64,000 bases of DNA from Bacteroidia bacterium (GCA_030538215.1 JAUNUM010000004.1:1-64000); one strand, 5' to 3'. Numbered from the stretch's first letter, positions 1 through 64,000 are shown. Numbers and translations are program-made. Notes: generated from the letters alone by a model not told the origin.

Positions 1-522
1 ATCAGCATCCCGTGGGATACACTTATTTTATCGGTGGTGTTGTTTATTGTCATTCCACTTGCCGCAGCAATTATTACTCGCCGTGCGGTAATTCGCAGAA
101 AAGGGATCGATTATTTCAATAACGTATTTATCAAAAAATTCAACAATACTACTGTTATAGGATTATTACTCACACTCATTATTCTTTTCTCGTTTCAGGG
201 AGAAACTATTTTAAACAATCCGTTACATATCGCCCTCATTGCTGTTCCCTTGATAATACAAACCTTGTTTATCTTTTTTATCGCTTACGGTTGGGCAAAA
301 GCCTGGAAATTATCGCACGATGTGGCCGCTCCGGCTGGAATGATCGGAGCGAGCAATTTCTTTGAACTTGCAGTAGCCGTTGCCATTGCCGTTTTCGGAT
401 TGAATTCTGGCGCAGCGCTGGCAACCGTTGTGGGTGTTTTGGTGGAAGTGCCGGTTATGCTCTCGCTGGTGAAAATAGCGAATAATACGCGGCATTGGTT
501 TTCGGCAAAAGCTACAGAATAA
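1..522 (+). CDS. ACR3 family arsenite efflux transporter, C-terminal part
   Basis: The reading frame is open from base 1, so the gene begins outside the window; the GTG at 34 is internal. About 173 residues remain, with several hydrophobic membrane segments and the ACR3 signature around GASNFFELAVAVAIAVFGL, followed by GAALATVVGVLVEVPVML near the C-terminus. ACR3 proteins are inner-membrane arsenite/H+ antiporters of the bile acid/arsenite/riboflavin transporter superfamily. The ending (NNTRHWFSAK) is normal for the family, so the 3' end is intact. Any ars regulator or reductase would lie upstream, outside the window. Family assignment is strong; arsenite as substrate follows from family knowledge. 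Confidence 0.9.
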   Translation: MSIPWDTLILSVVLFIVIPLAAAIITRRAVIRRKGIDYFNNVFIKKFNNTTVIGLLLTLIILFSFQGETILNNPLHIALIAVPLIIQTLFIFFIAYGWAKAWKLSHDVAAPAGMIGASNFFELAVAVAIAVFGLNSGAALATVVGVLVEVPVMLSLVKIANNTRHWFSAKATE

Positions 523-551
523 GAAAATTTCGTTAATTCAGTTTTTTTTCT

Positions 552-559
552 TTAATTTG
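552..559 (+). promoter_or_regulatory. Possible -7 box of the first ECF sigma gene
   Basis: The octamer TTAATTTG lies 23 bp before the GTG start at 583. It differs at one position from the Bacteroidota -7 consensus TAnnTTTG. The same octamer sits 20 bp before the paralogous sigma gene at 12497, which makes a shared promoter element more likely. No clear -33 TTTG is seen. Confidence 0.35.
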
Positions 560-582
560 TGTTTCATTAAAACAAGAAACAC

Positions 583-1116
583 GTGAAATCAAGAAAGGAA
601 ATAGAGGCTATTTACAACGAACATGTAGATAACCTCTATTCCTATGCTTTTGCTTTAGGTTTTAAAAAACACGTTGTTATGGATGCCATTCACGATGTTT
701 TTTACAAACTATGCACCGAAGAGAAACCGCTTGATGACGTTATCTCCATTCGTTCTTATTTAACAAGGTCACTAAAAAACAGACTAATAGACATTTATAA
801 ATCACAGAAAATAAAAATCGACATAACATCACCAAATGCAGAGCTCATCTTAACTCAATCCGAAACCATTGAAGATGAATTAATAACTTCGGAAGATGAA
901 GAAATTATAAAGCAAAAGGTTAACGAAATGCTTCAATCGTTAAGCCCGAGACAACAAGAAATAATTATTCTGCGTTATGTAGAAAATCTTTCCTATGAAG
1001 AAATATCGTTAAAAATGGGCCTCAGCTATTCTTCGTGCAGAAAACTAATGCATAAAGCCATGGAAACCTTACGCCTGAAATATCCGCTTATTATTTTATA
1101 TCTCTTATTGCTCTGA
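583..1116 (+). CDS. ECF-type RNA polymerase sigma factor (SusC/SusD-linked)
   Basis: The 177-residue protein has the two-domain ECF layout: sigma region 2 at about residues 8-75 (YNEHVDNLYSYAFALGF, then MDAIHDVFYKL) and region 4 at about 115-165 (LSPRQQEIIILRYVENLSYEEIS helix-turn-helix). The start is GTG at 583; no ATG precedes it in a sensible place. A hydrophobic tail (PLIILYLLLL) closes the protein. The FecR-like anti-sigma gene follows in the same direction, with SusC after it, the classic Bacteroidota trans-envelope signalling arrangement. It probably directs transcription of the downstream SusCD genes when its FecR partner is signalled. It is paralogous to the sigma factor at 12497. 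Confidence 0.93.
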   Translation: MKSRKEIEAIYNEHVDNLYSYAFALGFKKHVVMDAIHDVFYKLCTEEKPLDDVISIRSYLTRSLKNRLIDIYKSQKIKIDITSPNAELILTQSETIEDELITSEDEEIIKQKVNEMLQSLSPRQQEIIILRYVENLSYEEISLKMGLSYSSCRKLMHKAMETLRLKYPLIILYLLLL

Positions 1117-1255
1117 TTGAATATCCATGTCGAATTGATTCTTACTTTCCCAAAAATGTTAAAAAGTAAAAGTTTTTCTGTTTTTTAGGGAACAAAACAA
1201 AACTTAAGTCGTCTTGAAGAGTAAATCTCTTAATGCCCGAAAAGCGTTTTTGCTT

Positions 1256-2449
1256 ATGACGACCAATAAAGAATTGAACTATAGAAATTATATCGACCTT
1301 TTAAAAGACGAAACTTTCGTGCAGTGGCGCATTGCCCCATCGGAAGAAGTTACCGGCTATTGGGAAAGTATTATCGATAAGAATCCCAGGCTGAAAATAG
1401 AAACACTAAAGGCCGACAACTATTTAAGAAAACATTTTTCTGATGAGAATCAGCTGACAGAGAAAGACAAATCGGAGCTTTTCAACAGCATTGTAACATC
1501 TGTTTCAAAAACGGAGCGGAAAAAATCATTACCATTCAAACTGCTTCCCTATGTGGCGGCAGCATGCGTCATCCTCTTTGTTGCAGGCGGATTGCTTTTA
1601 TACTATAAAAACAACAAACAATACACCGGACTGACTACACTGGTAGAAGGAAGCACACAAACTCCCGAAGACATTCAATTGATTACAGGCAATACTGTTT
1701 CTACTTTTGCACAAGATGTAGAAATAAAAGTAAATAACGAAATGGTGTTCATTAATGAAGGTACTACAAGCGAAAAGAAAATTGACATCAGAGACAATAC
1801 CACGATTAACAAACTAATTGTGCCTTATGGGAAACGCTCATTTATTACACTTTCAGACGGCTCAAAAGTATGGCTCAACTCGGGAACGGAACTCGAATTT
1901 CCATCGAACTTCACAGGTAGCATACGCGAAATAAAAGTTAAAGGCGAAATATTTGCAGAAATAGCCTCCGACAAACAAAAACCATTTTATGTCTACACCC
2001 GCGATTTTAGCGTACAGGTTTATGGAACTAAATTCAACATATCATCTCATCCCGAAGAAAAATCAAGCGTAGTTTTGGTAGAAGGAAGTGTGAAACTAGT
2101 CTCGAGCAACAACAATTTATTTTTAGCGCCTAATGAAATGGGAGAAATAAATGAACAGACAGGTCTCACAAAAAAAACCATAAATCCGCAAGAATATATT
2201 TCGTGGAAAGAAGGCTACCTCACATTAAACAATACACCTATATCTGATGTACTTCAAAAGGTGGGACGAATTTATAATGTAAAATTCGGTTTTGATGAAA
2301 ACCTTCACATTTTGAATATCAAATGCAGTGGAAAATTGGATTTATCGGATAATATCGATGATGTAATGCGCGCTATCGCCGCCATTTCTAACACCAATTA
2401 CATTCGTGACCAAAATACGATCTATATTAATAAATACCTAAAACAATAA
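1256..2449 (+). CDS. FecR family anti-sigma factor
   Basis: A 397-residue inner-membrane anti-sigma regulator. A cytoplasmic N-terminal part (about 1-95) would hold the sigma factor, one membrane helix lies at about 97-117 (LLPYVAAACVILFVAGGLLLYY), and the periplasmic FecR domain follows, with INKLIVPYGKR, LSDGSKVWLNSGTELEFP and a C-terminal DUF4974-like segment (ISDVLQKVGRIYNVKF). I chose ATG 1256; a TTG at 1214 would add 14 residues, but the paralogue at 13288 aligns from the ATG. The STN domain of the SusC product encoded downstream (2573) is the expected signalling partner. Confidence 0.92.
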   Translation: MTTNKELNYRNYIDLLKDETFVQWRIAPSEEVTGYWESIIDKNPRLKIETLKADNYLRKHFSDENQLTEKDKSELFNSIVTSVSKTERKKSLPFKLLPYVAAACVILFVAGGLLLYYKNNKQYTGLTTLVEGSTQTPEDIQLITGNTVSTFAQDVEIKVNNEMVFINEGTTSEKKIDIRDNTTINKLIVPYGKRSFITLSDGSKVWLNSGTELEFPSNFTGSIREIKVKGEIFAEIASDKQKPFYVYTRDFSVQVYGTKFNISSHPEEKSSVVLVEGSVKLVSSNNNLFLAPNEMGEINEQTGLTKKTINPQEYISWKEGYLTLNNTPISDVLQKVGRIYNVKFGFDENLHILNIKCSGKLDLSDNIDDVMRAIAAISNTNYIRDQNTIYINKYLKQ

Positions 2450-2572
2450 AATGCCTATGAAAAACTTTTAATTATTGCATTGAATAAAAATTGAACGACA
2501 ATGAAAATATCGTTCAGTCAAATAAAATCAATTACTATTCTGTATATACCTTAATTAAATTACAACAAAGTT

Positions 2573-5500
2573 ATGGGATATTATCATTGCAAGAAAAAAT
2601 ACGTACTTAATAAATACAAACAAAATCTAAGAATAATGAGACTAAGCATTATCTTACTATTTATCGGATTGGTAAGTATAAAAGCAAATACTTACTCGCA
2701 AAGCATTGTATCTCTCAATGCACACAACAAATCACTGAAGAGCATATTCAGCGATATTGAAGCTAGAACTAATTATATATTTTTGTTAACGGAAGATGTC
2801 GAAAAAGACACGAGCACCAAGATAAATATTATCATCAACGAGGAGTCTATTGAAGATTCAATGAACAAAATACTTAAAAGCACGCAGTTTGATTACAAAA
2901 TAATTAACCGTCAAGTCGTGGTTTACAAGAAAGGAGTTGCTCCTGATATTGTGAAAGCAACAAACAGAGTTACCGAGACACAGCAACAGATAACAAAAAA
3001 CATAAAAGGAAAAGTTATTGATAAGAACACCGGCGAACCACTCCCCGGCGCTTCTGTTATTTCACAAGAAAATGGAAAAACTGTTAACGGTACAGCGACC
3101 AATGAATATGGCAACTTCGAATTAATCATCCATCAAAATGTAACTACATTATCTGTTTCATTTATTGGATACGTTACACAAAACATTATTCTTAAAGACG
3201 ATGACAAGACCATTACCATAAGTCTTGAAGAAGACACTCAATCATTTGATGATGTTGTAGTTACAGGATACTTCCAAAAAAGCAAATCAAGTTTCACGGG
3301 AGCCGTAACACAAGTATCAAAAGAAGAAATTCAAAAATATGGTAAAACAAATATTATCAATATACTGTCGCAAGTAGATCCCACCTTCAAAATAAAAGAA
3401 AACAACGATATGGGATCTAATCCGAATGAACTTCCCAATTTTTTTATTCGCGGGGAAGGCAGTTTCTTAGGCGGCAGCAATATTCCGACTTTCATTGTGG
3501 ACGGCTATGAAGTGTCGCTCCAATACATATTTGATATGGATATCGACAGAATAGAGAGCCTTACCATCTTAAAAGACGCATCGGCAACTATCCACTACGG
3601 ATCACGTGCCGCAAACGGAGTAATCGTTATCGAAACACGGCGTCCCGAAGCAGGAGAACTTCGCGTAAGCTACACCAACAGAAGCAGCCTGTCTGTGCCC
3701 GATCTCACAGACTACAACTTAATGAATGCACGAGAAAAGCTGGAGTTTGAAAAATTAGCAGGCATCTATACCAGTGAAGAGCCAAAAGAACAACACCGGC
3801 TTAATAAAGTTTACAACAGCATTGCATCTGATATTGCTCGCGGTGTAGATACCTATTGGCTTTCACAACCCCTGCGCAACGCTTTTTCACACGGACACTC
3901 ATTGTATGCTTCCGGTGGCGACCAAAAAGTAACATATGGTTTAGGCATAAATTACGACAACAAGGCGGGAGTTATGAAAAAATCGTATCGGGACAATTAC
4001 GGATTAAATTTCGATCTGACATATAGAATCAAAGATAAATTTACCATTAGAAACAGCTTCTCCTACAACAATACAAAATCGGTAAATTCGCCCTACGGTT
4101 CCTTCACAAGATACACCTCGGCAAATCCATACAGTCCTACCAACGTAAAAATATTCGATCAGCACGATACCTACCGACATGTCAACTACCTGCAAGATGC
4201 TCTGCTCGGACACAAAAACGAAGATGTAACGGAAACCGTGACTAACAACCTCTCGTTGGACTACTTCCTTACTCCTAATTTCAGATTGAAATCCTCTCTA
4301 TCCCTGATGAAGAGCAACCTGAACGGATTCAAATTCCATTCTCCTCTATCATCAACCGACGTAGGAATAGAAATCAATAAAAGAGGACAATACGACGAAA
4401 AAAACGGTAAAAAATCATCGTTCGACTTCAGCACAACACTTACCTACACATTGCAAAAAAACAAACACACCTTGTACAGTGGAATAGGAGTGAACCTGCA
4501 AGAGCGAAAAGAGTCGATGAACAGTTACTCGGTAACTGGGTTCTTAGACGAACGCTTCAGCGATATTCGCTTCGCGCAGCAATTTAAAGACGGTACCCGC
4601 CCTTTCTCAACTGACCATATCAGTCGCCTTGCCGGCTTTATGGGAAATGCAAATTACTCTTTCGATAATCGCTACTTCGTTGATTTCTCGGCACGCGCCG
4701 ATGGATCTTCCAAGTATGGAACAAATCAAAAGTTTGGAACATTTTGGTCAGTAGGTGCCGGTTGGAACATTCACAAGGAATCGTTTTTAAAAGATACCAA
4801 ATGGTTGGAAGAGTTCAAGCTTCGCGGATCGTTAGGCGAAACAGGAAACCAGAACTTCGATCCGAAAGTAGCAAAAACCATTTTCGATTATTACGTTACG
4901 GAGTTTTATCATCAAACATTCGGAGCCATATTTTCTCAATTCGGAAACGAAAATCTCAAATGGCAAAAAAGCCTTAAACGAAACATCGGATTGGATTTTT
5001 CATTATTGAAAAGACGATTATCATTTCGCTTTGATTATTACAACGACAAAACATTAGGCTTACTACTACCCGTTACCGTAGCTCCTTCATTGGGATTTTC
5101 CAGCTATACCGAAAACTACGGCGAGCAACTTAATCAAGGATATGAATTCAATATCTCAGGCGTAGTCGTTCGAAACAAAGATTTCGATTTGGCTCTCTAT
5201 GCAAGCGGAACTCACAACAAAAACAAAATCCTGAGAATAACAAACGTGTTGGCAAAACTGAACGAAACAAACAACGCAGATGAAAAACAATTTACCAAAC
5301 CCGTAGCACTCTACGAAGAAGGAGAATCGCTCTCGGCTATTAAAGCAGTTCGCTCAATGGGCATAGATCCCGAAACGGGAAAAGAACTCTATCTGACAAA
5401 AGACGGAAAGATTACCGAAAAGTGGGACTACAAAGACAAAATCAAACTAGGCGACACGGCGCCTGCACTTATGGGAACTTTCGGCACAAATGCAATGTGG

Positions 5501-5911
5501 AAACAGCTCTCCTTGAATCTGAACTTTCGCTACAGCATCGGATCGCAACTATACAACGCAACGCTGGCCGAAAGAGTAGAAGGTGCCGATCCGCGTCTAA
5601 ATGCCGATCGTCGTGTATTGGAAGAACGATGGAAAAAACCGGGCGATCACAGTTTCTATAAAAATATTGCCGACCGGAGTGTCTCATACGCCTCCAGCCG
5701 ATTTGTTCAGAACAACAATTATCTCGAACTGACAAACGTGTCTCTGCAATATCACATAGATCAAGAGTTGCTCAAAAAAATAGGACTTAATTCCCTAAGG
5801 ATAGGAGCCAATATGAACGACGTATTTTATATCTCCACGGTAAAGCGAGAAAGAGGGTTAGAATATCCCTACGCCAGACAGTTTACTTTTACACTAAATC
5901 TTAAATTTTAG
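2573..5911 (+). CDS. SusC/RagA-type TonB-dependent transporter with STN domain
   Basis: A 1112-residue outer-membrane receptor. A Sec signal ends near NTYSQ (residue 43). An STN signalling domain spans about 45-117, a carboxypeptidase-regulatory-like domain about 143-219 (PLPGASVISQENGKT), a TonB-box-like DDVVVTGYF 226-234, then the plug (GSRAANGVIVIETRRP) and a 22-strand-type barrel ending in FTLNLKF. STN domains signal to FecR proteins, matching the upstream anti-sigma gene. SusD starts 6 bp after the stop. The N-terminal extension before the signal peptide (Met1 to Met22) is long; translation could start at the later ATG (residue 22). The substrate cannot be read from the sequence; no glycosidase genes are nearby. 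Confidence 0.95.
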   Translation: MGYYHCKKKYVLNKYKQNLRIMRLSIILLFIGLVSIKANTYSQSIVSLNAHNKSLKSIFSDIEARTNYIFLLTEDVEKDTSTKINIIINEESIEDSMNKILKSTQFDYKIINRQVVVYKKGVAPDIVKATNRVTETQQQITKNIKGKVIDKNTGEPLPGASVISQENGKTVNGTATNEYGNFELIIHQNVTTLSVSFIGYVTQNIILKDDDKTITISLEEDTQSFDDVVVTGYFQKSKSSFTGAVTQVSKEEIQKYGKTNIINILSQVDPTFKIKENNDMGSNPNELPNFFIRGEGSFLGGSNIPTFIVDGYEVSLQYIFDMDIDRIESLTILKDASATIHYGSRAANGVIVIETRRPEAGELRVSYTNRSSLSVPDLTDYNLMNAREKLEFEKLAGIYTSEEPKEQHRLNKVYNSIASDIARGVDTYWLSQPLRNAFSHGHSLYASGGDQKVTYGLGINYDNKAGVMKKSYRDNYGLNFDLTYRIKDKFTIRNSFSYNNTKSVNSPYGSFTRYTSANPYSPTNVKIFDQHDTYRHVNYLQDALLGHKNEDVTETVTNNLSLDYFLTPNFRLKSSLSLMKSNLNGFKFHSPLSSTDVGIEINKRGQYDEKNGKKSSFDFSTTLTYTLQKNKHTLYSGIGVNLQERKESMNSYSVTGFLDERFSDIRFAQQFKDGTRPFSTDHISRLAGFMGNANYSFDNRYFVDFSARADGSSKYGTNQKFGTFWSVGAGWNIHKESFLKDTKWLEEFKLRGSLGETGNQNFDPKVAKTIFDYYVTEFYHQTFGAIFSQFGNENLKWQKSLKRNIGLDFSLLKRRLSFRFDYYNDKTLGLLLPVTVAPSLGFSSYTENYGEQLNQGYEFNISGVVVRNKDFDLALYASGTHNKNKILRITNVLAKLNETNNADEKQFTKPVALYEEGESLSAIKAVRSMGIDPETGKELYLTKDGKITEKWDYKDKIKLGDTAPALMGTFGTNAMWKQLSLNLNFRYSIGSQLYNATLAERVEGADPRLNADRRVLEERWKKPGDHSFYKNIADRSVSYASSRFVQNNNYLELTNVSLQYHIDQELLKKIGLNSLRIGANMNDVFYISTVKRERGLEYPYARQFTFTLNLKF

Positions 5912-5917
5912 AGCATT

Positions 5918-7372
5918 ATGAAGAATCTGATTATAATTATATCGTTACTCCTCACACTGAGTTTTGCGGCTTGCAACGATTGGCTCGAGGTAAAACCAAC
6001 GGGAAGCATTGTGGATGATGAGCTTTTTAAAAACGAATTTGGCTATAAACAAGTTCTTACAGGAGCATACGTATCTATGGCAAAACCTCAACTTTACGGA
6101 CAGGAACTGCTCGTGGCAATACCCGACGCGATGGCACAATATTGGAAAATGGATTTAAAAACCAATGCCTACTACTATGTTTCCAAATACGATTTCGCAG
6201 CAGAAACAACCGAAAAACAATTGAAATCAATCTGGGGCAATATGTATCAAACAATTGCCAATCTAAATATCCTGTTAAATCGCTTAGAGATAACACCCGA
6301 GAAGGATTTAATTGATTACAAACTGATAAAAGGCGAAGCATTGGCATTGAGAGCATATTTACATTTAGACTTGTTACGACTTTTTGGCCCCGTACTAAAA
6401 AACGGAGGAATGAAAGAACTTTCAATTCCTTATCGCACCACATATAACAACAAAATAATGAAGAGAATGACGGCGGATGTCGTATTGAAAGCAATAGAAG
6501 ATGACCTGCTGGAAGCCTACAACTTATTAAAGGAAGACCCTATCATTAAAAACGGACGAAAAACTACTGGAAACAATATAGACACCGAAGCTATGTCATA
6601 TAGATACAGGGGTATTCGTATGAACTACTATGCTGTAGCTGCAACCTTAGCCAGAGTGGAAATGCTGAAAGAGAATAGCGATGAAGCATACAAATATGCC
6701 AAAGAGGTAATTGATGCTAACAACATTTTTCAATTATTAATGCGAGCTGATATTATAAAAGACGATGGAGAACGCAACTTGATGTTTGAACGCGAAATAA
6801 TTTTCGGACTTTACAAAGCAACTCTGAAAGAAACATTAGGTAATTTCTTAGGTTATTCAGACAATTATCGATCCAAACTATCGGTAAGAGAAGATTTTCT
6901 AAACAAAGTATATATCGAGGAAGGGAAAGGCAATCCCCAAGACTACAGAAGAGCATTCTTATGGAAAATGAAAGAAAATGAAATGTTGCTGTATAAATAC
7001 TTCAGGAATCAGAAAGACGAGTTCTTAACCCCTTACGACCCTCTTTTACCAATGATTCGCCTATCGGAAATGTATTATATTGCAGCCGAAGCAAAAATCG
7101 GTAAAGATAATGCAGAAGCAATCGATTTATTAAACAAAGTAAGGATTTCACGAAACCTCACAGCTTTAGACGGCACACAAATGAATGAAACCGAACTCCA
7201 AAATCATATAATAGCAGAATGCCGTAAAGAATTTTGGGGAGAAGGACAAATGTTTTATGTTTACAAACGGCTTTTCAAAGATATTCTAACACACCACGAA
7301 GCGATAAAGGCAGACAAACGAATATTTGAACTGCCTATACCCAAAGAAGAATATGAATTTGGAAGCAACTAA
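5918..7372 (+). CDS. SusD/RagB-type surface lipoprotein
   Basis: A 484-residue lipoprotein with signal peptide and lipobox Cys19 (LSFAACNDW). The SusD layout is visible: the N-terminal WLEVKPTGSIVDDELF segment, helical TPR-like repeats (GEALALRAYLHLDLLRLFGP) and a C-terminal IRLSEMYYIAAEAKIG segment with LLNKVRISRNL. SusD proteins cap the SusC barrel and hand over substrate. It lies 6 bp after SusC and 9 bp before the DUF4843 gene, so all are probably one transcript. Confidence 0.95.
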   Translation: MKNLIIIISLLLTLSFAACNDWLEVKPTGSIVDDELFKNEFGYKQVLTGAYVSMAKPQLYGQELLVAIPDAMAQYWKMDLKTNAYYYVSKYDFAAETTEKQLKSIWGNMYQTIANLNILLNRLEITPEKDLIDYKLIKGEALALRAYLHLDLLRLFGPVLKNGGMKELSIPYRTTYNNKIMKRMTADVVLKAIEDDLLEAYNLLKEDPIIKNGRKTTGNNIDTEAMSYRYRGIRMNYYAVAATLARVEMLKENSDEAYKYAKEVIDANNIFQLLMRADIIKDDGERNLMFEREIIFGLYKATLKETLGNFLGYSDNYRSKLSVREDFLNKVYIEEGKGNPQDYRRAFLWKMKENEMLLYKYFRNQKDEFLTPYDPLLPMIRLSEMYYIAAEAKIGKDNAEAIDLLNKVRISRNLTALDGTQMNETELQNHIIAECRKEFWGEGQMFYVYKRLFKDILTHHEAIKADKRIFELPIPKEEYEFGSN

Positions 7373-7381
7373 ATAAAGAAT

Positions 7382-8152
7382 ATGGATATGAAAAAAAGAA
7401 AAATTCACTTCGTTATATTATCACTGTTTGCCCTATTAATGGCTTGTGACAAAGGTGAAAACTTAATGTACAAAGATTTCTCCGGCTTACATTTCGTAGC
7501 GCCAACCGATACAACACTCATATTGCGTCGCGATACCTTGATTTACTCCTTCGCTTTTGAGAAACCGGAAATAAAAGAAAAGATTATCTACATCCCTGTA
7601 GAAATTGAAGGATTCAGAGAGAACAAAGATCGAAAATTTAATGTGCAATTGATAAAAGAAGGAACAACGGCCGAATCAGGTGTACATTACGAAGCATTGC
7701 AAGAGTATTATACCGTAAAAGCTAATCAGGGAAGAGATTCTATTGCTTTAAAAGTGAAGAGAACGCTTGATATTCGCAATACGGCAAAAACCATTACGCT
7801 GAAACTCGTGCCAACGGATGAGTTTGAAGTAGGCTTATACGATAAGCAACAAGTGAGCATCTCCTTCTCCGATATTCTCGAAGAACCTGATTGGTGGGAA
7901 AACTGGAAATATCTGTTTGGAGAATACCACCGAATAAAGTATCAGGAATGGATAAAAATAAAAGGAGGAAAAGGAGAACTGCCGAACAAAGAGATTAAAC
8001 GATGGCAATTCTTGCAAAATTATCCAACAGAATGTATGCTGATAATGCAACTACGCCTCTATTTTGAAAAGAACCCAAGATATACATTGGAAGAATTAGC
8101 CGATCCGAATAATAAAGGAGAACGCATTATAGTTCCTTGTCCGATTTTATAA
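7382..8152 (+). CDS. DUF4843 family lipoprotein
   Basis: A 256-residue lipoprotein with lipobox Cys22 (FALLMACDKG). The body resembles DUF4843 proteins, which regularly follow SusC/SusD genes in Bacteroidota: a short beta domain starting YKDFSGLHFVAP, a Calx-beta-like middle (GTTAESGVHYEAL) and a C-terminal WWENWKYLFGEYHRIKYQEW segment. It is probably a surface-exposed accessory of the SusCD complex, with unknown ligand. The gene overlaps no neighbour if the next gene starts at 8176. The family call comes from recalled patterns, not from a search. Confidence 0.8.
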   Translation: MDMKKRKIHFVILSLFALLMACDKGENLMYKDFSGLHFVAPTDTTLILRRDTLIYSFAFEKPEIKEKIIYIPVEIEGFRENKDRKFNVQLIKEGTTAESGVHYEALQEYYTVKANQGRDSIALKVKRTLDIRNTAKTITLKLVPTDEFEVGLYDKQQVSISFSDILEEPDWWENWKYLFGEYHRIKYQEWIKIKGGKGELPNKEIKRWQFLQNYPTECMLIMQLRLYFEKNPRYTLEELADPNNKGERIIVPCPIL

Positions 8153-8175
8153 TAAACTATTGTAAAACAAAGATT

Positions 8176-9630
8176 ATGAAAAAAATTATTACCTATATAT
8201 TTATAGTCTTCCTTGCTGTGGGATGTATGAAAGACCTTAGCAACTACGACTATACCGATTTAAATAAAATTACCATCTCCGGTATAGACACACTCTATAC
8301 CATAGGACAGATGGATGTAATGAAGATGAATCCTCAGCTTTCATTCTCAATGGGGGAAGAAGCAGATTTAAGTTACGAATGGAGAATAAATTATCAAGTT
8401 GTATCTAACGAAAAGACCCTCAACAAACCCATTGGCGTTCGTTTTGGTTATTGGCCTGCATTGTTTACCGTTACAAACAACAAAACCGGAGTGAAATCTT
8501 TTTACGATTTCAAGGTTGAGATACTAAATCCTTACGGATATGGTTTGTTTGTCTTGAGCGAAGATGACGATGAAAGCAGCATTCTCTCTTTCCAACCGCG
8601 AAAACCGGAAATAGGTTTTTTTAAAGAAGATATTTTCACTCACGTAAACAGCGAATTGGGAACTCTCGGGAAAAAACCGATGCAGCTGTTTTATAATACC
8701 AGCAATAGGGATTTATACGTCGTAAGTAAAGAAGGAGATAAGAATGTTGCGATTCTCAACTCCAGCACAATACAACCTAAAAATCTGATAAATGGAAATA
8801 TGGTAATAGGAGGTTATGATGGTGTGTTTGCGCCATCGTTTCTTATTAGATTTTTTGGAGGAACAGGAATCGTTAGCGAAGGTAAGTTTTTTATCTACGA
8901 TGGCGGAAGGTCGCAAGCACTTTACCGCCCGGTAGAAGGCAACTACTCTTTAGCTAATTATATTACCGCAAATTCATCGCTTAGCGCAAATTATTGGGTG
9001 GGATATGATAAAGAAAGATGCCAGCTTATAACTTTTGCTCCCGAAAACGACCCTTATTATTTCTCTAAAATACAGCCTTGGAGCTTTGACGGAGTTTCTA
9101 CTGCGAATATGAAATTTGTAGCAGGGTCCGAATATGGTGCTATTGATTACACTGATTGGGTACTGATGACACATAAAAAGAAACTCATTTTGGAGAAAGA
9201 CGGCACATTGCATTTCTTTGAATTACGTTTGCAAAAAGGCGATATAGATCCTGCAACACAAAGAATGATTCCTCGAATGATATTTAAAAAAGATATGTCT
9301 ATTCCCAATATAGGAAACGTAAATTCAGCATGCCTTTTAGCACAAAAAAGTCGCTATTGGTTTATCGGAACTGAAAATAAAATTTACAAAGTTTATGCAG
9401 ACGGTGGCAGAGAAGCGGAACTTTGGTACACATTAGAGAGAGGCTCCGTAAAAGCAATGACCATTGACGACAAAGAAAAAACACTATTTGTTGCGGCCAG
9501 TGTAGGGAGCGAAGCAAATAAATCGGGCGACATCATAGTTTTAGATGCCGTTAAAAAGAGTACCTTACTGGAACCTGTATATAAAAACGTCTGCAAAGAA
9601 CCTAAAAGCTTAATTTTTAAAGAAAAATAA
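8176..9630 (+). CDS. PKD-like family lipoprotein
   Basis: A 484-residue lipoprotein with lipobox Cys17 (FLAVGCMKDL). The N-terminal half contains a PKD-like fold (LSYEWRINYQVVSNEK, then GVKSFYDFKVEILNPYGYGLFVLSE). The rest looks like a beta-propeller-like repeat region with many aromatic residues. Start ATG 8176 gives a clean signal peptide; an in-frame ATG at 8137 overlaps the previous gene and adds a non-signal extension. It sits in the SusCD-DUF4843-PKD-thioredoxin gene order common in Bacteroidota. Likely a surface substrate-binding accessory; the ligand is unknown. Confidence 0.8.
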   Translation: MKKIITYIFIVFLAVGCMKDLSNYDYTDLNKITISGIDTLYTIGQMDVMKMNPQLSFSMGEEADLSYEWRINYQVVSNEKTLNKPIGVRFGYWPALFTVTNNKTGVKSFYDFKVEILNPYGYGLFVLSEDDDESSILSFQPRKPEIGFFKEDIFTHVNSELGTLGKKPMQLFYNTSNRDLYVVSKEGDKNVAILNSSTIQPKNLINGNMVIGGYDGVFAPSFLIRFFGGTGIVSEGKFFIYDGGRSQALYRPVEGNYSLANYITANSSLSANYWVGYDKERCQLITFAPENDPYYFSKIQPWSFDGVSTANMKFVAGSEYGAIDYTDWVLMTHKKKLILEKDGTLHFFELRLQKGDIDPATQRMIPRMIFKKDMSIPNIGNVNSACLLAQKSRYWFIGTENKIYKVYADGGREAELWYTLERGSVKAMTIDDKEKTLFVAASVGSEANKSGDIIVLDAVKKSTLLEPVYKNVCKEPKSLIFKEK

Positions 9631-9638
9631 AACAATAA

Positions 9639-11759
9639 ATGAGAACATTAACAATATTCATTTTTTCGTTATTATTCTTCTGTGTTGCGGCACAAGAAGG
9701 TATAAAATTTGAGAATCTTTCCTTTAACGAAGCATTAACAAAAGCCAAAGAAGATAAAAAGGCGGTTTTTATCGATTGCTTTACCGAGTGGTGTGGCCCT
9801 TGTAAAACCATGGATAAAGAAGTATTTCCCCAGCTCGAAACGGGGAAATACTTTGCACCACGCTTTGTTTCCGTTAAATTCGACATGGAAAAAGGAGAAG
9901 GAGTTGAGTTGGCAAAAAAATTCGGCGTTACCAAATTTCCTACATTCCTTATCATTTCCCCTAACGGAGAAGAACTCCACCGAGTGGTGGGCTCCTCGAA
10001 AACAGAAGATTTCATAAAAAAAATAGACAGGGGACTCGATAAAACAACGGCTTTGACAAACTTAGACCAACTATATAAAAGCGGCAAACTAGAAAATAAA
10101 CATTACGTTAACTACCAAATTGCGCTGTCTAACGCCAGCAGAAAAGACGAAGCCGACAAACTTTTAACCGAATTGTGGGGTAAATTGAGTGACGAAGAAA
10201 AATCACAACCCGAATACTGGTGGATATACGATAATCCTAAAATAGCTACATTACAAAGTCCTTATTTTCAGTTTTTGGAAAATAATTTATCTGCATTTAA
10301 AAAGCAAGGAGAAGAGAAGATAAGCAAATATATGTACGAAAAATATCTTCCCGTGATTGATAGTTATGTTTATGGTTACGCAAGCGAACAAGAAGGTTTC
10401 GAATGCGCTGAAATAGACCGTTTAATGGAGAAAATAAACACCTGGAATATCTCAGACGGGAACGTTATGTGGAATATGTGCCGATTAGGTAAAGCGCGAT
10501 GCGAAGGAAACACAAGCAAAGCAGTAACCATAATGGAAGAATTACAACCTCAACTATCTCCAGACAAATATTCCAGATTATTGGGACCTTTAGAGCTTAT
10601 ATCCAAAAAGGGAACAAAGGATGAGTTAATAGCTGCGATAAAAGTTTTAGAAAAAGCAAGAGCAACAGCCACAGGTAAGGGGAAAGAGTTGTTAACATCC
10701 TACATATCAACTTACAGAAAGTTATCGGTAACCGGCATTTCATTTGAAAACATGAGTTTCAATGAGGTTTTGGAAATTGCTAAAAAAGAGAACAAATTGA
10801 TATTTATGGATGCTTACACGTCGTGGTGCGGACCGTGCAAGCAAATGGCTCAAACAGTTTTTACCAACGAAAAGGTAGGCGATTTCTTCAACAAAAATTT
10901 TATCAATGTAAAAATTGATATGGAAAAAGGCGAAGGACCCGATTTAGCGAAAAAATATGGAGTTACGGCCTACCCCACTTATTTACTTATTCGTCCCGAC
11001 GGTATTTTGCAATATTCAGCTTATGGTTTTATGGAACCCGATAAATTTATTAAAACCATTTCAGAAGGGTTGGACACAAAAAACTCCATAAATGTTCAGA
11101 AAATGAAGTATGAAGCCGGCAATAGAACTAAAGAGTTTCTTACTTTATACTCAATACTGCTGTTCAAAAGTGGTCATCCCGAAGCATATAAAGTATCCAA
11201 AGATCTGCTGCAATATCTCAACAAGCGTGAGAAGTTTTCTCCCGAATATTGGTATATCTATGATAACGTACTTGCCGTAAAAGATTTTGAAAAAGAATAT
11301 GAGTTTGTTTTAAAAAACATCGACAAATATTACGAAAACATCGGACATGAGCGCGTGGACAGCACCTTAAGCATGATGTACAGATTAAAAGCGCTGTATT
11401 CCATAAATCACGAACAGTACCGTCTCACAAACGAGAAGATAGCACTTATGGAAAAAGAAATTACCGAATTGGATTTTTCTGACAAGCACATGCTGCTGGC
11501 CTTTATGAGACTTGCAAAAGTTGCTCTGACCAAGAATAAAGATTTGTTTCTCAAAGCCGCCGAAGAAGAAAGCTCCGGACGGCTAAGCGCCGAAACTTTC
11601 CCGTATATGGATCTTACAGAGTTCGCACTTCAAGAGGCAAATAAAGGACAGCGTGAGAGATGGAAAAATATCGGGCAAAAGCTTTTGTTGCAAATGGAAC
11701 AAAGCTTTAAAAAAAGTCAATTGCAAGGATTCATAAGCAATGTTTTCGCGGAAAAATAA
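9639..11759 (+). CDS. Periplasmic protein with two tandem thioredoxin domains
   Basis: A 706-residue exported protein (signal peptide IFSLLFFCVAAQ). It contains two thioredoxin-fold units, each about 150 residues plus a helical tail of about 200. Both keep the redox motif WCGPC (Cys52/Cys55 and Cys397/Cys400), a conserved FDMEKGEG/IDMEKGEG segment and the cis-proline region (KFPTFLI, AYPTYLL). The halves align along their length, so the gene arose by internal duplication. It starts 8 bp after the PKD-like gene and precedes a stand-alone DsbD N-terminal domain gene by 38 bp. It probably reduces disulfides in the periplasm or on imported substrate; direction of electron flow is inferred only. 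Confidence 0.85.
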   Translation: MRTLTIFIFSLLFFCVAAQEGIKFENLSFNEALTKAKEDKKAVFIDCFTEWCGPCKTMDKEVFPQLETGKYFAPRFVSVKFDMEKGEGVELAKKFGVTKFPTFLIISPNGEELHRVVGSSKTEDFIKKIDRGLDKTTALTNLDQLYKSGKLENKHYVNYQIALSNASRKDEADKLLTELWGKLSDEEKSQPEYWWIYDNPKIATLQSPYFQFLENNLSAFKKQGEEKISKYMYEKYLPVIDSYVYGYASEQEGFECAEIDRLMEKINTWNISDGNVMWNMCRLGKARCEGNTSKAVTIMEELQPQLSPDKYSRLLGPLELISKKGTKDELIAAIKVLEKARATATGKGKELLTSYISTYRKLSVTGISFENMSFNEVLEIAKKENKLIFMDAYTSWCGPCKQMAQTVFTNEKVGDFFNKNFINVKIDMEKGEGPDLAKKYGVTAYPTYLLIRPDGILQYSAYGFMEPDKFIKTISEGLDTKNSINVQKMKYEAGNRTKEFLTLYSILLFKSGHPEAYKVSKDLLQYLNKREKFSPEYWYIYDNVLAVKDFEKEYEFVLKNIDKYYENIGHERVDSTLSMMYRLKALYSINHEQYRLTNEKIALMEKEITELDFSDKHMLLAFMRLAKVALTKNKDLFLKAAEEESSGRLSAETFPYMDLTEFALQEANKGQRERWKNIGQKLLLQMEQSFKKSQLQGFISNVFAEK

Positions 11760-11770
11760 GCAGTTTTTAG

Positions 11771-11778
11771 TAACTTTG
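11771..11778 (+). promoter_or_regulatory. -7 promoter box before the DsbD N-domain gene
   Basis: TAACTTTG matches the Bacteroidota -7 consensus TAnnTTTG exactly and ends 19 bp before the ATG at 11798. It suggests that the DsbD-N gene can be transcribed separately from the SusCD operon. No strong -33 element is evident. Confidence 0.5.
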
Positions 11779-11797
11779 TAAATTAAATTTATAAAAT

Positions 11798-12286
11798 ATG
11801 AATCTAAAAAGTATAATTACGTGTGTATTATTAGCTTTCGCTATATTTCAAGCTTCGGCACAACAAAATGTAGTAAATTGGAAGTTCAGTCTGCAAGACA
11901 AAGGTAACGGCGAAATTGAATTGGTTGCCGATGCCCGTATTCAAGCAGGATGGCATTTATATGACACAAATATTCCTAAAAACACTGCATTTCCAACAAC
12001 TCTAAGTATAACAAAAATCGCAGGTGTCAAAATCATAGGGCAGTTCAAAGCCACACAAAAACCTCACATATCGTTCGATCCTGTTTTTAATGCGGAAATT
12101 GGAACATTCGAGAAATCGGCAAAATTTGTACAACGATTTAAAATAACCGATAAAGCAAAATTTATACTTGAGGGCGATGTACGCGCTCAGGCTTGTGACG
12201 ATGAAACTTGTACACCTCCTCTACCCAACCATTTTACCTTTAAAGCATCGGATTTGGCTACAATCAAATCCTCAAAAAGCAAATAG
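11798..12286 (+). CDS. Stand-alone DsbD N-terminal (alpha) domain protein
   Basis: A 162-residue periplasmic protein with signal peptide (AFAIFQASAQQ) and a single DsbD alpha-like domain. It keeps GWHLYDT, SFDPVF, GDVRAQACDDETCTPPLP with the paired cysteines (QACDDETC). It closely matches the N-terminal domain of the full DsbD at 31512 (most positions identical by eye, for example NVVNWKFSLQDKGNGEIELV) but has no membrane or thioredoxin part. Synonymous sites differ, so the duplication is old and the protein conserved. DsbD alpha normally passes electrons to periplasmic partners. The neighbouring tandem thioredoxin protein is a possible partner. Confidence 0.85.
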   Translation: MNLKSIITCVLLAFAIFQASAQQNVVNWKFSLQDKGNGEIELVADARIQAGWHLYDTNIPKNTAFPTTLSITKIAGVKIIGQFKATQKPHISFDPVFNAEIGTFEKSAKFVQRFKITDKAKFILEGDVRAQACDDETCTPPLPNHFTFKASDLATIKSSKSK

Positions 12287-12355
12287 AAATATCTCTTTAA
12301 ATCGGAATGTTTTTTACTTAGTGAAATTAAAAAAATCAAACATCCGACGTACACA

Positions 12356-12392
12356 ACAAAAAACGGAGAAAGACATATTCTCCGTTTTTTTA
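12356..12392 (+). terminator. Rho-independent terminator after cluster 1
   Basis: Inverted repeat ACGGAGAA (12363-12370) / TTCTCCGT (12378-12385), flanked by a run of A on the left and TTTTTT on the right. The T-run follows the stem directly. It ends the first SusCD cluster ~75 bp after the DsbD-N gene. Confidence 0.8.
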
Positions 12393-12468
12393 TTACCGAT
12401 TAAGCTTCCAACTTCACTTTAAAAAACGATTTATCTTCAAAAACATTCTTTTTCTTCAAACTTTTATG

Positions 12469-12476
12469 TTAATTTG
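12469..12476 (+). promoter_or_regulatory. Possible -7 box of the second ECF sigma gene
   Basis: TTAATTTG, identical to the octamer before the first ECF sigma gene at 552-559 and one mismatch from TAnnTTTG. It ends 20 bp before the ATG at 12497. Confidence 0.35.
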
Positions 12477-12496
12477 CAACTTATTTCACATCGAAA

Positions 12497-13078
12497 ATGG
12501 TATTTTCTCACGATATAAAGGATATTTACAATCATCACATTGACGAGTTATACGCCTATGCCATACATTTAGGATTCGACAAAAATACCGTTATGGATGC
12601 CATTCACGATGTGTTTTTTCGCTTGTGTAACAATCAATCACAGCTAAACTCTGTTACAAATATCCGCGCTTATTTATTTGGAGCACTTAAAAACACATTA
12701 CTAAATACCATCAGGAACAATAAAGAATACCTATCTATAGAAGACTTTCCTATGCCGGAAAATCACTATTTCAATATTAAAGTTTCAATTGAAGATTATT
12801 TAATTAATAGTGAAGAAGAAGAAAAAATACGTCAGTTAATAAATAATATGCTTAATAGCTTAACTCCTCGACAACGTGAAATTGTTTATTTGCGGTATAT
12901 TGAAGAATATGACTACGAAGAAATTACCCATAAAATGGGCATTGATATAAACTCTTGTCATAAATTAATGCATAAAGCTATGAGCACACTGCGAAATCAA
13001 TTCGGAATATATTCATTTTTGCTTATTAATACTTCGCATCAACTTTTCACGGCAATTTTCACCTCAAATAACATTTAA
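12497..13078 (+). CDS. ECF-type sigma factor, paralogue of the 583 gene
   Basis: A 193-residue ECF sigma factor: region 2 at about 8-75 (YNHHIDELYAYAIHLGF, MDAIHDVFFRLC) and region 4 at about 118-170 (LTPRQREIVYLRYIEEYDYEEIT, then CHKLMHKAMSTLR). It is clearly paralogous to the first sigma factor, sharing region 2 and the LMHKAM motif. A C-terminal hydrophobic extension of about 20 residues (FLLINTSHQLFTAIF) is not part of the core fold. It is followed after 209 bp by its FecR partner and the second SusCD pair, which it probably controls. Confidence 0.92.
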   Translation: MVFSHDIKDIYNHHIDELYAYAIHLGFDKNTVMDAIHDVFFRLCNNQSQLNSVTNIRAYLFGALKNTLLNTIRNNKEYLSIEDFPMPENHYFNIKVSIEDYLINSEEEEKIRQLINNMLNSLTPRQREIVYLRYIEEYDYEEITHKMGIDINSCHKLMHKAMSTLRNQFGIYSFLLINTSHQLFTAIFTSNNI

Positions 13079-13287
13079 AAGCCTAATTAGAGCAAAAAAC
13101 TATCATCCATAGCTTCATATTTTTTTTATTTTCTTTCTTATTACGCAAGTTTTATAAACTTATGTAATATTTTTTCACAAAAAAGGGAAGATTTTTCATT
13201 TTGTTGTGTCTTTAATATAATAGGCAACAAGTATAGAGAGTTCTAATTATTTCACTATTTTTTAATATTTACTCTAAAGACCAACAA

Positions 13288-14481
13288 ATGCAGAAAGAAC
13301 TACCTCAAAAAACATTCAAGAGTTTTGCTGATTTTTTGCAAGATAAAAAATTTGTGCAGTGGAAATTGTTCCCAACAAATGAATCTGAAGCTTATTGGAA
13401 TAACTTTATTGAGCAGTATCCCAATCTGGCACCTCTACTTAAAGAAGCTGAGAAACATTTTGTTAATATAAGAATAGAAAAAGATGAACTTTCCGATACC
13501 GAAAAACTTCAACTATGGCAAAACATACAACAAGGTACTTACAAAAAAACAAAAAGAACTTTTAGTATTCATCAAAAATGGATTACTATCGTTGCAGCAG
13601 CTTGTGCTATCCTCGTTTTTGTAATCGGATTAAATTTATATTTATCAGAAAAAAAATCAAACAATGCCGAATTTGGCAATGAACTCATCGTAGGCAACAC
13701 CCAAAGCCCCGAAAACATCCAATTAATAACAGGCAACACAATCTCCACTTTTGAGCAAGATATAGAAATAAAAGTAGATAACGGAGTAGCACTAATTGAC
13801 GAAGGAAGCCAAAACGAAAAGAAAATTGATATTATAGATAACACCACAATTAATAAATTGATTGTACCGTATGGGAAACGCTCAAAAATACAACTTTCCG
13901 ACGGGAGTATCGTTTGGTTAAACTCAGGATCTACGCTCGAATTTCCTTCAAAATTTGCCAAAGAAAGTCGCGAAATAAAACTTCAAGGAGAACTCTATAT
14001 AGAAGTTGCACCAAATAAAAAAAGTCCGTTATATGTTCATACTCCACGATTTAGCGTAGAGGCAGTGGGCACTGCATTCAACGTATCGGCATACAATGCA
14101 TCTGAGCTGGCTGCCGTATTGGTTGAAGGACAAATTAACGTGCATTCAAAAAATAACGTAAAAAATGTCAAGCCCAATGAAATAGCGACCATCGACGAAA
14201 TAGGAAATATTTCAACAAAACAAATATTTACAGAGAGCTATACAAGTTGGAGAAGTGGATATCTCCTATTTGAAGATACACCAATGGCAACCGTATTAAC
14301 CCAAATAGGGCGCTACTACAACCTAAAATTTAAATACTCAGAAAACTCACAACTACAAAGCATAACATGTACCGGAAAATTGTATTTATCTGATAATTTA
14401 GATCACATAATGAGATCCTTGTCTCTATTATCAAATACCACCTATAATAGAAAAGACAACACAATTATCATAACAAATTAA
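13288..14481 (+). CDS. FecR family anti-sigma factor, second copy
   Basis: A 397-residue inner-membrane protein with a cytoplasmic N-terminal part, a membrane helix near residues 95-115 (WITIVAAACAILVFVIGLNLYL) and a periplasmic FecR domain. The block from IQLITGNTISTF through VPYGKRSKIQLSDGS and VWLNSGSTLEFPSKF is nearly the same as in the FecR at 1256, so both regulators share ancestry. The C-terminal half has diverged more. ATG 13288 is the natural start. The partner receptor is the STN-bearing SusC at 14559. Confidence 0.92.
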   Translation: MQKELPQKTFKSFADFLQDKKFVQWKLFPTNESEAYWNNFIEQYPNLAPLLKEAEKHFVNIRIEKDELSDTEKLQLWQNIQQGTYKKTKRTFSIHQKWITIVAAACAILVFVIGLNLYLSEKKSNNAEFGNELIVGNTQSPENIQLITGNTISTFEQDIEIKVDNGVALIDEGSQNEKKIDIIDNTTINKLIVPYGKRSKIQLSDGSIVWLNSGSTLEFPSKFAKESREIKLQGELYIEVAPNKKSPLYVHTPRFSVEAVGTAFNVSAYNASELAAVLVEGQINVHSKNNVKNVKPNEIATIDEIGNISTKQIFTESYTSWRSGYLLFEDTPMATVLTQIGRYYNLKFKYSENSQLQSITCTGKLYLSDNLDHIMRSLSLLSNTTYNRKDNTIIITN

Positions 14482-14558
14482 TCGTACAATATCTATATTG
14501 AGAGAGTATTGAAAGATTTTTCAAAAAATTTATAAATTAATCTATAAACCTCACCCGT

Positions 14559-17500
14559 ATGAAGTGTTATTTAAACAAAAAACACAAGCAAGACAGCAAG
14601 CAACAATGCAGAAGTAAGTTTCTGACACTGCTTTTTATTTTTCTATTTATTTCGTATGCGAACGTTTACTCCCAGAGTAATCTCACATTAAATATGAAAG
14701 ATGTGTCGCTACGACAAGTATTCAACGAAATTGAGAAAAAAAGCGATTATGTTTTTTTATTTTCAAATAGTTTGAAGGACGAAGCCGGAAAGAAAATAAA
14801 TATCGATATCTCTTCTGAAAATATAGAAGAAATATTAACAGTAGTTACCAAAAACACAGGTATCGTTTATGAAATTCTGGGCAAACAAGTTATACTATAC
14901 AAAAACAGTAGTTATATTGCAGCAAAACCGGGAAATGAGTCAACACAACCATCACAGAACTCTATTGTTATCAATGGTATAGTAAAAGATGAAGATGGTT
15001 ACGAAATTCCCGGTGCAACCATAATTATTGCCGAAACAAACCGAGGAACTGCTACCGATATTGACGGTAAATTCACACTTACACTCACACCTGACGAAAA
15101 AACACTCATCATTTCCTATGTAGGAATGAAACGTTTAGTTGTTCCCATAGGAAACAAAACCAGTTTCGAAATACAACTCAAACACGATCAGGAAATGCTC
15201 AAAGAACTTATCGTTACCGGATACCAAACTATCTCGAAAGAGCAATCAACCGGTTCATACGTAAGTATCTCTCCTTATGCCCTCGAAGGCAAATTACAAA
15301 CCAATATCATGTCCAGACTCGAAGGACAAGTGCCCGGATTAATCAAAAACAACAAAGGAGAACTCTCGCTACGCGGTATCGTATCGCTTAAAGGACAAAC
15401 ACAACCGTTGTTGGTTGTTGACGGCACTCCTTTTGAAGGTGATATAAAAAGTATCAATCCCTCTATCATTGACAATATCACTATTTTGAAAGATGCCGCA
15501 GCTGCTTCTATTTATGGAGCACGTGCCGCCAACGGTGTTATTGTTATTTCCACAAAACGCGGAACCATGGATGGACGCACACATGTGTCGTATGATGGAA
15601 GTGTGAGAATAACCGGCAAGCCCGATATCAATTATCTGAACCTTATCAATAGCAAAGAATTGGTAGATGTACAAATAGATGCTTTTAGATATAACACCCA
15701 AAAATGGGATGACATTAAATTGAAACGCGAACTCCTAGATCCCGTGAGCGAAATGCTTTATAAACATCGTGCCAACCTAATTACAAACGAAGACCTAAAC
15801 AAAGGATTAGATCTCTACCGTTCGTTAGACAACAAAGAGCAAGTAGTAAAAGAATTCCTTCGCTCAAGTGTTGTTCACCAACACAACGTAACGCTAACAA
15901 GTGGAAACGAAAAAAGCCGTTACATCGCTACCGTTAACTATATGGGCGATTACGGAAGTATACGCCACCAAAAAGACGAGCAGCTTGGTTTCACGTTCCG
16001 CAATAACATCCAGTTTTTTCCTTGGTTGAAATCCGACTTCGGAGTTGCCGGTAGTTTCACCACACACAGATCCGAAAACGGAATGCTAACACTGTCGCAT
16101 TTCTTATCAATAGTGCCCAGCTACTATATGTTGCGCGATAAAGATGGCAAACCAACTACTATACCATATAGTAAAAAGAAAGAAGAATTAGAGCGTTTGA
16201 TACGCTTAGGATTGAAAGACGAATCTTATAATCCGATACGAAACAGAGCCGAAGAAACAACCATAAACAAAAATAATTACTACAGAGTACATGCCGGCTT
16301 TAATGTGAAGTTGAATAACAACCTTAATTTGGACTTAAACTACCAAACAGAATATGCATCGGGCAAAAACAAAAACTTAAAGAGCGAACACTCGCACTAC
16401 ATTCGCAACATGATTAATGATGCGGCACAAATTGAGCCGGAAACCAATCGTATTATTTACAACATACCCGAAGGCGGTTATATGAGAGAAAAACGCAATG
16501 ACATGTATGCTTATACAATGCGCGCACAGCTAAACTATTCTAAGAACAAAGGCAACCATTATTTGTCAGGACTTTTAGGAGCCGAACGACGCTTAATGAG
16601 AACAACCGGAACGAACTCATACTATTTTGGATACGATGACACTGGAATTGGATTTCAATCAATTGACCCAAACAAATTAAGCAGACTTGTTGGTACAGAA
16701 AGCCTTGATGGATCTTTCCAATACAATATAATTAGTGATCAATGGTTAGAACATATCGATGACCGATTTATATCTTTCTATGGAAACGCCGCATACTCCT
16801 ATGCAGGAAGATATAAACTGACGGGAAGTATCCGTATCGACCAATCAAACCTATTTGGTACCGATCCTAAATATCAATACCGCCCACTATGGTCAGTAGG
16901 TGCCGGATGGAATATAATGCAAGAAAAATTTATGCAATCGCAAAAAACAATATCTAGTTTAGAATTAAGAGCATCATACGGTATTGGTGGTAACATACCA
17001 AAAGATGTGGGCCCGTATCTCACATTAAAAGGCCCCATGTACAATGAACAACAAGATGCTTTTGAACTTTCGATGTTAAATCCCGCAAACCCTGAACTAC
17101 GCTGGGAGAAAACCGCATCTACCAATATCGGTTTAGACTTTGGATTCTTAGATAACCGAATTGGAGGAACCATTGAGTATTACAATAAATATACGACCGA
17201 CTTGTTAGGTACTCGCGAAACCGATGCAACACATGGATTCAGCAGTCGATTGCGCAATTATGGTACAATGTCGAATACAGGTATTGAAGTTTCGCTTAAT
17301 ACGATAAATGTTTTAACAGATAATTTTTCATGGAATACCATCTTTAATTTCAGCTACAACAAAAATAAGTTGATCGACGTGTATGATGCCGAAATGAATG
17401 TGTCCAGCTATTTAAATAATGCTACGTTCGTAAAAGGATATCCGGCATTCGCTCTTTTTTCTACTAAATTTGCCGGATTAGATACTGCTGGAGCACCACT

Positions 17501-18098
17501 CTATTACACGGCTAAAGGTGAAAAAACAAGCCAACCAACATCAATCAACGATTTAGTTTACTCGGGCACCACTGTTCCGCCCTATAGTGCATCGTTTACT
17601 TCCAATTTCAACTATAAGAACTTCGGATTGTCACTCTTGTTTGTTTACTACGGAGGGCACATTATTCGAGATGTATCCGCACCTTATACCAACACTATTC
17701 CCACACTGGAGCGTACCTATAACGTCACAAAAGAGATATTGAACAGATGGCAAAAGCCGGGAGATGAAAACAAACCCGAAACCACACCTGCTTTTTCAAG
17801 ATCAATGGAACTATACGAAACAGGAATGTATTGGCAGACATCTGATAGACATATCTTGAAAGGCGACTACATTAAATTACGCGATATTTCGTTTACGTAC
17901 AGTTTTGAACAATCACTCTTCAAAAAGTGGAATATCGAATCGATGATGGCAACTCTGCAAATTCAAGACATTGCATATTGGTATGCCAATAAAAAGAACT
18001 TTGATCCCGAAACAGCATCTATCGATTTTGGTGGTAGAGCAATAAAAAGTTTGCGTCAATCGCCATCCTGTACAATCGGACTTTCTATCAACTTTTAA
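14559..18098 (+). CDS. SusC/RagA-type TonB-dependent transporter with STN domain, second
   Basis: A 1179-residue receptor. Signal peptide to about residue 39 (ANVYSQ), STN domain about 41-115, carboxypeptidase-regulatory-like domain about 137-207 (IPGATIIIAETNRGTATD), TonB-box-like MLKELIVTGY 213-222, plug with GARAANGVIVISTKRG, and a long barrel ending IGLSINF. The STN domain fits control through the FecR/sigma pair directly upstream. SusD follows by 12 bp. Sequence outside the conserved motifs differs much from the first SusC, so a different substrate is likely. Confidence 0.95.
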   Translation: MKCYLNKKHKQDSKQQCRSKFLTLLFIFLFISYANVYSQSNLTLNMKDVSLRQVFNEIEKKSDYVFLFSNSLKDEAGKKINIDISSENIEEILTVVTKNTGIVYEILGKQVILYKNSSYIAAKPGNESTQPSQNSIVINGIVKDEDGYEIPGATIIIAETNRGTATDIDGKFTLTLTPDEKTLIISYVGMKRLVVPIGNKTSFEIQLKHDQEMLKELIVTGYQTISKEQSTGSYVSISPYALEGKLQTNIMSRLEGQVPGLIKNNKGELSLRGIVSLKGQTQPLLVVDGTPFEGDIKSINPSIIDNITILKDAAAASIYGARAANGVIVISTKRGTMDGRTHVSYDGSVRITGKPDINYLNLINSKELVDVQIDAFRYNTQKWDDIKLKRELLDPVSEMLYKHRANLITNEDLNKGLDLYRSLDNKEQVVKEFLRSSVVHQHNVTLTSGNEKSRYIATVNYMGDYGSIRHQKDEQLGFTFRNNIQFFPWLKSDFGVAGSFTTHRSENGMLTLSHFLSIVPSYYMLRDKDGKPTTIPYSKKKEELERLIRLGLKDESYNPIRNRAEETTINKNNYYRVHAGFNVKLNNNLNLDLNYQTEYASGKNKNLKSEHSHYIRNMINDAAQIEPETNRIIYNIPEGGYMREKRNDMYAYTMRAQLNYSKNKGNHYLSGLLGAERRLMRTTGTNSYYFGYDDTGIGFQSIDPNKLSRLVGTESLDGSFQYNIISDQWLEHIDDRFISFYGNAAYSYAGRYKLTGSIRIDQSNLFGTDPKYQYRPLWSVGAGWNIMQEKFMQSQKTISSLELRASYGIGGNIPKDVGPYLTLKGPMYNEQQDAFELSMLNPANPELRWEKTASTNIGLDFGFLDNRIGGTIEYYNKYTTDLLGTRETDATHGFSSRLRNYGTMSNTGIEVSLNTINVLTDNFSWNTIFNFSYNKNKLIDVYDAEMNVSSYLNNATFVKGYPAFALFSTKFAGLDTAGAPLYYTAKGEKTSQPTSINDLVYSGTTVPPYSASFTSNFNYKNFGLSLLFVYYGGHIIRDVSAPYTNTIPTLERTYNVTKEILNRWQKPGDENKPETTPAFSRSMELYETGMYWQTSDRHILKGDYIKLRDISFTYSFEQSLFKKWNIESMMATLQIQDIAYWYANKKNFDPETASIDFGGRAIKSLRQSPSCTIGLSINF

Positions 18099-18110
18099 AA
18101 TCTCAACAAA

Positions 18111-19616
18111 ATGAAAAAATATAGTATAATTATTTGTACACTTTTAGTATTAATGAGTTGCAGTGACTTCTTAGGCAATCAACCCAAGGGAGAAATCATT
18201 CCTCAATCCATAAAGCATTACGATTTATGGCTCAACAGCAGCATCTTAGTAGGGGGCGGTTCCACCCATATGAACTATTTAACCGATGATGTTTACGTTT
18301 CAACCAATGGTGTAGCTTATTCTTTCGGATTAAATATTATGCCCCCTTCTTACAGAAATCTATACACTTTTGAAGAGAAAGTTTTCAGTCAATCAGAAGA
18401 TGACTCCCAATGGTCAAGCGCATACGGCCGCATCCATCAATACAACACCATTATGGAAAAGATAGTGGATGCGACAGGCGGAGGTGAAACCGAAATTAAA
18501 AAGTTGCAAGCCGAAGCACTATTAGCCAGAGCCTACGACTATCTGATACTTGTGAACACCTATGCCAAACAATACGATGCAGCTACTTCTAAAACCGATT
18601 TGGGTATTCCATTGCTGCTTACTAGCGTGGCTCCCGAAGGCACATTAAAGCGAGCAACAGTAGAAGAGATATATGCACAAATTATAAAAGATTTGACTGA
18701 AGCCGAAAAATATTTGCCCGAACGTCCTACAACCGGATTGTTCAGAGGTTCTAAAAAAGCAGTTTACGGTACATTTGCCCGCGCTTATCTCATCCGTGGC
18801 GAATATGACAAGGCACTCTCTTATGCTAATAAACTATTGGAAAGAGACAAATATCTGTTGGATTTAAAAGAGTACAACATAGGAGTAGATAATCCCGAAA
18901 CGGGCTACAAAGCTCCCACAATGGAAGGGCGTATTGTAGGTATACCCGAAGGAAAAGATAATAAAGAATGTGTTTATTTGAAACTTGACGACAGCGGGAT
19001 GGGTGTAGGAATGAGCGCACAAATACTTGCATCAGAAGATTTAATCAGTCTTTTTGACATGGAGAACGATAAGCGTTTCTTGCTTTACTACAGTAATTCT
19101 TTTGAAGGTGAGGTGTTTAATGAGTTTTTATATATGCCGTTTATATACCTCAATCTGGGCATTTCCACACCCGAAATGTACCTAACTGCTGCCGAATGCG
19201 AAGCTCGAATCGGAAGTAAAGAACGCGCTCTTGAACTGCTAAATGCGCTACGAGACAATCGCATAATTAACAACGAGCCATTAACAGCCGAATCAAACGA
19301 TGAAGCCCTGACAATGGTATTGGAGGAACGTCGTCGCGAATTTGCTATGATAGGAATGTTCCGCTTTATTGATTTGCGCAGACTCAATAAAGATCCCCGA
19401 TTTGCAAAAAAGGTTGAGCACAGAGTAGCAAAAACAGAATTGCAGGAAGTTACATTTGTGGATGAAGACGGCACAGAATATAAATATATGGATTATGTAG
19501 AGGTAGGTGAACCCATTATTTACACCTTAGAACCCAACAGTCCAAAATACATAATGCCTATTCCACCTAAAGTAATGCGATTCAATCCCGGAATGCCGGA
19601 TAATGACAGAAAATAA
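18111..19616 (+). CDS. SusD/RagB-type surface lipoprotein, second
   Basis: A 501-residue lipoprotein with lipobox Cys17 (LVLMSCSDF) and the family segments LGNQPKGEIIPQS near the N-terminus, EALLARAYDYLILVNTYAKQY, RATVEEIYAQIIKDLTEAEKYLP and a C-terminal MVLEERRREFAMIGMFRFIDLRRL block, which is diagnostic of SusD. It is co-directional with SusC (12 bp) and precedes three thioredoxin-like lipoproteins, the first 58 bp later. Confidence 0.95.
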   Translation: MKKYSIIICTLLVLMSCSDFLGNQPKGEIIPQSIKHYDLWLNSSILVGGGSTHMNYLTDDVYVSTNGVAYSFGLNIMPPSYRNLYTFEEKVFSQSEDDSQWSSAYGRIHQYNTIMEKIVDATGGGETEIKKLQAEALLARAYDYLILVNTYAKQYDAATSKTDLGIPLLLTSVAPEGTLKRATVEEIYAQIIKDLTEAEKYLPERPTTGLFRGSKKAVYGTFARAYLIRGEYDKALSYANKLLERDKYLLDLKEYNIGVDNPETGYKAPTMEGRIVGIPEGKDNKECVYLKLDDSGMGVGMSAQILASEDLISLFDMENDKRFLLYYSNSFEGEVFNEFLYMPFIYLNLGISTPEMYLTAAECEARIGSKERALELLNALRDNRIINNEPLTAESNDEALTMVLEERRREFAMIGMFRFIDLRRLNKDPRFAKKVEHRVAKTELQEVTFVDEDGTEYKYMDYVEVGEPIIYTLEPNSPKYIMPIPPKVMRFNPGMPDNDRK

Positions 19617-19674
19617 TGCGCACAGCGCAAAGAATATTATAAACATCATTTTAAATTAAAAAAAAGAAACAACA

Positions 19675-20847
19675 ATGAAAAAGAATTTAAACATTGCAAA
19701 GCATCTATTTGCAGCTCTAATTATTTTGCCCGCGTTGGCACTATTTATCTCGTGTAAAAATACATCGGGCTATACCATCTCGGGGGAAATAGACTCCGAT
19801 ATGTTCTCGATAGACTCCATTTTTCTTTACCGACCCACCGATGGTACACCTTTTGCATCTGCACCCGTAAAAGATGGTAAGTTTACACTAAAAGGTAATG
19901 CCGACAAAGTGGTAAAAGCTATATTAGGAAATTCTGAACTAGGTTTTGGCACAAACATTATTCTCGAAAACGGACAGCAATATGAGTTTTCGCTTAAAGA
20001 CGGAATTGTGTTGCTGAAAGGTGGTATTCTTCAAGAAAAAGTGTTAGGGTTTGTAAATAGTGAAGCCTACAGGAAAGCTGTAGAAGAATACAACAAACTA
20101 GGCACTGAACTGACTCAAGACTACGACGGAAACGACAAAGCACGAAATGAAGAAATTGAAAGTATTTTAGCCACCGCCGGCGACAAGGTGTTGCAAATAG
20201 AAAACGCTCATTTTGCAAACCTCATTGAAGGCAACGAACCAACAATTGTCAAACTGTTGGCGTTAACCGAAACACAAGACTGGGAAAACTATTCGGTAGA
20301 AAAGCGCTCAGAACTACTTAATGTGTATGAAAAAGAATTAGGCAAACATGAAGTAATTGATGGGTACCGCGAATACCTATCGAGTGAAGATGACCTAATG
20401 ACCGCTGCCGAAAATGTAGGAACAGGAAAACCCTACATAAATATTACGGCGCAAACACGCGAAAAACAATCGATAGAACTTTCCAATACAATAGCCAACA
20501 ATAAATACACGCTATTGGAGTTCTGGGCATCGTGGTGCGGACCATGCAGATCCGAAATTCCACACCTGAAAAAAGCATACGACAAATACAAAGCAAAAGG
20601 TTTTGAAATTTACGCAATATCGCTTGACGATAACGAAGCTGACTGGCTCAAAGCCATGGACGAAGAAAAAACGCCTTGGATAAACGTACACAATGCCGAA
20701 GGATTTAACGGTGAAGTAATTAAAGCATACGGAATACGAGGTATCCCCTCTAGCTTTCTCATTGACAAAGACGGTACGATTGTGGCATCAATGGATGAAC
20801 TGCGAGGCGATAGCTTAGACGAAATACTACAAAGTTTACTCAAATAA
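19675..20847 (+). CDS. DUF4369/TlpA-like thiol-disulfide lipoprotein, copy 1 of 3
   Basis: A 390-residue lipoprotein (lipobox Cys27, LFISCKN). An N-terminal DUF4369 domain at about 30-130 (YTISGEIDSDMFSIDSIFLY, APVKDGKFTLKG) is followed by a helical linker and a C-terminal TlpA/AhpC-TSA thioredoxin domain with WASWCGPC (Cys288/Cys291), KAKGFEIYAISLD and cis-proline GIPSSFLID. TlpA-like proteins reduce extracytoplasmic disulfides in the families studied; this one would be membrane-anchored. It is the first of three tandem paralogues separated by 9 and 6 bp. Confidence 0.9.
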   Translation: MKKNLNIAKHLFAALIILPALALFISCKNTSGYTISGEIDSDMFSIDSIFLYRPTDGTPFASAPVKDGKFTLKGNADKVVKAILGNSELGFGTNIILENGQQYEFSLKDGIVLLKGGILQEKVLGFVNSEAYRKAVEEYNKLGTELTQDYDGNDKARNEEIESILATAGDKVLQIENAHFANLIEGNEPTIVKLLALTETQDWENYSVEKRSELLNVYEKELGKHEVIDGYREYLSSEDDLMTAAENVGTGKPYINITAQTREKQSIELSNTIANNKYTLLEFWASWCGPCRSEIPHLKKAYDKYKAKGFEIYAISLDDNEADWLKAMDEEKTPWINVHNAEGFNGEVIKAYGIRGIPSSFLIDKDGTIVASMDELRGDSLDEILQSLLK

Positions 20848-20856
20848 ATAATAAAA

Positions 20857-22020
20857 ATGAAAAAGAATTCAATCATTTTAAAAAACATACTGGTAAGTAT
20901 GATTCTTTTATCCGCTTTCACGCTAATTTCGTGTAACGGAAATACATCGGGCTACACCATTAAAGGTAGTATTGAAACAGATATGTTTTCGCTTGACTCC
21001 ATATATCTTTACCAAGCATCAACTCCCATTGCTTCGGCAGCTGTAAAAGACGGTAAATTCGAAATAAAAGGAAAAGTAGAGGAGCCGAAAAAAATGATAC
21101 TTGGGGATATGGAAAGTGGTTTTGGAGTAGATATTATTCTCGAAAACGCAGACTATACGCTGGTAGTAAACGATAACAATATCACGCTCAAAGGTGGCAA
21201 TTTGCACGAAAAAGTATTAGGGTACACAAACGACGAAGCGTACAACAAGGCAATAAATGAGTATATGGACGCAGAAGACGCCTTTTTTGAACTTGATGAC
21301 GAAAGCGACATAGAAAAATACGCTGCTGCCGAAGCTATCGTGAACGAAAAAGGACAAGCTGTGGTAAAAATACAAAACGAACATTTCCGTAAACTACTCG
21401 AAGGTAATGAATCCACTCTTGTGAAATTATTTACCTTAAACCAATCAGAAGATTGGGAGGCTTACCCGATAGAAAAACGCCTCGAACTGCTTGATGTGTT
21501 TGAAAAAGAATTGGGTGCACTACCGTTGCTCACCAAGTATCGTGAATACCTGATCAACGATCAGGAAATGAGCGCTGCTGCCGAAAACGTTGCCATAGGC
21601 AAACCCTACATCAACGTGGTGGCACAAACACGCGATAAAAAAACGGTAGAACTTGCCAATGTGATAGCAGCCAATAAATATACAATGCTCGACTTTTGGG
21701 CATCGTGGTGCGGCCCATGTCGTGCCGAAACACCAAATCTGAAAAAAGCATACGAAAAATACAAAGCAAAAGGTTTTGAAATTTATGCCATATCGCTCGA
21801 TGAAAAAGAAGCCGATTGGTTGAAAGCCCTTGACGAAGAAAACACACCTTGGATAAACGTGTATAATGCTGGAGGGTACGGTGGTGAAGTAGTAAAATCA
21901 TACGGCATACAAGGTATTCCCTCAAGTTTCCTTATTGATAAAGACGGCAATATCGTAGCTTCAATGGATCAGCTCAGAGGCGAAGAATTAGATAGAACAT
22001 TACAAAACTTACTCAAATAA
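20857..22020 (+). CDS. DUF4369/TlpA-like thiol-disulfide lipoprotein, copy 2 of 3
   Basis: A 387-residue lipoprotein (lipobox Cys26, LISCNG) with the same layout as copy 1: DUF4369 domain, acidic helical linker (DAEDAFFELDDESDIEKY) and thioredoxin domain with WASWCGPC (Cys285/Cys288). The C-terminal half is almost the same as copy 1 (YKAKGFEIYAISLDEKEADW), whereas the linker differs. Copies 1 and 2 are closer to each other than to copy 3, so they come from the more recent duplication. The start is 9 bp after copy 1. Confidence 0.9.
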   Translation: MKKNSIILKNILVSMILLSAFTLISCNGNTSGYTIKGSIETDMFSLDSIYLYQASTPIASAAVKDGKFEIKGKVEEPKKMILGDMESGFGVDIILENADYTLVVNDNNITLKGGNLHEKVLGYTNDEAYNKAINEYMDAEDAFFELDDESDIEKYAAAEAIVNEKGQAVVKIQNEHFRKLLEGNESTLVKLFTLNQSEDWEAYPIEKRLELLDVFEKELGALPLLTKYREYLINDQEMSAAAENVAIGKPYINVVAQTRDKKTVELANVIAANKYTMLDFWASWCGPCRAETPNLKKAYEKYKAKGFEIYAISLDEKEADWLKALDEENTPWINVYNAGGYGGEVVKSYGIQGIPSSFLIDKDGNIVASMDQLRGEELDRTLQNLLK

Positions 22021-22026
22021 TAAACA

Positions 22027-23190
22027 ATGAAAAAAATAATATTTTTCACCGCTATTATAGCTCTTGTAGCAACAATGGCAGCGTGCACGCAAAACAAAAA
22101 AGCAGATAGCTATACCATCAATGGCGAATTTGCCAAAGGGATTAATGCAGAATCGGTTACGTTATACAACAACACGTACGAGGTTATCAACTCAGCACCC
22201 GTGAAAGACGGCAAATTTGTTTTGACAGGCAAGTTAGACGAGCCGCGTAAACTGGTGATTGCCAGCGAAGAGGTGTATTACTCGTTTGACATTTTGCTCG
22301 AAAACGATACTTATGACCTACGCGTAGATGAACGAGGAATTACCTACCTAAAAGGTGGAAAAATACACCAAAACGTGTTGGGATATCAGCAAAACGACGA
22401 CTACATAAAAGAAAAAGTAGAAAGCGCACAAAAAATAGACGAGCTATTTGCCAACATGGATATGGAAAACGAAGAGCAATTGACCAAAGCGCGTGAAGAG
22501 ATGAGCAAATATGAAATCGGTATTCATGCTTATAACAAGAGAGAAAATGAACGCGTGCTGGAAGGAGATTACACACCCCTCGAAAAGATATTTGCACTCT
22601 TCTCAATATATGATCCCGAAAAATATCCGGTAGAGAAAGTACTTGAAATGCTCAACAAATACGAAGCGGAAATCGGCCCCCACCCCGATTTGGTTTTCTT
22701 GCGTAATAGCATTATAGAAGGAGAAAAAATGATAGAGATGCAACAAACCGTAGACAACGGAGCGCCCTTTAAAGAAATTGCCGGAAAAGACCGCAACGGA
22801 AAAGCCATCAGTCTTACCGATATAGTTGCCGCCAACGAATACACCATTTTAGAATTTTGGGCATCGTGGTGTGGTCCGTGTCGTGCCGAAATACCCAATC
22901 TAAAAAAAGCATACGAAAAATATAAAAGCAAAGGATTGGAAATACTATCGGTATCGCTTGATGCCGAACACGATATGTGGACTGCCGCTATGGACGAAGA
23001 AAAACCAACTTGGCTGAATATTATAGTAGAAAACGAGTTCAAAAATCCACAAGTAACGGCATACGGTATTATGGGCGTACCCGCCAGCTTCCTCATCAAC
23101 AAAGAAGGAACCATTGTTGCTAATAACGACGAATTGAGGGAATTTGAATTAGATAGAACGCTCGATAGAATTATTAACATTAAAAAGTAA
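22027..23190 (+). CDS. DUF4369/TlpA-like thiol-disulfide lipoprotein, copy 3 of 3
   Basis: A 387-residue lipoprotein (lipobox Cys20, TMAACTQ). DUF4369 domain (YTINGEFAKGINAESVTLY, PVKDGKFVLTGKLDEP), helical linker and thioredoxin domain with WASWCGPC (Cys282/Cys285), GLEILSVSLD and GVPASFLINKEG. The linker and the segment after the active site differ most from copies 1 and 2. Start is 6 bp after copy 2. The three genes probably end the second SusCD operon. Confidence 0.9.
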   Translation: MKKIIFFTAIIALVATMAACTQNKKADSYTINGEFAKGINAESVTLYNNTYEVINSAPVKDGKFVLTGKLDEPRKLVIASEEVYYSFDILLENDTYDLRVDERGITYLKGGKIHQNVLGYQQNDDYIKEKVESAQKIDELFANMDMENEEQLTKAREEMSKYEIGIHAYNKRENERVLEGDYTPLEKIFALFSIYDPEKYPVEKVLEMLNKYEAEIGPHPDLVFLRNSIIEGEKMIEMQQTVDNGAPFKEIAGKDRNGKAISLTDIVAANEYTILEFWASWCGPCRAEIPNLKKAYEKYKSKGLEILSVSLDAEHDMWTAAMDEEKPTWLNIIVENEFKNPQVTAYGIMGVPASFLINKEGTIVANNDELREFELDRTLDRIINIKK

Positions 23191-23222
23191 TCAATAAAAA
23201 AACTGAGAGCGTAAACCTTGCC

Positions 23223-23264
23223 AATAAGTAGGAGTATGACATAGTCTACATACTCCTACTTATT
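23223..23264. repeat. Perfect 16-bp inverted repeat (hairpin)
   Basis: Left arm AATAAGTAGGAGTATG at 23223-23238 and its exact complement at 23249-23264, with a 10-base loop. It lies 33 bp after the third TlpA-like gene. No T-run follows on the + strand (AGAAAAAAT), so it is not a classic intrinsic terminator; it may still stabilise the 3' end of the transcript or stop transcription. Confidence 0.75.
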
Positions 23265-23586
23265 AGAAAAAATCCAGTGCAGAGCATGCAGTGAAATACT
23301 TTTCGAATATTCTTCTTAAAAAAGAGATCGTTTCGCAAAGTGTAAATAATCACTTGCTCATCTATTTAAAGTTTTCAAACGTGCAACACGATTTATCCCG
23401 ATTTCTATCGGACATAATACGTATTTCACTGACTTTCTAAATTTAATATATTATTTTTTTACAACAATTAACGAATAAGTACATCGTCATTCCCAATAGT
23501 TTATACTACTTAGTTAAGTAACAAAACGGACACTGCGGCTTAAACCCCGTGAGCCCTATTTCTAACTGAACCGAACTAAGATAAAT

Positions 23587-23594
23587 TATTTTTG
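23587..23594 (+). promoter_or_regulatory. -7 promoter box of the third SusCD unit
   Basis: TATTTTTG matches TAnnTTTG and ends 50 bp before the ATG at 23645. A clear -33 TTTG is not seen at the usual distance. Confidence 0.45.
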
Positions 23595-23644
23595 AAAACG
23601 TACTTAGATTTTACAAATTGTTACACATTTTAAACTAATTGCTT

Positions 23645-26600
23645 ATGAAATTTCTATTATTAGTACTTGCGCTTACGTTGTCGATAGGCAACATGCAAGC
23701 GGACAATGCAACCTCGGCCATACAACAGGATGGCAAACAAGTAGAGTTTAGAGGCACAGTTCTCGACACACATAAAAAACCTCTACCGGGCGTGTATGTG
23801 TTTATCGAAAACACAAGTATCTATACTACAACCGATAATGAAGGAAAGTTTCTGCTGAATCTGCCTGCGGATATCGAAATGGTTGTTACTTTCTACTTTT
23901 TAGGATGCGAACATGAATATCATGTTTTTGAAGGTAAACCCGCCAACGTAACCATAACTATGAAAGACGACGCGACAATGCTTGACGACGTGGTAGTAAT
24001 CGGTTACGGAAGCAAAGATCGCAAAAGCCTTTCCAGCTCCATTGCCTCTTTAGACAAACACCAGCTCGGTGTATTGTCACCGGTAAGTAATTCGTTAGAC
24101 AATATGCTGGCAGGAACGGTAAAAGGAGTTTTGATTCGCCCAAGTAGCGGACAACCGGGAGCTATACCCGTAATCAACGTGCGGGGTATCACTTCTCCCA
24201 TTCCAAAAATAAATGGGTCACAACTAAGCAACACCCCCTTGTTTGTAATCGACGGAGTTCCTATATACCTGCAGGAAACTTCGCTAAATCCTCTGTTGGC
24301 TATTTCTCCAAACGACATTGAGAGTATAGACGTATTGAAAGACGCTGCAGCCACAGCCATCTACGGCTCACGAGGCGCAAACGGCGTGATATTGGTAAAA
24401 ACCAAGAGCGGACGAAAAACGGAAAATCTCGAAATTCAGGCCGGCTACATATTCTCAGTAGGTAACCCCATAAAGCAATACAAAGTATTGAACAGGGCAG
24501 AATTTATGGATCTGCAGGACGAAGTACTCAGAAACACGGTAAGTGCAGTAAACAATGGCACCTCCTATAGTTCGATAGATGTATTGAGTAACTATGGGCT
24601 CGTGGAAGAAGATCCCGTAACACAGAAATTAGTTTACAAGGGGCTCAATCTTTCCAAATACGGAAATGCCGATACCGACTGGGTAAGAGCCATACAAAAC
24701 CGAAACGCCCCAACACACCAGTACAACATGAGCGTGCGCGGTGGAACGCAATACTCAACCTACTCATTTTCGTTCAACGGAATCAATCAAGAAGGGTTGT
24801 TTATCAAAGATAAATTCGAACGGTACGGTGTGCGTTTTTCATTGGATTTTGACCTGTGGGAACGTCTAAAAATGGGAACTATACTAAATTACGGATACGC
24901 TAGCCGAAACAGCGGAGAGCAAATGGAAGGTTTTTCAGAAGATCGTTCTTGGAACGTGAGGCCCGACCTACCCATTTATACCGAAACAGGAGCTTTACAG
25001 CGCATCCCCGATTACACCTATGGTGGGAAAGATGAAAAACCCAATCCCGTTGCCTTATTCGAAAAAACATCCAAATTCAAAAACCATCAGATATTCGGTA
25101 ATTTCTACATAAACTATCAACTGCTGAAAGGATTGAGCTGGTACACCGACTTCAATATGTCATACAACAGGTTTGATAATTCGTACTTCACACCGCTTGA
25201 TGCACTGACACTTAGTCCGGCTTATCCCATGAAAGCTACCTTGGATATTTCCGACCATTCGAGTTTCAACTCCTCCATAAATACACGGTTAGATTACACC
25301 TTAGCGATAAACAATCATAACTTCACGGCAATGGCAGGGTTGGGAAGCGACAGGGTGTTCAATCAATCGAAATCGAATATGCTATGGGGATTCCCGAACG
25401 ATAAATATCTCCAAAATCCGAGTTCTGCCGGTGTACTAATAAATATGACCGATACCGATACATCTGAAGGATTAAACTCTGTTTACAGCCGTTTCACCTA
25501 TAACTTTGCCCACCGCTACTTAGCCGAAGTATCTTGGCGTGCCGACCAGTCTTCAAAATTTGGGCCCGGAAACAGGTGGGGAACTTTTCCGGCATTGTCT
25601 GTAGCTTGGAGAATCAATAATGAAAATTTTATGCGCCACACTACCAAGGTAGATGATTTAAAACTTCGTTTCAGTACTGGAAAAACAGGTTCCACAAATA
25701 TTCCGGATTTCTCTTACCGCCAATATATTCAAAGCGGGGGAGTTCATAATACATACGGTGAAGACTTAACGCTGGTATTGAGAAATACACTCCCAAATAA
25801 AAATATCCGGTGGGAAATGACAACGGAATACAACGCAGGAATAGACCTCTCTCTATTCAACCATCGCCTCTACGGGAGCTTCGATCTCTATTACCGTTAT
25901 ACCGACGGTGCATTGGCTCCTGCTCCAAACAAACTGGAAACAGGAATATCCGTCTATTACGCCAACATTATCGATATGAGCAATCGTGGGTTTGAACTTC
26001 AACTCGGAGGAGATATTATCCGAAACAAGAATTTTACCTGGAACAGCGAAATCAATCTCTCTTCCAACCGAAACCGCATAGAAAAACTCAATGACGCTAT
26101 ACTCGATGACCTTTCCGACGGTTTTATCGTAGGACAGCCCACCGGAGTAATGCGAGGGTACGTTGTGGAAAAAATTGTTCAAACACAGGAAGAGATTAAC
26201 GTACTCAACCAAAAAGCTGAAGAAAAGGGAAGAAGCGCATATCAGAATCTGGCAACCGGCCCGGGAGATTATCTATATAAAGATTTGGACGGTAATGGGT
26301 ATATTGATGAATTCGACAGAAAAGTGATTACCAATCCCGAGCCCAAACTATTTGGCGGATGGACAAACACTTTCCAATACAAAAACTTCTCTCTCTCCAT
26401 TCTGTCGCAGTTCTCCTACGGCGGAAAGGCAATATGGGAAAGCCTTCTCACCAATATAGGTCAACCTTTGGGAACCAATATTATCCGACAAGTATATAAA
26501 AATACTTGGACACCGGAGAATACAGGCGCCAACTATCCGAGATTGGTAAATGCCCCTGAGTCGTGGCTCAATTCGGCCATAAACGATCGGGCGGTTTTCG

Positions 26601-26842
26601 ACAACTCTTTCTTCAGGATAAAAAACGTATCACTAAGTTATGACGTAAACCCAGACAAGTTGGAAAAACTAGGAATTCTGGGCTTGCAATTCAACCTGAA
26701 CTTTACTAACTTGCTTACTTTTACCCGTTGGCCGGGATTAGATCCCGATATTTCCAGCAATTTTGCTTCCGGAATGTCTTCAAATACAGATCCGTATCCA
26801 TCAAGCAGAACAATGTCGATGGGAGTAAGAGTCAATTTTTAG
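23645..26842 (+). CDS. SusC/RagA-type TonB-dependent transporter without STN domain
   Basis: A 1065-residue receptor starting at ATG 23645 (an upstream TTG at 23639 adds two residues). Signal peptide to about residue 20, carboxypeptidase-regulatory-like domain about 34-107 (KPLPGVYVFIENTSIY), TonB-box-like MLDDVVVIGYG 112-122, plug with GSRGANGVILVKTKSG and barrel ending SMGVRVNF. Unlike the other two SusC proteins there is no STN domain, and no sigma/FecR pair stands upstream. It must be regulated differently, from the promoter region in the long upstream spacer. Confidence 0.95.
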   Translation: MKFLLLVLALTLSIGNMQADNATSAIQQDGKQVEFRGTVLDTHKKPLPGVYVFIENTSIYTTTDNEGKFLLNLPADIEMVVTFYFLGCEHEYHVFEGKPANVTITMKDDATMLDDVVVIGYGSKDRKSLSSSIASLDKHQLGVLSPVSNSLDNMLAGTVKGVLIRPSSGQPGAIPVINVRGITSPIPKINGSQLSNTPLFVIDGVPIYLQETSLNPLLAISPNDIESIDVLKDAAATAIYGSRGANGVILVKTKSGRKTENLEIQAGYIFSVGNPIKQYKVLNRAEFMDLQDEVLRNTVSAVNNGTSYSSIDVLSNYGLVEEDPVTQKLVYKGLNLSKYGNADTDWVRAIQNRNAPTHQYNMSVRGGTQYSTYSFSFNGINQEGLFIKDKFERYGVRFSLDFDLWERLKMGTILNYGYASRNSGEQMEGFSEDRSWNVRPDLPIYTETGALQRIPDYTYGGKDEKPNPVALFEKTSKFKNHQIFGNFYINYQLLKGLSWYTDFNMSYNRFDNSYFTPLDALTLSPAYPMKATLDISDHSSFNSSINTRLDYTLAINNHNFTAMAGLGSDRVFNQSKSNMLWGFPNDKYLQNPSSAGVLINMTDTDTSEGLNSVYSRFTYNFAHRYLAEVSWRADQSSKFGPGNRWGTFPALSVAWRINNENFMRHTTKVDDLKLRFSTGKTGSTNIPDFSYRQYIQSGGVHNTYGEDLTLVLRNTLPNKNIRWEMTTEYNAGIDLSLFNHRLYGSFDLYYRYTDGALAPAPNKLETGISVYYANIIDMSNRGFELQLGGDIIRNKNFTWNSEINLSSNRNRIEKLNDAILDDLSDGFIVGQPTGVMRGYVVEKIVQTQEEINVLNQKAEEKGRSAYQNLATGPGDYLYKDLDGNGYIDEFDRKVITNPEPKLFGGWTNTFQYKNFSLSILSQFSYGGKAIWESLLTNIGQPLGTNIIRQVYKNTWTPENTGANYPRLVNAPESWLNSAINDRAVFDNSFFRIKNVSLSYDVNPDKLEKLGILGLQFNLNFTNLLTFTRWPGLDPDISSNFASGMSSNTDPYPSSRTMSMGVRVNF

Positions 26843-26865
26843 TTTAACTTATAAATAAAAAGACA

Positions 26866-28323
26866 ATGAGAACAATTTACAAATATACAGTTATAATATG
26901 CTGTAGCATAACTCTCTGGGGATGTGATCTGATAGGAAGCATAGACGATATCAAGCAAAAAAATGTTCTGACCGATGAAACACAAATACCCGACAAAGCT
27001 TCTGCTCAATTTGCATTGAATGGCGTGTACGCGAGTTGGAGGACAACGGGAATAGGATGGTTCGTGAGCTATCTTACTACATTAACTCAAGCGCAATTAC
27101 CACCCAATTTGAACGGAATCGACGGATTTTCCACCAACGAAGTAACGATAGACAACCCTGGCATAAGAAATAATTACATCGACTTGTATAACATTATCAA
27201 TAATGCCAATACGCTTTTAACAAACCTGGAAAAAGCAACTATTCCCGATATTACGCAAGAAGAAAAGGACATAATTATGGCACAAGCCCGTTTTCACAGG
27301 GCCTGCGCACATTTTCACCTGCTGCGCCAGTACGGAGAGTTTTTTGACATGAATTCTATTTACGGCATCGTGATTTGCGATAAACCCGAAAGGGACAATA
27401 CGCCGCAAAAACGCGCCACAGTAGAAGAAAGCTACAAATTCATCATCGCTGATTTGGAGTATGCCATTGAAAAATGTTCCAATGACTACGTGGAGCATTA
27501 TCACGTGAGCAGCACCACGGCAAAAGCGCTTTTGGCAAAAGTATATCTGTCGAAAGCCGATTTTACCAATGCGGCAAAATTTGCTATAGAAGTGATAGAT
27601 GAAGCTTCTGCTGCCGGATACGAGCTGGAAAGATATTATTATTTGGATATTTTTTATAATAGTTTCAATTCTTCCGAAGTGTTGTTTGCCCCACATATTA
27701 TTCAGATAACCAATCTGGGAATGATGGAGTACCACACAATACAATTGGGGTCGACCCTTGTACGCATCGCCGACGAATTGGTTCCGGGTGAGGGTGATTT
27801 CGAAACCGGAGCAGGATTCGATCCTCGCTTCTTTATGACCTATCCAAAAGAAACATTTGCCGAAGGAGAATCTTTACAATTAATAGAAAAATATCCTATG
27901 CTAGACTACATGGCCGGAAAACCTGAGCACACTTATTTTATGCTCCGCCTCGGCGAAATCTACCTGATTGCCGCCGAAGCTGAATTTAGGCGTGAAGGAG
28001 GCGATAAAACAAAAGCAAGATCATACCTGCAAACTATTTGCACTCGCGCATCTGATTATCCGGTATCATACAATAGAAACTATGCACGCAATATTCCCGA
28101 AAGCGATTTTTTGGTTACCCTGCTCAAACACAAATATATTGAGATTAGCCACGAAAACGGAGAAGAATGGTACGACTTGGTACGCTACAAAATAGTGGAC
28201 AAAATGGAAATAGCACCCGATTATGTAGCTTCAGACCGACACTTAGTATTCCCCATCCCTCAAACGGCAAGAGCAGGAAATCCACTGTTAGAGCAAAATC
28301 CAGGGTATCCGGGTGCCAAATAA
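26866..28323 (+). CDS. SusD/RagB-type surface lipoprotein, third
   Basis: A 485-residue lipoprotein (lipobox Cys20, TLWGCDLIG). SusD features: KASAQFALNGVYASWR, QARFHRACAHFHLLRQYGEF, RATVEESYKFIIADLEYAIE, LLAKVYLSKADFTNAAKFA and the C-terminal LRLGEIYLIAAEAEFRREGG with HENGEEWYDLVRY. It lies 23 bp after SusC. A terminator hairpin follows, so the M16 peptidase genes are a separate or read-through unit. Confidence 0.95.
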   Translation: MRTIYKYTVIICCSITLWGCDLIGSIDDIKQKNVLTDETQIPDKASAQFALNGVYASWRTTGIGWFVSYLTTLTQAQLPPNLNGIDGFSTNEVTIDNPGIRNNYIDLYNIINNANTLLTNLEKATIPDITQEEKDIIMAQARFHRACAHFHLLRQYGEFFDMNSIYGIVICDKPERDNTPQKRATVEESYKFIIADLEYAIEKCSNDYVEHYHVSSTTAKALLAKVYLSKADFTNAAKFAIEVIDEASAAGYELERYYYLDIFYNSFNSSEVLFAPHIIQITNLGMMEYHTIQLGSTLVRIADELVPGEGDFETGAGFDPRFFMTYPKETFAEGESLQLIEKYPMLDYMAGKPEHTYFMLRLGEIYLIAAEAEFRREGGDKTKARSYLQTICTRASDYPVSYNRNYARNIPESDFLVTLLKHKYIEISHENGEEWYDLVRYKIVDKMEIAPDYVASDRHLVFPIPQTARAGNPLLEQNPGYPGAK

Positions 28324-28349
28324 GAATTTATGAAAAATTCATGTTGAAA

Positions 28350-28398
28350 AACACAATGCACTCAGTACTTTTTAAAAGTGCCGTGCATTGTGTTTTCA
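28350..28398 (+). terminator. Terminator hairpin after the third SusD
   Basis: Inverted repeat AACACAATGCAC (28350-28361) / GTGCATTGTGTT (28383-28394), with further pairing possible inside the loop and a short TTTT at the 3' side. It lies 26 bp past the SusD stop. Confidence 0.7.
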
Positions 28399-28471
28399 CA
28401 ACAAATCGGAGCAAAAAATAAAACATTGCCTGAAAAAATTAAAAACAATTTCTTAAAATTCACACCAACAT

Positions 28472-29827
28472 ATGAGTAAACGATTCAAAATAATTTTGAG
28501 CCCCATTCCTCTGCTGGCGCTAGCACTACTTATACTACCAACGCACAGCATGGCAACAAACAAAAACGACACTCCAGTCACACTGAATATTGCTTTCGAA
28601 GAGTATGATCTCCAAAACGGATTACACGTTATACTCCATCAAGACAACACCGTGCCGGTGGTAGTAACATCGGTGATGTATCACGTGGGATCAAAAAACG
28701 AAACTCCCGATAGAACAGGATTCGCGCACTTCTTCGAACACCTGCTTTTCGAAGGCACCAAAAACATTAAACGTGGCGAGTGGGACAAAATTGTGGACGA
28801 AAATGGAGGCATGAGTAATGCCAACACCAGCAACGACCGCACATATTATTACCTCGTTTTCCCGTCGAACAATCTGGAGCTATCGCTCTGGATGGAAGCC
28901 GACAGGATGCGTAACGCCGTTATTGACCAAGTGGGAGTAGATACGCAACGCGAAGTCATCAAAGAAGAAAAAAGATACAACATAGATAATATGCCATACG
29001 GAAATATGTTTACCGCATTGCAAAAAAACCTCTTTACTAAACACCCCTACAACTGGAGCACCATTGGCTCTATGGAGCACTTAGACAAAGCAAAATTATC
29101 TGATTTCAAAGAATTTTACAAGAAATTCTACGTGCCCAACAACGCGACACTGGTTATTGCCGGAAACATAAATCCATCGCAAACAAAAGAATGGGTAAAC
29201 AAATACTTTGGAAGTATTCCTGCCGGGAAACCCGTTGTACAACCAAACATTCAAGAAGAGCCCATTACCACCGCAGCAGAATACGAAGCCACAGACCGCA
29301 ATATAGAACTGCCGGCATACATGTTTGCATACAGAATACCGTCGGAAAACGAAAAAGAACTCTACACACTCGATATGATTGCATCTCATCTTGGAAGCGG
29401 AAAATCGAATGTACTTTACAAAAAATTAATAAATACAGGAAACGCGCTTGAATTTGCAGTAATGAACGAAAGACTTGAAGATTACAGTATCTTTCTTTAT
29501 TATGCATTGCCTATGGGCGAAGGTTCAAAAGAAAGCGTAGAAAAAGCTTTTGATGACGAAATTCGCCAACTTCAAAACAACCTAATCTCCGAAAAAGAGT
29601 ATCAAAAGCTTCAAAATCAAATCGAAATGAACTTTATAAACTCCATTTCGTCTATGGAAAAAATTGCGGAGTCGTTGGCCACTTACCGGGTATTGTACGG
29701 CAATACCAATCTCATCAACGAAGTGGTAAAAAAATATCAATCCGTCACGCGCGAAGATATACAGGCGGCAGCACAAAAACACCTCAACCCCAATCAACGA
29801 ATCACAATCAAATATTTACCCCGATAA
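28472..29827 (+). CDS. M16 family zinc peptidase, catalytic subunit
   Basis: A 451-residue exported peptidase (signal sequence LLALALLILPTHSMA). The inverted zinc motif HXXEH is intact: His86-Phe-Phe-Glu89-His90 in FAHFFEHLLFEG, with a downstream acidic third-ligand region (REVIKEEKRYNID). The C-terminal M16 domain (residues about 215-440) lacks the motif, as expected. M16B enzymes of this length work as heterodimers with a second, inactive subunit, which is the next gene (1 bp apart). It probably degrades peptides in the periplasm after uptake through the neighbouring SusCD system; that link is inferred from position. Confidence 0.9.
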   Translation: MSKRFKIILSPIPLLALALLILPTHSMATNKNDTPVTLNIAFEEYDLQNGLHVILHQDNTVPVVVTSVMYHVGSKNETPDRTGFAHFFEHLLFEGTKNIKRGEWDKIVDENGGMSNANTSNDRTYYYLVFPSNNLELSLWMEADRMRNAVIDQVGVDTQREVIKEEKRYNIDNMPYGNMFTALQKNLFTKHPYNWSTIGSMEHLDKAKLSDFKEFYKKFYVPNNATLVIAGNINPSQTKEWVNKYFGSIPAGKPVVQPNIQEEPITTAAEYEATDRNIELPAYMFAYRIPSENEKELYTLDMIASHLGSGKSNVLYKKLINTGNALEFAVMNERLEDYSIFLYYALPMGEGSKESVEKAFDDEIRQLQNNLISEKEYQKLQNQIEMNFINSISSMEKIAESLATYRVLYGNTNLINEVVKKYQSVTREDIQAAAQKHLNPNQRITIKYLPR

Positions 29828-29828
29828 A

Positions 29829-31244
29829 ATGAAAAAAGCAGTTCAATATATCATTCTTCTTGCATTTGTTCTCACAGCCGGATATAGTTGCACACAAAAA
29901 AAAGGCAACACTCAAATGCCGAAATCGGGCGAAACACCTGCCATTAACTTGGAGTCGCCCAAAACATTTAAACTGGACAATGGATTAACCGTGTTAGTGG
30001 TAGAAAATCACAGATTACCTCGTGTAAACATGATGCTTATTATAGATTTTGCTCCAAAAGCCGAAGGGGATAAAGCCGGAACAAGTTCTCTGCTTACTCG
30101 AATGCTCGGAACAGGAACAACAAGCTTAAACAAAGAGAGTTTCAACGAAAAAATAGATTTCTTGGGAGCTACTTTATCGTTTAATGAAAATGGAGCATCG
30201 GCAAGTGGATTATCGAAATTCTTTCCGGAAATATTAGAGCTAATGAGCAGTGCCATCTTGCACCCCAAATTCAATCAAAACGAGTTTGAGATAGCAAGAG
30301 AGATGAAGATAGAAGAAATTAGCAACCTCGAAAAAGATGTCTCCAACATAACCACACGAGTTTTCAAAGCCCTTACTTTTGGTGCAAACACAGCATACGG
30401 AGAATCCGAAACAGAACAGACATTGCGTAATATTAATTTAAAAGATATTGAAACTACACATAAAGAGATATTTGTTCCCAACAACGCATACCTATCCATC
30501 GTGGGCGACATAACTCTTGAAGAAGTAAAGCCGCTGATTGAGAAAAACTTTGCAAATTGGAAAAGAGGAGAAGATAATCCGGTTTCTGTTCCCCAACCCG
30601 ACAATCTTGAAGAGGTTGAAATAAATATTGTAGATGTTCCCAGCGCTGTTCAGGCAAACATAGTTATCGGCAATGTGCATCAGATAAAGGCAAACAGTCC
30701 CATTTTCTTTGCATCCTCGTTATCTAACGAAATTTTAGGTGGCTCCTCTTTAAATACGAGGCTTAATAGCAATTTACGTGAAAAAAACGGATATACATAC
30801 GGCGCAAGTTCACAAATAGACTACGATAAATATAATCCATCCTTTTCCGCTCAAGCAAGCGTAAGTAATAAACTGGTACCGCAAGCCATAAAAGAATTTA
30901 TGGTTGAATTTAACAATATATCAACCATAACAGAAGAAGATTTGCGAATAACAAAAGCCCGAATGAAAGGAAACTTCACGTTATCGATGGAAAACCCAAG
31001 TACAATTGCAGGAATGGGACTAAATATATTAACAGAAGGCTTGCCGGAAGATTTTTATGTAAACTATCTGAAATCGATAGATAACTTAACCGTCAACGAT
31101 GCACAAAGCGCAGTAAAAGAATATCTTAAAATCAACAATTTAAGAATAGTAGTGGTGGGAAAGGCCGCCGAATTCGAAAAATCATTAAAAGAGTTGTCCT
31201 ACCCTATTCGGTATTATGATACAAAGGGAAATCGGGTGCGATAA
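29829..31244 (+). CDS. M16 family peptidase-like subunit lacking the zinc motif
   Basis: A 471-residue lipoprotein (lipobox Cys21, TAGYSCTQKK) with M16 fold. At the position of HXXEH it reads GTSSLLTRMLGTGT, so zinc binding is lost. The C-terminal half keeps GGSSLNTRLNSNLREKNGYTYGASS, the Arg/Tyr substrate-binding segment typical of the partner subunit. The pairing with the catalytic gene directly upstream matches the known alpha/beta organisation of bacterial M16B peptidases. The lipid anchor would tether the heterodimer to a membrane. Confidence 0.9.
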   Translation: MKKAVQYIILLAFVLTAGYSCTQKKGNTQMPKSGETPAINLESPKTFKLDNGLTVLVVENHRLPRVNMMLIIDFAPKAEGDKAGTSSLLTRMLGTGTTSLNKESFNEKIDFLGATLSFNENGASASGLSKFFPEILELMSSAILHPKFNQNEFEIAREMKIEEISNLEKDVSNITTRVFKALTFGANTAYGESETEQTLRNINLKDIETTHKEIFVPNNAYLSIVGDITLEEVKPLIEKNFANWKRGEDNPVSVPQPDNLEEVEINIVDVPSAVQANIVIGNVHQIKANSPIFFASSLSNEILGGSSLNTRLNSNLREKNGYTYGASSQIDYDKYNPSFSAQASVSNKLVPQAIKEFMVEFNNISTITEEDLRITKARMKGNFTLSMENPSTIAGMGLNILTEGLPEDFYVNYLKSIDNLTVNDAQSAVKEYLKINNLRIVVVGKAAEFEKSLKELSYPIRYYDTKGNRVR

Positions 31245-31257
31245 ACGGAGCAAATTA

Positions 31258-31293
31258 AGAAACTGTTTTATACACAGATTCAAAACAGTTTCT
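31258..31293. repeat. Dispersed palindrome, arms AGAAACTGTTTT
   Basis: Perfect 12-bp arms at 31258-31269 and 31282-31293. The reverse complement of this element matches the one at 44170-44202, including GAATC next to the left arm. It lies 13 bp after the M16 pair and may act on transcript ends, but its reuse elsewhere shows it is a repeat family. Confidence 0.75.
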
Positions 31294-31346
31294 AAGATAC
31301 ATACCCTAAACTATAATGAAAAACCATACACTCTACTTTTTTCAAG

Positions 31347-31377
31347 AACAGTAATATCTTCGGATATTACTGTTTTT
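31347..31377 (+). terminator. Intrinsic terminator with TTCG tetraloop
   Basis: Stem AACAGTAATATC (31347-31358) / GATATTACTGTT (31363-31374) closed by a TTCG loop with C-G closing pair, the very stable tetraloop, followed by TTTTT. It ends transcription from the M16 gene pair before the DsbD promoter. Confidence 0.9.
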
Positions 31378-31473
31378 ATCACTCATTAAAATAGTTCAAA
31401 AAACAAACCTTTAAATATAATTAACAAAATGGAGAAAAGATATATGATTGCGGAATTAAATCCAACATTTTAT

Positions 31474-31481
31474 TATCTTTG
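31474..31481 (+). promoter_or_regulatory. -7 promoter box of the DsbD gene
   Basis: TATCTTTG matches TAnnTTTG exactly, with a TTG at 31448-31450 as a possible -33 element. It lies 30 bp before the ATG at 31512 and downstream of a strong terminator, so DsbD has its own transcript. Confidence 0.6.
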
Positions 31482-31511
31482 TACCCTCAAATAAGAAAAA
31501 TCCACAATATT

Positions 31512-33551
31512 ATGAACGTCAGAAGAATTACTTTTTTATTCATCCTTTTTTCTTTATCGTCATACATTTTTTCGCAAAATGTTGTCAACTGGAAATTTAG
31601 CCTACAAGATAAAGGAAACGGTGAAATAGAGCTAGTTGCCGATGCAACCATTCAAGAGGGATGGCATTTATATGACACAGATATCCCCAAAAATACAGCC
31701 AATCCTACCACTTTGAGTTTTGACAAAATTACCGGTGCAGAACCTGTAGGTAAATTTCACGCAGCGCAAAAAGCGCATGTTTCGTTCGATCCCGTGTTTA
31801 AGGCAGAAATAGGAACATTTGAGCGTACAGCAAGATTTATACAACGACTAAAAGTAACCGATAAAGCAAAATTTGTGCTCGAAGGCGACGTGCGCGCGCA
31901 AGCCTGTGACGATAAAACCTGCACACCACCATTACCCAACGATTTCGCATTTAAATCATCTGACTTACCGGCAACACTTACCGTAGTTGCATCAGCTGCA
32001 AAAGATGCTGAAACAGAAGAAATAGCTCCTACTGAAACTGTGCAGCCAATTGCTTCGGAGCAAACTGATAATGCCACCACAGTTGTAACAACTCCCTCCA
32101 ATACGCCCATTAATAAAAATGTTCTTTGGACACCTGTTATCGAAGAGCTTAAGGAGTTTGGGATGAAAGGAAGTGTGGCCGGAAAATCTCTTTTCTGGAT
32201 ACTTATTTCCGGATTCATCGGTGGGCTTATTGCACTGGTAACACCTTGTGTTTGGCCTTTAATCCCGATGACCGTGAGTTTCTTCCTAAAACGAAACAAA
32301 ACCGAAAAGAAAAAAGCAATATCGGAAGCCATTATATACGGATTTTCCATCATTGTTATATACGTAACATTAGGACTGCTTATCACAGCCATTTTTGGCG
32401 CAAGTGCACTAAATGATCTATCTACCAGTGCAGTTTTCAATCTTATTTTCTGCGGATTGCTCATTTTATTCGCGATTTCTTTTTTCGGCGCGTTCGACTT
32501 AGTACTACCCGCATCATGGACAAATAAAATGGATGAAAAAGCCGACAAAACAAGTGGATTGCTTAGTATCTTTTTCATGGCATTTACCTTGGCTTTGGTA
32601 TCCTTTTCATGTACCGGACCTATTATTGGCACATTATTAGTAGAAACCGCCACATCAGGCAGCTTCTTAGCTCCCGCAATCGGCATGTTTGGTTTTGCAT
32701 TGGCATTAGCTATTCCATTTGCTCTGTTTGCCATATTCCCATCGTGGCTTCAAAGTATGCCCAAATCTGGCGGATGGCTCAATTCGGTAAAAGTAGTGTT
32801 GGGTTTCTTAGAACTTGCTTTAGCCCTCAAATTCCTCTCTGTTGCCGATTTGGCTTACGGATGGAGAATTTTAGATAGAGAAGTATTCCTTGTGTTGTGG
32901 ATTGTTATCTTTGCATTATTAGGATTGTACCTATTGGGCAAACTAAAACTTCCACACGATAGTGACCTCAAACACGTATCGGTTACCCGACTGTTTTTAT
33001 CCATTATATCTTTCGCCTTTGCGTTGTATATGGTTCCGGGATTGTGGGGCGCACCATTAAAATCCATTAGCGCTTTCTCGCCACCTATTTTCACGCAAGA
33101 TTTCAATTTGTACGACGGTTCGGTGCATGCAAAATTTGATGATTACGAATCGGCAATGGCGTACGCTAAACAAAATAATAAACCTGTTATGATTGACTTC
33201 TCGGGATACGGATGCGTAAACTGTCGCAAGATGGAAGCATCGGTATGGACGGATGCCCGTGTAAAAAGTATTCTCGAAAACGATTACGTGTTAGTTACAT
33301 TAATGGTGGACGATAAAAGCAGACTTCCCGAAATCATTGAAGTAGATGAGAATGATAGAACCACAAAGCTGAAAACCATCGGTGATAAATGGAGCTACTT
33401 GCAACGATATAAGTTTGGAGCAAACGCGCAACCATACTACATCGCCCTCGATACGGATGGAAAACCCATAGCTCCATCATACGCGTATGACGAAGATGTG
33501 GAAAAATACATTCAATTCCTCGAAACAGGATTACAGAATTTCAAGAAATAA
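31512..33551 (+). CDS. dsbD: Protein-disulfide reductase DsbD, full length
   Basis: A 679-residue inner-membrane protein with three parts. The N-terminal alpha domain (about 20-150) contains QACDDKTCTPPLP, a low-complexity linker follows, the membrane domain (about 215-510) has TPCVWPLIPMTVSFFLKR and SCTGPIIGTLLVE with the two transmembrane cysteines, and the C-terminal thioredoxin domain has GCVNC (Cys568/Cys571). DsbD carries electrons from cytoplasmic thioredoxin to periplasmic thiol reductases. Start ATG 31512; an upstream TTG lies on the promoter box. It would be the electron source for the five or more thioredoxin-type domains encoded in this block (inference). Confidence 0.93.
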   Translation: MNVRRITFLFILFSLSSYIFSQNVVNWKFSLQDKGNGEIELVADATIQEGWHLYDTDIPKNTANPTTLSFDKITGAEPVGKFHAAQKAHVSFDPVFKAEIGTFERTARFIQRLKVTDKAKFVLEGDVRAQACDDKTCTPPLPNDFAFKSSDLPATLTVVASAAKDAETEEIAPTETVQPIASEQTDNATTVVTTPSNTPINKNVLWTPVIEELKEFGMKGSVAGKSLFWILISGFIGGLIALVTPCVWPLIPMTVSFFLKRNKTEKKKAISEAIIYGFSIIVIYVTLGLLITAIFGASALNDLSTSAVFNLIFCGLLILFAISFFGAFDLVLPASWTNKMDEKADKTSGLLSIFFMAFTLALVSFSCTGPIIGTLLVETATSGSFLAPAIGMFGFALALAIPFALFAIFPSWLQSMPKSGGWLNSVKVVLGFLELALALKFLSVADLAYGWRILDREVFLVLWIVIFALLGLYLLGKLKLPHDSDLKHVSVTRLFLSIISFAFALYMVPGLWGAPLKSISAFSPPIFTQDFNLYDGSVHAKFDDYESAMAYAKQNNKPVMIDFSGYGCVNCRKMEASVWTDARVKSILENDYVLVTLMVDDKSRLPEIIEVDENDRTTKLKTIGDKWSYLQRYKFGANAQPYYIALDTDGKPIAPSYAYDEDVEKYIQFLETGLQNFKK

Positions 33552-33563
33552 TAATTTCATTCA

Positions 33564-33597
33564 GTAGAGACGTGCCATGGCGCGTCTCTCTTTTTAA
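33564..33597 (+). terminator. Palindromic repeat acting as probable terminator after dsbD
   Basis: A 24-bp near-perfect palindrome at 33566-33589 (arms begin AGAGACG and end CGTCTCT, one G-T pair) followed by CTTTTT. It begins 13 bp after the dsbD stop. It belongs to the GAGACG repeat family also found at 33615, 49141 and 63415. Confidence 0.7.
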
Positions 33598-33614
33598 AAT
33601 ATAATGTAATTTTA

Positions 33615-33638
33615 AGACACGAAGCATCGCGTCTCTAC
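33615..33638. repeat. Dispersed GAGACG-type palindrome
   Basis: Second member of the family, 25 bp after the previous one; GAAGCATCGCGTCTCTAC here is identical to bases in the copy at 49141-49164. It sits 10 bp before the mazG start and has one mismatch in its left arm. Confidence 0.7.
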
Positions 33639-33647
33639 GGTTTAAAA

Positions 33648-34430
33648 ATGAACACCCGACAACAAAAACTAGAAGCTTTCGGACGATTGCTGGATGTAAT
33701 GGATGAACTGCGCGAAAAATGTCCCTGGGACAATGCGCAAACCAACGAAAGCCTTCGGGCAAACACTATAGAAGAAACGTACGAACTGGCAGAAGCAATA
33801 ATAAATAACAACGATCAGGAAATAAAAAAAGAACTGGGCGATTTACTGTTACATGTAGTTTTCTATGCTAAGATAGGCGAAGAAAAACAAGCGTTCGATA
33901 TTGCCGATGTTTGTAATGCCATTTGCGACAAACTAATTTTCCGCCATCCACACGTATTTGGAGATTCACATGCCGATTCGGCAAGCTTTGTCGAAAAATC
34001 GTGGGAACAAATCAAACTTAAAGAGAAAGGCAATAATGGCACCGTATTGGAAGGTGTTCCCGCATCGCTACCCTCGCTCGTGAAAGCATATCGCATTCAG
34101 GATAAAGCGCGAAATTCGGGTTTCGATTGGAACAAACGCCACGATGTGTGGGACAAGGTAAAGGAAGAACTCAGCGAACTGGAAGCGGAAATTGAAAAAA
34201 TGGACGAGGACAAAATGGAAGGTGAGTTTGGTGATGTGCTTTTCAGTATCATTAATGCAGCACGCCTCTACAAAGTAAATCCTGATAACGCATTAGAACG
34301 AACCAATCAAAAGTTTATTTATCGATTCAACTACATGGAACAAAAAATAAAAGAACAAGGTCGTTCACTGAAAGATATGACGTTGGAAGAAATGGAAGAA
34401 ATTTGGCAGGAAGCAAAAAATAGCCGTTAG
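33648..34430 (+). CDS. mazG: Nucleoside triphosphate pyrophosphohydrolase MazG
   Basis: A 260-residue cytoplasmic all-helical NTP pyrophosphatase with two MazG repeats. The first carries EETYELAEAI (Glu42, Glu43, Glu46) and ELGDLLLH (Glu62, Asp65); the second carries VKEELSELEAEI and EGEFGDVLFSIIN. These acidic residues bind magnesium. The N-terminal LREKCPWDNAQTNESLR is the family signature. MazG clears non-canonical NTPs. The last codons and the TAG stop lie inside a word-like repeat (34421-34448). Confidence 0.95.
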   Translation: MNTRQQKLEAFGRLLDVMDELREKCPWDNAQTNESLRANTIEETYELAEAIINNNDQEIKKELGDLLLHVVFYAKIGEEKQAFDIADVCNAICDKLIFRHPHVFGDSHADSASFVEKSWEQIKLKEKGNNGTVLEGVPASLPSLVKAYRIQDKARNSGFDWNKRHDVWDKVKEELSELEAEIEKMDEDKMEGEFGDVLFSIINAARLYKVNPDNALERTNQKFIYRFNYMEQKIKEQGRSLKDMTLEEMEEIWQEAKNSR

Positions 34431-34448
34431 CTATTGGCTGTTAGCTGC
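34421..34448. repeat. Word-like near-tandem repeat spanning the mazG stop
   Basis: Overlapping variants of the word TAGC(T/C)(A/G)TTGGC/TTAGC run through the 3' end of mazG and past it. The TAG stop (34428-34430) is part of the repeat. A related element stands at the pyrI stop (53029-53062). Confidence 0.6.
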
Positions 34449-34468
34449 CCCGTAACACACAATCCAAA

Positions 34469-34669
34469 ATGAAGAATTTATTATGTCCCCAATGCAAAGT
34501 TCGTCGATTTTACCTACTCAACGCCGTAGGCGAAAGATTGGTAGTAACCGTTACCGAAGATAAGAAAATCCTCCCGATTCATGAAAACGAATCATTAGAT
34601 GGATTTAACACATCTGTGTTGCATTGCTTAGGCTGTTCGTGGGAAGGAACGGTAAATAATTTATTCTAA
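34469..34669 (+). CDS. Small zinc-ribbon-like protein
   Basis: A 66-residue protein with two CxxC pairs: CPQC (residues 6-9) and CLGC at about 53-56, which would form a zinc ribbon. The rest is a short beta-rich segment (RLVVTVTEDKKILPI). It starts 38 bp after mazG in the same direction and is followed by AT-rich spacer. I recognise the type as a small conserved Bacteroidota protein but know no function. The Cys spacing and clean start make it a real gene rather than chance. Confidence 0.7.
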   Translation: MKNLLCPQCKVRRFYLLNAVGERLVVTVTEDKKILPIHENESLDGFNTSVLHCLGCSWEGTVNNLF

Positions 34670-34825
34670 ATACGCATCATCTTTAGGATTAAGTGTGGAA
34701 AAAATCCCCAAGAAAAGTTTTTCATAACAATATTATACTTTTTATTGTTTTTTTTATAAAAAAGCGCTTTATTTGCAAAATTAAACTCAAGAAAATAAAA
34801 ATATTGTAAGCTAAAATTAGTCATT

Positions 34826-35614
34826 ATGAAAAAAGTAATTCTATTTTTCTCAATTCTGTTCACATTAAGCAGCCTGAATGCACAAGAAGCCAACACCCAA
34901 CAATCATGGGATATGAGCGAAGGAGCAATGTTTGACGGAAAAACCATAGTGAAAGCCAATATGCTGGGCTGGGCAACCCGAAATTTCGGTTTTTATGGTG
35001 AGCGTATTATTAATAAAAATATTAGTGCTGTTTTAGGAATTAATTTTATGCCCAAAGGCGGCGTTCCCTATATAAGCAAATTTTCAACTGATCCTCTTAT
35101 TAAAGACATACGAGTTTCTTCGTTTTCTCTTACGCCCGAAATGCGAATTTATCTAAGTAAATCGGGATATGGGCGCGGTTTTTATATTGCACCTTATTAT
35201 AAATATGAACGCTATAACGCTCATGAATACACCCTTTCTTATAAAGATGAAAATGATGCAAACCAAAGTTTATTGCTCAACGGAAGCCTTAATACCCACA
35301 GTTTTGGTGCAGCTTTAGGAGTACAATGGCTCTTAGGAAAAAATAAGAACATCGCTTTAGATTGGACAATTCTTGGAGCACATTACGGTGTAAACTACGG
35401 ATCATTCAACGGATTATCTTCCTACACACTTTCGGCAGCCGAACAAGCCGATATTAAAAAAGAGTTAGAAAGTAGTATAGGAGATGTGAAAATTAATGAT
35501 ACACAAATTTTAAAACTTCAAAGTGTTGATGTAGATGCCAATTCGGCTCAAGCTAAAATTAAAAGTCCGTGGGCTTTTATTCGCGCCTCTTTATCAATTG
35601 GATACAGATTCTAA
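34826..35614 (+). CDS. DUF3575-like outer-membrane beta-barrel protein
   Basis: A 262-residue exported protein (signal peptide LFTLSSLNAQE). It has the pattern of small outer-membrane barrels: KANMLGWATRNFGFYGERIIN, GFYIAPYYKYERY, SFGAALGVQWLLG and a C-terminal ASLSIGYRF ending in Phe. DUF3575 is the best match I can recall. A helical insert with charged residues (about 200-235) precedes the last strand. It is followed 22 bp later by a small lipoprotein gene. Confidence 0.7.
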   Translation: MKKVILFFSILFTLSSLNAQEANTQQSWDMSEGAMFDGKTIVKANMLGWATRNFGFYGERIINKNISAVLGINFMPKGGVPYISKFSTDPLIKDIRVSSFSLTPEMRIYLSKSGYGRGFYIAPYYKYERYNAHEYTLSYKDENDANQSLLLNGSLNTHSFGAALGVQWLLGKNKNIALDWTILGAHYGVNYGSFNGLSSYTLSAAEQADIKKELESSIGDVKINDTQILKLQSVDVDANSAQAKIKSPWAFIRASLSIGYRF

Positions 35615-35636
35615 ACTACAATAAATTAAGAAAAAG

Positions 35637-36038
35637 ATGAAGAAAATTTTATTTATGTTCATAGCAGTAAGTCTGCTGATGGTTTCGTGCGAGAAAGAAA
35701 AAGAAGACACCTTAACATCATTGGCAGGCAGCAAATGGGAAAATACTATTACCATAACCGATGGCAATGTATATACATTTAAACTGCAACTTGCATTTGT
35801 TGACGACAAAAAGTTTACACTCAGCACCGAAATGACTGCAAGCCACCTGAGCAATATAGATAAAACAATTGTGCCGGGCACATACACCTATGACAACAAA
35901 GACAAAACCGGCATAATCACCATCACCGCGGAGAAAGAAACTGAAACTCTTTCCTTTGTCGTAAATGAAAAGGAGTTGACAGCTAAAGACATGGAATTGC
36001 TTGTGGGGAAACAAGACATTGTTTTTAAGCGCATTTAG
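35637..36038 (+). CDS. Small lipocalin-like lipoprotein, function unknown
   Basis: A 133-residue lipoprotein with lipobox Cys18 (LLMVSCEKE). The mature part is all beta (SKWENTITITDGNVYTFKLQLAFVDD, GTYTYDNKDKTGIITITAE, LSFVVNEKELTA), resembling lipocalin-like META/DUF families of Bacteroidota. No catalytic motif is seen. It lies 22 bp after the barrel gene and ends before a strong terminator. Confidence 0.65.
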   Translation: MKKILFMFIAVSLLMVSCEKEKEDTLTSLAGSKWENTITITDGNVYTFKLQLAFVDDKKFTLSTEMTASHLSNIDKTIVPGTYTYDNKDKTGIITITAEKETETLSFVVNEKELTAKDMELLVGKQDIVFKRI

Positions 36039-36089
36039 AAACAGGTAAAACAGAGCCACGAATAGGGATTGGATTCCTATAGCAAGAAC

Positions 36090-36131
36090 AAGAAAAATCG
36101 TTTCGTGTGTTATCGCGAAACGATTTTTCTT
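36090..36131. terminator. Bidirectional terminator between convergent genes
   Basis: Perfect 16-bp stem, AAGAAAAATCGTTTCG (36090-36105) with its complement at 36116-36131. The arms are A-rich at the 5' end and T-rich at the 3' end, so it can work in both directions, for the lipoprotein gene and the opposing UPF0316 gene. Confidence 0.9.
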
Positions 36132-36155
36132 GTATAAAAACCTTACTTTTAGATC

Positions 36156-36719
36156 TTACTTCCCCGGCCGCCAGCGCGTAAGAATATTTTTTCGTTTGGC
36201 AAAAATACCATTTTGTTTGGTGCGCACATCTTCCACCACATAAAAAATATTTTGGTCGAAATTAGTAAGCGCTCGTTCAATTGTTTTCATTTGGTGACGG
36301 TCGATTACGGTTTCAATAATATCCACTTCATTGGTAGAACCTTCACCGTGAGTCATGGTTGCTCCAAAATTCATTTTGTTTAGTATTTGCACCAAATCCA
36401 TCCCATTTTTCTGCGTATAAATGCGGCACAATACAATGCCGTAGGCAATGCGTTGTTCGAGAAGAATGCCGATGTAATTTCCCGATGCGTATCCGGCAGC
36501 GTACGACAAATAAGCCACCAAATCATTCGCTCGTGTAAGTATTTGCGAGATAATAACCACCCAGATAAACACTTCGAAAAATCCGATAATGGGTGCTAAA
36601 TATTTTTCTCCTTTCGATACAAAAATAATTCGCAACGTGCCGAGCGATACATCAAATATTCGCCCGAAAAATATCATAATAGGCAAAAGCCAGGGGTAAA
36701 CGTCAAGAAAATCAAACAT
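36156..36719 (-). CDS. UPF0316 (DUF2179/DUF5698) membrane protein
   Basis: A 187-residue protein with about three N-terminal membrane helices (PWLLPIMIFFGRIFDVSLGTLRIIFVSKG, FFEVFIWVVIISQILT, YLSYAAGYASGNYIGILLE) and a cytoplasmic DUF2179 domain at about 105-175 (GEGSTNEVDIIETVIDRHQM). The motif DVSLGTLRIIFVSKG is the UPF0316 signature. Function is unknown in the family; DUF2179 domains are ferredoxin-like and may bind small ligands. It is 27 bp downstream of the threonine aldolase gene on the same strand. Confidence 0.9.
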   Translation of the reverse strand: MFDFLDVYPWLLPIMIFFGRIFDVSLGTLRIIFVSKGEKYLAPIIGFFEVFIWVVIISQILTRANDLVAYLSYAAGYASGNYIGILLEQRIAYGIVLCRIYTQKNGMDLVQILNKMNFGATMTHGEGSTNEVDIIETVIDRHQMKTIERALTNFDQNIFYVVEDVRTKQNGIFAKRKNILTRWRPGK

Positions 36720-36721
36720 AA

Positions 36722-36766
36722 TAGTAAAGAAATTAGAAGTTAGAAATTAAGAAGTTAGAAATTTCA
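36722..36766. repeat. Near-tandem repeat over the threonine aldolase stop
   Basis: Repeats of the word AGAAGTTAGAAATTA fill the spacer and run into the 3' end of the threonine aldolase gene. On the - strand, its last codons (Leu-Thr-Ser) and TAA stop are within the repeat. Confidence 0.6.
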
Positions 36767-37769
36767 AATAATCGATAAAATCATTTATATCCTCCTCCGA
36801 TGTATCCCACGAGCAAACAAGCCGCCATTCATTCCGTGATTCATCCCACGGATAAAAGAAATATTTCTCCAACAGTTTATCAATAATATTTTTTGGAGCA
36901 ATGAAGAAAATTTCGTTAGACTCTACTCTTTGCGTTATCTCAACACTCAGCTGTCGCATTTGTTCAGCCATTTTTTGTGCTGCCGCATTAGAATGGCGGG
37001 CATTTTCCAACCAAATATTTTCGCTGATATAAGGAGTAAATTGTGCTGAAATAAACCGCATTTTAGAATACAACTGCGTGGTTTGCTTGCGGTAATATTT
37101 CATATTTGCTGCCAATTCTTTTCGCAACGGCACAATTACTTCACCCATCATTAGACCGTTTTTGGTGCCGCCAAGCGTAAAAATATCTACACCACAATCT
37201 ACCGTCATTTCTTTCAACGAAACGTTCAAAAAAGCACAAGCATTGGCAATACGTGTTCCGTCAATAAAGAGGTACATATCGTGTTCATGCGCCAAATCGG
37301 CAAGCGTTTTTATTTCTTGGGGCGTGTAAGCCGTTCCCATTTCGGTAGTTTGTGAAATAGCGATAACCTTCGGTTGCGAATGATGCTCGAAACCAAAACC
37401 GTGCAAATGTGCACGAACCAGCTCGGGAGTGAGTTTTCCATCGGGCGTGGGAATTTCTTTCAACACACAACCGGTAAACTTGGTAGGAGCACCACATTCA
37501 TCTACTGCAATATGCGCCGTTGAAGCACAAATAATGCTATGAAAAGACAACGTGCAAACTTGCAATGCAATAACATTTGCTCCGGTTCCGTTGAGAACAA
37601 AAAAGGGCTCAATACCATCTTTTCCAATCAAACTCTTTACCGCTTTTTCTGCGTCGCGTGTCCATTTATCATCGCCATAACCAATTGCATGATCCTTGTT
37701 GGCATCCATTATTGCCTGCAATATTCGCGGGTGTACCCCCGAGTTGTTGTCGCTCCCAAAACTTCGCAT
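36747..37769 (-). CDS. ltaE: Low-specificity L-threonine aldolase
   Basis: A 340-residue PLP enzyme of the beta-eliminating lyase/threonine aldolase fold-type I family, cleaving L-threonine or allo-threonine to glycine and acetaldehyde. Seen: N-terminal RSFGSDNNSGVHPRIL, YGDDKWT, FLNGTGANV-type region (VLNGTGANVIAL), DGTRIANA at 170-177 and the PLP lysine Lys203 in FTLGGTKNGLMMGE. The C-terminus (LKFLTS) is encoded in a repeat element, so its last residues may be unlike relatives. It has its own promoter upstream. Confidence 0.92.
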   Translation of the reverse strand: MRSFGSDNNSGVHPRILQAIMDANKDHAIGYGDDKWTRDAEKAVKSLIGKDGIEPFFVLNGTGANVIALQVCTLSFHSIICASTAHIAVDECGAPTKFTGCVLKEIPTPDGKLTPELVRAHLHGFGFEHHSQPKVIAISQTTEMGTAYTPQEIKTLADLAHEHDMYLFIDGTRIANACAFLNVSLKEMTVDCGVDIFTLGGTKNGLMMGEVIVPLRKELAANMKYYRKQTTQLYSKMRFISAQFTPYISENIWLENARHSNAAAQKMAEQMRQLSVEITQRVESNEIFFIAPKNIIDKLLEKYFFYPWDESRNEWRLVCSWDTSEEDINDFIDYLKFLTS

Positions 37770-37792
37770 AAAACATTATTATAAATGAAATA

Positions 37793-37800
37793 CAAATGTA
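37793..37800 (-). promoter_or_regulatory. -7 promoter box of the threonine aldolase gene
   Basis: On the - strand this reads TACATTTG (TAnnTTTG), 23 bp before the start at 37769. Confidence 0.5.
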
Positions 37801-37879
37801 CAAAACATTTTAAAGAGAAATCAATAAATCATTATTTCTCATTTCTAAGTAGCTGATAAGAATTATTGTTTGATGATAC

Positions 37880-39214
37880 TTATTTAAGTGCAGATGAATT
37901 CATCAACACCGGATTCGATATATCTTCAAAAATTTCCAAACCGAAATAAGAAACAGCTGCTGTTACATGATCAAAAATATCGGACATTATATTTTCATAT
38001 TCCGCCCAATTGGTAGTGGCGGTAAAAACGTAAAGTTCCAATGGTAATCCTTGTGCCGTAGGCGCCAACTGACGCACTAAAAGCAAAAGCTCCTTGTGCA
38101 CTTGAGGATGGCTTTTCAGATATAATTCCACGTATTTTCTAAAAAGCCCCATGTTTGTAAAATTTCGTCCGTTCAAAGGAAGGCTTCTGTCAGCCTTTAT
38201 TTCGTTGTTAAATGTATCTATAATCGACTTTCGCTCATCTATATAACCCGTAAGAAGTTGTATTTTTCTAAAGTGTTCCAGCTCATCGTCACTTATATAA
38301 TGAATGGTTGATTGTTTTATGTTTATAGCCCTTTTTATACGCCGTCCCCCCGCATCAGTCATTCCGCGCCAATTCTGAAACGCCTCGGTAACCAAAGAAT
38401 ATGGTGGAATGGTGGTAATGGTTTTATCGAAATTTAAAATCTTTACGGTGGTGAGATTAATTTTTATTACATCGCCATCCACGCCATATTTGGGCATAGT
38501 TATCCAGTCGCCAATACGCACCATATCGTTTGACGAAACTTGCACGCTTGCCACCAAACCCAAAATTGTATCCTTGAAAATTAACAGCAAAATAGCCGAA
38601 GCCGCACCCAAACCGGCAAGAATATTAGTAGGAGTTTTACCAACAAAAAGCGATATGATGATGATGGCTCCGATAAAATAGAGAAATATCTTAATTAGTT
38701 GCCCAAAACTTTCAACAGGTTTATCCTTAAAATCATTCTTTGATTTTAAAGTGTCCATAAGCGAGTTGATAATTGAAACACACAGCCGGATAAAATAAAA
38801 AACAAGAAAGACATCGAATACCTTTAGCGAAAATTTCATTATAGCCGGAAAATCGTTTAGAATTATCGGAATAGCGCCCTTTATTATACTGATGGGAACA
38901 ATCATTGCCAAGTATTTTGGAAACTTATTAGTTATCAAATGATTGGTGACAGACAAACGTGTAATTTGCACTGTTCGTTTGAGAACAAGCGTAATAAGGC
39001 TACGTGTTAAAACTTGTATAATATACACAAGTATAATGAGCACTATAAGCAAAAAGACTGCATTAATAATACCAATATATGCATCGGGCACACCAATATT
39101 TTGGAGAAAATTTTTTGACCATCCACCAATAATATTCGTGGTTTGTTGTGTTAAGGCTTCTACCTTATCATTTTCTATATTCTCCCTCAATCCCTCAATT
39201 TCGTTTTGTAACAT
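37880..39214 (-). CDS. MscS family mechanosensitive channel (YbdG-like)
   Basis: A 444-residue membrane protein. About five hydrophobic helices lie between residues 45 and 235 (AVFLLIVLIILVYIIQVL, LKVFDVFLVFYFIRL, FLYFIGAIIIISLFVG). The pore helix plus beta domain follow: LAGLGAASAILLLIFKDTILGLVASVQVSSNDMVRIGDWI and VKINLTTVKILNFDKTITTIPPYSLV. The 60-90 residue insert before the C-terminal domain is typical of YbdG-like channels. It releases solutes under osmotic downshock. Promoter TAACTTTG lies 30 bp upstream; convergent to nothing. Confidence 0.93.
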   Translation of the reverse strand: MLQNEIEGLRENIENDKVEALTQQTTNIIGGWSKNFLQNIGVPDAYIGIINAVFLLIVLIILVYIIQVLTRSLITLVLKRTVQITRLSVTNHLITNKFPKYLAMIVPISIIKGAIPIILNDFPAIMKFSLKVFDVFLVFYFIRLCVSIINSLMDTLKSKNDFKDKPVESFGQLIKIFLYFIGAIIIISLFVGKTPTNILAGLGAASAILLLIFKDTILGLVASVQVSSNDMVRIGDWITMPKYGVDGDVIKINLTTVKILNFDKTITTIPPYSLVTEAFQNWRGMTDAGGRRIKRAINIKQSTIHYISDDELEHFRKIQLLTGYIDERKSIIDTFNNEIKADRSLPLNGRNFTNMGLFRKYVELYLKSHPQVHKELLLLVRQLAPTAQGLPLELYVFTATTNWAEYENIMSDIFDHVTAAVSYFGLEIFEDISNPVLMNSSALK

Positions 39215-39243
39215 GTTTTATTTCTATTTTATTTTTGAAGTTG

Positions 39244-39251
39244 CAAAGTTA
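39244..39251 (-). promoter_or_regulatory. -7 promoter box of the MscS gene
   Basis: Read on the - strand, TAACTTTG matches TAnnTTTG; it lies 29 bp before the start codon at 39214. Confidence 0.55.
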
Positions 39252-39338
39252 ATCATAATAGGTCGAAGAAACTTTTTTAAACTCTAAAGGAACTTTAAAA
39301 TACTTGTGGGAAAGACAATGTATTTGATGAAATAAATG

Positions 39339-39346
39339 TATATTTG
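39339..39346 (+). promoter_or_regulatory. -7 promoter box of the carboxynorspermidine synthase gene
   Basis: TATATTTG matches TAnnTTTG and lies 104 bp before the ATG at 39451. The leader between them contains CAGAGATA/CAGAAATC word repeats. Confidence 0.45.
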
Positions 39347-39450
39347 TGTTTCAGAAATCAGAGATAGGATTATATTATAATGTCAGAGATAAAAACTAAC
39401 GATCTTTATACCTGAAATCTGAAGTCTAATAGTTTCTAAAAAAAATAAAA

Positions 39451-40653
39451 ATGGGAAAAGTATTGATCATCGGAGCCGGTGGCGTAGGCACAGTAGTTGC
39501 CAATAAAGTGGCTCAAAACAGTGAAATTTTCACGGATATTATGCTGGCAAGTCGCACCAAAAGCAAATGTGATGCTATTGCAGAAGATGTTAAGAACAGA
39601 ACAGGTATAACCATCAAAACAGCCAAAGTGGATGCCGATAGTGTACCCGAATTAGTGAAACTCTTCAACGAATACAAACCAGAACTAGTTATTAATGTGG
39701 CACTTCCATATCAGGATTTAACAATTATGGATGCTTGTCTTGAATGTGGCGTTCATTATTTAGATACAGCCAATTACGAACCGAAAGACGAAGCCAAATT
39801 CGAATATAAATGGCAATGGGCATATCAGGATAAATTTCGCGAAGCGGGCCTTACGGCCATTCTCGGCTGTGGATTTGACCCCGGAGTAACCAGCATTTTC
39901 ACAGCATACGCCGCTAAACATTATTTCGACGAAATTCATTATCTCGACATCGTAGATTGCAACGCGGGCGACCACGGTAAAGCATTTGCCACCAACTTCA
40001 ACCCCGAAATTAATATTCGTGAAGTAACCCAAAAAGGAAAATACTGGGAAAACGGAAAATGGGTGGAAACCGAGCCGCACGAAATTCACAAACCGCTTAA
40101 TTATCCCAACATAGGTCCAAAAGAATCATATGTGATTTATCACGAAGAATTGGAATCATTAGTAAAAAACTTCCCCACCATCAAACGCGCACGTTTTTGG
40201 ATGACTTTCGGACAAGAGTATCTCACGCATTTACGTGTAATTCAGAATATCGGGATGGCACGTATTGACGAAGTGGAATACAACGGACAAAAAATCGTTC
40301 CCATTCAATTTCTTAAAGCCGTTCTCCCCGATCCGGGCGATTTAGGTGAAAACTACACGGGCGAAACATCCATCGGCTGCCGAATTCGCGGAATAAAAGA
40401 CGGAAAAGAGCGCACATACTATGTTTACAACAATTGCAGCCACCAAGCTGCTTACGAAGAAACCGGCGCGCAAGGCGTTAGTTACACAACAGGTGTTCCG
40501 GCAACCATTGGAGCTATGATGTTCCTAAAGGGATTGTGGCGCAAACCGGGTGTTTTCAACGTAGAAGAATTCAATCCCGATCCATTTATGGAACAACTCA
40601 ACAAACAAGGCTTGCCCTGGCACGAATTGTTTGATGTGGATTTGGAAGTATGA
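39451..40653 (+). CDS. Carboxynorspermidine/carboxyspermidine synthase (saccharopine dehydrogenase family)
   Basis: A 400-residue NAD(P)-dependent enzyme. An N-terminal Rossmann fold has GAGGVGTVVANKVAQ, followed by DVKNRTG, LVINVALPYQDLTIMDACLECGVHYLDTANYEP and CGFDPGVTSIFTAYAAKHY; then DCNAGDHGKAFATNFNPEINIREV and a C-terminal GVSYTTGVPATIGAMMFLKG. This pattern is that of carboxy(nor)spermidine dehydrogenase, which makes carboxyspermidine from putrescine and aspartate semialdehyde. The partner decarboxylase (nspC) is not in the window. Distinguishing it from a true saccharopine dehydrogenase rests on motifs recalled from the family. Confidence 0.88.
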   Translation: MGKVLIIGAGGVGTVVANKVAQNSEIFTDIMLASRTKSKCDAIAEDVKNRTGITIKTAKVDADSVPELVKLFNEYKPELVINVALPYQDLTIMDACLECGVHYLDTANYEPKDEAKFEYKWQWAYQDKFREAGLTAILGCGFDPGVTSIFTAYAAKHYFDEIHYLDIVDCNAGDHGKAFATNFNPEINIREVTQKGKYWENGKWVETEPHEIHKPLNYPNIGPKESYVIYHEELESLVKNFPTIKRARFWMTFGQEYLTHLRVIQNIGMARIDEVEYNGQKIVPIQFLKAVLPDPGDLGENYTGETSIGCRIRGIKDGKERTYYVYNNCSHQAAYEETGAQGVSYTTGVPATIGAMMFLKGLWRKPGVFNVEEFNPDPFMEQLNKQGLPWHELFDVDLEV

Positions 40654-40680
40654 TATCGATTTGTTTCGTTTGCTGACAAA

Positions 40681-40720
40681 AACAAACCCGCAAGACAATA
40701 GCTGTTTTGCGGGTTTATTA
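40681..40720 (+). terminator. Terminator after carboxynorspermidine synthase
   Basis: Stem AAACCCGCAA (40684-40693) / TTGCGGGTTT (40707-40716), with flanking A and T residues. It lies 31 bp after the stop. Confidence 0.8.
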
Positions 40721-40939
40721 TTTCTGATTGCAACTTTAATGAGATAAGGCTTTTGGCAACATATAATCAATAATTTGCTCTATTTTTTAATAAATCGTTC
40801 CCATTTATTCCTTAATAAGTGCCAAACACAAATTAGTTTATAGTATTCATAAATAAATCGACATGATTTATTTCTTCATTCTCTTTATGAAACCATTAAG
40901 CCATAAAGAGTAATATCGTCTTATTTTATTGAACTCACA

Positions 40940-42424
40940 TTAACTTATTGTTTTTCTTCCGCTCAGAGATTCATGCATCGCTTTAGCGGCTTTTCTTCCA
41001 TCGCCCATGGCGAGAATTACGGTTGCCCCGCCGCGAACGATATCGCCACCGGCAAAAATGGTTTCATCGGCAGTTTGCATCGTATCGGCATTTACTACAA
41101 TGGTTCCCCACGAGGTAACTTCTAATCCCGAGAACGATTGTGGAATTAACGGATTAGGCGAAACACCAACGCTCACAATAACTTCATCCACATCTATCCA
41201 AACCGTATCGCCTTCTATTTCCACCGGTTTTCTTCTTCCGGAGGAATCGGGTTCACCCAGTTTCATTCGTTGCAACAACATTCTCTGTACACGTCCGCGT
41301 TCATCGCCTTCATATCGGAGTGGATTGTGAAGTGTCAGAAAATCAATACCTTCTTCTTTGGCGTGTTTCACTTCTTCTACACGTGCAGGCATCTCTTCTT
41401 CCGAACGCCGATAAACAATCATCGCTTTTTCGGCGCCCAATCGACGAGCTGTTCGTACAGCATCCATCGCCGTATTTCCACCACCGATAACTGCTACCCG
41501 TTTTCCCATCTGCACAGGCGTATCACTTTCGGGATCGGCAGCTTGCATCAGGTTTACACGTGTTAAATACTCGTTACATGACATCACGCCAATCAGATTT
41601 TCACCCGGAATATTCATAAAGTTCGGTAATCCGGCACCACTTCCAATAAAAATACCCTGATAGCCTTCAACCTTCAGATCTTCTTGAGATATGGTTTTTC
41701 CGATAATACAGTTGGTGATAAATTTAACGCCCATTTGCTTCAACACATCTATTTCCACATCTACAATATCATTGGGAAGGCGAAATTCAGGAATTCCGTA
41801 TCTAAGCACACCACCAAGTTCGTGCAACGCTTCAAAAACCGTAACATCGTAGCCCAATTTAATCATATCGCCGGCAAAAGCCAATCCTGCTGGTCCGGAG
41901 CCCACAACTGCAATTTTCATTTCGTTTGCGGGAGCAATATAGGGAATGGAGATATTTCCGCTTTCGCGTTCAAAATCGGCAGCAAACCGCTCCAAATATC
42001 CGATAGCAACCGGTTCTTTATTCAATTTTAGTGTATAAAAACACTGACTTTCGCATTGCCTTTCCTGTGGACAAACCCTGCCGCAAACGGCAGGCAGAGC
42101 GCTGGTTTCTTTCAAAGCTTTTGCCGCTTCCAAAATTTCACCGCGCTCAATATTCTTAATAAATTTAGGAATATTTATCTCAACCGGACAACCTGTAATG
42201 CAGGTAGGATTTACGCAATCTAAGCAGCGTTGCGCTTCGGCTTGTGCTTGCTCTAGAGTGAGTCCCAAGTTCACTTCATCGTATGTGCGGCTTCTGATTT
42301 CAGCTTCTACTTCGGGCATTTTTACACGAACGATATCAGTTCTTTCTTTGTTTTTTATCGTTTTGCGTAGTTCTTCGCGCCACGATTGTGCACGTTCTGC
42401 CTGCAAATATTCTTGTGTTGACAT
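40940..42424 (-). CDS. NfnB/GltA-like NADPH-binding subunit (glutamate synthase small-chain family)
   Basis: A 494-residue flavo-iron-sulfur protein. N-terminal [4Fe-4S] cysteines are Cys67, 70, 75 and 79 (CLDCVNPTCITGCP), and a second set is 114, 118, 124, 128 (CGRVCPQERQCESQC). The FAD site is VVGSGPAGLAFAG, the NAD(P) site VIGGGNTAMDAVRTARRLG. The C-terminal FAD motif GGDIVRGGATVILAMGDGRKAA is intact. The upstream gene on the same strand (78 bp away) encodes an NfnA-like partner. Together they resemble NADH-dependent ferredoxin:NADP+ oxidoreductase, which bifurcates electrons; the glutamate synthase large subunit is absent nearby, which argues against a GltD role. Confidence 0.88.
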   Translation of the reverse strand: MSTQEYLQAERAQSWREELRKTIKNKERTDIVRVKMPEVEAEIRSRTYDEVNLGLTLEQAQAEAQRCLDCVNPTCITGCPVEINIPKFIKNIERGEILEAAKALKETSALPAVCGRVCPQERQCESQCFYTLKLNKEPVAIGYLERFAADFERESGNISIPYIAPANEMKIAVVGSGPAGLAFAGDMIKLGYDVTVFEALHELGGVLRYGIPEFRLPNDIVDVEIDVLKQMGVKFITNCIIGKTISQEDLKVEGYQGIFIGSGAGLPNFMNIPGENLIGVMSCNEYLTRVNLMQAADPESDTPVQMGKRVAVIGGGNTAMDAVRTARRLGAEKAMIVYRRSEEEMPARVEEVKHAKEEGIDFLTLHNPLRYEGDERGRVQRMLLQRMKLGEPDSSGRRKPVEIEGDTVWIDVDEVIVSVGVSPNPLIPQSFSGLEVTSWGTIVVNADTMQTADETIFAGGDIVRGGATVILAMGDGRKAAKAMHESLSGRKTIS

Positions 42425-42502
42425 TATTTTTAATCTTTGTTCTAAAAATCCTGTGTCTAATTTAAATAATCTTACCTATTCCTCAAAATCGCATATCGTA
42501 AA

Positions 42503-43285
42503 TTAATTATACGCTCTCAGCCGCATCAGCATTTCGTCGAAATCCACCTGGTGAGCATCGAATTCCGGTCCATCCACGCAAACAAACTTGGTCTGTCCGC
42601 CAACGGTAACACGGCAAGCACCGCACATTCCTGTACCGTCAACCATAATTGTGTTAAGTGAAGCAACGGTTGGAACATTGTATTTTTTTGTCATTTCCGA
42701 TACAAATTTCATCATGATGGCAGGGCCAATGGTAACGCATAGATTCACCTTTTCGCGCTGAATAACTTGCTCTACTCCGGTAGTGATCAATCCTTTTTGT
42801 CCATACGATCCGTCATCGGTCATAATTATCACTTCATCCGAAAATTTATCGACTTCATCCTCAAGAATAATCAAATCTTTGGAACGTGCCGCCAAAACCG
42901 TTATTACTTTGTTACCCGCTTTTTTCATGGCTTCAATTATCGGAAGCATTGGGGCAACGCCAACACCGCCACCGGCACAAAGAACGGTGCCGAAGTTTTC
43001 GATGTGTGTGGCTTTTCCCAACGGACCAACCAAGTCGGTAATATAATCTCCCGCTTCGAGCTGGCAAACTTTCTCTGATGACTTTCCAACCCGTTGGACT
43101 ACAAGTGTAATAGTGCCTTTCACCGGATCGGATGATGCAATAGTGTAAGGCACTCTTTCTCCTTTCTTGCCAACTCTAACCATAACAAAATGACCGGCCC
43201 TTCGACTTTTAGCAATCAACGGAGCTTCAATTTCAAATTTCACAACCCTATCGGAAAAGTTTTCTTTCGATATTATCCTATTCAT
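42503..43285 (-). CDS. NfnA-like FAD/NAD-binding [2Fe-2S] subunit (ferredoxin-NADP reductase family)
   Basis: A 260-residue protein. FAD-binding barrel (RVPYTIASSDPVKGTITLVVQRVGKSS) precedes an NAD-binding domain (LCAGGGVGVAPMLPIIEAM, IMTDDGSYGQKGLIT). The C-terminal [2Fe-2S] cysteine set is DGTGMCGACRVTV and FVCVDG. It matches sulfide dehydrogenase/NfnA proteins. It is the first gene of the nfnAB pair, with its promoter directly upstream. Confidence 0.9.
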   Translation of the reverse strand: MNRIISKENFSDRVVKFEIEAPLIAKSRRAGHFVMVRVGKKGERVPYTIASSDPVKGTITLVVQRVGKSSEKVCQLEAGDYITDLVGPLGKATHIENFGTVLCAGGGVGVAPMLPIIEAMKKAGNKVITVLAARSKDLIILEDEVDKFSDEVIIMTDDGSYGQKGLITTGVEQVIQREKVNLCVTIGPAIMMKFVSEMTKKYNVPTVASLNTIMVDGTGMCGACRVTVGGQTKFVCVDGPEFDAHQVDFDEMLMRLRAYN

Positions 43286-43316
43286 AGTAATCAGACAATT
43301 TTTTCACAAAAGTAGG

Positions 43317-43324
43317 AATATAAA
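43317..43324 (-). promoter_or_regulatory. -7 promoter box of the nfnAB pair
   Basis: On the - strand TACTTTTG matches TAnnTTTG, 31 bp before the start at 43285. Confidence 0.55.
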
Positions 43325-43418
43325 TTTAGAAAATAGATGCCTCGTGCGACTTACTTGCGGATTAAGTTGATAAATAAAACCCCAAGCTCAATTTATTTCA
43401 CAATTTAAACAAAATGGT

Positions 43419-43426
43419 TATCTTTG
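43419..43426 (+). promoter_or_regulatory. -7 promoter box of ssrA
   Basis: TATCTTTG matches TAnnTTTG, 36 bp before the mature tmRNA 5' end, leaving a short 5' leader to be processed. It is divergent from the nfnAB promoter. Confidence 0.55.
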
Positions 43427-43462
43427 CATTTCGAAAATTATTCTAATTTCATCAATTAATAT

Positions 43463-43863
43463 GGGCTTGACCGGTTTTGACAGCGGGCAGAAGTGGTTTG
43501 TAAGCATGCAGTGCGTTGTTGGTTTGCACTTTAATATCAATCTTCAAAGCTATAACTGGCAATAATAACAATTACGCTCTTGCTGCGTAACCGAAGTATA
43601 GTAGGTTAATCGCTTAATCTCGACCAAGGTGTCGAGACAAGACATCACCCGGAAGCTGTGGCTTCGAAGCGTACCGATAAGGTGGTGCAGGCAAATCGGA
43701 GATAGGATTGGGGAAGCTTTGGCTCCTTTCCGAAACTAAAGAAGATAAGGATTGAGTTTGGTGGTTTCAGTCGCGCTCTTTCTCGAAAACTAAAATGAAA
43801 CTAAGCATGTAGAAAGCAAGTTAATTCCTCGTTTGGACGAGGGTTCGACTCCCTCCAGGTCCA
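43463..43863 (+). ncRNA. ssrA: tmRNA (ssrA)
   Basis: The 5' end reads GGGCTTG, which pairs with CAGGTCC (43856-43862) as the seven-base-pair acceptor stem, allowing G-U pairs. GGTTCGACTCCC near the 3' end is the T arm. The body has GACAGCGGGCAG and AAGCATGCAGTG as in other Bacteroidota tmRNAs. The tag frame is GGC AAT AAT AAC AAT TAC GCT CTT GCT GCG TAA, giving GNNNNYALAA (43558-43590). tmRNA rescues stalled ribosomes. The bases after the discriminator A (43863) are CAA, so CCA is probably added by tRNA nucleotidyltransferase. Confidence 0.95.
43558..43590 (+). other. tmRNA tag reading frame
   Basis: Resume codon GGC at 43558, stop TAA at 43588-43590. Encoded tag GNNNNYALAA, close to the Bacteroidota GENNYALAA type with Asn in place of Glu at position 2 and one extra Asn. 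Confidence 0.85.
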
Positions 43864-43885
43864 CAAAGAAACAGAATAAAAGAAG

Positions 43886-43926
43886 AAAAGTCCTAGTAAT
43901 CATTGATTATTAGGACTTTTTTATTC
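43886..43926 (+). terminator. ssrA terminator
   Basis: Stem of about 17 bp: AAAAGTCCTAGTAATCA (43886-43902) against 43904-43920 with one G-T pair, followed by TT. The T-run TTTTTT overlaps the 3' arm. It lies 23 bp past the tmRNA 3' end. Confidence 0.9.
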
Positions 43927-44219
43927 TCTCATATCAAAAAAATGTCAGTTTCACTATTCTTCATCAAATAACAGTAATCTAAAAATATAAACCTTAAAAT
44001 ATAAATTAGAGTTCCACAAACAATCCAAGAAACTAATTAACTGATAGTTAACTCTTCAAAAATAATCGGAATTGAAAAAATTTATTCATTTGTGTAAACC
44101 TTAAAGTAAGTTATTCGTTATAGTCTATAGATTTACATTTTAAAATCATTCTAAATAACAATTACTCTCAGAAACTGTTTTGAATCCGTCAAAACAGTTT
44201 CTCAAAAAACTATAACTAA
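43927..44219. other. Leader spacer of the pyruvate dehydrogenase operon
   Basis: About 290 bp of AT-rich DNA without a convincing reading frame. The only structure found is the palindromic repeat at 44170-44202. No exact TAnnTTTG box was found close to the E1 alpha start; TTCATTTG in the stretch before 44100 is the nearest variant. Confidence 0.5.
44170..44202. repeat. Dispersed palindrome, arms AGAAACTGTTTT, second copy
   Basis: Arms at 44170-44181 and 44191-44202 are identical to those of 31258-31293; orientation is inverted. It ends 17 bp before the E1 alpha ATG, so it would form a hairpin in the leader right before translation start. Confidence 0.75.
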
Positions 44220-45308
44220 ATGATTTTTGAAGACTTTAACCCGTCGGAAGATAAGCTGCTCAAAATTATCGATAATGATGGTAAGGTTATCCAACCCGAC
44301 TTATTTCCGGAAATATCCGATAATACTATTGTTGAAGCCTACAAAGCTATGCTTTTTGAACGCGTGGCAGATGAAATGGCCGTATCGTACCAGCGGCAAG
44401 GACGCATGTTTACCTATCCGCCCAACAAAGGACAGGAAGCCATTCACATTGCTGCCGGAAACGTAATACGTGAAAACGACTGGTTTGTTCCGGCTTTTCG
44501 CGAAGTGGGATTGATGTTGGCAAAAGGTGTTTCGATGAAAGAAATTTTCATGTATTATAACGGTAACGAACAGGGAAGCAATTTTAAAAATGCTCCTCGT
44601 GTGTTGCCCATAAACGTACCTATCGGAACGCAGCTTCCACACGCCGTTGGAATAGGATACTCTATAAAATACCGAAAAACGGATGATATAGTGTTTACGT
44701 ACATTGGCGACGGCGGTACGTCGGAAGGCGATTTTAGTGAAGCATTGAATTTTGCCGGAGTTTGGCAGGTTCCCGTGATTTTCACCATCCAGAACAATCA
44801 ATACGCTATTTCCGTGCCGGTTTCCACGCAAACTAATTCCATTAATTTAGCAGTAAAATCGATGGCATTCGGCATCCCGGGTATAAAAGTGGATGGAAAC
44901 GATTTCTTCGCCATGTATCTGGTATATCAAAAAGCATCCGAACATGCACGTTCCGGTAAAGGACCGGTACTTATAGAAGCGCTGACCTACAGATGTGGCG
45001 CTCACACCACTTCTGACGATCCTTCACGATATCGCACAAAAGAAGAAGAAGAAAAATGGGAATTATCCGACCCGATGCTTCGCTTAAAGAAGTTTATGGA
45101 GGGCAAAGGAATCTGGAAAGAGGACGAGGAGAAACTACGAGAACAATATAAAAGAGAAATAGACAACCAGTTTCTTGAAGCGGAAAATTTCACTCCATAT
45201 CCGTTAAATGATGTATTTGATTATATGTATGTGGAAATGCCCGATGATTTAAAGAGACAGAAAGAAGAATATCAACAGTTTTTAGATTGGAAAGGAGGTC
45301 GCAAATGA
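44220..45308 (+). CDS. pdhA: Pyruvate dehydrogenase E1 component, alpha subunit
   Basis: A 362-residue thiamine-diphosphate enzyme subunit. The cofactor motif runs GDGGTSEGDFSEALNFAGVW with IQNNQYAISVPVSTQT, followed by the conserved loop YRCGAHTTSDDPSRYRTKEE. Together with E1 beta it decarboxylates a 2-oxo acid and acetylates the lipoyl group of E2. Gram-positive type PdhA proteins look most similar by eye; branched-chain 2-oxoacid dehydrogenase E1 alpha is the alternative. E1 beta overlaps it by four bases (ATGA), and E2 and E3 follow. Confidence 0.9.
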   Translation: MIFEDFNPSEDKLLKIIDNDGKVIQPDLFPEISDNTIVEAYKAMLFERVADEMAVSYQRQGRMFTYPPNKGQEAIHIAAGNVIRENDWFVPAFREVGLMLAKGVSMKEIFMYYNGNEQGSNFKNAPRVLPINVPIGTQLPHAVGIGYSIKYRKTDDIVFTYIGDGGTSEGDFSEALNFAGVWQVPVIFTIQNNQYAISVPVSTQTNSINLAVKSMAFGIPGIKVDGNDFFAMYLVYQKASEHARSGKGPVLIEALTYRCGAHTTSDDPSRYRTKEEEEKWELSDPMLRLKKFMEGKGIWKEDEEKLREQYKREIDNQFLEAENFTPYPLNDVFDYMYVEMPDDLKRQKEEYQQFLDWKGGRK

Positions 45309-46282
45309 GTGTAATGACAATGGTTCAGGCAATAAATAACGCGTTGGATATAAAACTTGCCGATGACAATAGCGTAGTGGTTTACGGCGAAGATGTAGGT
45401 GTTGTGGGCGGAGTTTTTCGGGTAACCGAAGGCTTGCAGAAAAAATACGGCGTAGAACGTGTATTCGATTCACCTTTAGCTGAATCGGCTATAGTGGGAA
45501 CCGGTGTCGGCATGGCTCTTTCGGGTTTACGTCCCATTGTTGAAATGCAGTTCGATGGGTTTTCTTATCCGGCATTTAACCAGATAATTTCCAACGTATC
45601 GCGTATGCACAATCGTTCACGCGGAAGATTCAGAATTCCCATGGTTATCCGTTTTCCTTACGGTGGCGGCATCAATGCCATCGAGCACCATTCCGAAAGC
45701 CCGGAAGCGCTTTACGGTCACATTCCCGGTTTGAAAGTTGTGGCGCCTTCCACGCCGCATGATGCAAAAGGATTACTGATATCGGCCATTGAAAGCGAAG
45801 ATCCTGTTATTTTTATGGAACCCAAACGAATTTACAGGGCTATAAAACAAGAAGTAAGCACCGATAAATTCTCCATTCCCATCGGAAAAGCTAAAGTGCT
45901 TACCGAAGGTACAGATGTTACGGTAGTGGCTTTCGGTGCGATGATCCGTGAATGTCAACGGGCAATAATAATGGCGAAAGAAGCAGGAATCTCGGTAGAA
46001 TTAATCGATTTAAGAACAATTTATCCTATCGATAAAGAAACAATAACAAATTCGATAAAGAAAACCGGACGATTAGTAGTTGTAGCAGAAGCACAACGCT
46101 CGTTTAGCGTAGGCTCCGAATTGATTGCGATTGCCAATGAAGAAGCCTTCTTGCATTTGGAAGCTCCACCAAAACGAGTGATGGGTTTCGATACGATTAT
46201 CCCGTTAGCGCAAGGCGAAAAGTATTTTATGATAACTCCTGAAAGAATTTTTTACGAGATTGAGAAAACAGTAAAATTTTAA
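45305..46282 (+). CDS. pdhB: Pyruvate dehydrogenase E1 component, beta subunit
   Basis: A 325-residue transketolase-like subunit. Start ATG 45305 overlaps the TGA of E1 alpha (ATGA), which implies translational coupling; an in-frame start at 45287 would overlap more. Seen: VVVYGEDVGVVGGVFRVT, RVFDSPLAESAIVGTGVGMAL, PIVEMQFDGFSYPAFNQI, FRIPMVIRFPYGGG and ELIDLRTIYPIDKETI. These match PdhB/BkdB proteins. E2 begins 151 bp later, after a repeat-rich spacer. Confidence 0.9.
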   Translation: MSVMTMVQAINNALDIKLADDNSVVVYGEDVGVVGGVFRVTEGLQKKYGVERVFDSPLAESAIVGTGVGMALSGLRPIVEMQFDGFSYPAFNQIISNVSRMHNRSRGRFRIPMVIRFPYGGGINAIEHHSESPEALYGHIPGLKVVAPSTPHDAKGLLISAIESEDPVIFMEPKRIYRAIKQEVSTDKFSIPIGKAKVLTEGTDVTVVAFGAMIRECQRAIIMAKEAGISVELIDLRTIYPIDKETITNSIKKTGRLVVVAEAQRSFSVGSELIAIANEEAFLHLEAPPKRVMGFDTIIPLAQGEKYFMITPERIFYEIEKTVKF

Positions 46283-46330
46283 GATATTCGATTGTAATTC
46301 AATAGATATTCAATTGTATAGTTGAACAGT

Positions 46331-46396
46331 TTTACGCCACGACGAATTACGCGAAGCGAATATCATGAAATGAATTACGCCGCAGGCAAATTACAA
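46331..46396. repeat. Word-like repeat between E1 beta and E2
   Basis: GAATTACGC and AATTACGCC, with GCGAAGCG and GCCGCAGGC between, form near-tandem variants of the word GAATTACG. The spacer does not code and interrupts an otherwise tight operon. Confidence 0.5.
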
Positions 46397-46433
46397 TAAA
46401 TTGTCATAACTATAATTTATTAAACAAACTCAT

Positions 46434-47708
46434 ATGAGATATATTTTTAACTTTCCCGACATTGGTGAAGGACTTGAAGAAGGAACCATTCTTGAGTGGT
46501 ACGTTACAAAAGGACAAGCTGTAAGCACCGGAGATTCGCTGGTGAAAATGGAAACCGATAAAGTGGTAGCCGATATTCCGTCACCGAAAACAGGAACTGT
46601 AGTTTCTCTATTTGGAGAAGTAGGCGATATAGTAAAAGTGGGCAGTCCGTTGGTTGAAATTGAAATAGAAGGCGTTTTTGCAGAAGATGCACAAGAAGAA
46701 GCCAAAAAAGAACTTGCTCCTGAGCCGGAAGAAAAAGCCGAAACCGTAGTCGGCACCATGGAAATGGCATCGAAAAGTGCCGTTTTACCTGCCAGCAGCG
46801 AAGGAACATCCGAATCGCAGTCCAAAGAAGAAAAACTTCGCCGCAAAGTCTTGTCCACTCCTGTAGCACGTGCTATAGCCAAAGAACTAGGTATTGATAT
46901 AAATGAAGTAAAGGGAACCGGTCCGTCAGGACGTGTTACAAAAACCGATATTGAAAATCATAAACCGGTTAAGAAATCAATATCAGCTAAAATTTCGATA
47001 GATGAAACCGATAATGTAACCTATGTGCCACTTACCCAGATACGGAAAACCATTGCCAAAAACATGATTACTTCTAAGCACAGCGCAGCTCATATGTCTG
47101 TTTTTGAAGAAGTGGAAATATCGGATTTGATAAAGGTAAGGGAGAAATATAAAGTAAAATATGCCGAGCGGAGTGTTAAACTCACCTATCTGTCATTTAT
47201 TGTGAAAGCTACCGTAAATGCGCTGAAACAACACAAACAGTTGAATTCGCAGATAGATATGGAAAACGATCGTATGATTTTCAATAACCGTTACAATATC
47301 GCTTTGGCTGTGGATACGCCTGCCGGATTGGTTGTTCCCGTTATCAGAGATGCTGATCGGTTGAGCATTTTCGAGATTGCCCAGCGCATCGACGAAATTT
47401 CGGAAAAAGCCCGAAAGCGTGAGCTTACCCTAGATGATATGAAAGGTGGAACGTTTACCATTACCAATTACGGTTCTATTGGCGGAATTTTTGCTACGCC
47501 GGTTATTAATTATCCGCAAGCGGGCATTTTGGGTGTAGGCAGAATTATGAAAACTCCTGTTGTGAAAAACAATGAACTGGCAATCGGTAATGTGCTCGCA
47601 TTGTCGCTTTCGGTTGACCATCGTATTGTTGACGGTGGAGAAGTTACCCGATTTATCACAAAAATTATGGAGTATTTAGCCGATCCGATGGCATTGGTTA
47701 TGGAATAG
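46434..47708 (+). CDS. pdhC: Dihydrolipoamide acyltransferase E2
   Basis: A 424-residue protein with one lipoyl domain (1-80; lipoyl Lys43 in METDKVVADIPSP), a flexible Ala/Glu/Pro linker (82-135), a peripheral subunit-binding domain (139-176, STPVARAIAKELGID and GRVTKTDIENH) and a catalytic core (about 195-424) with DHRIVDGG (His396, Asp400). E2 moves the acyl group from lipoamide to CoA and forms the core of the complex. It lies between E1 beta and E3. Confidence 0.93.
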   Translation: MRYIFNFPDIGEGLEEGTILEWYVTKGQAVSTGDSLVKMETDKVVADIPSPKTGTVVSLFGEVGDIVKVGSPLVEIEIEGVFAEDAQEEAKKELAPEPEEKAETVVGTMEMASKSAVLPASSEGTSESQSKEEKLRRKVLSTPVARAIAKELGIDINEVKGTGPSGRVTKTDIENHKPVKKSISAKISIDETDNVTYVPLTQIRKTIAKNMITSKHSAAHMSVFEEVEISDLIKVREKYKVKYAERSVKLTYLSFIVKATVNALKQHKQLNSQIDMENDRMIFNNRYNIALAVDTPAGLVVPVIRDADRLSIFEIAQRIDEISEKARKRELTLDDMKGGTFTITNYGSIGGIFATPVINYPQAGILGVGRIMKTPVVKNNELAIGNVLALSLSVDHRIVDGGEVTRFITKIMEYLADPMALVME

Positions 47709-47745
47709 CGTTGAGCATTGAGCGAAGAGCGTTGAGTAATGACAT
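47700..47745. repeat. Word-like repeat abutting the E2 stop
   Basis: GCGTTGAGCATTGAGCG and GAGCGTTGAG repeat the word GCGTTGAG directly after the TAG stop of E2 (47706-47708). Confidence 0.5.
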
Positions 47746-47793
47746 CTGTCATCGAACATTTTAAATCAAAAACACAAAACAAATCATATTATT

Positions 47794-49140
47794 ATGGATT
47801 ACGACGTATTAATTATCGGTGCCGGACCTGCCGGATATGTAGCGGCCATCAGAGCCGGACAAGTAGGTTTGAAAACTGCAATCGTGGAAAAACAATATAT
47901 TGGCGGAATGTGCCTCAACTGGGGCTGTATCCCGACAAAAGCCATTCTAGAGAGTGCGAAAAAATTCCAGAAAGTGAAAAATGTTTCGGAATTTGGAATC
48001 GATGGTGTGGATGCAGATAAAATTATGTTTAACTGGGATAAAGTGAAATCGCGTTCAAAACGTATTACACGGAAACTAACTGCGGGAGTTAATTTTCTAC
48101 TTAAGAAAAACGGGATTGAAGTAATTAGCGGAACCGCCAAAATCAGTACAGATAATTCCGTTGTGGTTAATGATAAAAAAATAACAGCAAAACATATCAT
48201 TATCGCTACCGGTTCAAAACCGAAACCAATGGGCGAAACCTTTTCCGATACTCCCGTGGTAGAGATGGAAAAATTGTTTGAAGTGGAAGATTTTCCTGAA
48301 AATATTGTGGTTACCGGAAATCATATCTCAGCGGTGGAAATGGCGCAGTTTTTCAGGCTTATCGATAAAAATGTAACGCTCGTTTCCAACAGCGATTACT
48401 TTTTGGATGGACTGGATACTTATCTGGTTGAGCACATTACAAAGAAAATAGCATCTGATAAGATAGAGCTAATCACCGATGCCTATCCCGAAAAACATAC
48501 AGATGGAGAACTCGTTTTCAGCAATAAAAAAGTAAAGTGCGATCTTATTGTCAATTGCAATTCACGCAAAGCAATTATTCCTGAAAGTGAAACTCCCTTG
48601 CAATTAACTGAGAGAGGTTTCATAAAAACAGATGATAATTTTCAGACAAATATCAATGGTGTTTATTCTATTGGCGATGCCGGAGGCAAAAGTTTTCTGG
48701 CGCACATGGCTTCGGCACAGGGGATCCATGTCATAAACGCCATAAAAGGGATAAAAGCTCATTTCGATTATTCCACTTATCCGATAAATATGTACACCAC
48801 ACCCGAAATTGCTCAAATCGGGTTGACGGAACAGCAAATCAAGAATGAGGGTTACGATTACAAGATCAGTGAATTTCCGTTATCAGCCAACGGAAAAGCG
48901 CTGATTGAAAACAATACTGAAGGCTTTATCCGGTTACTATCCGACAAAAAATATGGTCAGGTTTTGGGAGTACAAATCGTTGCTGAAAATGCCACCGATA
49001 TGATTGCTGAAGCCGGCGCTTATCTAAAAGTAGAAGCCACGGTTTACGATGTTGCCAACACCATTCATGCTCATCCTACCGTTTCGGAAATCTTCTTCGA
49101 AGCCGGATTTGATGCAGTGGATAAGGCGATACACAAGTAA
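47794..49140 (+). CDS. lpdA: Dihydrolipoamide dehydrogenase E3, divergent NAD site
   Basis: A 448-residue flavoprotein. FAD-binding GAGPAGYVAAIRAG and redox disulfide Cys40/Cys45 (GGMCLNWGCIPTKA) are intact; the C-terminal HAHPTVSE (His427, Glu432) catalytic pair is intact. The NAD(H)-binding Rossmann motif, normally GGGxIGxE, reads GNHISAVE at 175-182: two of the three defining glycines are replaced by His177 and Ala180. Also the usual GRxPN segment is CNSRKAII. The enzyme completes the complex by reoxidising lipoamide; whether NAD+ is still the acceptor is uncertain. It is the last gene of the operon. Confidence 0.85.
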   Translation: MDYDVLIIGAGPAGYVAAIRAGQVGLKTAIVEKQYIGGMCLNWGCIPTKAILESAKKFQKVKNVSEFGIDGVDADKIMFNWDKVKSRSKRITRKLTAGVNFLLKKNGIEVISGTAKISTDNSVVVNDKKITAKHIIIATGSKPKPMGETFSDTPVVEMEKLFEVEDFPENIVVTGNHISAVEMAQFFRLIDKNVTLVSNSDYFLDGLDTYLVEHITKKIASDKIELITDAYPEKHTDGELVFSNKKVKCDLIVNCNSRKAIIPESETPLQLTERGFIKTDDNFQTNINGVYSIGDAGGKSFLAHMASAQGIHVINAIKGIKAHFDYSTYPINMYTTPEIAQIGLTEQQIKNEGYDYKISEFPLSANGKALIENNTEGFIRLLSDKKYGQVLGVQIVAENATDMIAEAGAYLKVEATVYDVANTIHAHPTVSEIFFEAGFDAVDKAIHK

Positions 49141-49164
49141 AGACGCGAAGCATCGCGTCTCTAC
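49141..49164. repeat. Dispersed GAGACG-type palindrome after E3
   Basis: Begins one base after the lpdA TAA stop; near-palindrome with arms AGACGCGA / TCGCGTCT. It shares GAAGCATCGCGTCTCTAC exactly with the copy at 33615-33638. Confidence 0.75.
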
Positions 49165-49204
49165 AAATTGTGGATATATTTTTTCAACGTTGTACTCCGC
49201 CTTA

Positions 49205-49531
49205 TTATCTCCAAAACATTATTCCACCTTTCAGGTTATAAATTACCGGAAATCCTTTTTTCACCAATAGTTTTGCGGCATACATACTTCGTGCGCCGCT
49301 GTGGCAAAAAACAGCAACCGGACAGGTTTTATCTAGCTTTTCTATTTTCTGTTCAAAGTCTTGAGACGAACAGTCAATTAATTTAGCTTTTTGAATAGTT
49401 CCCTGCGCATATTCTTGCGCTGTGCGCACATCAATAAGTTGAACGGTTTTATCGGCAATGGCCGCTTTAAAATCTGTCGCATTAAGCGATTTTATTTGTT
49501 CCGGTGTTTTAAATAGATCAAAAAATCCCAT
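49205..49531 (-). CDS. Rhodanese-like sulfurtransferase domain protein
   Basis: A 108-residue single rhodanese domain. Catalytic Cys76 lies in VFCHSGARSMYAA; the CxxGxR-type loop (CHSGAR) is complete. LIDVRTAQEYAQGTI is the CDC25-like motif. There is no signal peptide, so it is cytoplasmic; it may carry persulfide sulfur. Its start is 9 bp after the U32 gene stop on the same strand, so it is the last gene of the metA-U32-rhodanese unit. Confidence 0.9.
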   Translation of the reverse strand: MGFFDLFKTPEQIKSLNATDFKAAIADKTVQLIDVRTAQEYAQGTIQKAKLIDCSSQDFEQKIEKLDKTCPVAVFCHSGARSMYAAKLLVKKGFPVIYNLKGGIMFWR

Positions 49532-49540
49532 ATATATATA

Positions 49541-51361
49541 TTATTTATCTTCAATTACTTCCATTACACACGCTTTACAATTAAACGTAAGTTTGAAACG
49601 GTTTTGCTGATTGACAAGAAAAAAAGGTTCTCTAAAACTCAATCTGTCTTTTGTTTCACGAGGACACCAACCTAACACATATTTTACACAATGTTTTGTA
49701 AACATAAGTGGAACGTTTTTTTGCTTAACTTGTTCAAACGCGGGTTGTAAAATTTTAGATTGATGTTGGGTATAGAATAATCGACTTTTACTGTTGGAGA
49801 CATTACCTAAATAGGTTAATTCTTTTTCGGGAAAAGCATGCGATGTGGATTGTATTTGCTTGCGCTCTTGCTTGTAATTGATTTTTCTGACAGATAATAA
49901 CCCTAAAATCAATTTCTTACGCCACTCTCCCAAGAGCGATGAAGGGAGAAACCAGTCTTGTGAAAAATCAATGTTTGTATCTACGATTTCAAAAATGGTA
50001 TTACCTGTTTTCGAAAACTGGGTGCGGATATTTTCGTACTGCGGCTTTTGTGCCGGTTGTTTTTCAAATGTTGAAGAGAACGAATAGGAGTTACTGTCTT
50101 CATCCGATATTTGCAGCACAAATCCGATTGGAATTTCCCGAACAGCAATGCTTGCAGAAATTTTGCGTTCGGCAGTTTTTTTAGTTAATCGGGTTTCAAA
50201 ATCGTGGTCGTAGTTTCTGTAAACTTTTGTTCCAATATTGATATTGGGTGTTTCAGCAGGAAAAACCCGATCGCCTTCGACACGATTTACACGAAAACCA
50301 TTCAGCCCATTCTTATCAATAAAACACAGTCCATCGCCATTATTAAGAGGCAGTTTTGTTTTAAGCGATAACCAATTTTTGTTCACTGATTTTACTGTTC
50401 CTACCAGTTCGCCCATAGATTTAGGAGAGTCGAACGACCAGATATCGTGCTGCCTACCATTTGAAAAATAATCGGTAAACCCTCGATTAAAACTCTTCGA
50501 TAAATTGGGTGTGAAATCTATCGTACTTTTTCCCGATGAAGCCCGCATAAACTCCGGGCGTTTTGTAAAAATCTCATCCAACCGTTGCCGATAGGCAGAA
50601 ACTACATTTTTCACGTATGTTACGTCTTTTAATCGTCCTTCGATTTTTAAGGATGAAACTCCTGCATCCAATAGTTTTTCCAGATTTTCGTGCTGGTTGA
50701 AATCTTTAAGTGAGAGCAGATGCGTATTTTTTCGGATAGTCTTTCCATCGGCATCTTCCAAATCGAAAGGCAATCGACACATTTGTGCGCATTCACCTCT
50801 ATTGGCGCTTCTTTCCGTAACGGCCTGACTTATGTAACATTGTCCGCTGTACGAAACACATAACGCTCCATGCACAAACACTTCGAGCGGAATATTCACC
50901 TTTGAAGATATTTCTGAAATTTCGTCGATAGATAATTCTCGCGCCAACACTACCTGTGAAAATCCGGCTTTCTCCAAAAATTGCACTTTCTCAACCGTAC
51001 GGTTATCGGTTTGCGTACTGGCATGAAACGGAATAGGCGGTAGATTGAGTTGCAAAGCGCCCATATCCTGAACAATAATAGCATCGGTATTAACACGATA
51101 TAACTCCCAAATAAGTTTTTCAACTTCGGGCAATTCGTTATCGTAAAGAATGGTATTTAAAGCCACGTACACCCTAACGTTATACTGATGCGCAAATTCT
51201 ATCAGTTCCGCAATATCTTCCATGGAATTTCCTGCCGCAGCCCGTGCGCTGAATCCCGAAATGCCAATATAAACCGCATCGGCACCGTGCAAGATAGCTT
51301 CCTTGCCAATTTCTTTATTTTTGGCAGGAGCAAGAAGTTCTATTTTTCGTACGGTTTTCAA
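49541..51361 (-). CDS. U32 family peptidase/hydroxylase-like protein (RlhA-related)
   Basis: A 606-residue cytoplasmic protein. The N-terminal TIM-barrel of U32 starts KIELLAPAKNKEIGKEAILHG and contains HGALCVSYSGQCYISQAVTER, NRGECAQMCRLPFDL with clustered cysteines, and SLKIEGRLKDVTYVKNVV. C-terminal segments hold CVKYVLGWCP and CKACVM. RlhA-type U32 proteins modify 23S rRNA in E. coli; others are called collagenases on weak grounds. The start is odd: codon TTG at 51361 sits directly after the TAA of metA in the same frame. Confidence 0.85.
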   Translation of the reverse strand: MKTVRKIELLAPAKNKEIGKEAILHGADAVYIGISGFSARAAAGNSMEDIAELIEFAHQYNVRVYVALNTILYDNELPEVEKLIWELYRVNTDAIIVQDMGALQLNLPPIPFHASTQTDNRTVEKVQFLEKAGFSQVVLARELSIDEISEISSKVNIPLEVFVHGALCVSYSGQCYISQAVTERSANRGECAQMCRLPFDLEDADGKTIRKNTHLLSLKDFNQHENLEKLLDAGVSSLKIEGRLKDVTYVKNVVSAYRQRLDEIFTKRPEFMRASSGKSTIDFTPNLSKSFNRGFTDYFSNGRQHDIWSFDSPKSMGELVGTVKSVNKNWLSLKTKLPLNNGDGLCFIDKNGLNGFRVNRVEGDRVFPAETPNINIGTKVYRNYDHDFETRLTKKTAERKISASIAVREIPIGFVLQISDEDSNSYSFSSTFEKQPAQKPQYENIRTQFSKTGNTIFEIVDTNIDFSQDWFLPSSLLGEWRKKLILGLLSVRKINYKQERKQIQSTSHAFPEKELTYLGNVSNSKSRLFYTQHQSKILQPAFEQVKQKNVPLMFTKHCVKYVLGWCPRETKDRLSFREPFFLVNQQNRFKLTFNCKACVMEVIEDK

Positions 51362-52297
51362 TTATAAATCTCCTAATTGTGCAATTTTTGACAAATCGAA
51401 TGGTGTTGCCTGATACACAAAATAATTTAACCAATTTACATACAAAAGATTTGCGTGCGAACGCCAGCGAACCAACGGCGGTTTAGCGGGGTTGTTATCT
51501 TCATAGTAATTTTCGGGAAGCTCCACATTGACCAACCCTTTTTCCATATCGCGCGTATATTCATTGTGCAGTGTGAGTGGCGAGTATTCAGAATGTCCCG
51601 TAACGTAAAACTCTCGTCCGCCGCGAGATGTGACGATATATACGCCCGCTTCGTCAGATTGTGAGAGGATTTCGAGTTCGGGATGCTGTAGAATTTCTTC
51701 GGCGTAAATGGTAGTGTGGCGGCTGTGCGGCGCGTAAAACACATCGTCAAAACCACGGAACAAAGGAAATGCCGGATTGTTAATAGTGTGACGAAAAACG
51801 CCGAACAGCTTTTTATTGAGCGAATATTTATTTATTCCGTAAAAATGGTATAACGCTGCTTGCGCCGCCCAACAAATATAATAGGTGGACGTTACGTGCG
51901 TGCGTGCCCAATCGAAAATTTTGATCAACTCTTTCCAGTAGGTTACCTCTTCAAACGAAATCATTTCCACAGGTGCCCCCGTAACAATAAAGCCATCGTA
52001 GTATTTTTCCTCTATTTCGGTAAAAGTTGTGTAAAATGCTTGTAGATGTTCAATAGGAGTGTTTTTCGGCATATGGGTTTCTAATCCCAAAAACTCAATA
52101 TCTATCTCCAAAGGAGAGTTGGATAAGAGCCTGATTAAATCGGTTTCAGTTGCAATCTTAATCGGCATCAGATTGAGAATAAGCATCTTTAGCGGACGGG
52201 CTTCTTCTATAATTGAACGCAAATTACTTTTCACGAAAATATGTTCTTCGCTTAAAATATCTATTGCGGGCAAGTTATTGGGTAAATTTACGGGCAT
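51362..52297 (-). CDS. metA: Homoserine O-acyltransferase MetA, acetyl-CoA type by residue 111
   Basis: A 311-residue enzyme of methionine biosynthesis. Residue numbers match E. coli MetA: catalytic Cys142 (ICWAAQAALY), His235 and Glu237 (VTGHSEYSP). Position 111 is Glu (GAPVEMISFEEV), whereas succinyltransferases have Gly there; in characterised enzymes Glu111 marks acetyl-CoA use. So this is predicted to be a homoserine O-acetyltransferase despite the usual succinyltransferase label. Annotated neighbours: flavin reductase upstream, U32 directly after. Confidence 0.93.
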   Translation of the reverse strand: MPVNLPNNLPAIDILSEEHIFVKSNLRSIIEEARPLKMLILNLMPIKIATETDLIRLLSNSPLEIDIEFLGLETHMPKNTPIEHLQAFYTTFTEIEEKYYDGFIVTGAPVEMISFEEVTYWKELIKIFDWARTHVTSTYYICWAAQAALYHFYGINKYSLNKKLFGVFRHTINNPAFPLFRGFDDVFYAPHSRHTTIYAEEILQHPELEILSQSDEAGVYIVTSRGGREFYVTGHSEYSPLTLHNEYTRDMEKGLVNVELPENYYEDNNPAKPPLVRWRSHANLLYVNWLNYFVYQATPFDLSKIAQLGDL

Positions 52298-52299
52298 AT

Positions 52300-52360
52300 T
52301 TCAATTTACGATTTTTGATTTACGATTTTCCATAATGCATTGTGCATTATGCATTATGAA
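52300..52360. repeat. Word-like repeats between the flavin reductase and metA
   Basis: ATTTACGATTTTTGATTTACGATTTT and ATGCATTGTGCATTATGCATTATG: two short words repeated in near-tandem fill the whole spacer. Confidence 0.55.
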
Positions 52361-52924
52361 TTATTTCTTCTTCACACTCCATCCAAATTTGCCGATGTGC
52401 TCGCCCAATCCGTAATAATTACCGTGCGAATAAGCGAGAAGTTTGGCGCGCTGCATATCAAATTTTCCGATTTCGGTGTCAAAATACTTATCATCAGCTT
52501 GCACGTTCACCACATCTGCAATGAACATATCGTGCGAACCAAGCGATAGAATTTCTTTCACGCGACACTCAATACAAAGCGGCGATTCTTCAATAATGGG
52601 CGCACTAACCGCAATAGCTTTCGCTGCAGTAAGTCCCATTTCTTGGAATTTGTTGTAATCTTTTCCCGAGCGCACACCACACCAATCGGTGGCATGTGCC
52701 AACTCTTCGGTGGTGAGATTGATTACAAATTCCATGTTTCGCTTTATGATTTCATGCGAATGACGTTCGGGACGAACCGAGATATAGCACATGGGCGGAT
52801 TGGTGCAAATAGTTCCCAACCAGCTAACGGTAATTATATTATATTCGTCGGGATGATTTCCGCAGCTAATCATTGCTGCGGGCAGCGGATAAATAAGGGT
52901 ACCCGATTTCCAGTTTTGTTTCAT
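52361..52924 (-). CDS. Flavin reductase-like (FMN-binding split barrel) family protein
   Basis: A 187-residue protein. The FMN-binding split barrel is seen in LIYPLPAAMISCGNHPDEYNIITVSWLGTICTNPPMCYISVRPERHS and the following INLTTEELAHATDWCGVRSGKDYNKF. It ends LAYSHGNYYGLGEHIGKFGW, a family feature. I chose ATG 52924; a start at 52942 would begin inside a word-like repeat. Substrate unknown; the family includes flavin reductases and flavin-linked oxidoreductases. It could be co-transcribed with pyrBI and metA. Confidence 0.88.
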   Translation of the reverse strand: MKQNWKSGTLIYPLPAAMISCGNHPDEYNIITVSWLGTICTNPPMCYISVRPERHSHEIIKRNMEFVINLTTEELAHATDWCGVRSGKDYNKFQEMGLTAAKAIAVSAPIIEESPLCIECRVKEILSLGSHDMFIADVVNVQADDKYFDTEIGKFDMQRAKLLAYSHGNYYGLGEHIGKFGWSVKKK

Positions 52925-52975
52925 AATTTGGCTTTTGGCCATTGGCTTCTGGCTTTTGGCTCCGCGTTAGGTTAA
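52925..52975. repeat. Word-like repeat before the flavin reductase
   Basis: Variants of the word TTGGCTTTTGGC (TTGGCTTTTGGCCATTGGCTTCTGG) run from just 5' of the ATG. A short upstream in-frame ATG lies within it. Confidence 0.55.
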
Positions 52976-53028
52976 TGAACCAAAAAATTGTTTCTTTGGT
53001 TTTCCGTTTCTTTCAAACTTCCACTTTC

Positions 53029-53062
53029 CTGCTAATAGCCAATAGCTAATCGCCAACAGCTA
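53029..53062. repeat. Word-like repeat that provides the pyrI stop
   Basis: On the - strand it starts with TAGCTGTTGGCGATTAGC and continues in variants of TAGCTATTGGC. Its first three bases are the pyrI TAG stop (53060-53062). The same word family spans the mazG stop at 34421-34448. Confidence 0.65.
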
Positions 53063-53512
53063 TTTTAAAACAATCTCTTCTTTTTTAATTTTCAATTCGC
53101 AATAATGGCATTGCAATACTACTTTTTCTTTATCTACCACTTCAAAGCGGGTTTTCATAGGTTCGTTATTGGTAATGCACTTAGGATTATTGCATTTTAC
53201 AATTTCGATAATTTCGTCGGGAAGTGTAACTTTCTTTTTTTCCGAAACTTCATAATCTCTGATAATATTCAGATTCACGTTTGGAGCAACCAAAGCAATG
53301 CGATTTATTTCGTCTTCCTTGAAAAATTTGTTGGAAACTTTAATAATTCCCTTCGCTCCCATCTTGCTGCTTTTCAAATTATTACCAATAGTAATCCGAT
53401 TATCAAGATTTTGCAACTGAAGCAGTGTTACCACTTTAAAAAGTGCTTTCGTCGGAATATGGTCAATTGCGGTTCCATTTTCCAATGCTGCTACTTGTAA
53501 TTCTTTTCCCAT
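53060..53512 (-). CDS. pyrI: Aspartate carbamoyltransferase regulatory chain
   Basis: A 150-residue regulatory subunit. Start chosen at ATG 53512 ([20 protein letters not shown]), which aligns with other PyrI starts; the longer frame to 53569 would add 19 residues with no relation to the family. The zinc site is CNNPKC and CHYC near the C-terminus, which binds PyrB. The N-terminal domain binds nucleotide effectors. It is downstream of pyrB in the same operon. Confidence 0.93.
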
Positions 53513-53622
53513 AGGTCTTTCTCCCAAAACTCTTCTCTGCAAAGGAGAAGAATATTTTTGTGGGCTCAATATTTTATTTTGTTAGTTGAAAATTTTCATT
53601 CTCCAAGTTCCTTTCAGGAAGT

Positions 53623-54531
53623 TTAGAGAGCTAATAAATCGCAAATAATTGCCTGACGTGTAAAAACACCGTTTTCGGCCTGCTGAAAATAATAAGCTTT
53701 AGGATTGTCATCCACATCCTGATTGATTTCCTTTACACGCGGAAGTGGGTGCAGAACTTTCAGGTTATCTTTGGAGTCATCCAACATATTATTATGCAGA
53801 ATATATACGTTTTTCACCTTTTCATATTCCATCAAATCCGTAAAACGCTCACGTTGAACACGTGTCATATACAAAATATCGGCAGAATTAATGGCTTCGG
53901 GCGAAAAATCGGTATATTCTTTGTAAGGAATATTTAGCTTGTCACAGAATAATTTATACTTTTCAGGAATTTTTAATTCTTCGGGTGCCACAAAGTTAAA
54001 CGACGGACGGAAGTGCGATAATCCCTGAATAAGCGAATGCACGGCACGGCCGTATTTTAAATCACCTACAATAGTGATAGTCAAATCTTCCAACGTTTCT
54101 TGTGTTTCGTAAATAGTAAATAAATCGAGCATAGTTTGCGTGGGATGCTGATTAGAACCATCGCCCGCGTTGATAATAGGAACCGGTGAAATTTCCGACG
54201 CATAACGTGCCGATCCTTCCAAATGATGGCGCATAATAATGAGATCGGCGTAGTTACCCACCATAATTATAGTGTCTTTCAGTGACTCACCTTTAGTAGA
54301 ACTGCTGGTTGCCGCATCGGAAAATCCAACAATTCTTCCCCGAAGTCGGCTTACTGCCGTTTCGAAACTTAAACGCGTACGCGTAGATGGCTCAAAAAAC
54401 AGCGTGGCACAAACTTTACCCTGTAATAAATCTCGATTGGGATTGGCTTTAAATGCCGTAGCGGCTTTAAGTATCCGCAAAATATCATCTTTGCCGTAAT
54501 CATTTATATTCACTAAACTTTTGGGTCTCAT
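53623..54531 (-). CDS. pyrB: Aspartate carbamoyltransferase catalytic chain
   Basis: A 302-residue enzyme of pyrimidine synthesis. Carbamoyl phosphate-binding [15 protein letters not shown] is intact, and so are [39 protein letters not shown] and HPLPRVKEI. It makes carbamoyl-aspartate. Promoter box TATTTTTG lies 34 bp upstream. The pyrBI gene pair gives an allosteric enzyme. Confidence 0.96.
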
Positions 54532-54565
54532 AAACGCAAGGATTTTCTCTATATTTTTTATTTTA

Positions 54566-54573
54566 CAAAAATA
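54566..54573 (-). promoter_or_regulatory. -7 promoter box of pyrBI
   Basis: On the - strand TATTTTTG matches TAnnTTTG, 34 bp before the pyrB start. Confidence 0.5.
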
Positions 54574-54691
54574 CAGAAATTTAAAGTAAAAGAGTAAGAA
54601 ACTGTTTATGATTTTATGTATATTCCGGAAATTTCATGGATACTCCTCTAAACTATCACACTCGTTTAATCAAACAACGCTCATTGATAAT

Positions 54692-56020
54692 TTACTCCAA
54701 GTACTCCCCTATCCTTCCGCTTATTTGGAGTAGCGATATTTCATAAAGCTTGGTGCGGTATTGTGCCGTAAGCAACCGTTGTTCAGCTTGAAGAAGGCTT
54801 ACCTGCGCTTCGCGCAACAGAATTCCCGATAAATCGCCCAATTTATACCTGTCCATCGCAATTTCATAATTGATTCGCGCATTCTCTAAACTCTCTTTTT
54901 CGAGATTGGTCAGTTGAATGTTATTTTGATATGCCAGCCACATATTGGCAAAATTGCTTTGCAATGTAAGTTTCTGCTTTTCAAGCTGAAGTTCACGATT
55001 ATCGATTCTGATTCGTGCATTTTTCTGCTCACGACTTCTGTTAAATCCGTCGAAAATAGTAAAACCCAGCGTAACTCCTACATTCGGCCCCCAATTTCGT
55101 TGTTTGTCGAAATTCCCTTTGTTGTAATTAAAATGTGTAAACCCATATCCGCCATTCAGTCGCAAGTAAGGGTAATTCTGGCTTTGCAATGTTTTTAAAT
55201 CGAGTTCGCTCAACAGTTTGTTCTTTTCGGTTAAAAGCAGTGTCGTATTCACTTTCATCATATTATCGAAAAGCTCGGGTTTTGATAACATCGAATCAAA
55301 CGAGATGGTTGTATCGGCAGCAACAAATTGTTGTTCAACATTCTCTGTTCCCATCATTTCGTTTAGCCGAATACGCGAGCTGTGTATAACTTCATATTGT
55401 TGAATTAGTTGCGAACTATCAGTATTGAAATCTACGCGTGCTTGTTGCAAATCGAGCCGTGAGAGTGAACCAATTTGATAGCGAGCTTCCACGATTCGTA
55501 ACCGCTCACGCGAAAGATTTACCGCCTGACGTAAATTCTGCATTCGCAACGTTTGCTGAATATAATTGTAATATTCCGCCGAAATACCGGCAATAAAGTT
55601 TTCCACGTCTAATTGCGTGTTTAGTTCGCCAACCGTTTTTAATTCCTGTAAACGCTTGTAATTTGTCTGAACCCTGAATCCTTCAAAAATTGTCCAGTTA
55701 AGATTCAATCCGGCATCGAACGTTTGTGTGGTGGAATTTCTTATAGAAACAGTTTCGCTACCATCAGCAGGAAATTGATCTGAATTGCTTTGTCGAACAT
55801 TATATCCCGAATTCAAACCCACAGAAGGGAGAAATCCGGCATTGCCCAATGTTACGTTATTATCGGAAATTTGCTGCTCGTTTCTGCTGATTTTCAGGTC
55901 ATAATTGTTTTCCAAACCAACACGAATCACTTCGTTTAAGTTAAAAACAGTTTGAGCTTCCGATAAAAACGGGAGTAAAAGTACTATGGCGCCTAAAGCG
56001 TATTTTTTTAATTTACACAT
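54692..56020 (-). CDS. TolC family outer-membrane efflux channel
   Basis: A 442-residue outer-membrane protein with signal peptide (LLPFLSEAQT). Two OEP repeats are seen: FNLNEVIRVGLENNYDLKISRNEQQISDN in the first half and TKNSKNARIRI / LEKQKLTLQSNFANMWLAYQNNIQLTNLE in the second; YNYIQQTLRMQNLRQAV helices alternate with strands. It is the outer-membrane part of the tripartite RND pump encoded just upstream; overlap with the pump gene is 8 bp, which shows tight coupling. Confidence 0.93.
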   Translation of the reverse strand: MCKLKKYALGAIVLLLPFLSEAQTVFNLNEVIRVGLENNYDLKISRNEQQISDNNVTLGNAGFLPSVGLNSGYNVRQSNSDQFPADGSETVSIRNSTTQTFDAGLNLNWTIFEGFRVQTNYKRLQELKTVGELNTQLDVENFIAGISAEYYNYIQQTLRMQNLRQAVNLSRERLRIVEARYQIGSLSRLDLQQARVDFNTDSSQLIQQYEVIHSSRIRLNEMMGTENVEQQFVAADTTISFDSMLSKPELFDNMMKVNTTLLLTEKNKLLSELDLKTLQSQNYPYLRLNGGYGFTHFNYNKGNFDKQRNWGPNVGVTLGFTIFDGFNRSREQKNARIRIDNRELQLEKQKLTLQSNFANMWLAYQNNIQLTNLEKESLENARINYEIAMDRYKLGDLSGILLREAQVSLLQAEQRLLTAQYRTKLYEISLLQISGRIGEYLE

Positions 56021-59000
56021 GCTGAACTTCGATATTTTCTTTAGTTTTCAACTCTCTGTTGGTGGATAAATACATGTACATTGCCGGAACCACAAACAAC
56101 GTCAACAAGGTGGAAATGAGCATACCGCCAACCACGGCAATACCCATCGCGATGCGGCCATTAGCACCTTCTCCCGTTGCCAATGCAAGCGGAAGCAGTC
56201 CTAAAATAGTAGAAATACTTGTCATTAAAATCGGGCGCAAACGCTGTATGGATGAACCAAGTACGGCATCATATTTATTCATTCCCGCAGCCTGACGTTG
56301 GTTGGCAAATTCAACGATTAGAATACCGTTTTTAGCAACCAAACCAATCAACATAATAATTCCGATTTGGCTATAAATATTCATGGTTACGCCAAACAGC
56401 CACATAAAGAGCAACGCTCCAAAAACCGCTAACGGAACGGTAAGCATAATCACAAACGGGTCTTTGAAACTCTCGAATTGTGCCGCCAAAACTAGGAAAA
56501 TAAGTATAATAGCCAATCCGAAAGCGAAAAGCAAACTTGACGAACTTTCGCGGAAGTTTCTCGATTCACCCTCCAATGCTGTTCGGAATGTTTCGTCTAA
56601 TACTTCGGCAGCAATTTTGTCCATTTCTTCCAATCCTTGTCCCAACGAATAACCTTTTGACAATCCGGCAGAAACGGTTGCGGAGTTGAATCGGTTGTAA
56701 CGGTATAATTGCGGCGGAGCAACGGTTTCTTCCAGTTTTACTAAGTTATCCATTTGAATCATTTGCCCTGTATTGTTTTTCAAATAGATGGTTTTTAAAT
56801 CAAGCGGCGTATTTCGTTGCTGACGATTTATTTCTCCCAATACCTGATACTGTTTTCCGTTCATGTAAAAATATCCCATTCGCTGACCGCTCAACGCATA
56901 TTGCAGCGTTTGTCCGATATCACGTGTACTTACACCAAGCAGTGCGGCTTTGTCTCTGTCTATCACTATTCGGGTTTCGGGTTTTGTAAATTTCAGATTC
57001 ACGTCTGCCATTTGGAAATAAGGGCTTTGATTTACTTTTTCCATAAACGGTGGAATAAATTCCTGAAGTTTTTCGATATTCGGCGCTTGTAAAACATACT
57101 GAATGGGCATTCCGCCACGACGACCACCAAAAGTTGATTGCTGTATCACAAAGGCACGAGCCGCCGTTTGATTTCTAACTGCAGCCGATAAAGCATCAGC
57201 GATTTCCATCTGGCTTCTTTCCCGTTTTTTCATATCCGGCAAAACAAGACGGACCATACCAAAACTGCCCCTGATCATAGTGGTATTCGATTCGCTATCC
57301 CAAGCAACTGAATCTGCTATTCTTGAAATATTTTCAGTGTAATCTCTTGTAAATTCATAAGTTGCGCCTTCGGGTGTGGAAGTTCTGATCATAACCTGCG
57401 AACGGTCTTCCAACGGAGCCATCTCGGCAGGAATAACATTCCATAAAACCACAGTAAGTACCAAAGCTGTTATCGTAATCGGATAAATGAGCCATTTACG
57501 ATGAAGGAATACTTTCAACAATTTGTTATAAAAAGTATTCATTCCCTGAAAGAACTTTTCGGTTTTCTCGTAAATTTTATCGTGCTTTTCTTTTTTCTTC
57601 AACAATTTTGATGAAAGCATCGGAACGAAAGACAATGCCACAAAAGAAGAAATAATTACCGCACCCGAAATCACGATACTGAATTCACGAAATAGCCTTC
57701 CGGTCATTCCTTCCAAGAAAATAATCGGAAAAAATATAGCAACTAACGTAACTGTAGTGGATATAACGGCGAAAAATATCTCCTTCGAACCTTCTATTGA
57801 TGCCTTTTTGGGCTCCATTCCTTCCTCTACTTTTGAATAAATATTTTCAACTACTACAATGGCATCGTCCACCACCAAACCCACCGAAAGCACAACCGCC
57901 AACATAGAAAGTACGTTGATGGAGAATCCGGCCAAATACATGATAAAGAACGTACCGATAAGTGAAATGGGAATTACCAATGTAGGAATAAGCGTTACGC
58001 GGGTGTTTCTTAAGAACATAAAAATAACCAAAACCACCAACGCAAATGCAATTATAACCGTAGTTTGCACTTCGGAAATAGATGCACGGATAAAACGGGT
58101 ATTATCGAAAGCGATATCAAGTTTAACGTCATCGGGCAGATCTTTTCGCATCTGCTCAATTCTCAAAGCTGCTTCGTTGGCAATCACAATCTGATTGGCT
58201 CCCGGTTGCGGAACAATAACGCAACTAACCATAGGAACGCCGTTGCGCCTGAGAATACTTTTTCGATTTTCTGTATCAAGTTCAGCAGTTCCAACATCAC
58301 CAAACCTCACGATTCGATAATTATCTTCTTTGATAATCATATTGTTAAACTCTTGGGGAGTTTGCATTAATCCCATCGTGCGAATAGATTGTTCAATGTG
58401 ATCACCTTCAATGCTTCCGGCCGGCAATTCAATATTTTCCCTATCTAATGCACTTTTCACGTCCATGGGAGTAATATTATAGGATGCCATTCTTACAGGA
58501 TCGAGCCACAAACGCATCGAATAACGATTTTCACCCCAAATTTCCACAGCACTTACGTTGGAAATTGTCTGCAAACGTTCCTTCACCGTAAGTTCAGCAA
58601 TTTCAGATAGTTGCAATAACGAACGTGTGGGACTTTCTACCGTTACCTGCATAATGGGATCGGCGTCGGCATCGGCTTTTGAGACCGTAGGAGGATCGGC
58701 ATCACGTGGAAGATATCGCTGCGCTCTCGATACTTTATCGCGAACGTCATTTGCCGCTGTTTCCATGTCCACAGTCAATTCGAACTCCACCGTGATGCGT
58801 GAAGAACCTTGACTGCTTTGACTCATCAACGAGCGAATTCCGGGAATACCATTTATATTTTGTTCAAGTGGTTCGGTAATCTGATTTTCGATAACTTCGG
58901 CATTAGCGCCGGGATATCCTACGGACACCGTAATGATGGGGTTATCCACGTTAGGATATTCACGCACGGCAAGGCTGGTGTAACCGATTACTCCAAAAAT

Positions 59001-59066
59001 AATAATAATCAGCACCAAAACAGTTGCTAATACCGGACGATTTATACTGAGTTCGGATAACGTCAT
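56013..59066 (-). CDS. RND efflux pump, inner-membrane (AcrB/HAE1-like)
   Basis: A 1017-residue inner-membrane proton antiporter. The twelve-helix, two-repeat RND architecture is present: VREYPNVDNPIITVSVGYPGA near the N-terminus, the proton-relay Asp pair in VGLVVDDAIVVVENIYSK, large porter domains, and a second repeat with QIGIIMLIGLVAKNGILIVEFA. The shorter length and sequence fit the hydrophobe/multidrug subfamily rather than heavy-metal pumps. It starts 4 bp after the adaptor and overlaps tolC by 8 bp. Confidence 0.95.
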   Translation of the reverse strand: MTLSELSINRPVLATVLVLIIIIFGVIGYTSLAVREYPNVDNPIITVSVGYPGANAEVIENQITEPLEQNINGIPGIRSLMSQSSQGSSRITVEFELTVDMETAANDVRDKVSRAQRYLPRDADPPTVSKADADADPIMQVTVESPTRSLLQLSEIAELTVKERLQTISNVSAVEIWGENRYSMRLWLDPVRMASYNITPMDVKSALDRENIELPAGSIEGDHIEQSIRTMGLMQTPQEFNNMIIKEDNYRIVRFGDVGTAELDTENRKSILRRNGVPMVSCVIVPQPGANQIVIANEAALRIEQMRKDLPDDVKLDIAFDNTRFIRASISEVQTTVIIAFALVVLVIFMFLRNTRVTLIPTLVIPISLIGTFFIMYLAGFSINVLSMLAVVLSVGLVVDDAIVVVENIYSKVEEGMEPKKASIEGSKEIFFAVISTTVTLVAIFFPIIFLEGMTGRLFREFSIVISGAVIISSFVALSFVPMLSSKLLKKKEKHDKIYEKTEKFFQGMNTFYNKLLKVFLHRKWLIYPITITALVLTVVLWNVIPAEMAPLEDRSQVMIRTSTPEGATYEFTRDYTENISRIADSVAWDSESNTTMIRGSFGMVRLVLPDMKKRERSQMEIADALSAAVRNQTAARAFVIQQSTFGGRRGGMPIQYVLQAPNIEKLQEFIPPFMEKVNQSPYFQMADVNLKFTKPETRIVIDRDKAALLGVSTRDIGQTLQYALSGQRMGYFYMNGKQYQVLGEINRQQRNTPLDLKTIYLKNNTGQMIQMDNLVKLEETVAPPQLYRYNRFNSATVSAGLSKGYSLGQGLEEMDKIAAEVLDETFRTALEGESRNFRESSSSLLFAFGLAIILIFLVLAAQFESFKDPFVIMLTVPLAVFGALLFMWLFGVTMNIYSQIGIIMLIGLVAKNGILIVEFANQRQAAGMNKYDAVLGSSIQRLRPILMTSISTILGLLPLALATGEGANGRIAMGIAVVGGMLISTLLTLFVVPAMYMYLSTNRELKTKENIEVQHV

Positions 59067-59070
59067 AATA

Positions 59071-60183
59071 TCATTCTGTTGTGTTAGAAATAATTTCTGA
59101 AATTTTCACCGGCAAACCATTTCTCAATTGCATTACGCCCGTTGTGAGCAAAGTATCTCCTGCCGAAAGTCCGGAAAGTATTTGCACAGATGATGATGTT
59201 CTGTAACCTTTGGTTATTTCCACTTCTTGAGCCACTCCATTTTTATAAACGTACGCAATATCCCTTCCCATTTCTGTAATACTTGAAATACTGGGAATGA
59301 CAATGGCATCCGGAATTTCGCTTATTAATGTTTGAATGGATGCGGAAATACCCGGTTTTAATTTTCCACCCGGATTAGCATATCGTGCGCGGGCTTTCAA
59401 CGTTAACGTCTTAGGATCTAATTGTGATTCTACTGCATAAACAACAGCATTGTAAGTATTTAAATCATTGGCTACTGTAAACGAAACTTCTGCTCCGGTA
59501 GGTATTTGTCTCACCTGATTTTCGTTCATGGAGAATTCCAATTTCAAAGGCGATATTTTTGTCAGTTTAGAAACGATTACCGCCGGTGATGCATAAGCCC
59601 CAACACTAACCTGACGCAAACCGATAACTCCGCTAAACGGCGCTCTTAATTCGGTTTGTGCAATTCTGGATTGTATTAGGTCAATATCGGCTTTCAGTTT
59701 TTCCAGTTCGGTGGTTACGGTTTGGTACGTCTCCTGGCTGATAGCATCTTTTTCGAGCAATGTTCCTTGCCGGTAAACCCTGTCCTGAGCCAACGGGAGC
59801 TGCGTTTGCAGTTTTCTTAATTCGGCTTGCAACGGCGCATCGTTTACCTTCGCAAGCAAGGCTCCCTGATTAACGAAAGAGCCTTCACGAAAATAAATAT
59901 TTGTAATTTTACCGGATGTTTCAAAAGTAAGATCTACTTCTTCTTCGGGCAATAAAACACCTCTGGCAATATAGACATCGCTCCTTAAAACTTGTGGTTG
60001 CAAAACCATAGCGGTCACGCTTAATTGTTGCCTGCCACCACGGGCACCGGTTTTTGGAGGATTTTGACTTTGTGTTTGCGGGTTATCGGAAGAAAATATC
60101 GATTTTATTTTCGGGAAAAGAGCCATTCCCAAAATCAGCAACCCAATAGCTGAAAATACTATAATTTTTGTGTTCTTGTTCAT
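59071..60183 (-). CDS. RND periplasmic adaptor (membrane fusion protein)
   Basis: A 370-residue protein with an N-terminal membrane anchor (IIVFSAIGLLILGMALFP). The HlyD/MFP layout is lipoyl half (DLTFETSGKITNIYFREGSFVNQGALLAKVND), hairpin coiled coil (about 105-165), second lipoyl half (APFSGVIGLRQVSVGAYASP), then beta-barrel and membrane-proximal domain. It is the first gene of the efflux operon; the promoter box lies 20 bp upstream. Confidence 0.94.
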   Translation of the reverse strand: MNKNTKIIVFSAIGLLILGMALFPKIKSIFSSDNPQTQSQNPPKTGARGGRQQLSVTAMVLQPQVLRSDVYIARGVLLPEEEVDLTFETSGKITNIYFREGSFVNQGALLAKVNDAPLQAELRKLQTQLPLAQDRVYRQGTLLEKDAISQETYQTVTTELEKLKADIDLIQSRIAQTELRAPFSGVIGLRQVSVGAYASPAVIVSKLTKISPLKLEFSMNENQVRQIPTGAEVSFTVANDLNTYNAVVYAVESQLDPKTLTLKARARYANPGGKLKPGISASIQTLISEIPDAIVIPSISSITEMGRDIAYVYKNGVAQEVEITKGYRTSSSVQILSGLSAGDTLLTTGVMQLRNGLPVKISEIISNTTE

Positions 60184-60202
60184 TACTTAACGCAAATTTG
60201 TT

Positions 60203-60210
60203 CAAATTTA
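60203..60210 (-). promoter_or_regulatory. -7 promoter box of the efflux operon
   Basis: On the - strand TAAATTTG matches TAnnTTTG, 19 bp before the adaptor start at 60183. Confidence 0.5.
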
Positions 60211-60307
60211 GCTATTTAAAGTTATATATCAGAGCGTGAAAAAACTTTTTAGTTTTTTTTAAAATTCAAAATCGACATATCGCACAATTCAATCGACGAA
60301 AGAGATT

Positions 60308-60340
60308 AAAAAAAAGCAGAAGAGCAATTCTTCCGCTTTT
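60308..60340 (-). terminator. Terminator of the fimbrillin-like/small Cys gene unit
   Basis: On the - strand an arm AGCGGAAGA pairs with TCTTCTGCT (one G-T pair) around a short loop, followed by TTTTTTTT. It lies 8 bp after the 40-residue gene stop. Confidence 0.85.
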
Positions 60341-60348
60341 GACTTCTA

Positions 60349-60471
60349 CTATATTTTCTTCGGCTTACATGCCTGTTTTTCCTTTTTTACTTTTGCACCG
60401 CATTTTTTACATTCGTATTTCGGTTCCTTTATATATTTGAAATCATCCTCTTTGCAGGCTGTTTTACTCAT
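60349..60471 (-). CDS. 40-residue cysteine-rich small protein
   Basis: A tiny frame from ATG at 60471 to TAG at 60349 encoding 40 residues. It has CKKC at 21-24 and further cysteines at 6 and 35 (the latter in ACKPKK), with many lysines; the pattern ECKKCGAKVKKEKQACKPKK resembles a zinc ribbon. Similar short Bacteroidota proteins with CKKCG...CKP are known to me only as unnamed. A terminator follows directly. It lies 43 bp after the fimbrillin-like gene on the same strand, so they may share a transcript. Confidence 0.65.
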   Translation of the reverse strand: MSKTACKEDDFKYIKEPKYECKKCGAKVKKEKQACKPKKI

Positions 60472-60514
60472 ATCATTATTTTTACTGCATAAAACAGCTG
60501 AAAATATATTTTGT

Positions 60515-61801
60515 TTAAGGATCAGCAGTAATAAATTCGTAAGCGGAAACTCCTGTCATGCCTATCGCACTATAATAATTTGCAATATTACCTTTTACTT
60601 TTACTTCTTTGCCTAAATTTTCAGGCTTTGACTTTAAACTTAGCACAGCTTTTAAGTCATTCGTTGACAATTGAATCGGATAAGTTCTTGTAGCGTTTGC
60701 TTCTGTTGCGGATACCGCCAAAGCAACAGAAGTTTCTTTGATAATTTCTGGATTCGTTATATCATTAGAGAAAGAACCCACAGAAGTTCCTGTGTAATGC
60801 CCTACAATAAATCCCTTTACCCAAACGCCATTCACGGGCGATATATTTCGTGCATCTTCAATAGTATATGGATTTTCCTGTGTTCCAGCCCCAACAGGTT
60901 TATAAACTTTAAAATCTTTTACGATCGTTACTTTTTCATTCGGTCCATCCATCCAATTACTAATAGTAGCCACAGCACTCAAAGGAGCTCGTGTATCTAA
61001 TGTAATGGTGTAAGTATGTTTATAGCCCGATTGGAAACTTGTAACATTCTCTGCAGAACTCAAATCGTAAACATAACCATAATCTCCATTAACAATTTCT
61101 AATGTTATTCCGGCAAGAGCAGCTGTTGGCAAAACAATTGCTTCTGCCATTACGCCACTACTGTTCATTTTCATTTCTATATTGCCTTTGGTAGCTGTTA
61201 CTCGCTGTGTTTTATCAGCTAAAGAGAAAAAACCACGGGTGCGAATACCTTTTATGGTTACAGATGGATTTATCAATGCCGATCCGTCTATTGTCTTAAG
61301 ATTGACAATTATTTTTGATAGTTGATGAGAGAAAGAAAGATCAACAAAAGCCGAATTTTTATTTAAGTTTTTACTGTTATCGGAATACAACAAATCGATG
61401 ACTGCCTGATTCGATTGATCAGTAACATCAATGGAATATTCAAAAGCAGCGTTGATTGTTCCATGAGGATAATAGGCTATAAAATCAACATTAGAGCCAT
61501 TAATCGGAAATTTCACGTCATTAGCAACCGTTGCAGGATTAAAGCCTCCATCGCCTTGCGTTGTATATTTCGCATTTTTTACCAAAACAGATTCTGCCGA
61601 AGGCGCTTCTCCGGCAGCTATCATATAAATCCCAATCGCATCACCTTCCGACCATGTATCATTCGTGGCTCGTGTTTTCACGCCATCAATGCGTGCATTC
61701 ACCTTGATACTTCTGTTAATGATTGAAAAATCAATTTTTTCACCTTCACAGGCAAGTAAAAACAAAAGCATCAAAAATAAAAAAGAACATCTAATCTTCA
61801 T
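60515..61801 (-). CDS. Fimbrillin-like lipoprotein with C-terminal DUF6359-like domain
   Basis: A 428-residue lipoprotein with lipobox Cys18 (FLLACEGEK). The N-terminal two thirds (about 30-285) follow the fimbrillin pattern: TRATNDTWSEGDAIGIYMIAAG, FPINGSNVDFIAYYPHGTI, DLSFSHQLSKIIVNLK, PTAALAGITLEI. The C-terminal part (about 310-425) reads QENPYTIEDARNISPVNGVWVKGFIVGHYTG and resembles DUF6359. Fimbrillin-type proteins are pilus subunits or tip proteins in Bacteroidales; whether this one is polymerised is not clear. A weak promoter-like TATCTTG lies upstream. Confidence 0.8.
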   Translation of the reverse strand: MKIRCSFLFLMLLFLLACEGEKIDFSIINRSIKVNARIDGVKTRATNDTWSEGDAIGIYMIAAGEAPSAESVLVKNAKYTTQGDGGFNPATVANDVKFPINGSNVDFIAYYPHGTINAAFEYSIDVTDQSNQAVIDLLYSDNSKNLNKNSAFVDLSFSHQLSKIIVNLKTIDGSALINPSVTIKGIRTRGFFSLADKTQRVTATKGNIEMKMNSSGVMAEAIVLPTAALAGITLEIVNGDYGYVYDLSSAENVTSFQSGYKHTYTITLDTRAPLSAVATISNWMDGPNEKVTIVKDFKVYKPVGAGTQENPYTIEDARNISPVNGVWVKGFIVGHYTGTSVGSFSNDITNPEIIKETSVALAVSATEANATRTYPIQLSTNDLKAVLSLKSKPENLGKEVKVKGNIANYYSAIGMTGVSAYEFITADP

Positions 61802-62019
61802 ATTTTCAAACTTTTATAATTAATCTTAGCAAGATAAGAAACGAAAATACATCTTCCAAGTAAATTCATCTAAATTATATGGATTTATGCTTTATAACAT
61901 ACAAAAGACACCAAACACCAGGTATTTAGGTTTTAGGATATTATTTTTGCTTGCTACCCGTCAACTTAGCATCTACTGTCTTCTATTCACATAAAAATGA
62001 TTTTTTGTGACATTTTCAT

Positions 62020-62027
62020 TATCTTTG
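62020..62027 (+). promoter_or_regulatory. -7 promoter box of ffh
   Basis: TATCTTTG matches TAnnTTTG, 32 bp before the ffh ATG at 62060. It overlaps an upstream in-frame ATG extension, which supports the later start. Confidence 0.55.
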
Positions 62028-62059
62028 TAATCCAAATAATAAAATGCTATAATATTGCT

Positions 62060-63385
62060 ATGTTCGAAAACTTAAGTGATAGACTGGAACGGTCGTTTAA
62101 AATACTGAAAGGTGAAGGAAAAATCACCGAAATTAACGTTGCGGAAACGTTGAAAGATGTTCGCCGTGCATTACTCGATGCCGACGTCAACTACAAAACC
62201 GCTAAAGAATTTACCGAAAATGTTCGTCAAAAAGCACTAGGACAAGATGTGCTTACAGCTGTAAAACCGCATCAGTTAATGGTGAAAATTGTTCACGATG
62301 AACTGGCTACCTTAATGGGCGGCACAGCTACCGATATCAACATTAAAGGTAATCCGGCTATTATATTAATGTCTGGTCTTCAAGGTTCGGGAAAAACTAC
62401 TTTTTCAGGAAAACTGGCCAATATGCTGAAATCGAAACGCGGAAAAAATCCGCTTTTGGTTGCCGGTGACGTATATCGTCCGGCCGCTATTCAGCAATTG
62501 AAGATTTTAGGTGAACAAATCGACGTTTCGGTCTATTCTGAAGAAGAAAATAAAAATCCGGTTAAGATTGCTCAAAACGCCATTCAATACGCTAAACAGC
62601 ACGGAAAAGATTTGGTAATTATTGATACTGCCGGCCGTTTAGCTATTGATGAGATGATGATGACGGAAATTACTGCCATCAAAAATGCTGTTAATCCACA
62701 GGAAATTCTGTTCGTAGTGGATGCTATGACCGGACAAGATGCGGTGAATACAGCCAAAGAATTTAACGACCGATTAAACTTCAACGGAGTTGTACTTACC
62801 AAACTCGATGGTGATACTCGTGGTGGAGCCGCCTTATCTATTCGTTCAGTCGTAGATAAACCGATTAAATTTGTTGGAACAGGTGAAAAATTGGATGCTA
62901 TTGACGTTTTCCATCCCGAACGTATGGCCGACCGAATTCTCGGTATGGGCGATATCGTTTCGCTGGTTGAAAAAGCACAAGAGCAATACGATGAAGAAGA
63001 AGCTCGACGTTTGCAAAAGAAAATCGCTAAAAACCAGTTCGATTTCAACGATTTCATAGCCCAAATTCAACAAATCAAAAAAATGGGAAATCTGAAAGAT
63101 TTAGCATCAATGATTCCCGGTGTTGGAAAACAAATCAAAGATTTGGATATCGACGATGATGCGTTTAAAAACATTGAAGCCATCATTCGCTCCATGACAC
63201 CCAAAGAGCGCACTAATCCCGAAATTCTGAACGGAAGCCGTCGTGCACGCATTGCAAAAGGAAGCGGAACTAACGTACAGGAAGTGAACAACCTCATCAA
63301 ACAATTCGACCAAACCCGCAAAATGATGCGTACAATGACTACAGGCGGTGGTAAAGCGATGATGAAAAATATGAGAAGAAGATAA
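62060..63385 (+). CDS. ffh: Signal recognition particle protein Ffh
   Basis: A 441-residue SRP GTPase. N domain 1-90, G domain with P-loop [15 protein letters not shown] (106-120), DTAGR and TKLDGD, then the methionine-rich M domain (about 300-441) with [33 protein letters not shown] and MKNMRRR. It binds 4.5S RNA and directs membrane proteins to the translocon. An in-frame ATG at 61997 would add 21 hydrophobic residues across the promoter box; ATG 62060 fits the family start (MFENLSDRL). Confidence 0.97.
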
Positions 63386-63414
63386 TTACGAGTTCGAGGT
63401 ACGCGTTTCGAGTT

Positions 63415-63438
63415 GTAGAGACGCAATGCTTGCGTCTC
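63415..63438. repeat. Dispersed GAGACG-type palindrome between ffh and folD
   Basis: GTAGAGACGCAATGCTTGCG followed by TCTC: 9-bp arms GAGACGCAA / TTGCGTCTC around TGC. Words GAGTTCGAGG and CGAGTT precede it just after the ffh stop. Related to copies at 33566, 33615 and 49141. Confidence 0.75.
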
Positions 63439-63449
63439 AAATAAAAAAT

Positions 63450-64000
63450 ATGATTATGCAATTAATTGATGGAAAAGCCGTAGCGGCTCAAATCAAAAAA
63501 GAAATAGCGGAAGAAGTTCTACAAATTAAAGCCAATGGCGGAAAAACACCGCATTTGGCAGCTGTACTTGTTGGGCACGATGGCGGAAGCGAAACTTATG
63601 TAGCCGGCAAAGTTCGTGCTTGCGAAGAAGTGGGTTTTAAATCTACACTGATTCGTTACGAAGACGATGTAACAGAAGAAGAACTGCTTGCTTGTGTTGA
63701 CAGGCTTAACAATGACAACGATATCGACGGATTCATTGTTCAACTACCGTTACCAAAACATATTTCGGAAGACAAAATCACCGAAGCGATAGATTATCGC
63801 AAAGATGTGGATGGTTTTCATCCCGTAAATGTTGGCCGTATGTCCATTGGGCTGCCTTGCTTTCTTTCGGCTACGCCGTCGGGAATCGTAGAATTGTTGA
63901 AACGATACGAAATTGAAACCAAAGGAAAACACTGTGTTATTTTGGGCAGAAGTAATATTGTGGGCAAACCCGCCGCATTGCTAATGATGCAAAAAGGATA
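63450..64000 (+). CDS. folD: Bifunctional methylenetetrahydrofolate dehydrogenase/cyclohydrolase FolD, 5' part
   Basis: The frame runs off the right edge after about 183 residues. Two in-frame ATGs (63450 and 63456) give [19 protein letters not shown] or MQLIDGKAV; both fit. Seen: [24 protein letters not shown] with the catalytic Lys, [42 protein letters not shown] and the NADP-binding start [17 protein letters not shown]. It interconverts methylene- and formyl-tetrahydrofolate in the cytoplasm. It lies 65 bp after ffh. Confidence 0.95.

Follow-up and report, generated by a model that had tools for sequence, protein, structure and literature searches.

Three SusC/SusD pairs lie on the + strand between positions 583 and 33,551 of the window, the 64,000-nucleotide stretch of Bacteroidia bacterium DNA analysed here (GCA_030538215.1 JAUNUM010000004.1:1-64000), together with thioredoxin-fold proteins, an M16 peptidase pair and DsbD. 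An earlier note, made from the sequence alone, had named these genes and read them as a single redox-linked acquisition block. We located every gene that it named at its coordinates and on its strand, with support from Pfam and NCBIfam.

Gene content of the block

The SusC/SusD pairs span 2573-7372, 14559-19616 and 23645-28323. All three SusC proteins score above the TIGR04056 cut-off and all three partners belong to SusD families, as in SusCD systems of the RagAB type. Unit 1 begins with an ECF-type sigma factor (sig1, 583-1116; Pfam Sigma70_r4_2/r2) and a FecR-like anti-sigma factor (fecR1, 1214-2449; Pfam FecR, FecR_C). These are followed by the TonB-dependent SusC1 (2573-5911; TIGR04056 2.9e-193, Plug above cut-off), with a weak STN signalling domain (24.3 bits, Pfam cut-off 28.4), and by the lipoprotein SusD1 (5918-7372; SusD-like_3, SusD_RagB). 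Then come a DUF4843 lipoprotein with a Calx-beta-like sandwich (7382-8152; PF16132 4.2e-35), a PKD_2 lipoprotein with a C-terminal beta-propeller (8176-9630; PF16407 9.9e-25), a predicted secreted double thioredoxin (9639-11759; PF00085 in two stretches, CGPC at residues 52 and 397) and a stand-alone DsbD N-terminal domain (nDsbD, 11798-12286; PF11412 6.3e-8, above cut-off).

Unit 2 repeats the regulatory arrangement with sig2 (12497-13078, ECF-type) and the FecR-like fecR2 (13288-14481), both recognised by Pfam. SusC2 (14559-18098; TIGR04056 1.1e-176), with an STN domain above cut-off, and SusD2 (18111-19616; Pfam SusD family) precede three DUF4369-TlpA lipoproteins, all recognised by Pfam and all with CGPC: TlpA1 (19675-20847; AhpC-TSA, DUF4369), TlpA2 (20857-22020; 59% identical to TlpA1) and TlpA3 (22027-23190). 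Unit 3 comprises SusC3 (23645-26842; TIGR04056 9.1e-230, Plug), in which Pfam detects no STN domain, SusD3 (26866-28323; Pfam SusD family) and the two M16B subunits M16a (28472-29827) and M16b (29829-31244). Full-length DsbD (31512-33551; DsbD_TM, DsbD_N, Thioredoxin_7) is followed directly by MazG (33648-34430). The two ECF-sigma/FecR pairs (583/1214 and 12497/13288), the DUF4843 protein (7382), the PKD_2-beta-propeller protein (8176) and MazG (33648) had been overlooked in the earlier note. To the left, outside the block, an ACR3 arsenite efflux gene is represented by its C-terminal part (34-522, + strand; NCBIfam TIGR00832 acr3 3.4e-54); a match to this ORF stands directly upstream of dsbD-mazG in a related genome, G049.

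The accessory genes had been described as other than glycan enzymes, and a Pfam scan of the genes from 583 to 33551 indeed returned no glycoside hydrolase, lyase or other CAZyme domain. Rfam found no RNA family in 1-36000, and promoter and terminator signals in 20001-34000 did not rise above those in shuffled sequence.

The catalytic motifs of the redox and peptidase genes are intact. CGPC is present in all five thioredoxin-like domains, two in the double thioredoxin and three in the TlpA lipoproteins; the latter combine a thioredoxin fold with CxxC and are, on that basis, putative TlpA/ResA-like reductases. The lone nDsbD retains its paired cysteines (ACDDETC). DsbD (PF11412, PF02683, PF13899) carries the cysteine pairs of the periplasmic nDsbD (132/137), transmembrane (246/367) and C-terminal thioredoxin (568/571) domains. 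M16a contains the active site HFFEH and M16b, a putative lipoprotein, has no HxxEH, which is the active-plus-inactive composition of a heterosubunit M16B peptidase. Each subunit is about 50 kDa, and the best PDB matches are 5euf, 4nnz and 3amj (3amj_C and 3amj_B, the latter the best for M16b at 1.9e-28).

We looked for cargo clues in the importers and their accessory lipoproteins. The PDB matches of SusC1 include glycan and peptide importers alike: RagA matches at 5.6e-66 and the levan importer Bt1763 no less well, which means that the match is no sign of a peptide cargo. The DUF4843 model (pLDDT 74) is closest to Calx-beta (Z 12.7) and Bacteroides surface proteins (Z 11.4), and shares its fold with proteins annotated as carbohydrate-binding. 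The PKD_2 model (pLDDT 72) is closest to 8bmx_D, the lipoprotein of a B. theta B12 transporter complex (Z 24.6, rmsd 3.2, 293 residues aligned). Its predicted beta-propeller is of the kind found in BtuG-type vitamin B12 surface lipoproteins, with about 11% identity between the C-terminal part and 8bmx_D, and many unrelated propellers reach Z 19-21. The modelled accessory lipoproteins thus resemble surface proteins of other systems, including B12-binding ones, and neither sequence nor fold points to a peptide cargo. Neither protein has a PDB sequence match. Unit 1 was also considered as a relative of Bt2261-64; the fold matches of both proteins lacked Bt2261-64, and the idea was dropped, although absence from these searches is not evidence.

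Three units upstream of a resident dsbD

The block divides into three units that look like transcription units, followed by a resident dsbD-mazG pair. Gaps of 210 bp before sig2, 454 bp before SusC3, 148 bp before the M16 genes and 267 bp before DsbD separate its parts. This spacing, the two sigma/FecR sets and an arrangement without unit 1 in the congener G047 argue for modular units and rule out a single integrated 33-kb system. G047 is the only genome in which we found the same gene set minus unit 1. Its sole sigma gene is 80% identical to sig1, and its FecR matches the N-terminal half of fecR1 and the C-terminal half of fecR2; unit 1 was gained or lost through recombination within fecR. 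Searches with TlpA2 and SusD3 returned hardly any close homologues (for SusD3 at E<1e-30, only G000 and G047 among 101 family genomes), so these exact genes are local, though the architecture is not. The units differ in their accessory genes (thioredoxin and nDsbD in unit 1, TlpA in unit 2, M16 in unit 3) and may each act on a substrate of their own.

DsbD is present in 95 of the 101 family genomes, and MazG adjoins it in most of the family DsbD loci fetched. We therefore rejected full DsbD as part of an acquired block: it is the family's dsbD-mazG pair, a housekeeping copy, and its nearness to SusCD could be incidental. At 28 of 32 resident dsbD-mazG sites there is no SusCD. The M16 pair is likewise a copy of a widespread heterosubunit peptidase that is usually stand-alone.

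The lone nDsbD had been described as a stand-alone DsbD alpha domain. It is indeed a DsbD_N domain by itself, but it groups as sister to the N-domain of the window's own DsbD (100/98) and is a partial paralogue of that protein. With dN at 0.145 and dS saturated it is under purifying selection, and these values, together with counterparts elsewhere, led us to reject a dead fragment. At another locus, L150, a stand-alone nDsbD has a separate origin; DsbD_N genes of this solitary kind have originated at least twice. A DsbD_N-like match at L030 was set aside because there the domain forms the C-terminus of a 595-aa protein.

Recurrence across Bacteroidota

We next asked how far the gene neighbourhood extends, a check that the earlier note had proposed with the view that a set confined to this genome would count against it. 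Similar sets, built from non-orthologous parts, occur outside the source genome: in other members of its family, in Flavobacteriaceae-like genomes and also in one MAG of the Flammeovirgaceae. The conservation in question is therefore there. Among the 107 SusD genes of two family genomes (G005 and G042), the three linked to TlpA are the same three that are linked to DsbD (3/3 vs 0/104; p = 5e-6). Extra DsbD copies in the family stand behind SusCD-TlpA in 5/5 cases (about three independent), compared to 4/32 resident dsbD-mazG sites (p = 2.9e-4). SusCD-TlpA was inserted at resident dsbD at least three times, with independent insertions in G059 and G060.

Flavobacteriaceae-like genomes hold SusCD-TlpA-TlpA-M16-DsbD, SusCD-TlpA-hydrolase-DsbD-M16, SusCD-DUF4843-PKD_2-Trx-aspartyl protease-TlpA-M16-DsbD and SusCD-M16-nDsbD-DsbD, and the Flammeovirgaceae MAG has SusCD-Trx-DsbD-M16. 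These data support a recurrent partnership of SusCD, TlpA/thioredoxin, M16 and DsbD that has arisen repeatedly across Bacteroidota, and because the association recurs, a functional grouping of the genes is supported. This part of the earlier single-block proposal stands; its unity gives way to three units, a resident DsbD and a peptidase that is mostly solitary elsewhere. The SusCD-reductase-peptidase partnership seems to be undescribed, as had been suggested: in the open-licence literature we found no system of such composition and no description of SusD with TlpA/M16, of DUF4843, of DsbD or of protein-utilisation loci in this connection.

Proposed redox-coupled import and alternative readings

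The block shares the sigma-FecR-SusC(STN)-SusD order of ECF-sigma/FecR-controlled polysaccharide utilisation loci, which contain at least one CAZyme whereas the block has none. TlpA, thioredoxin and DsbD together hold all the redox motifs required for a periplasmic reducing pathway of the DsbD/CcdA-TlpA type, to which the block adds linkage to a nutrient importer and the extra nDsbD. Pathways of this type are usually tied to cytochrome c maturation or to DsbC/DsbG. M16a and M16b match the active and inactive subunits of the heterosubunit zinc peptidase 3amj, but here the inactive subunit has a lipoprotein-like signal and the context is SusCD. The closest known systems are Fus/PAIS (FusA-FusC, YddB-PqqL; PMC6793856, PMC6071955) and RagAB of Porphyromonas gingivalis, neither with a described redox arm. 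In Fus/PAIS a TonB-dependent importer is likewise tied to a periplasmic M16 peptidase, with import followed by proteolysis, and the M16 pair here lies 148 bp after SusD3, a linkage conserved in G047. However, Fus/PAIS are proteobacterial and combine FusA/YddB transporters with a single-chain M16 of about 100 kDa, whereas the block has SusC/RagA transporters (TIGR04056), two smaller subunits and a thioredoxin/DsbD arm; the text of the PAIS paper mentions neither thioredoxin, TlpA, DsbD and disulfide nor Bacteroidetes. RagAB and Bt2261-64 share the SusC/SusD pair and their complexes contain oligopeptides (PMC7782687), but we came across no report that links them to TlpA, DsbD or M16.

We propose, with a probability of about one half, that a SusCD cluster inserted upstream of the resident dsbD-mazG carries out redox-coupled import of (poly)peptides that contain disulfides. 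The SusD lid and the accessory DUF4843 and PKD/propeller lipoproteins would capture such a peptide, or a protein fragment with disulfides, and TonB-energised SusC would take it up. In the periplasm, where signal peptides would place them, the TlpA/thioredoxin proteins would reduce the disulfides of the cargo. Electrons would come from the cytoplasm via DsbD, aided in unit 1 by the extra copy of its shuttle domain, and the unfolded chain might then be cut by the M16 heterodimer. SusC-STN/FecR/sigma signalling would switch on units 1 and 2.

Other readings account for parts of these data. Piracy of folded proteins, for example iron-sulfur or other metalloproteins, for a cofactor, in the manner of Fus, would have M16 pull in and degrade the cargo while thioredoxins and DsbD reduce disulfides or metal thiolates to free the cofactor. 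Fus/PAIS are recognised by the combination of M16 with a TonB-dependent importer (PMC6793856), and a SusCD-ABC ATPase-ABC2 permease-M16 cluster (L189, confirmed by Pfam; L185, L190 and L191 look alike) resembles Fus with an ABC partner. This is nonetheless unlikely: the block has no metal-uptake gene, no iron-responsive regulator was seen in it, and its split M16B pair matches 5euf, 4nnz and 3amj with much higher scores than FusC/PqqL chains. We consider envelope maintenance similarly improbable. There, TlpA, thioredoxin and DsbD would keep the cysteines of outer-membrane and surface lipoproteins reduced or aid folding, with SusCD as abundant clients and M16 as quality control, which suits a housekeeping DsbD and M16 pairs that mostly stand alone; yet a general client relation predicts otherwise than TlpA in 3/107 SusD loci of two genomes, exactly those with DsbD.

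An ordinary glycan or glycopeptide locus without local enzymes, its redox and peptidase genes being bystanders at a dsbD insertion site, would fit glycan import as the role for which SusCD pairs are mostly known, the carbohydrate-binding annotations around the DUF4843 fold and a NAGLU glycosidase near the related locus L181. It is a rather poor prospect, given that 583-31244 is free of glycoside hydrolase and lyase domains and that the same non-glycan partners recur in separate phylum branches. The same anatomy also predicts uptake of antimicrobial disulfide peptides such as defensins or bacteriocins, with reduction and M16 cleavage serving protection instead of nutrition, and M16 enzymes do degrade small peptides. 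We regard this as very unlikely, since Pfam identified nothing else in the block concerned with resistance or export, and loci of comparable make-up are present in genomes of the Flavobacteriaceae-like and Flammeovirgaceae groups.

Extending the import reading beyond this locus, we tentatively suggest, at somewhat under even odds, an undescribed phylum-wide class in Bacteroidota in which SusCD is coupled to a dedicated electron supply by DsbD or by an nDsbD repeatedly copied from it, and TlpA/thioredoxin proteins reduce imported disulfide-bonded polypeptides ahead of cleavage by M16 and other peptidases. A SusCD locus is almost automatically taken to be a glycan locus, and for many pairs there is no nearby CAZyme and no known cargo; a recognisable subgroup, marked by reductases, DsbD and peptidases, provides a testable cargo hypothesis for part of them. 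If true, the Fus idea of import plus proteolysis would apply in Bacteroidota too, and the added redox step could account for the digestion of disulfide-locked chains. That free nDsbD domains have arisen repeatedly offers a clean experimental handle, namely a gene of 160 residues next to an intact DsbD.

Gene organization and insertion of the block

The earlier note had read 583-33551 as a single redox-linked acquisition system. All of the genes it listed were recovered from our ORF list and the Pfam/NCBIfam scans, but intergenic gaps of 210, 454, 148 and 267 bp split the block into separate units. To the left of unit 1 lies the 3' end of an ACR3 arsenite exporter gene (34-522). Unit 1 (583-12286) encodes a sigma factor, FecR, SusC1, SusD1, a DUF4843 and a PKD_2 protein, a double thioredoxin and a lone N-terminal DsbD domain (DsbD_N, here nDsbD). 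Unit 2 (12497-23190) encodes a sigma factor, FecR, SusC2, SusD2 and three DUF4369-TlpA lipoproteins, and unit 3 (23645-31244) SusC3, SusD3 and the peptidase subunits M16a and M16b; the genes for DsbD (31512-33551) and MazG (33648-34430) follow 3'. From SusC to the unit end, the genes of units 1 and 2 are spaced by 6-58 bp. A sigma/FecR pair stands upstream of both SusC1 and SusC2, and an STN signalling domain is present in SusC2 and weak in SusC1 (24.3 bits, below the Pfam cut-off of 28.4); the Pfam scan found neither for SusC3. A tmRNA gene (tag GNNNNYALAA) is located at 43463-43864.

Full DsbD was detected in 95 of the 101 family genomes, with MazG directly after it at nearly all family loci examined. 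In a congener (G049), dsbD directly follows the match to the ACR3 end. Taken together, these data indicate that the 31-kb block was placed 5' of a resident gene. Units 2 and 3 likewise lie 5' of dsbD-mazG in the congener G047 (identity to the window 84% for SusC3, 83% for SusD3 and 76% for M16a), where the other flank of the block carries a different gene, arginine decarboxylase-like as judged by eye.

The closest solved structures were 5euf, 4nnz and the active subunit of 3amj for M16a, and the inactive subunit of 3amj for M16b; the matches to both 3amj subunits show the pair to be a heterosubunit M16B peptidase. HFFEH is present in M16a and absent from M16b. At the cut-offs used, 268 of 392 phylum genomes but only 11 of 101 family genomes contain an M16a homologue. 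No SusD was adjacent at the 23 fetched neighbourhoods of M16 pairs elsewhere; in the window, a peptidase that is common and usually stand-alone has thus joined a SusCD unit. Another locus of the same genome (C42:1-7884), at which the contig ends, carries an ABC2 permease, an M16 protein of ~900 residues and two similar genes, the first of which is MutS-like according to Pfam.

Recurrence of the SusCD-TlpA-DsbD association

SusD genes were scored as TlpA-linked when a TlpA/AhpC-TSA gene lay downstream, within 6 kb, on the same strand. This applied to two of 57 SusD genes in one relative (G005) and one of 50 in another (G042). The same three are then followed by an extra DsbD (L126, L127, L091), compared to 0/104 others (p = 5e-6). 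Of the extra DsbD copies that the family carries outside dsbD-mazG, 5/5 are located behind SusCD-TlpA, versus 4/32 resident sites (p = 2.9e-4). This value is optimistic since L127, L128 and L129 appear to be a single locus with orthologues in three species, leaving about three independent cases. The four resident sites with SusCD-TlpA represent three independent insertions (one shared by the window's genome and G047, one in G059 and one in G060).

The loci compared, within and outside the family, were picked by similarity and are a non-random set; one genome sample was ranked by SusCD-linked DsbD, which biases frequencies drawn from it. Genes were labelled by HMMs built from the window proteins, with a Pfam check for a subset. 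In genomes termed Flavobacteriaceae-like (group f7, a guess made partly from gene content), we observed SusCD-TlpA-TlpA-M16-DsbD (L122), SusCD-TlpA-alpha/beta hydrolase-DsbD-M16 (L186), TlpA-M16-DsbD (L145), SusCD-TlpA-prolyl oligopeptidase-M16 (L181; L187 and L188 are similar-looking) and SusCD-DUF4843-PKD_2-Trx-aspartyl protease-TlpA-M16-DsbD (L182; the visible part of L138 is identical in order). The Flammeovirgaceae MAG UBA1842 carries sigma-FecR-SusC-SusD-Trx-DsbD-M16 (L049). In these Flavobacteriaceae-like and Flammeovirgaceae loci, M16 is a single chain of ~930 residues, compared to the split pair in the window, so that the same roles recur but are filled by different parts. Retropepsin-like aspartyl proteases (PF13650), another peptidase class at the same position, occur in L126 (11160-12419) and L138 (3449-4921), within DUF4843-PKD_2-TlpA-DsbD loci of different families.

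Predicted location and mode of working

CGPC is intact in both domains of the double thioredoxin and in all three TlpA proteins, the window's DsbD keeps all three cysteine pairs, and the lone nDsbD keeps ACDDETC. M16a has no cysteine and M16b a single, lipobox-like one. Judged solely by signal peptides, SusD1-3, DUF4843 and PKD_2 are predicted lipoproteins in which an acidic residue closely follows the cysteine, a pattern shared with surface lipoproteins; the TlpA proteins and M16b are probable lipoproteins without such a residue; and the double thioredoxin, lone nDsbD and M16a are probably secreted and soluble. These classes would place capture outside, and reduction and cleavage inside.

AlphaFold models were built from 14-row alignments (pLDDT 74 for DUF4843, 72 for PKD_2). 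The DUF4843 model is a Calx-beta-like sandwich and also resembles domain 1 in several Bacteroides proteins (Z 11.4). The PKD_2 model has a C-terminal beta-propeller whose highest-scoring matches, among many other propellers, are BtuG-type lipoproteins that bind B12 (Z 24.6 over 293 residues, 11% identity). The modelled folds are compatible with a capture role and name no ligand. The unit 1 order sigma-FecR-SusCD-DUF4843-PKD_2-Trx recurs, complete or partial, in Butyricimonas, Odoribacter, Sphingobacterium humi, Bacteroides reticulotermitis, and Prevotellaceae and Dysgonomonadaceae MAGs. The window's genome has a second sigma-FecR-SusCD-DUF4843-PKD_2 locus (C124:8001-26000), with an 844-aa protein of no assigned family and a TlpA protein.

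Redox-coupled import of polypeptides that contain disulfides is the reading with the best support; the polypeptides would be captured outside, imported, and then reduced and cleaved inside. This reading builds on the observed gene content, motifs and association; the known activities of the TlpA, DsbD and M16 families suggest the cargo, electron direction and step order. Alternatively, the block may serve metalloprotein piracy, envelope maintenance or antimicrobial-peptide clearance, or may be a glycan locus with bystander genes. Oligopeptide transport by SusCD pairs is documented for RagAB and Bt2261-64 (PMC7782687). For redox-coupled import, the nearest known system in mode of working is the protease-associated import system Fus/PAIS, which joins an M16 peptidase to a TonB-dependent transporter (PMC6793856, PMC6071955). 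However, its transporter and peptidase belong to other families, and no redox partner is mentioned in that work. Our search of open-licence papers found no description of SusCD with TlpA, DsbD and M16. Four loci (L189, backed by Pfam, and the similar-looking L185, L190 and L191) read SusCD-ABC ATPase-ABC2 permease-M16 (~937 aa), a possible Bacteroidota counterpart of Fus including its ABC transporter.

Origin of the lone nDsbD and of unit 1

In a 64-row tree, the lone nDsbD is sister (100/98) to the N-domain of the full-length DsbD in the window, at 71% identity, and has the longer branch (0.58 versus 0.05). Nonsynonymous divergence is 0.145 against saturated synonymous change, so the lone copy has been retained under selection. 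Stand-alone nDsbD genes also lie immediately 5' of DsbD in L136 (M16-nDsbD-DsbD-TlpA), L149 and the Flavobacteriaceae-like L150 (SusCD-M16-nDsbD-DsbD). In L150 the stand-alone copy and the neighbouring DsbD are sisters (97/90), so such genes were born more than once. In L149 (8832-11811), the gene precedes an 832-aa DsbD and is not within a SusCD locus.

Unit 1 is absent from the G047 block. The sigma factor there resembles that of unit 1 (80% versus 43%). Its single FecR (L088 3128-4321) appears to combine parts of FecR1 (1214-2449) and FecR2 (13288-14481) of the window: the N-terminal 150 alignment columns are FecR1-like (55-80% versus 20-50% to FecR2), and the C-terminal 240 columns FecR2-like (68-90% versus 30-77% to FecR1). 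A break at this point is also seen in the DNA alignment (window 522-1998 and 13692-18782). In this comparison of two genomes, recombination between two FecR genes may either have inserted unit 1 or have removed it from G047. Such a mosaic FecR would imply a 12-kb SusCD unit moving by recombination within anti-sigma genes, and this would create new pairings of sigma factors and sensors.
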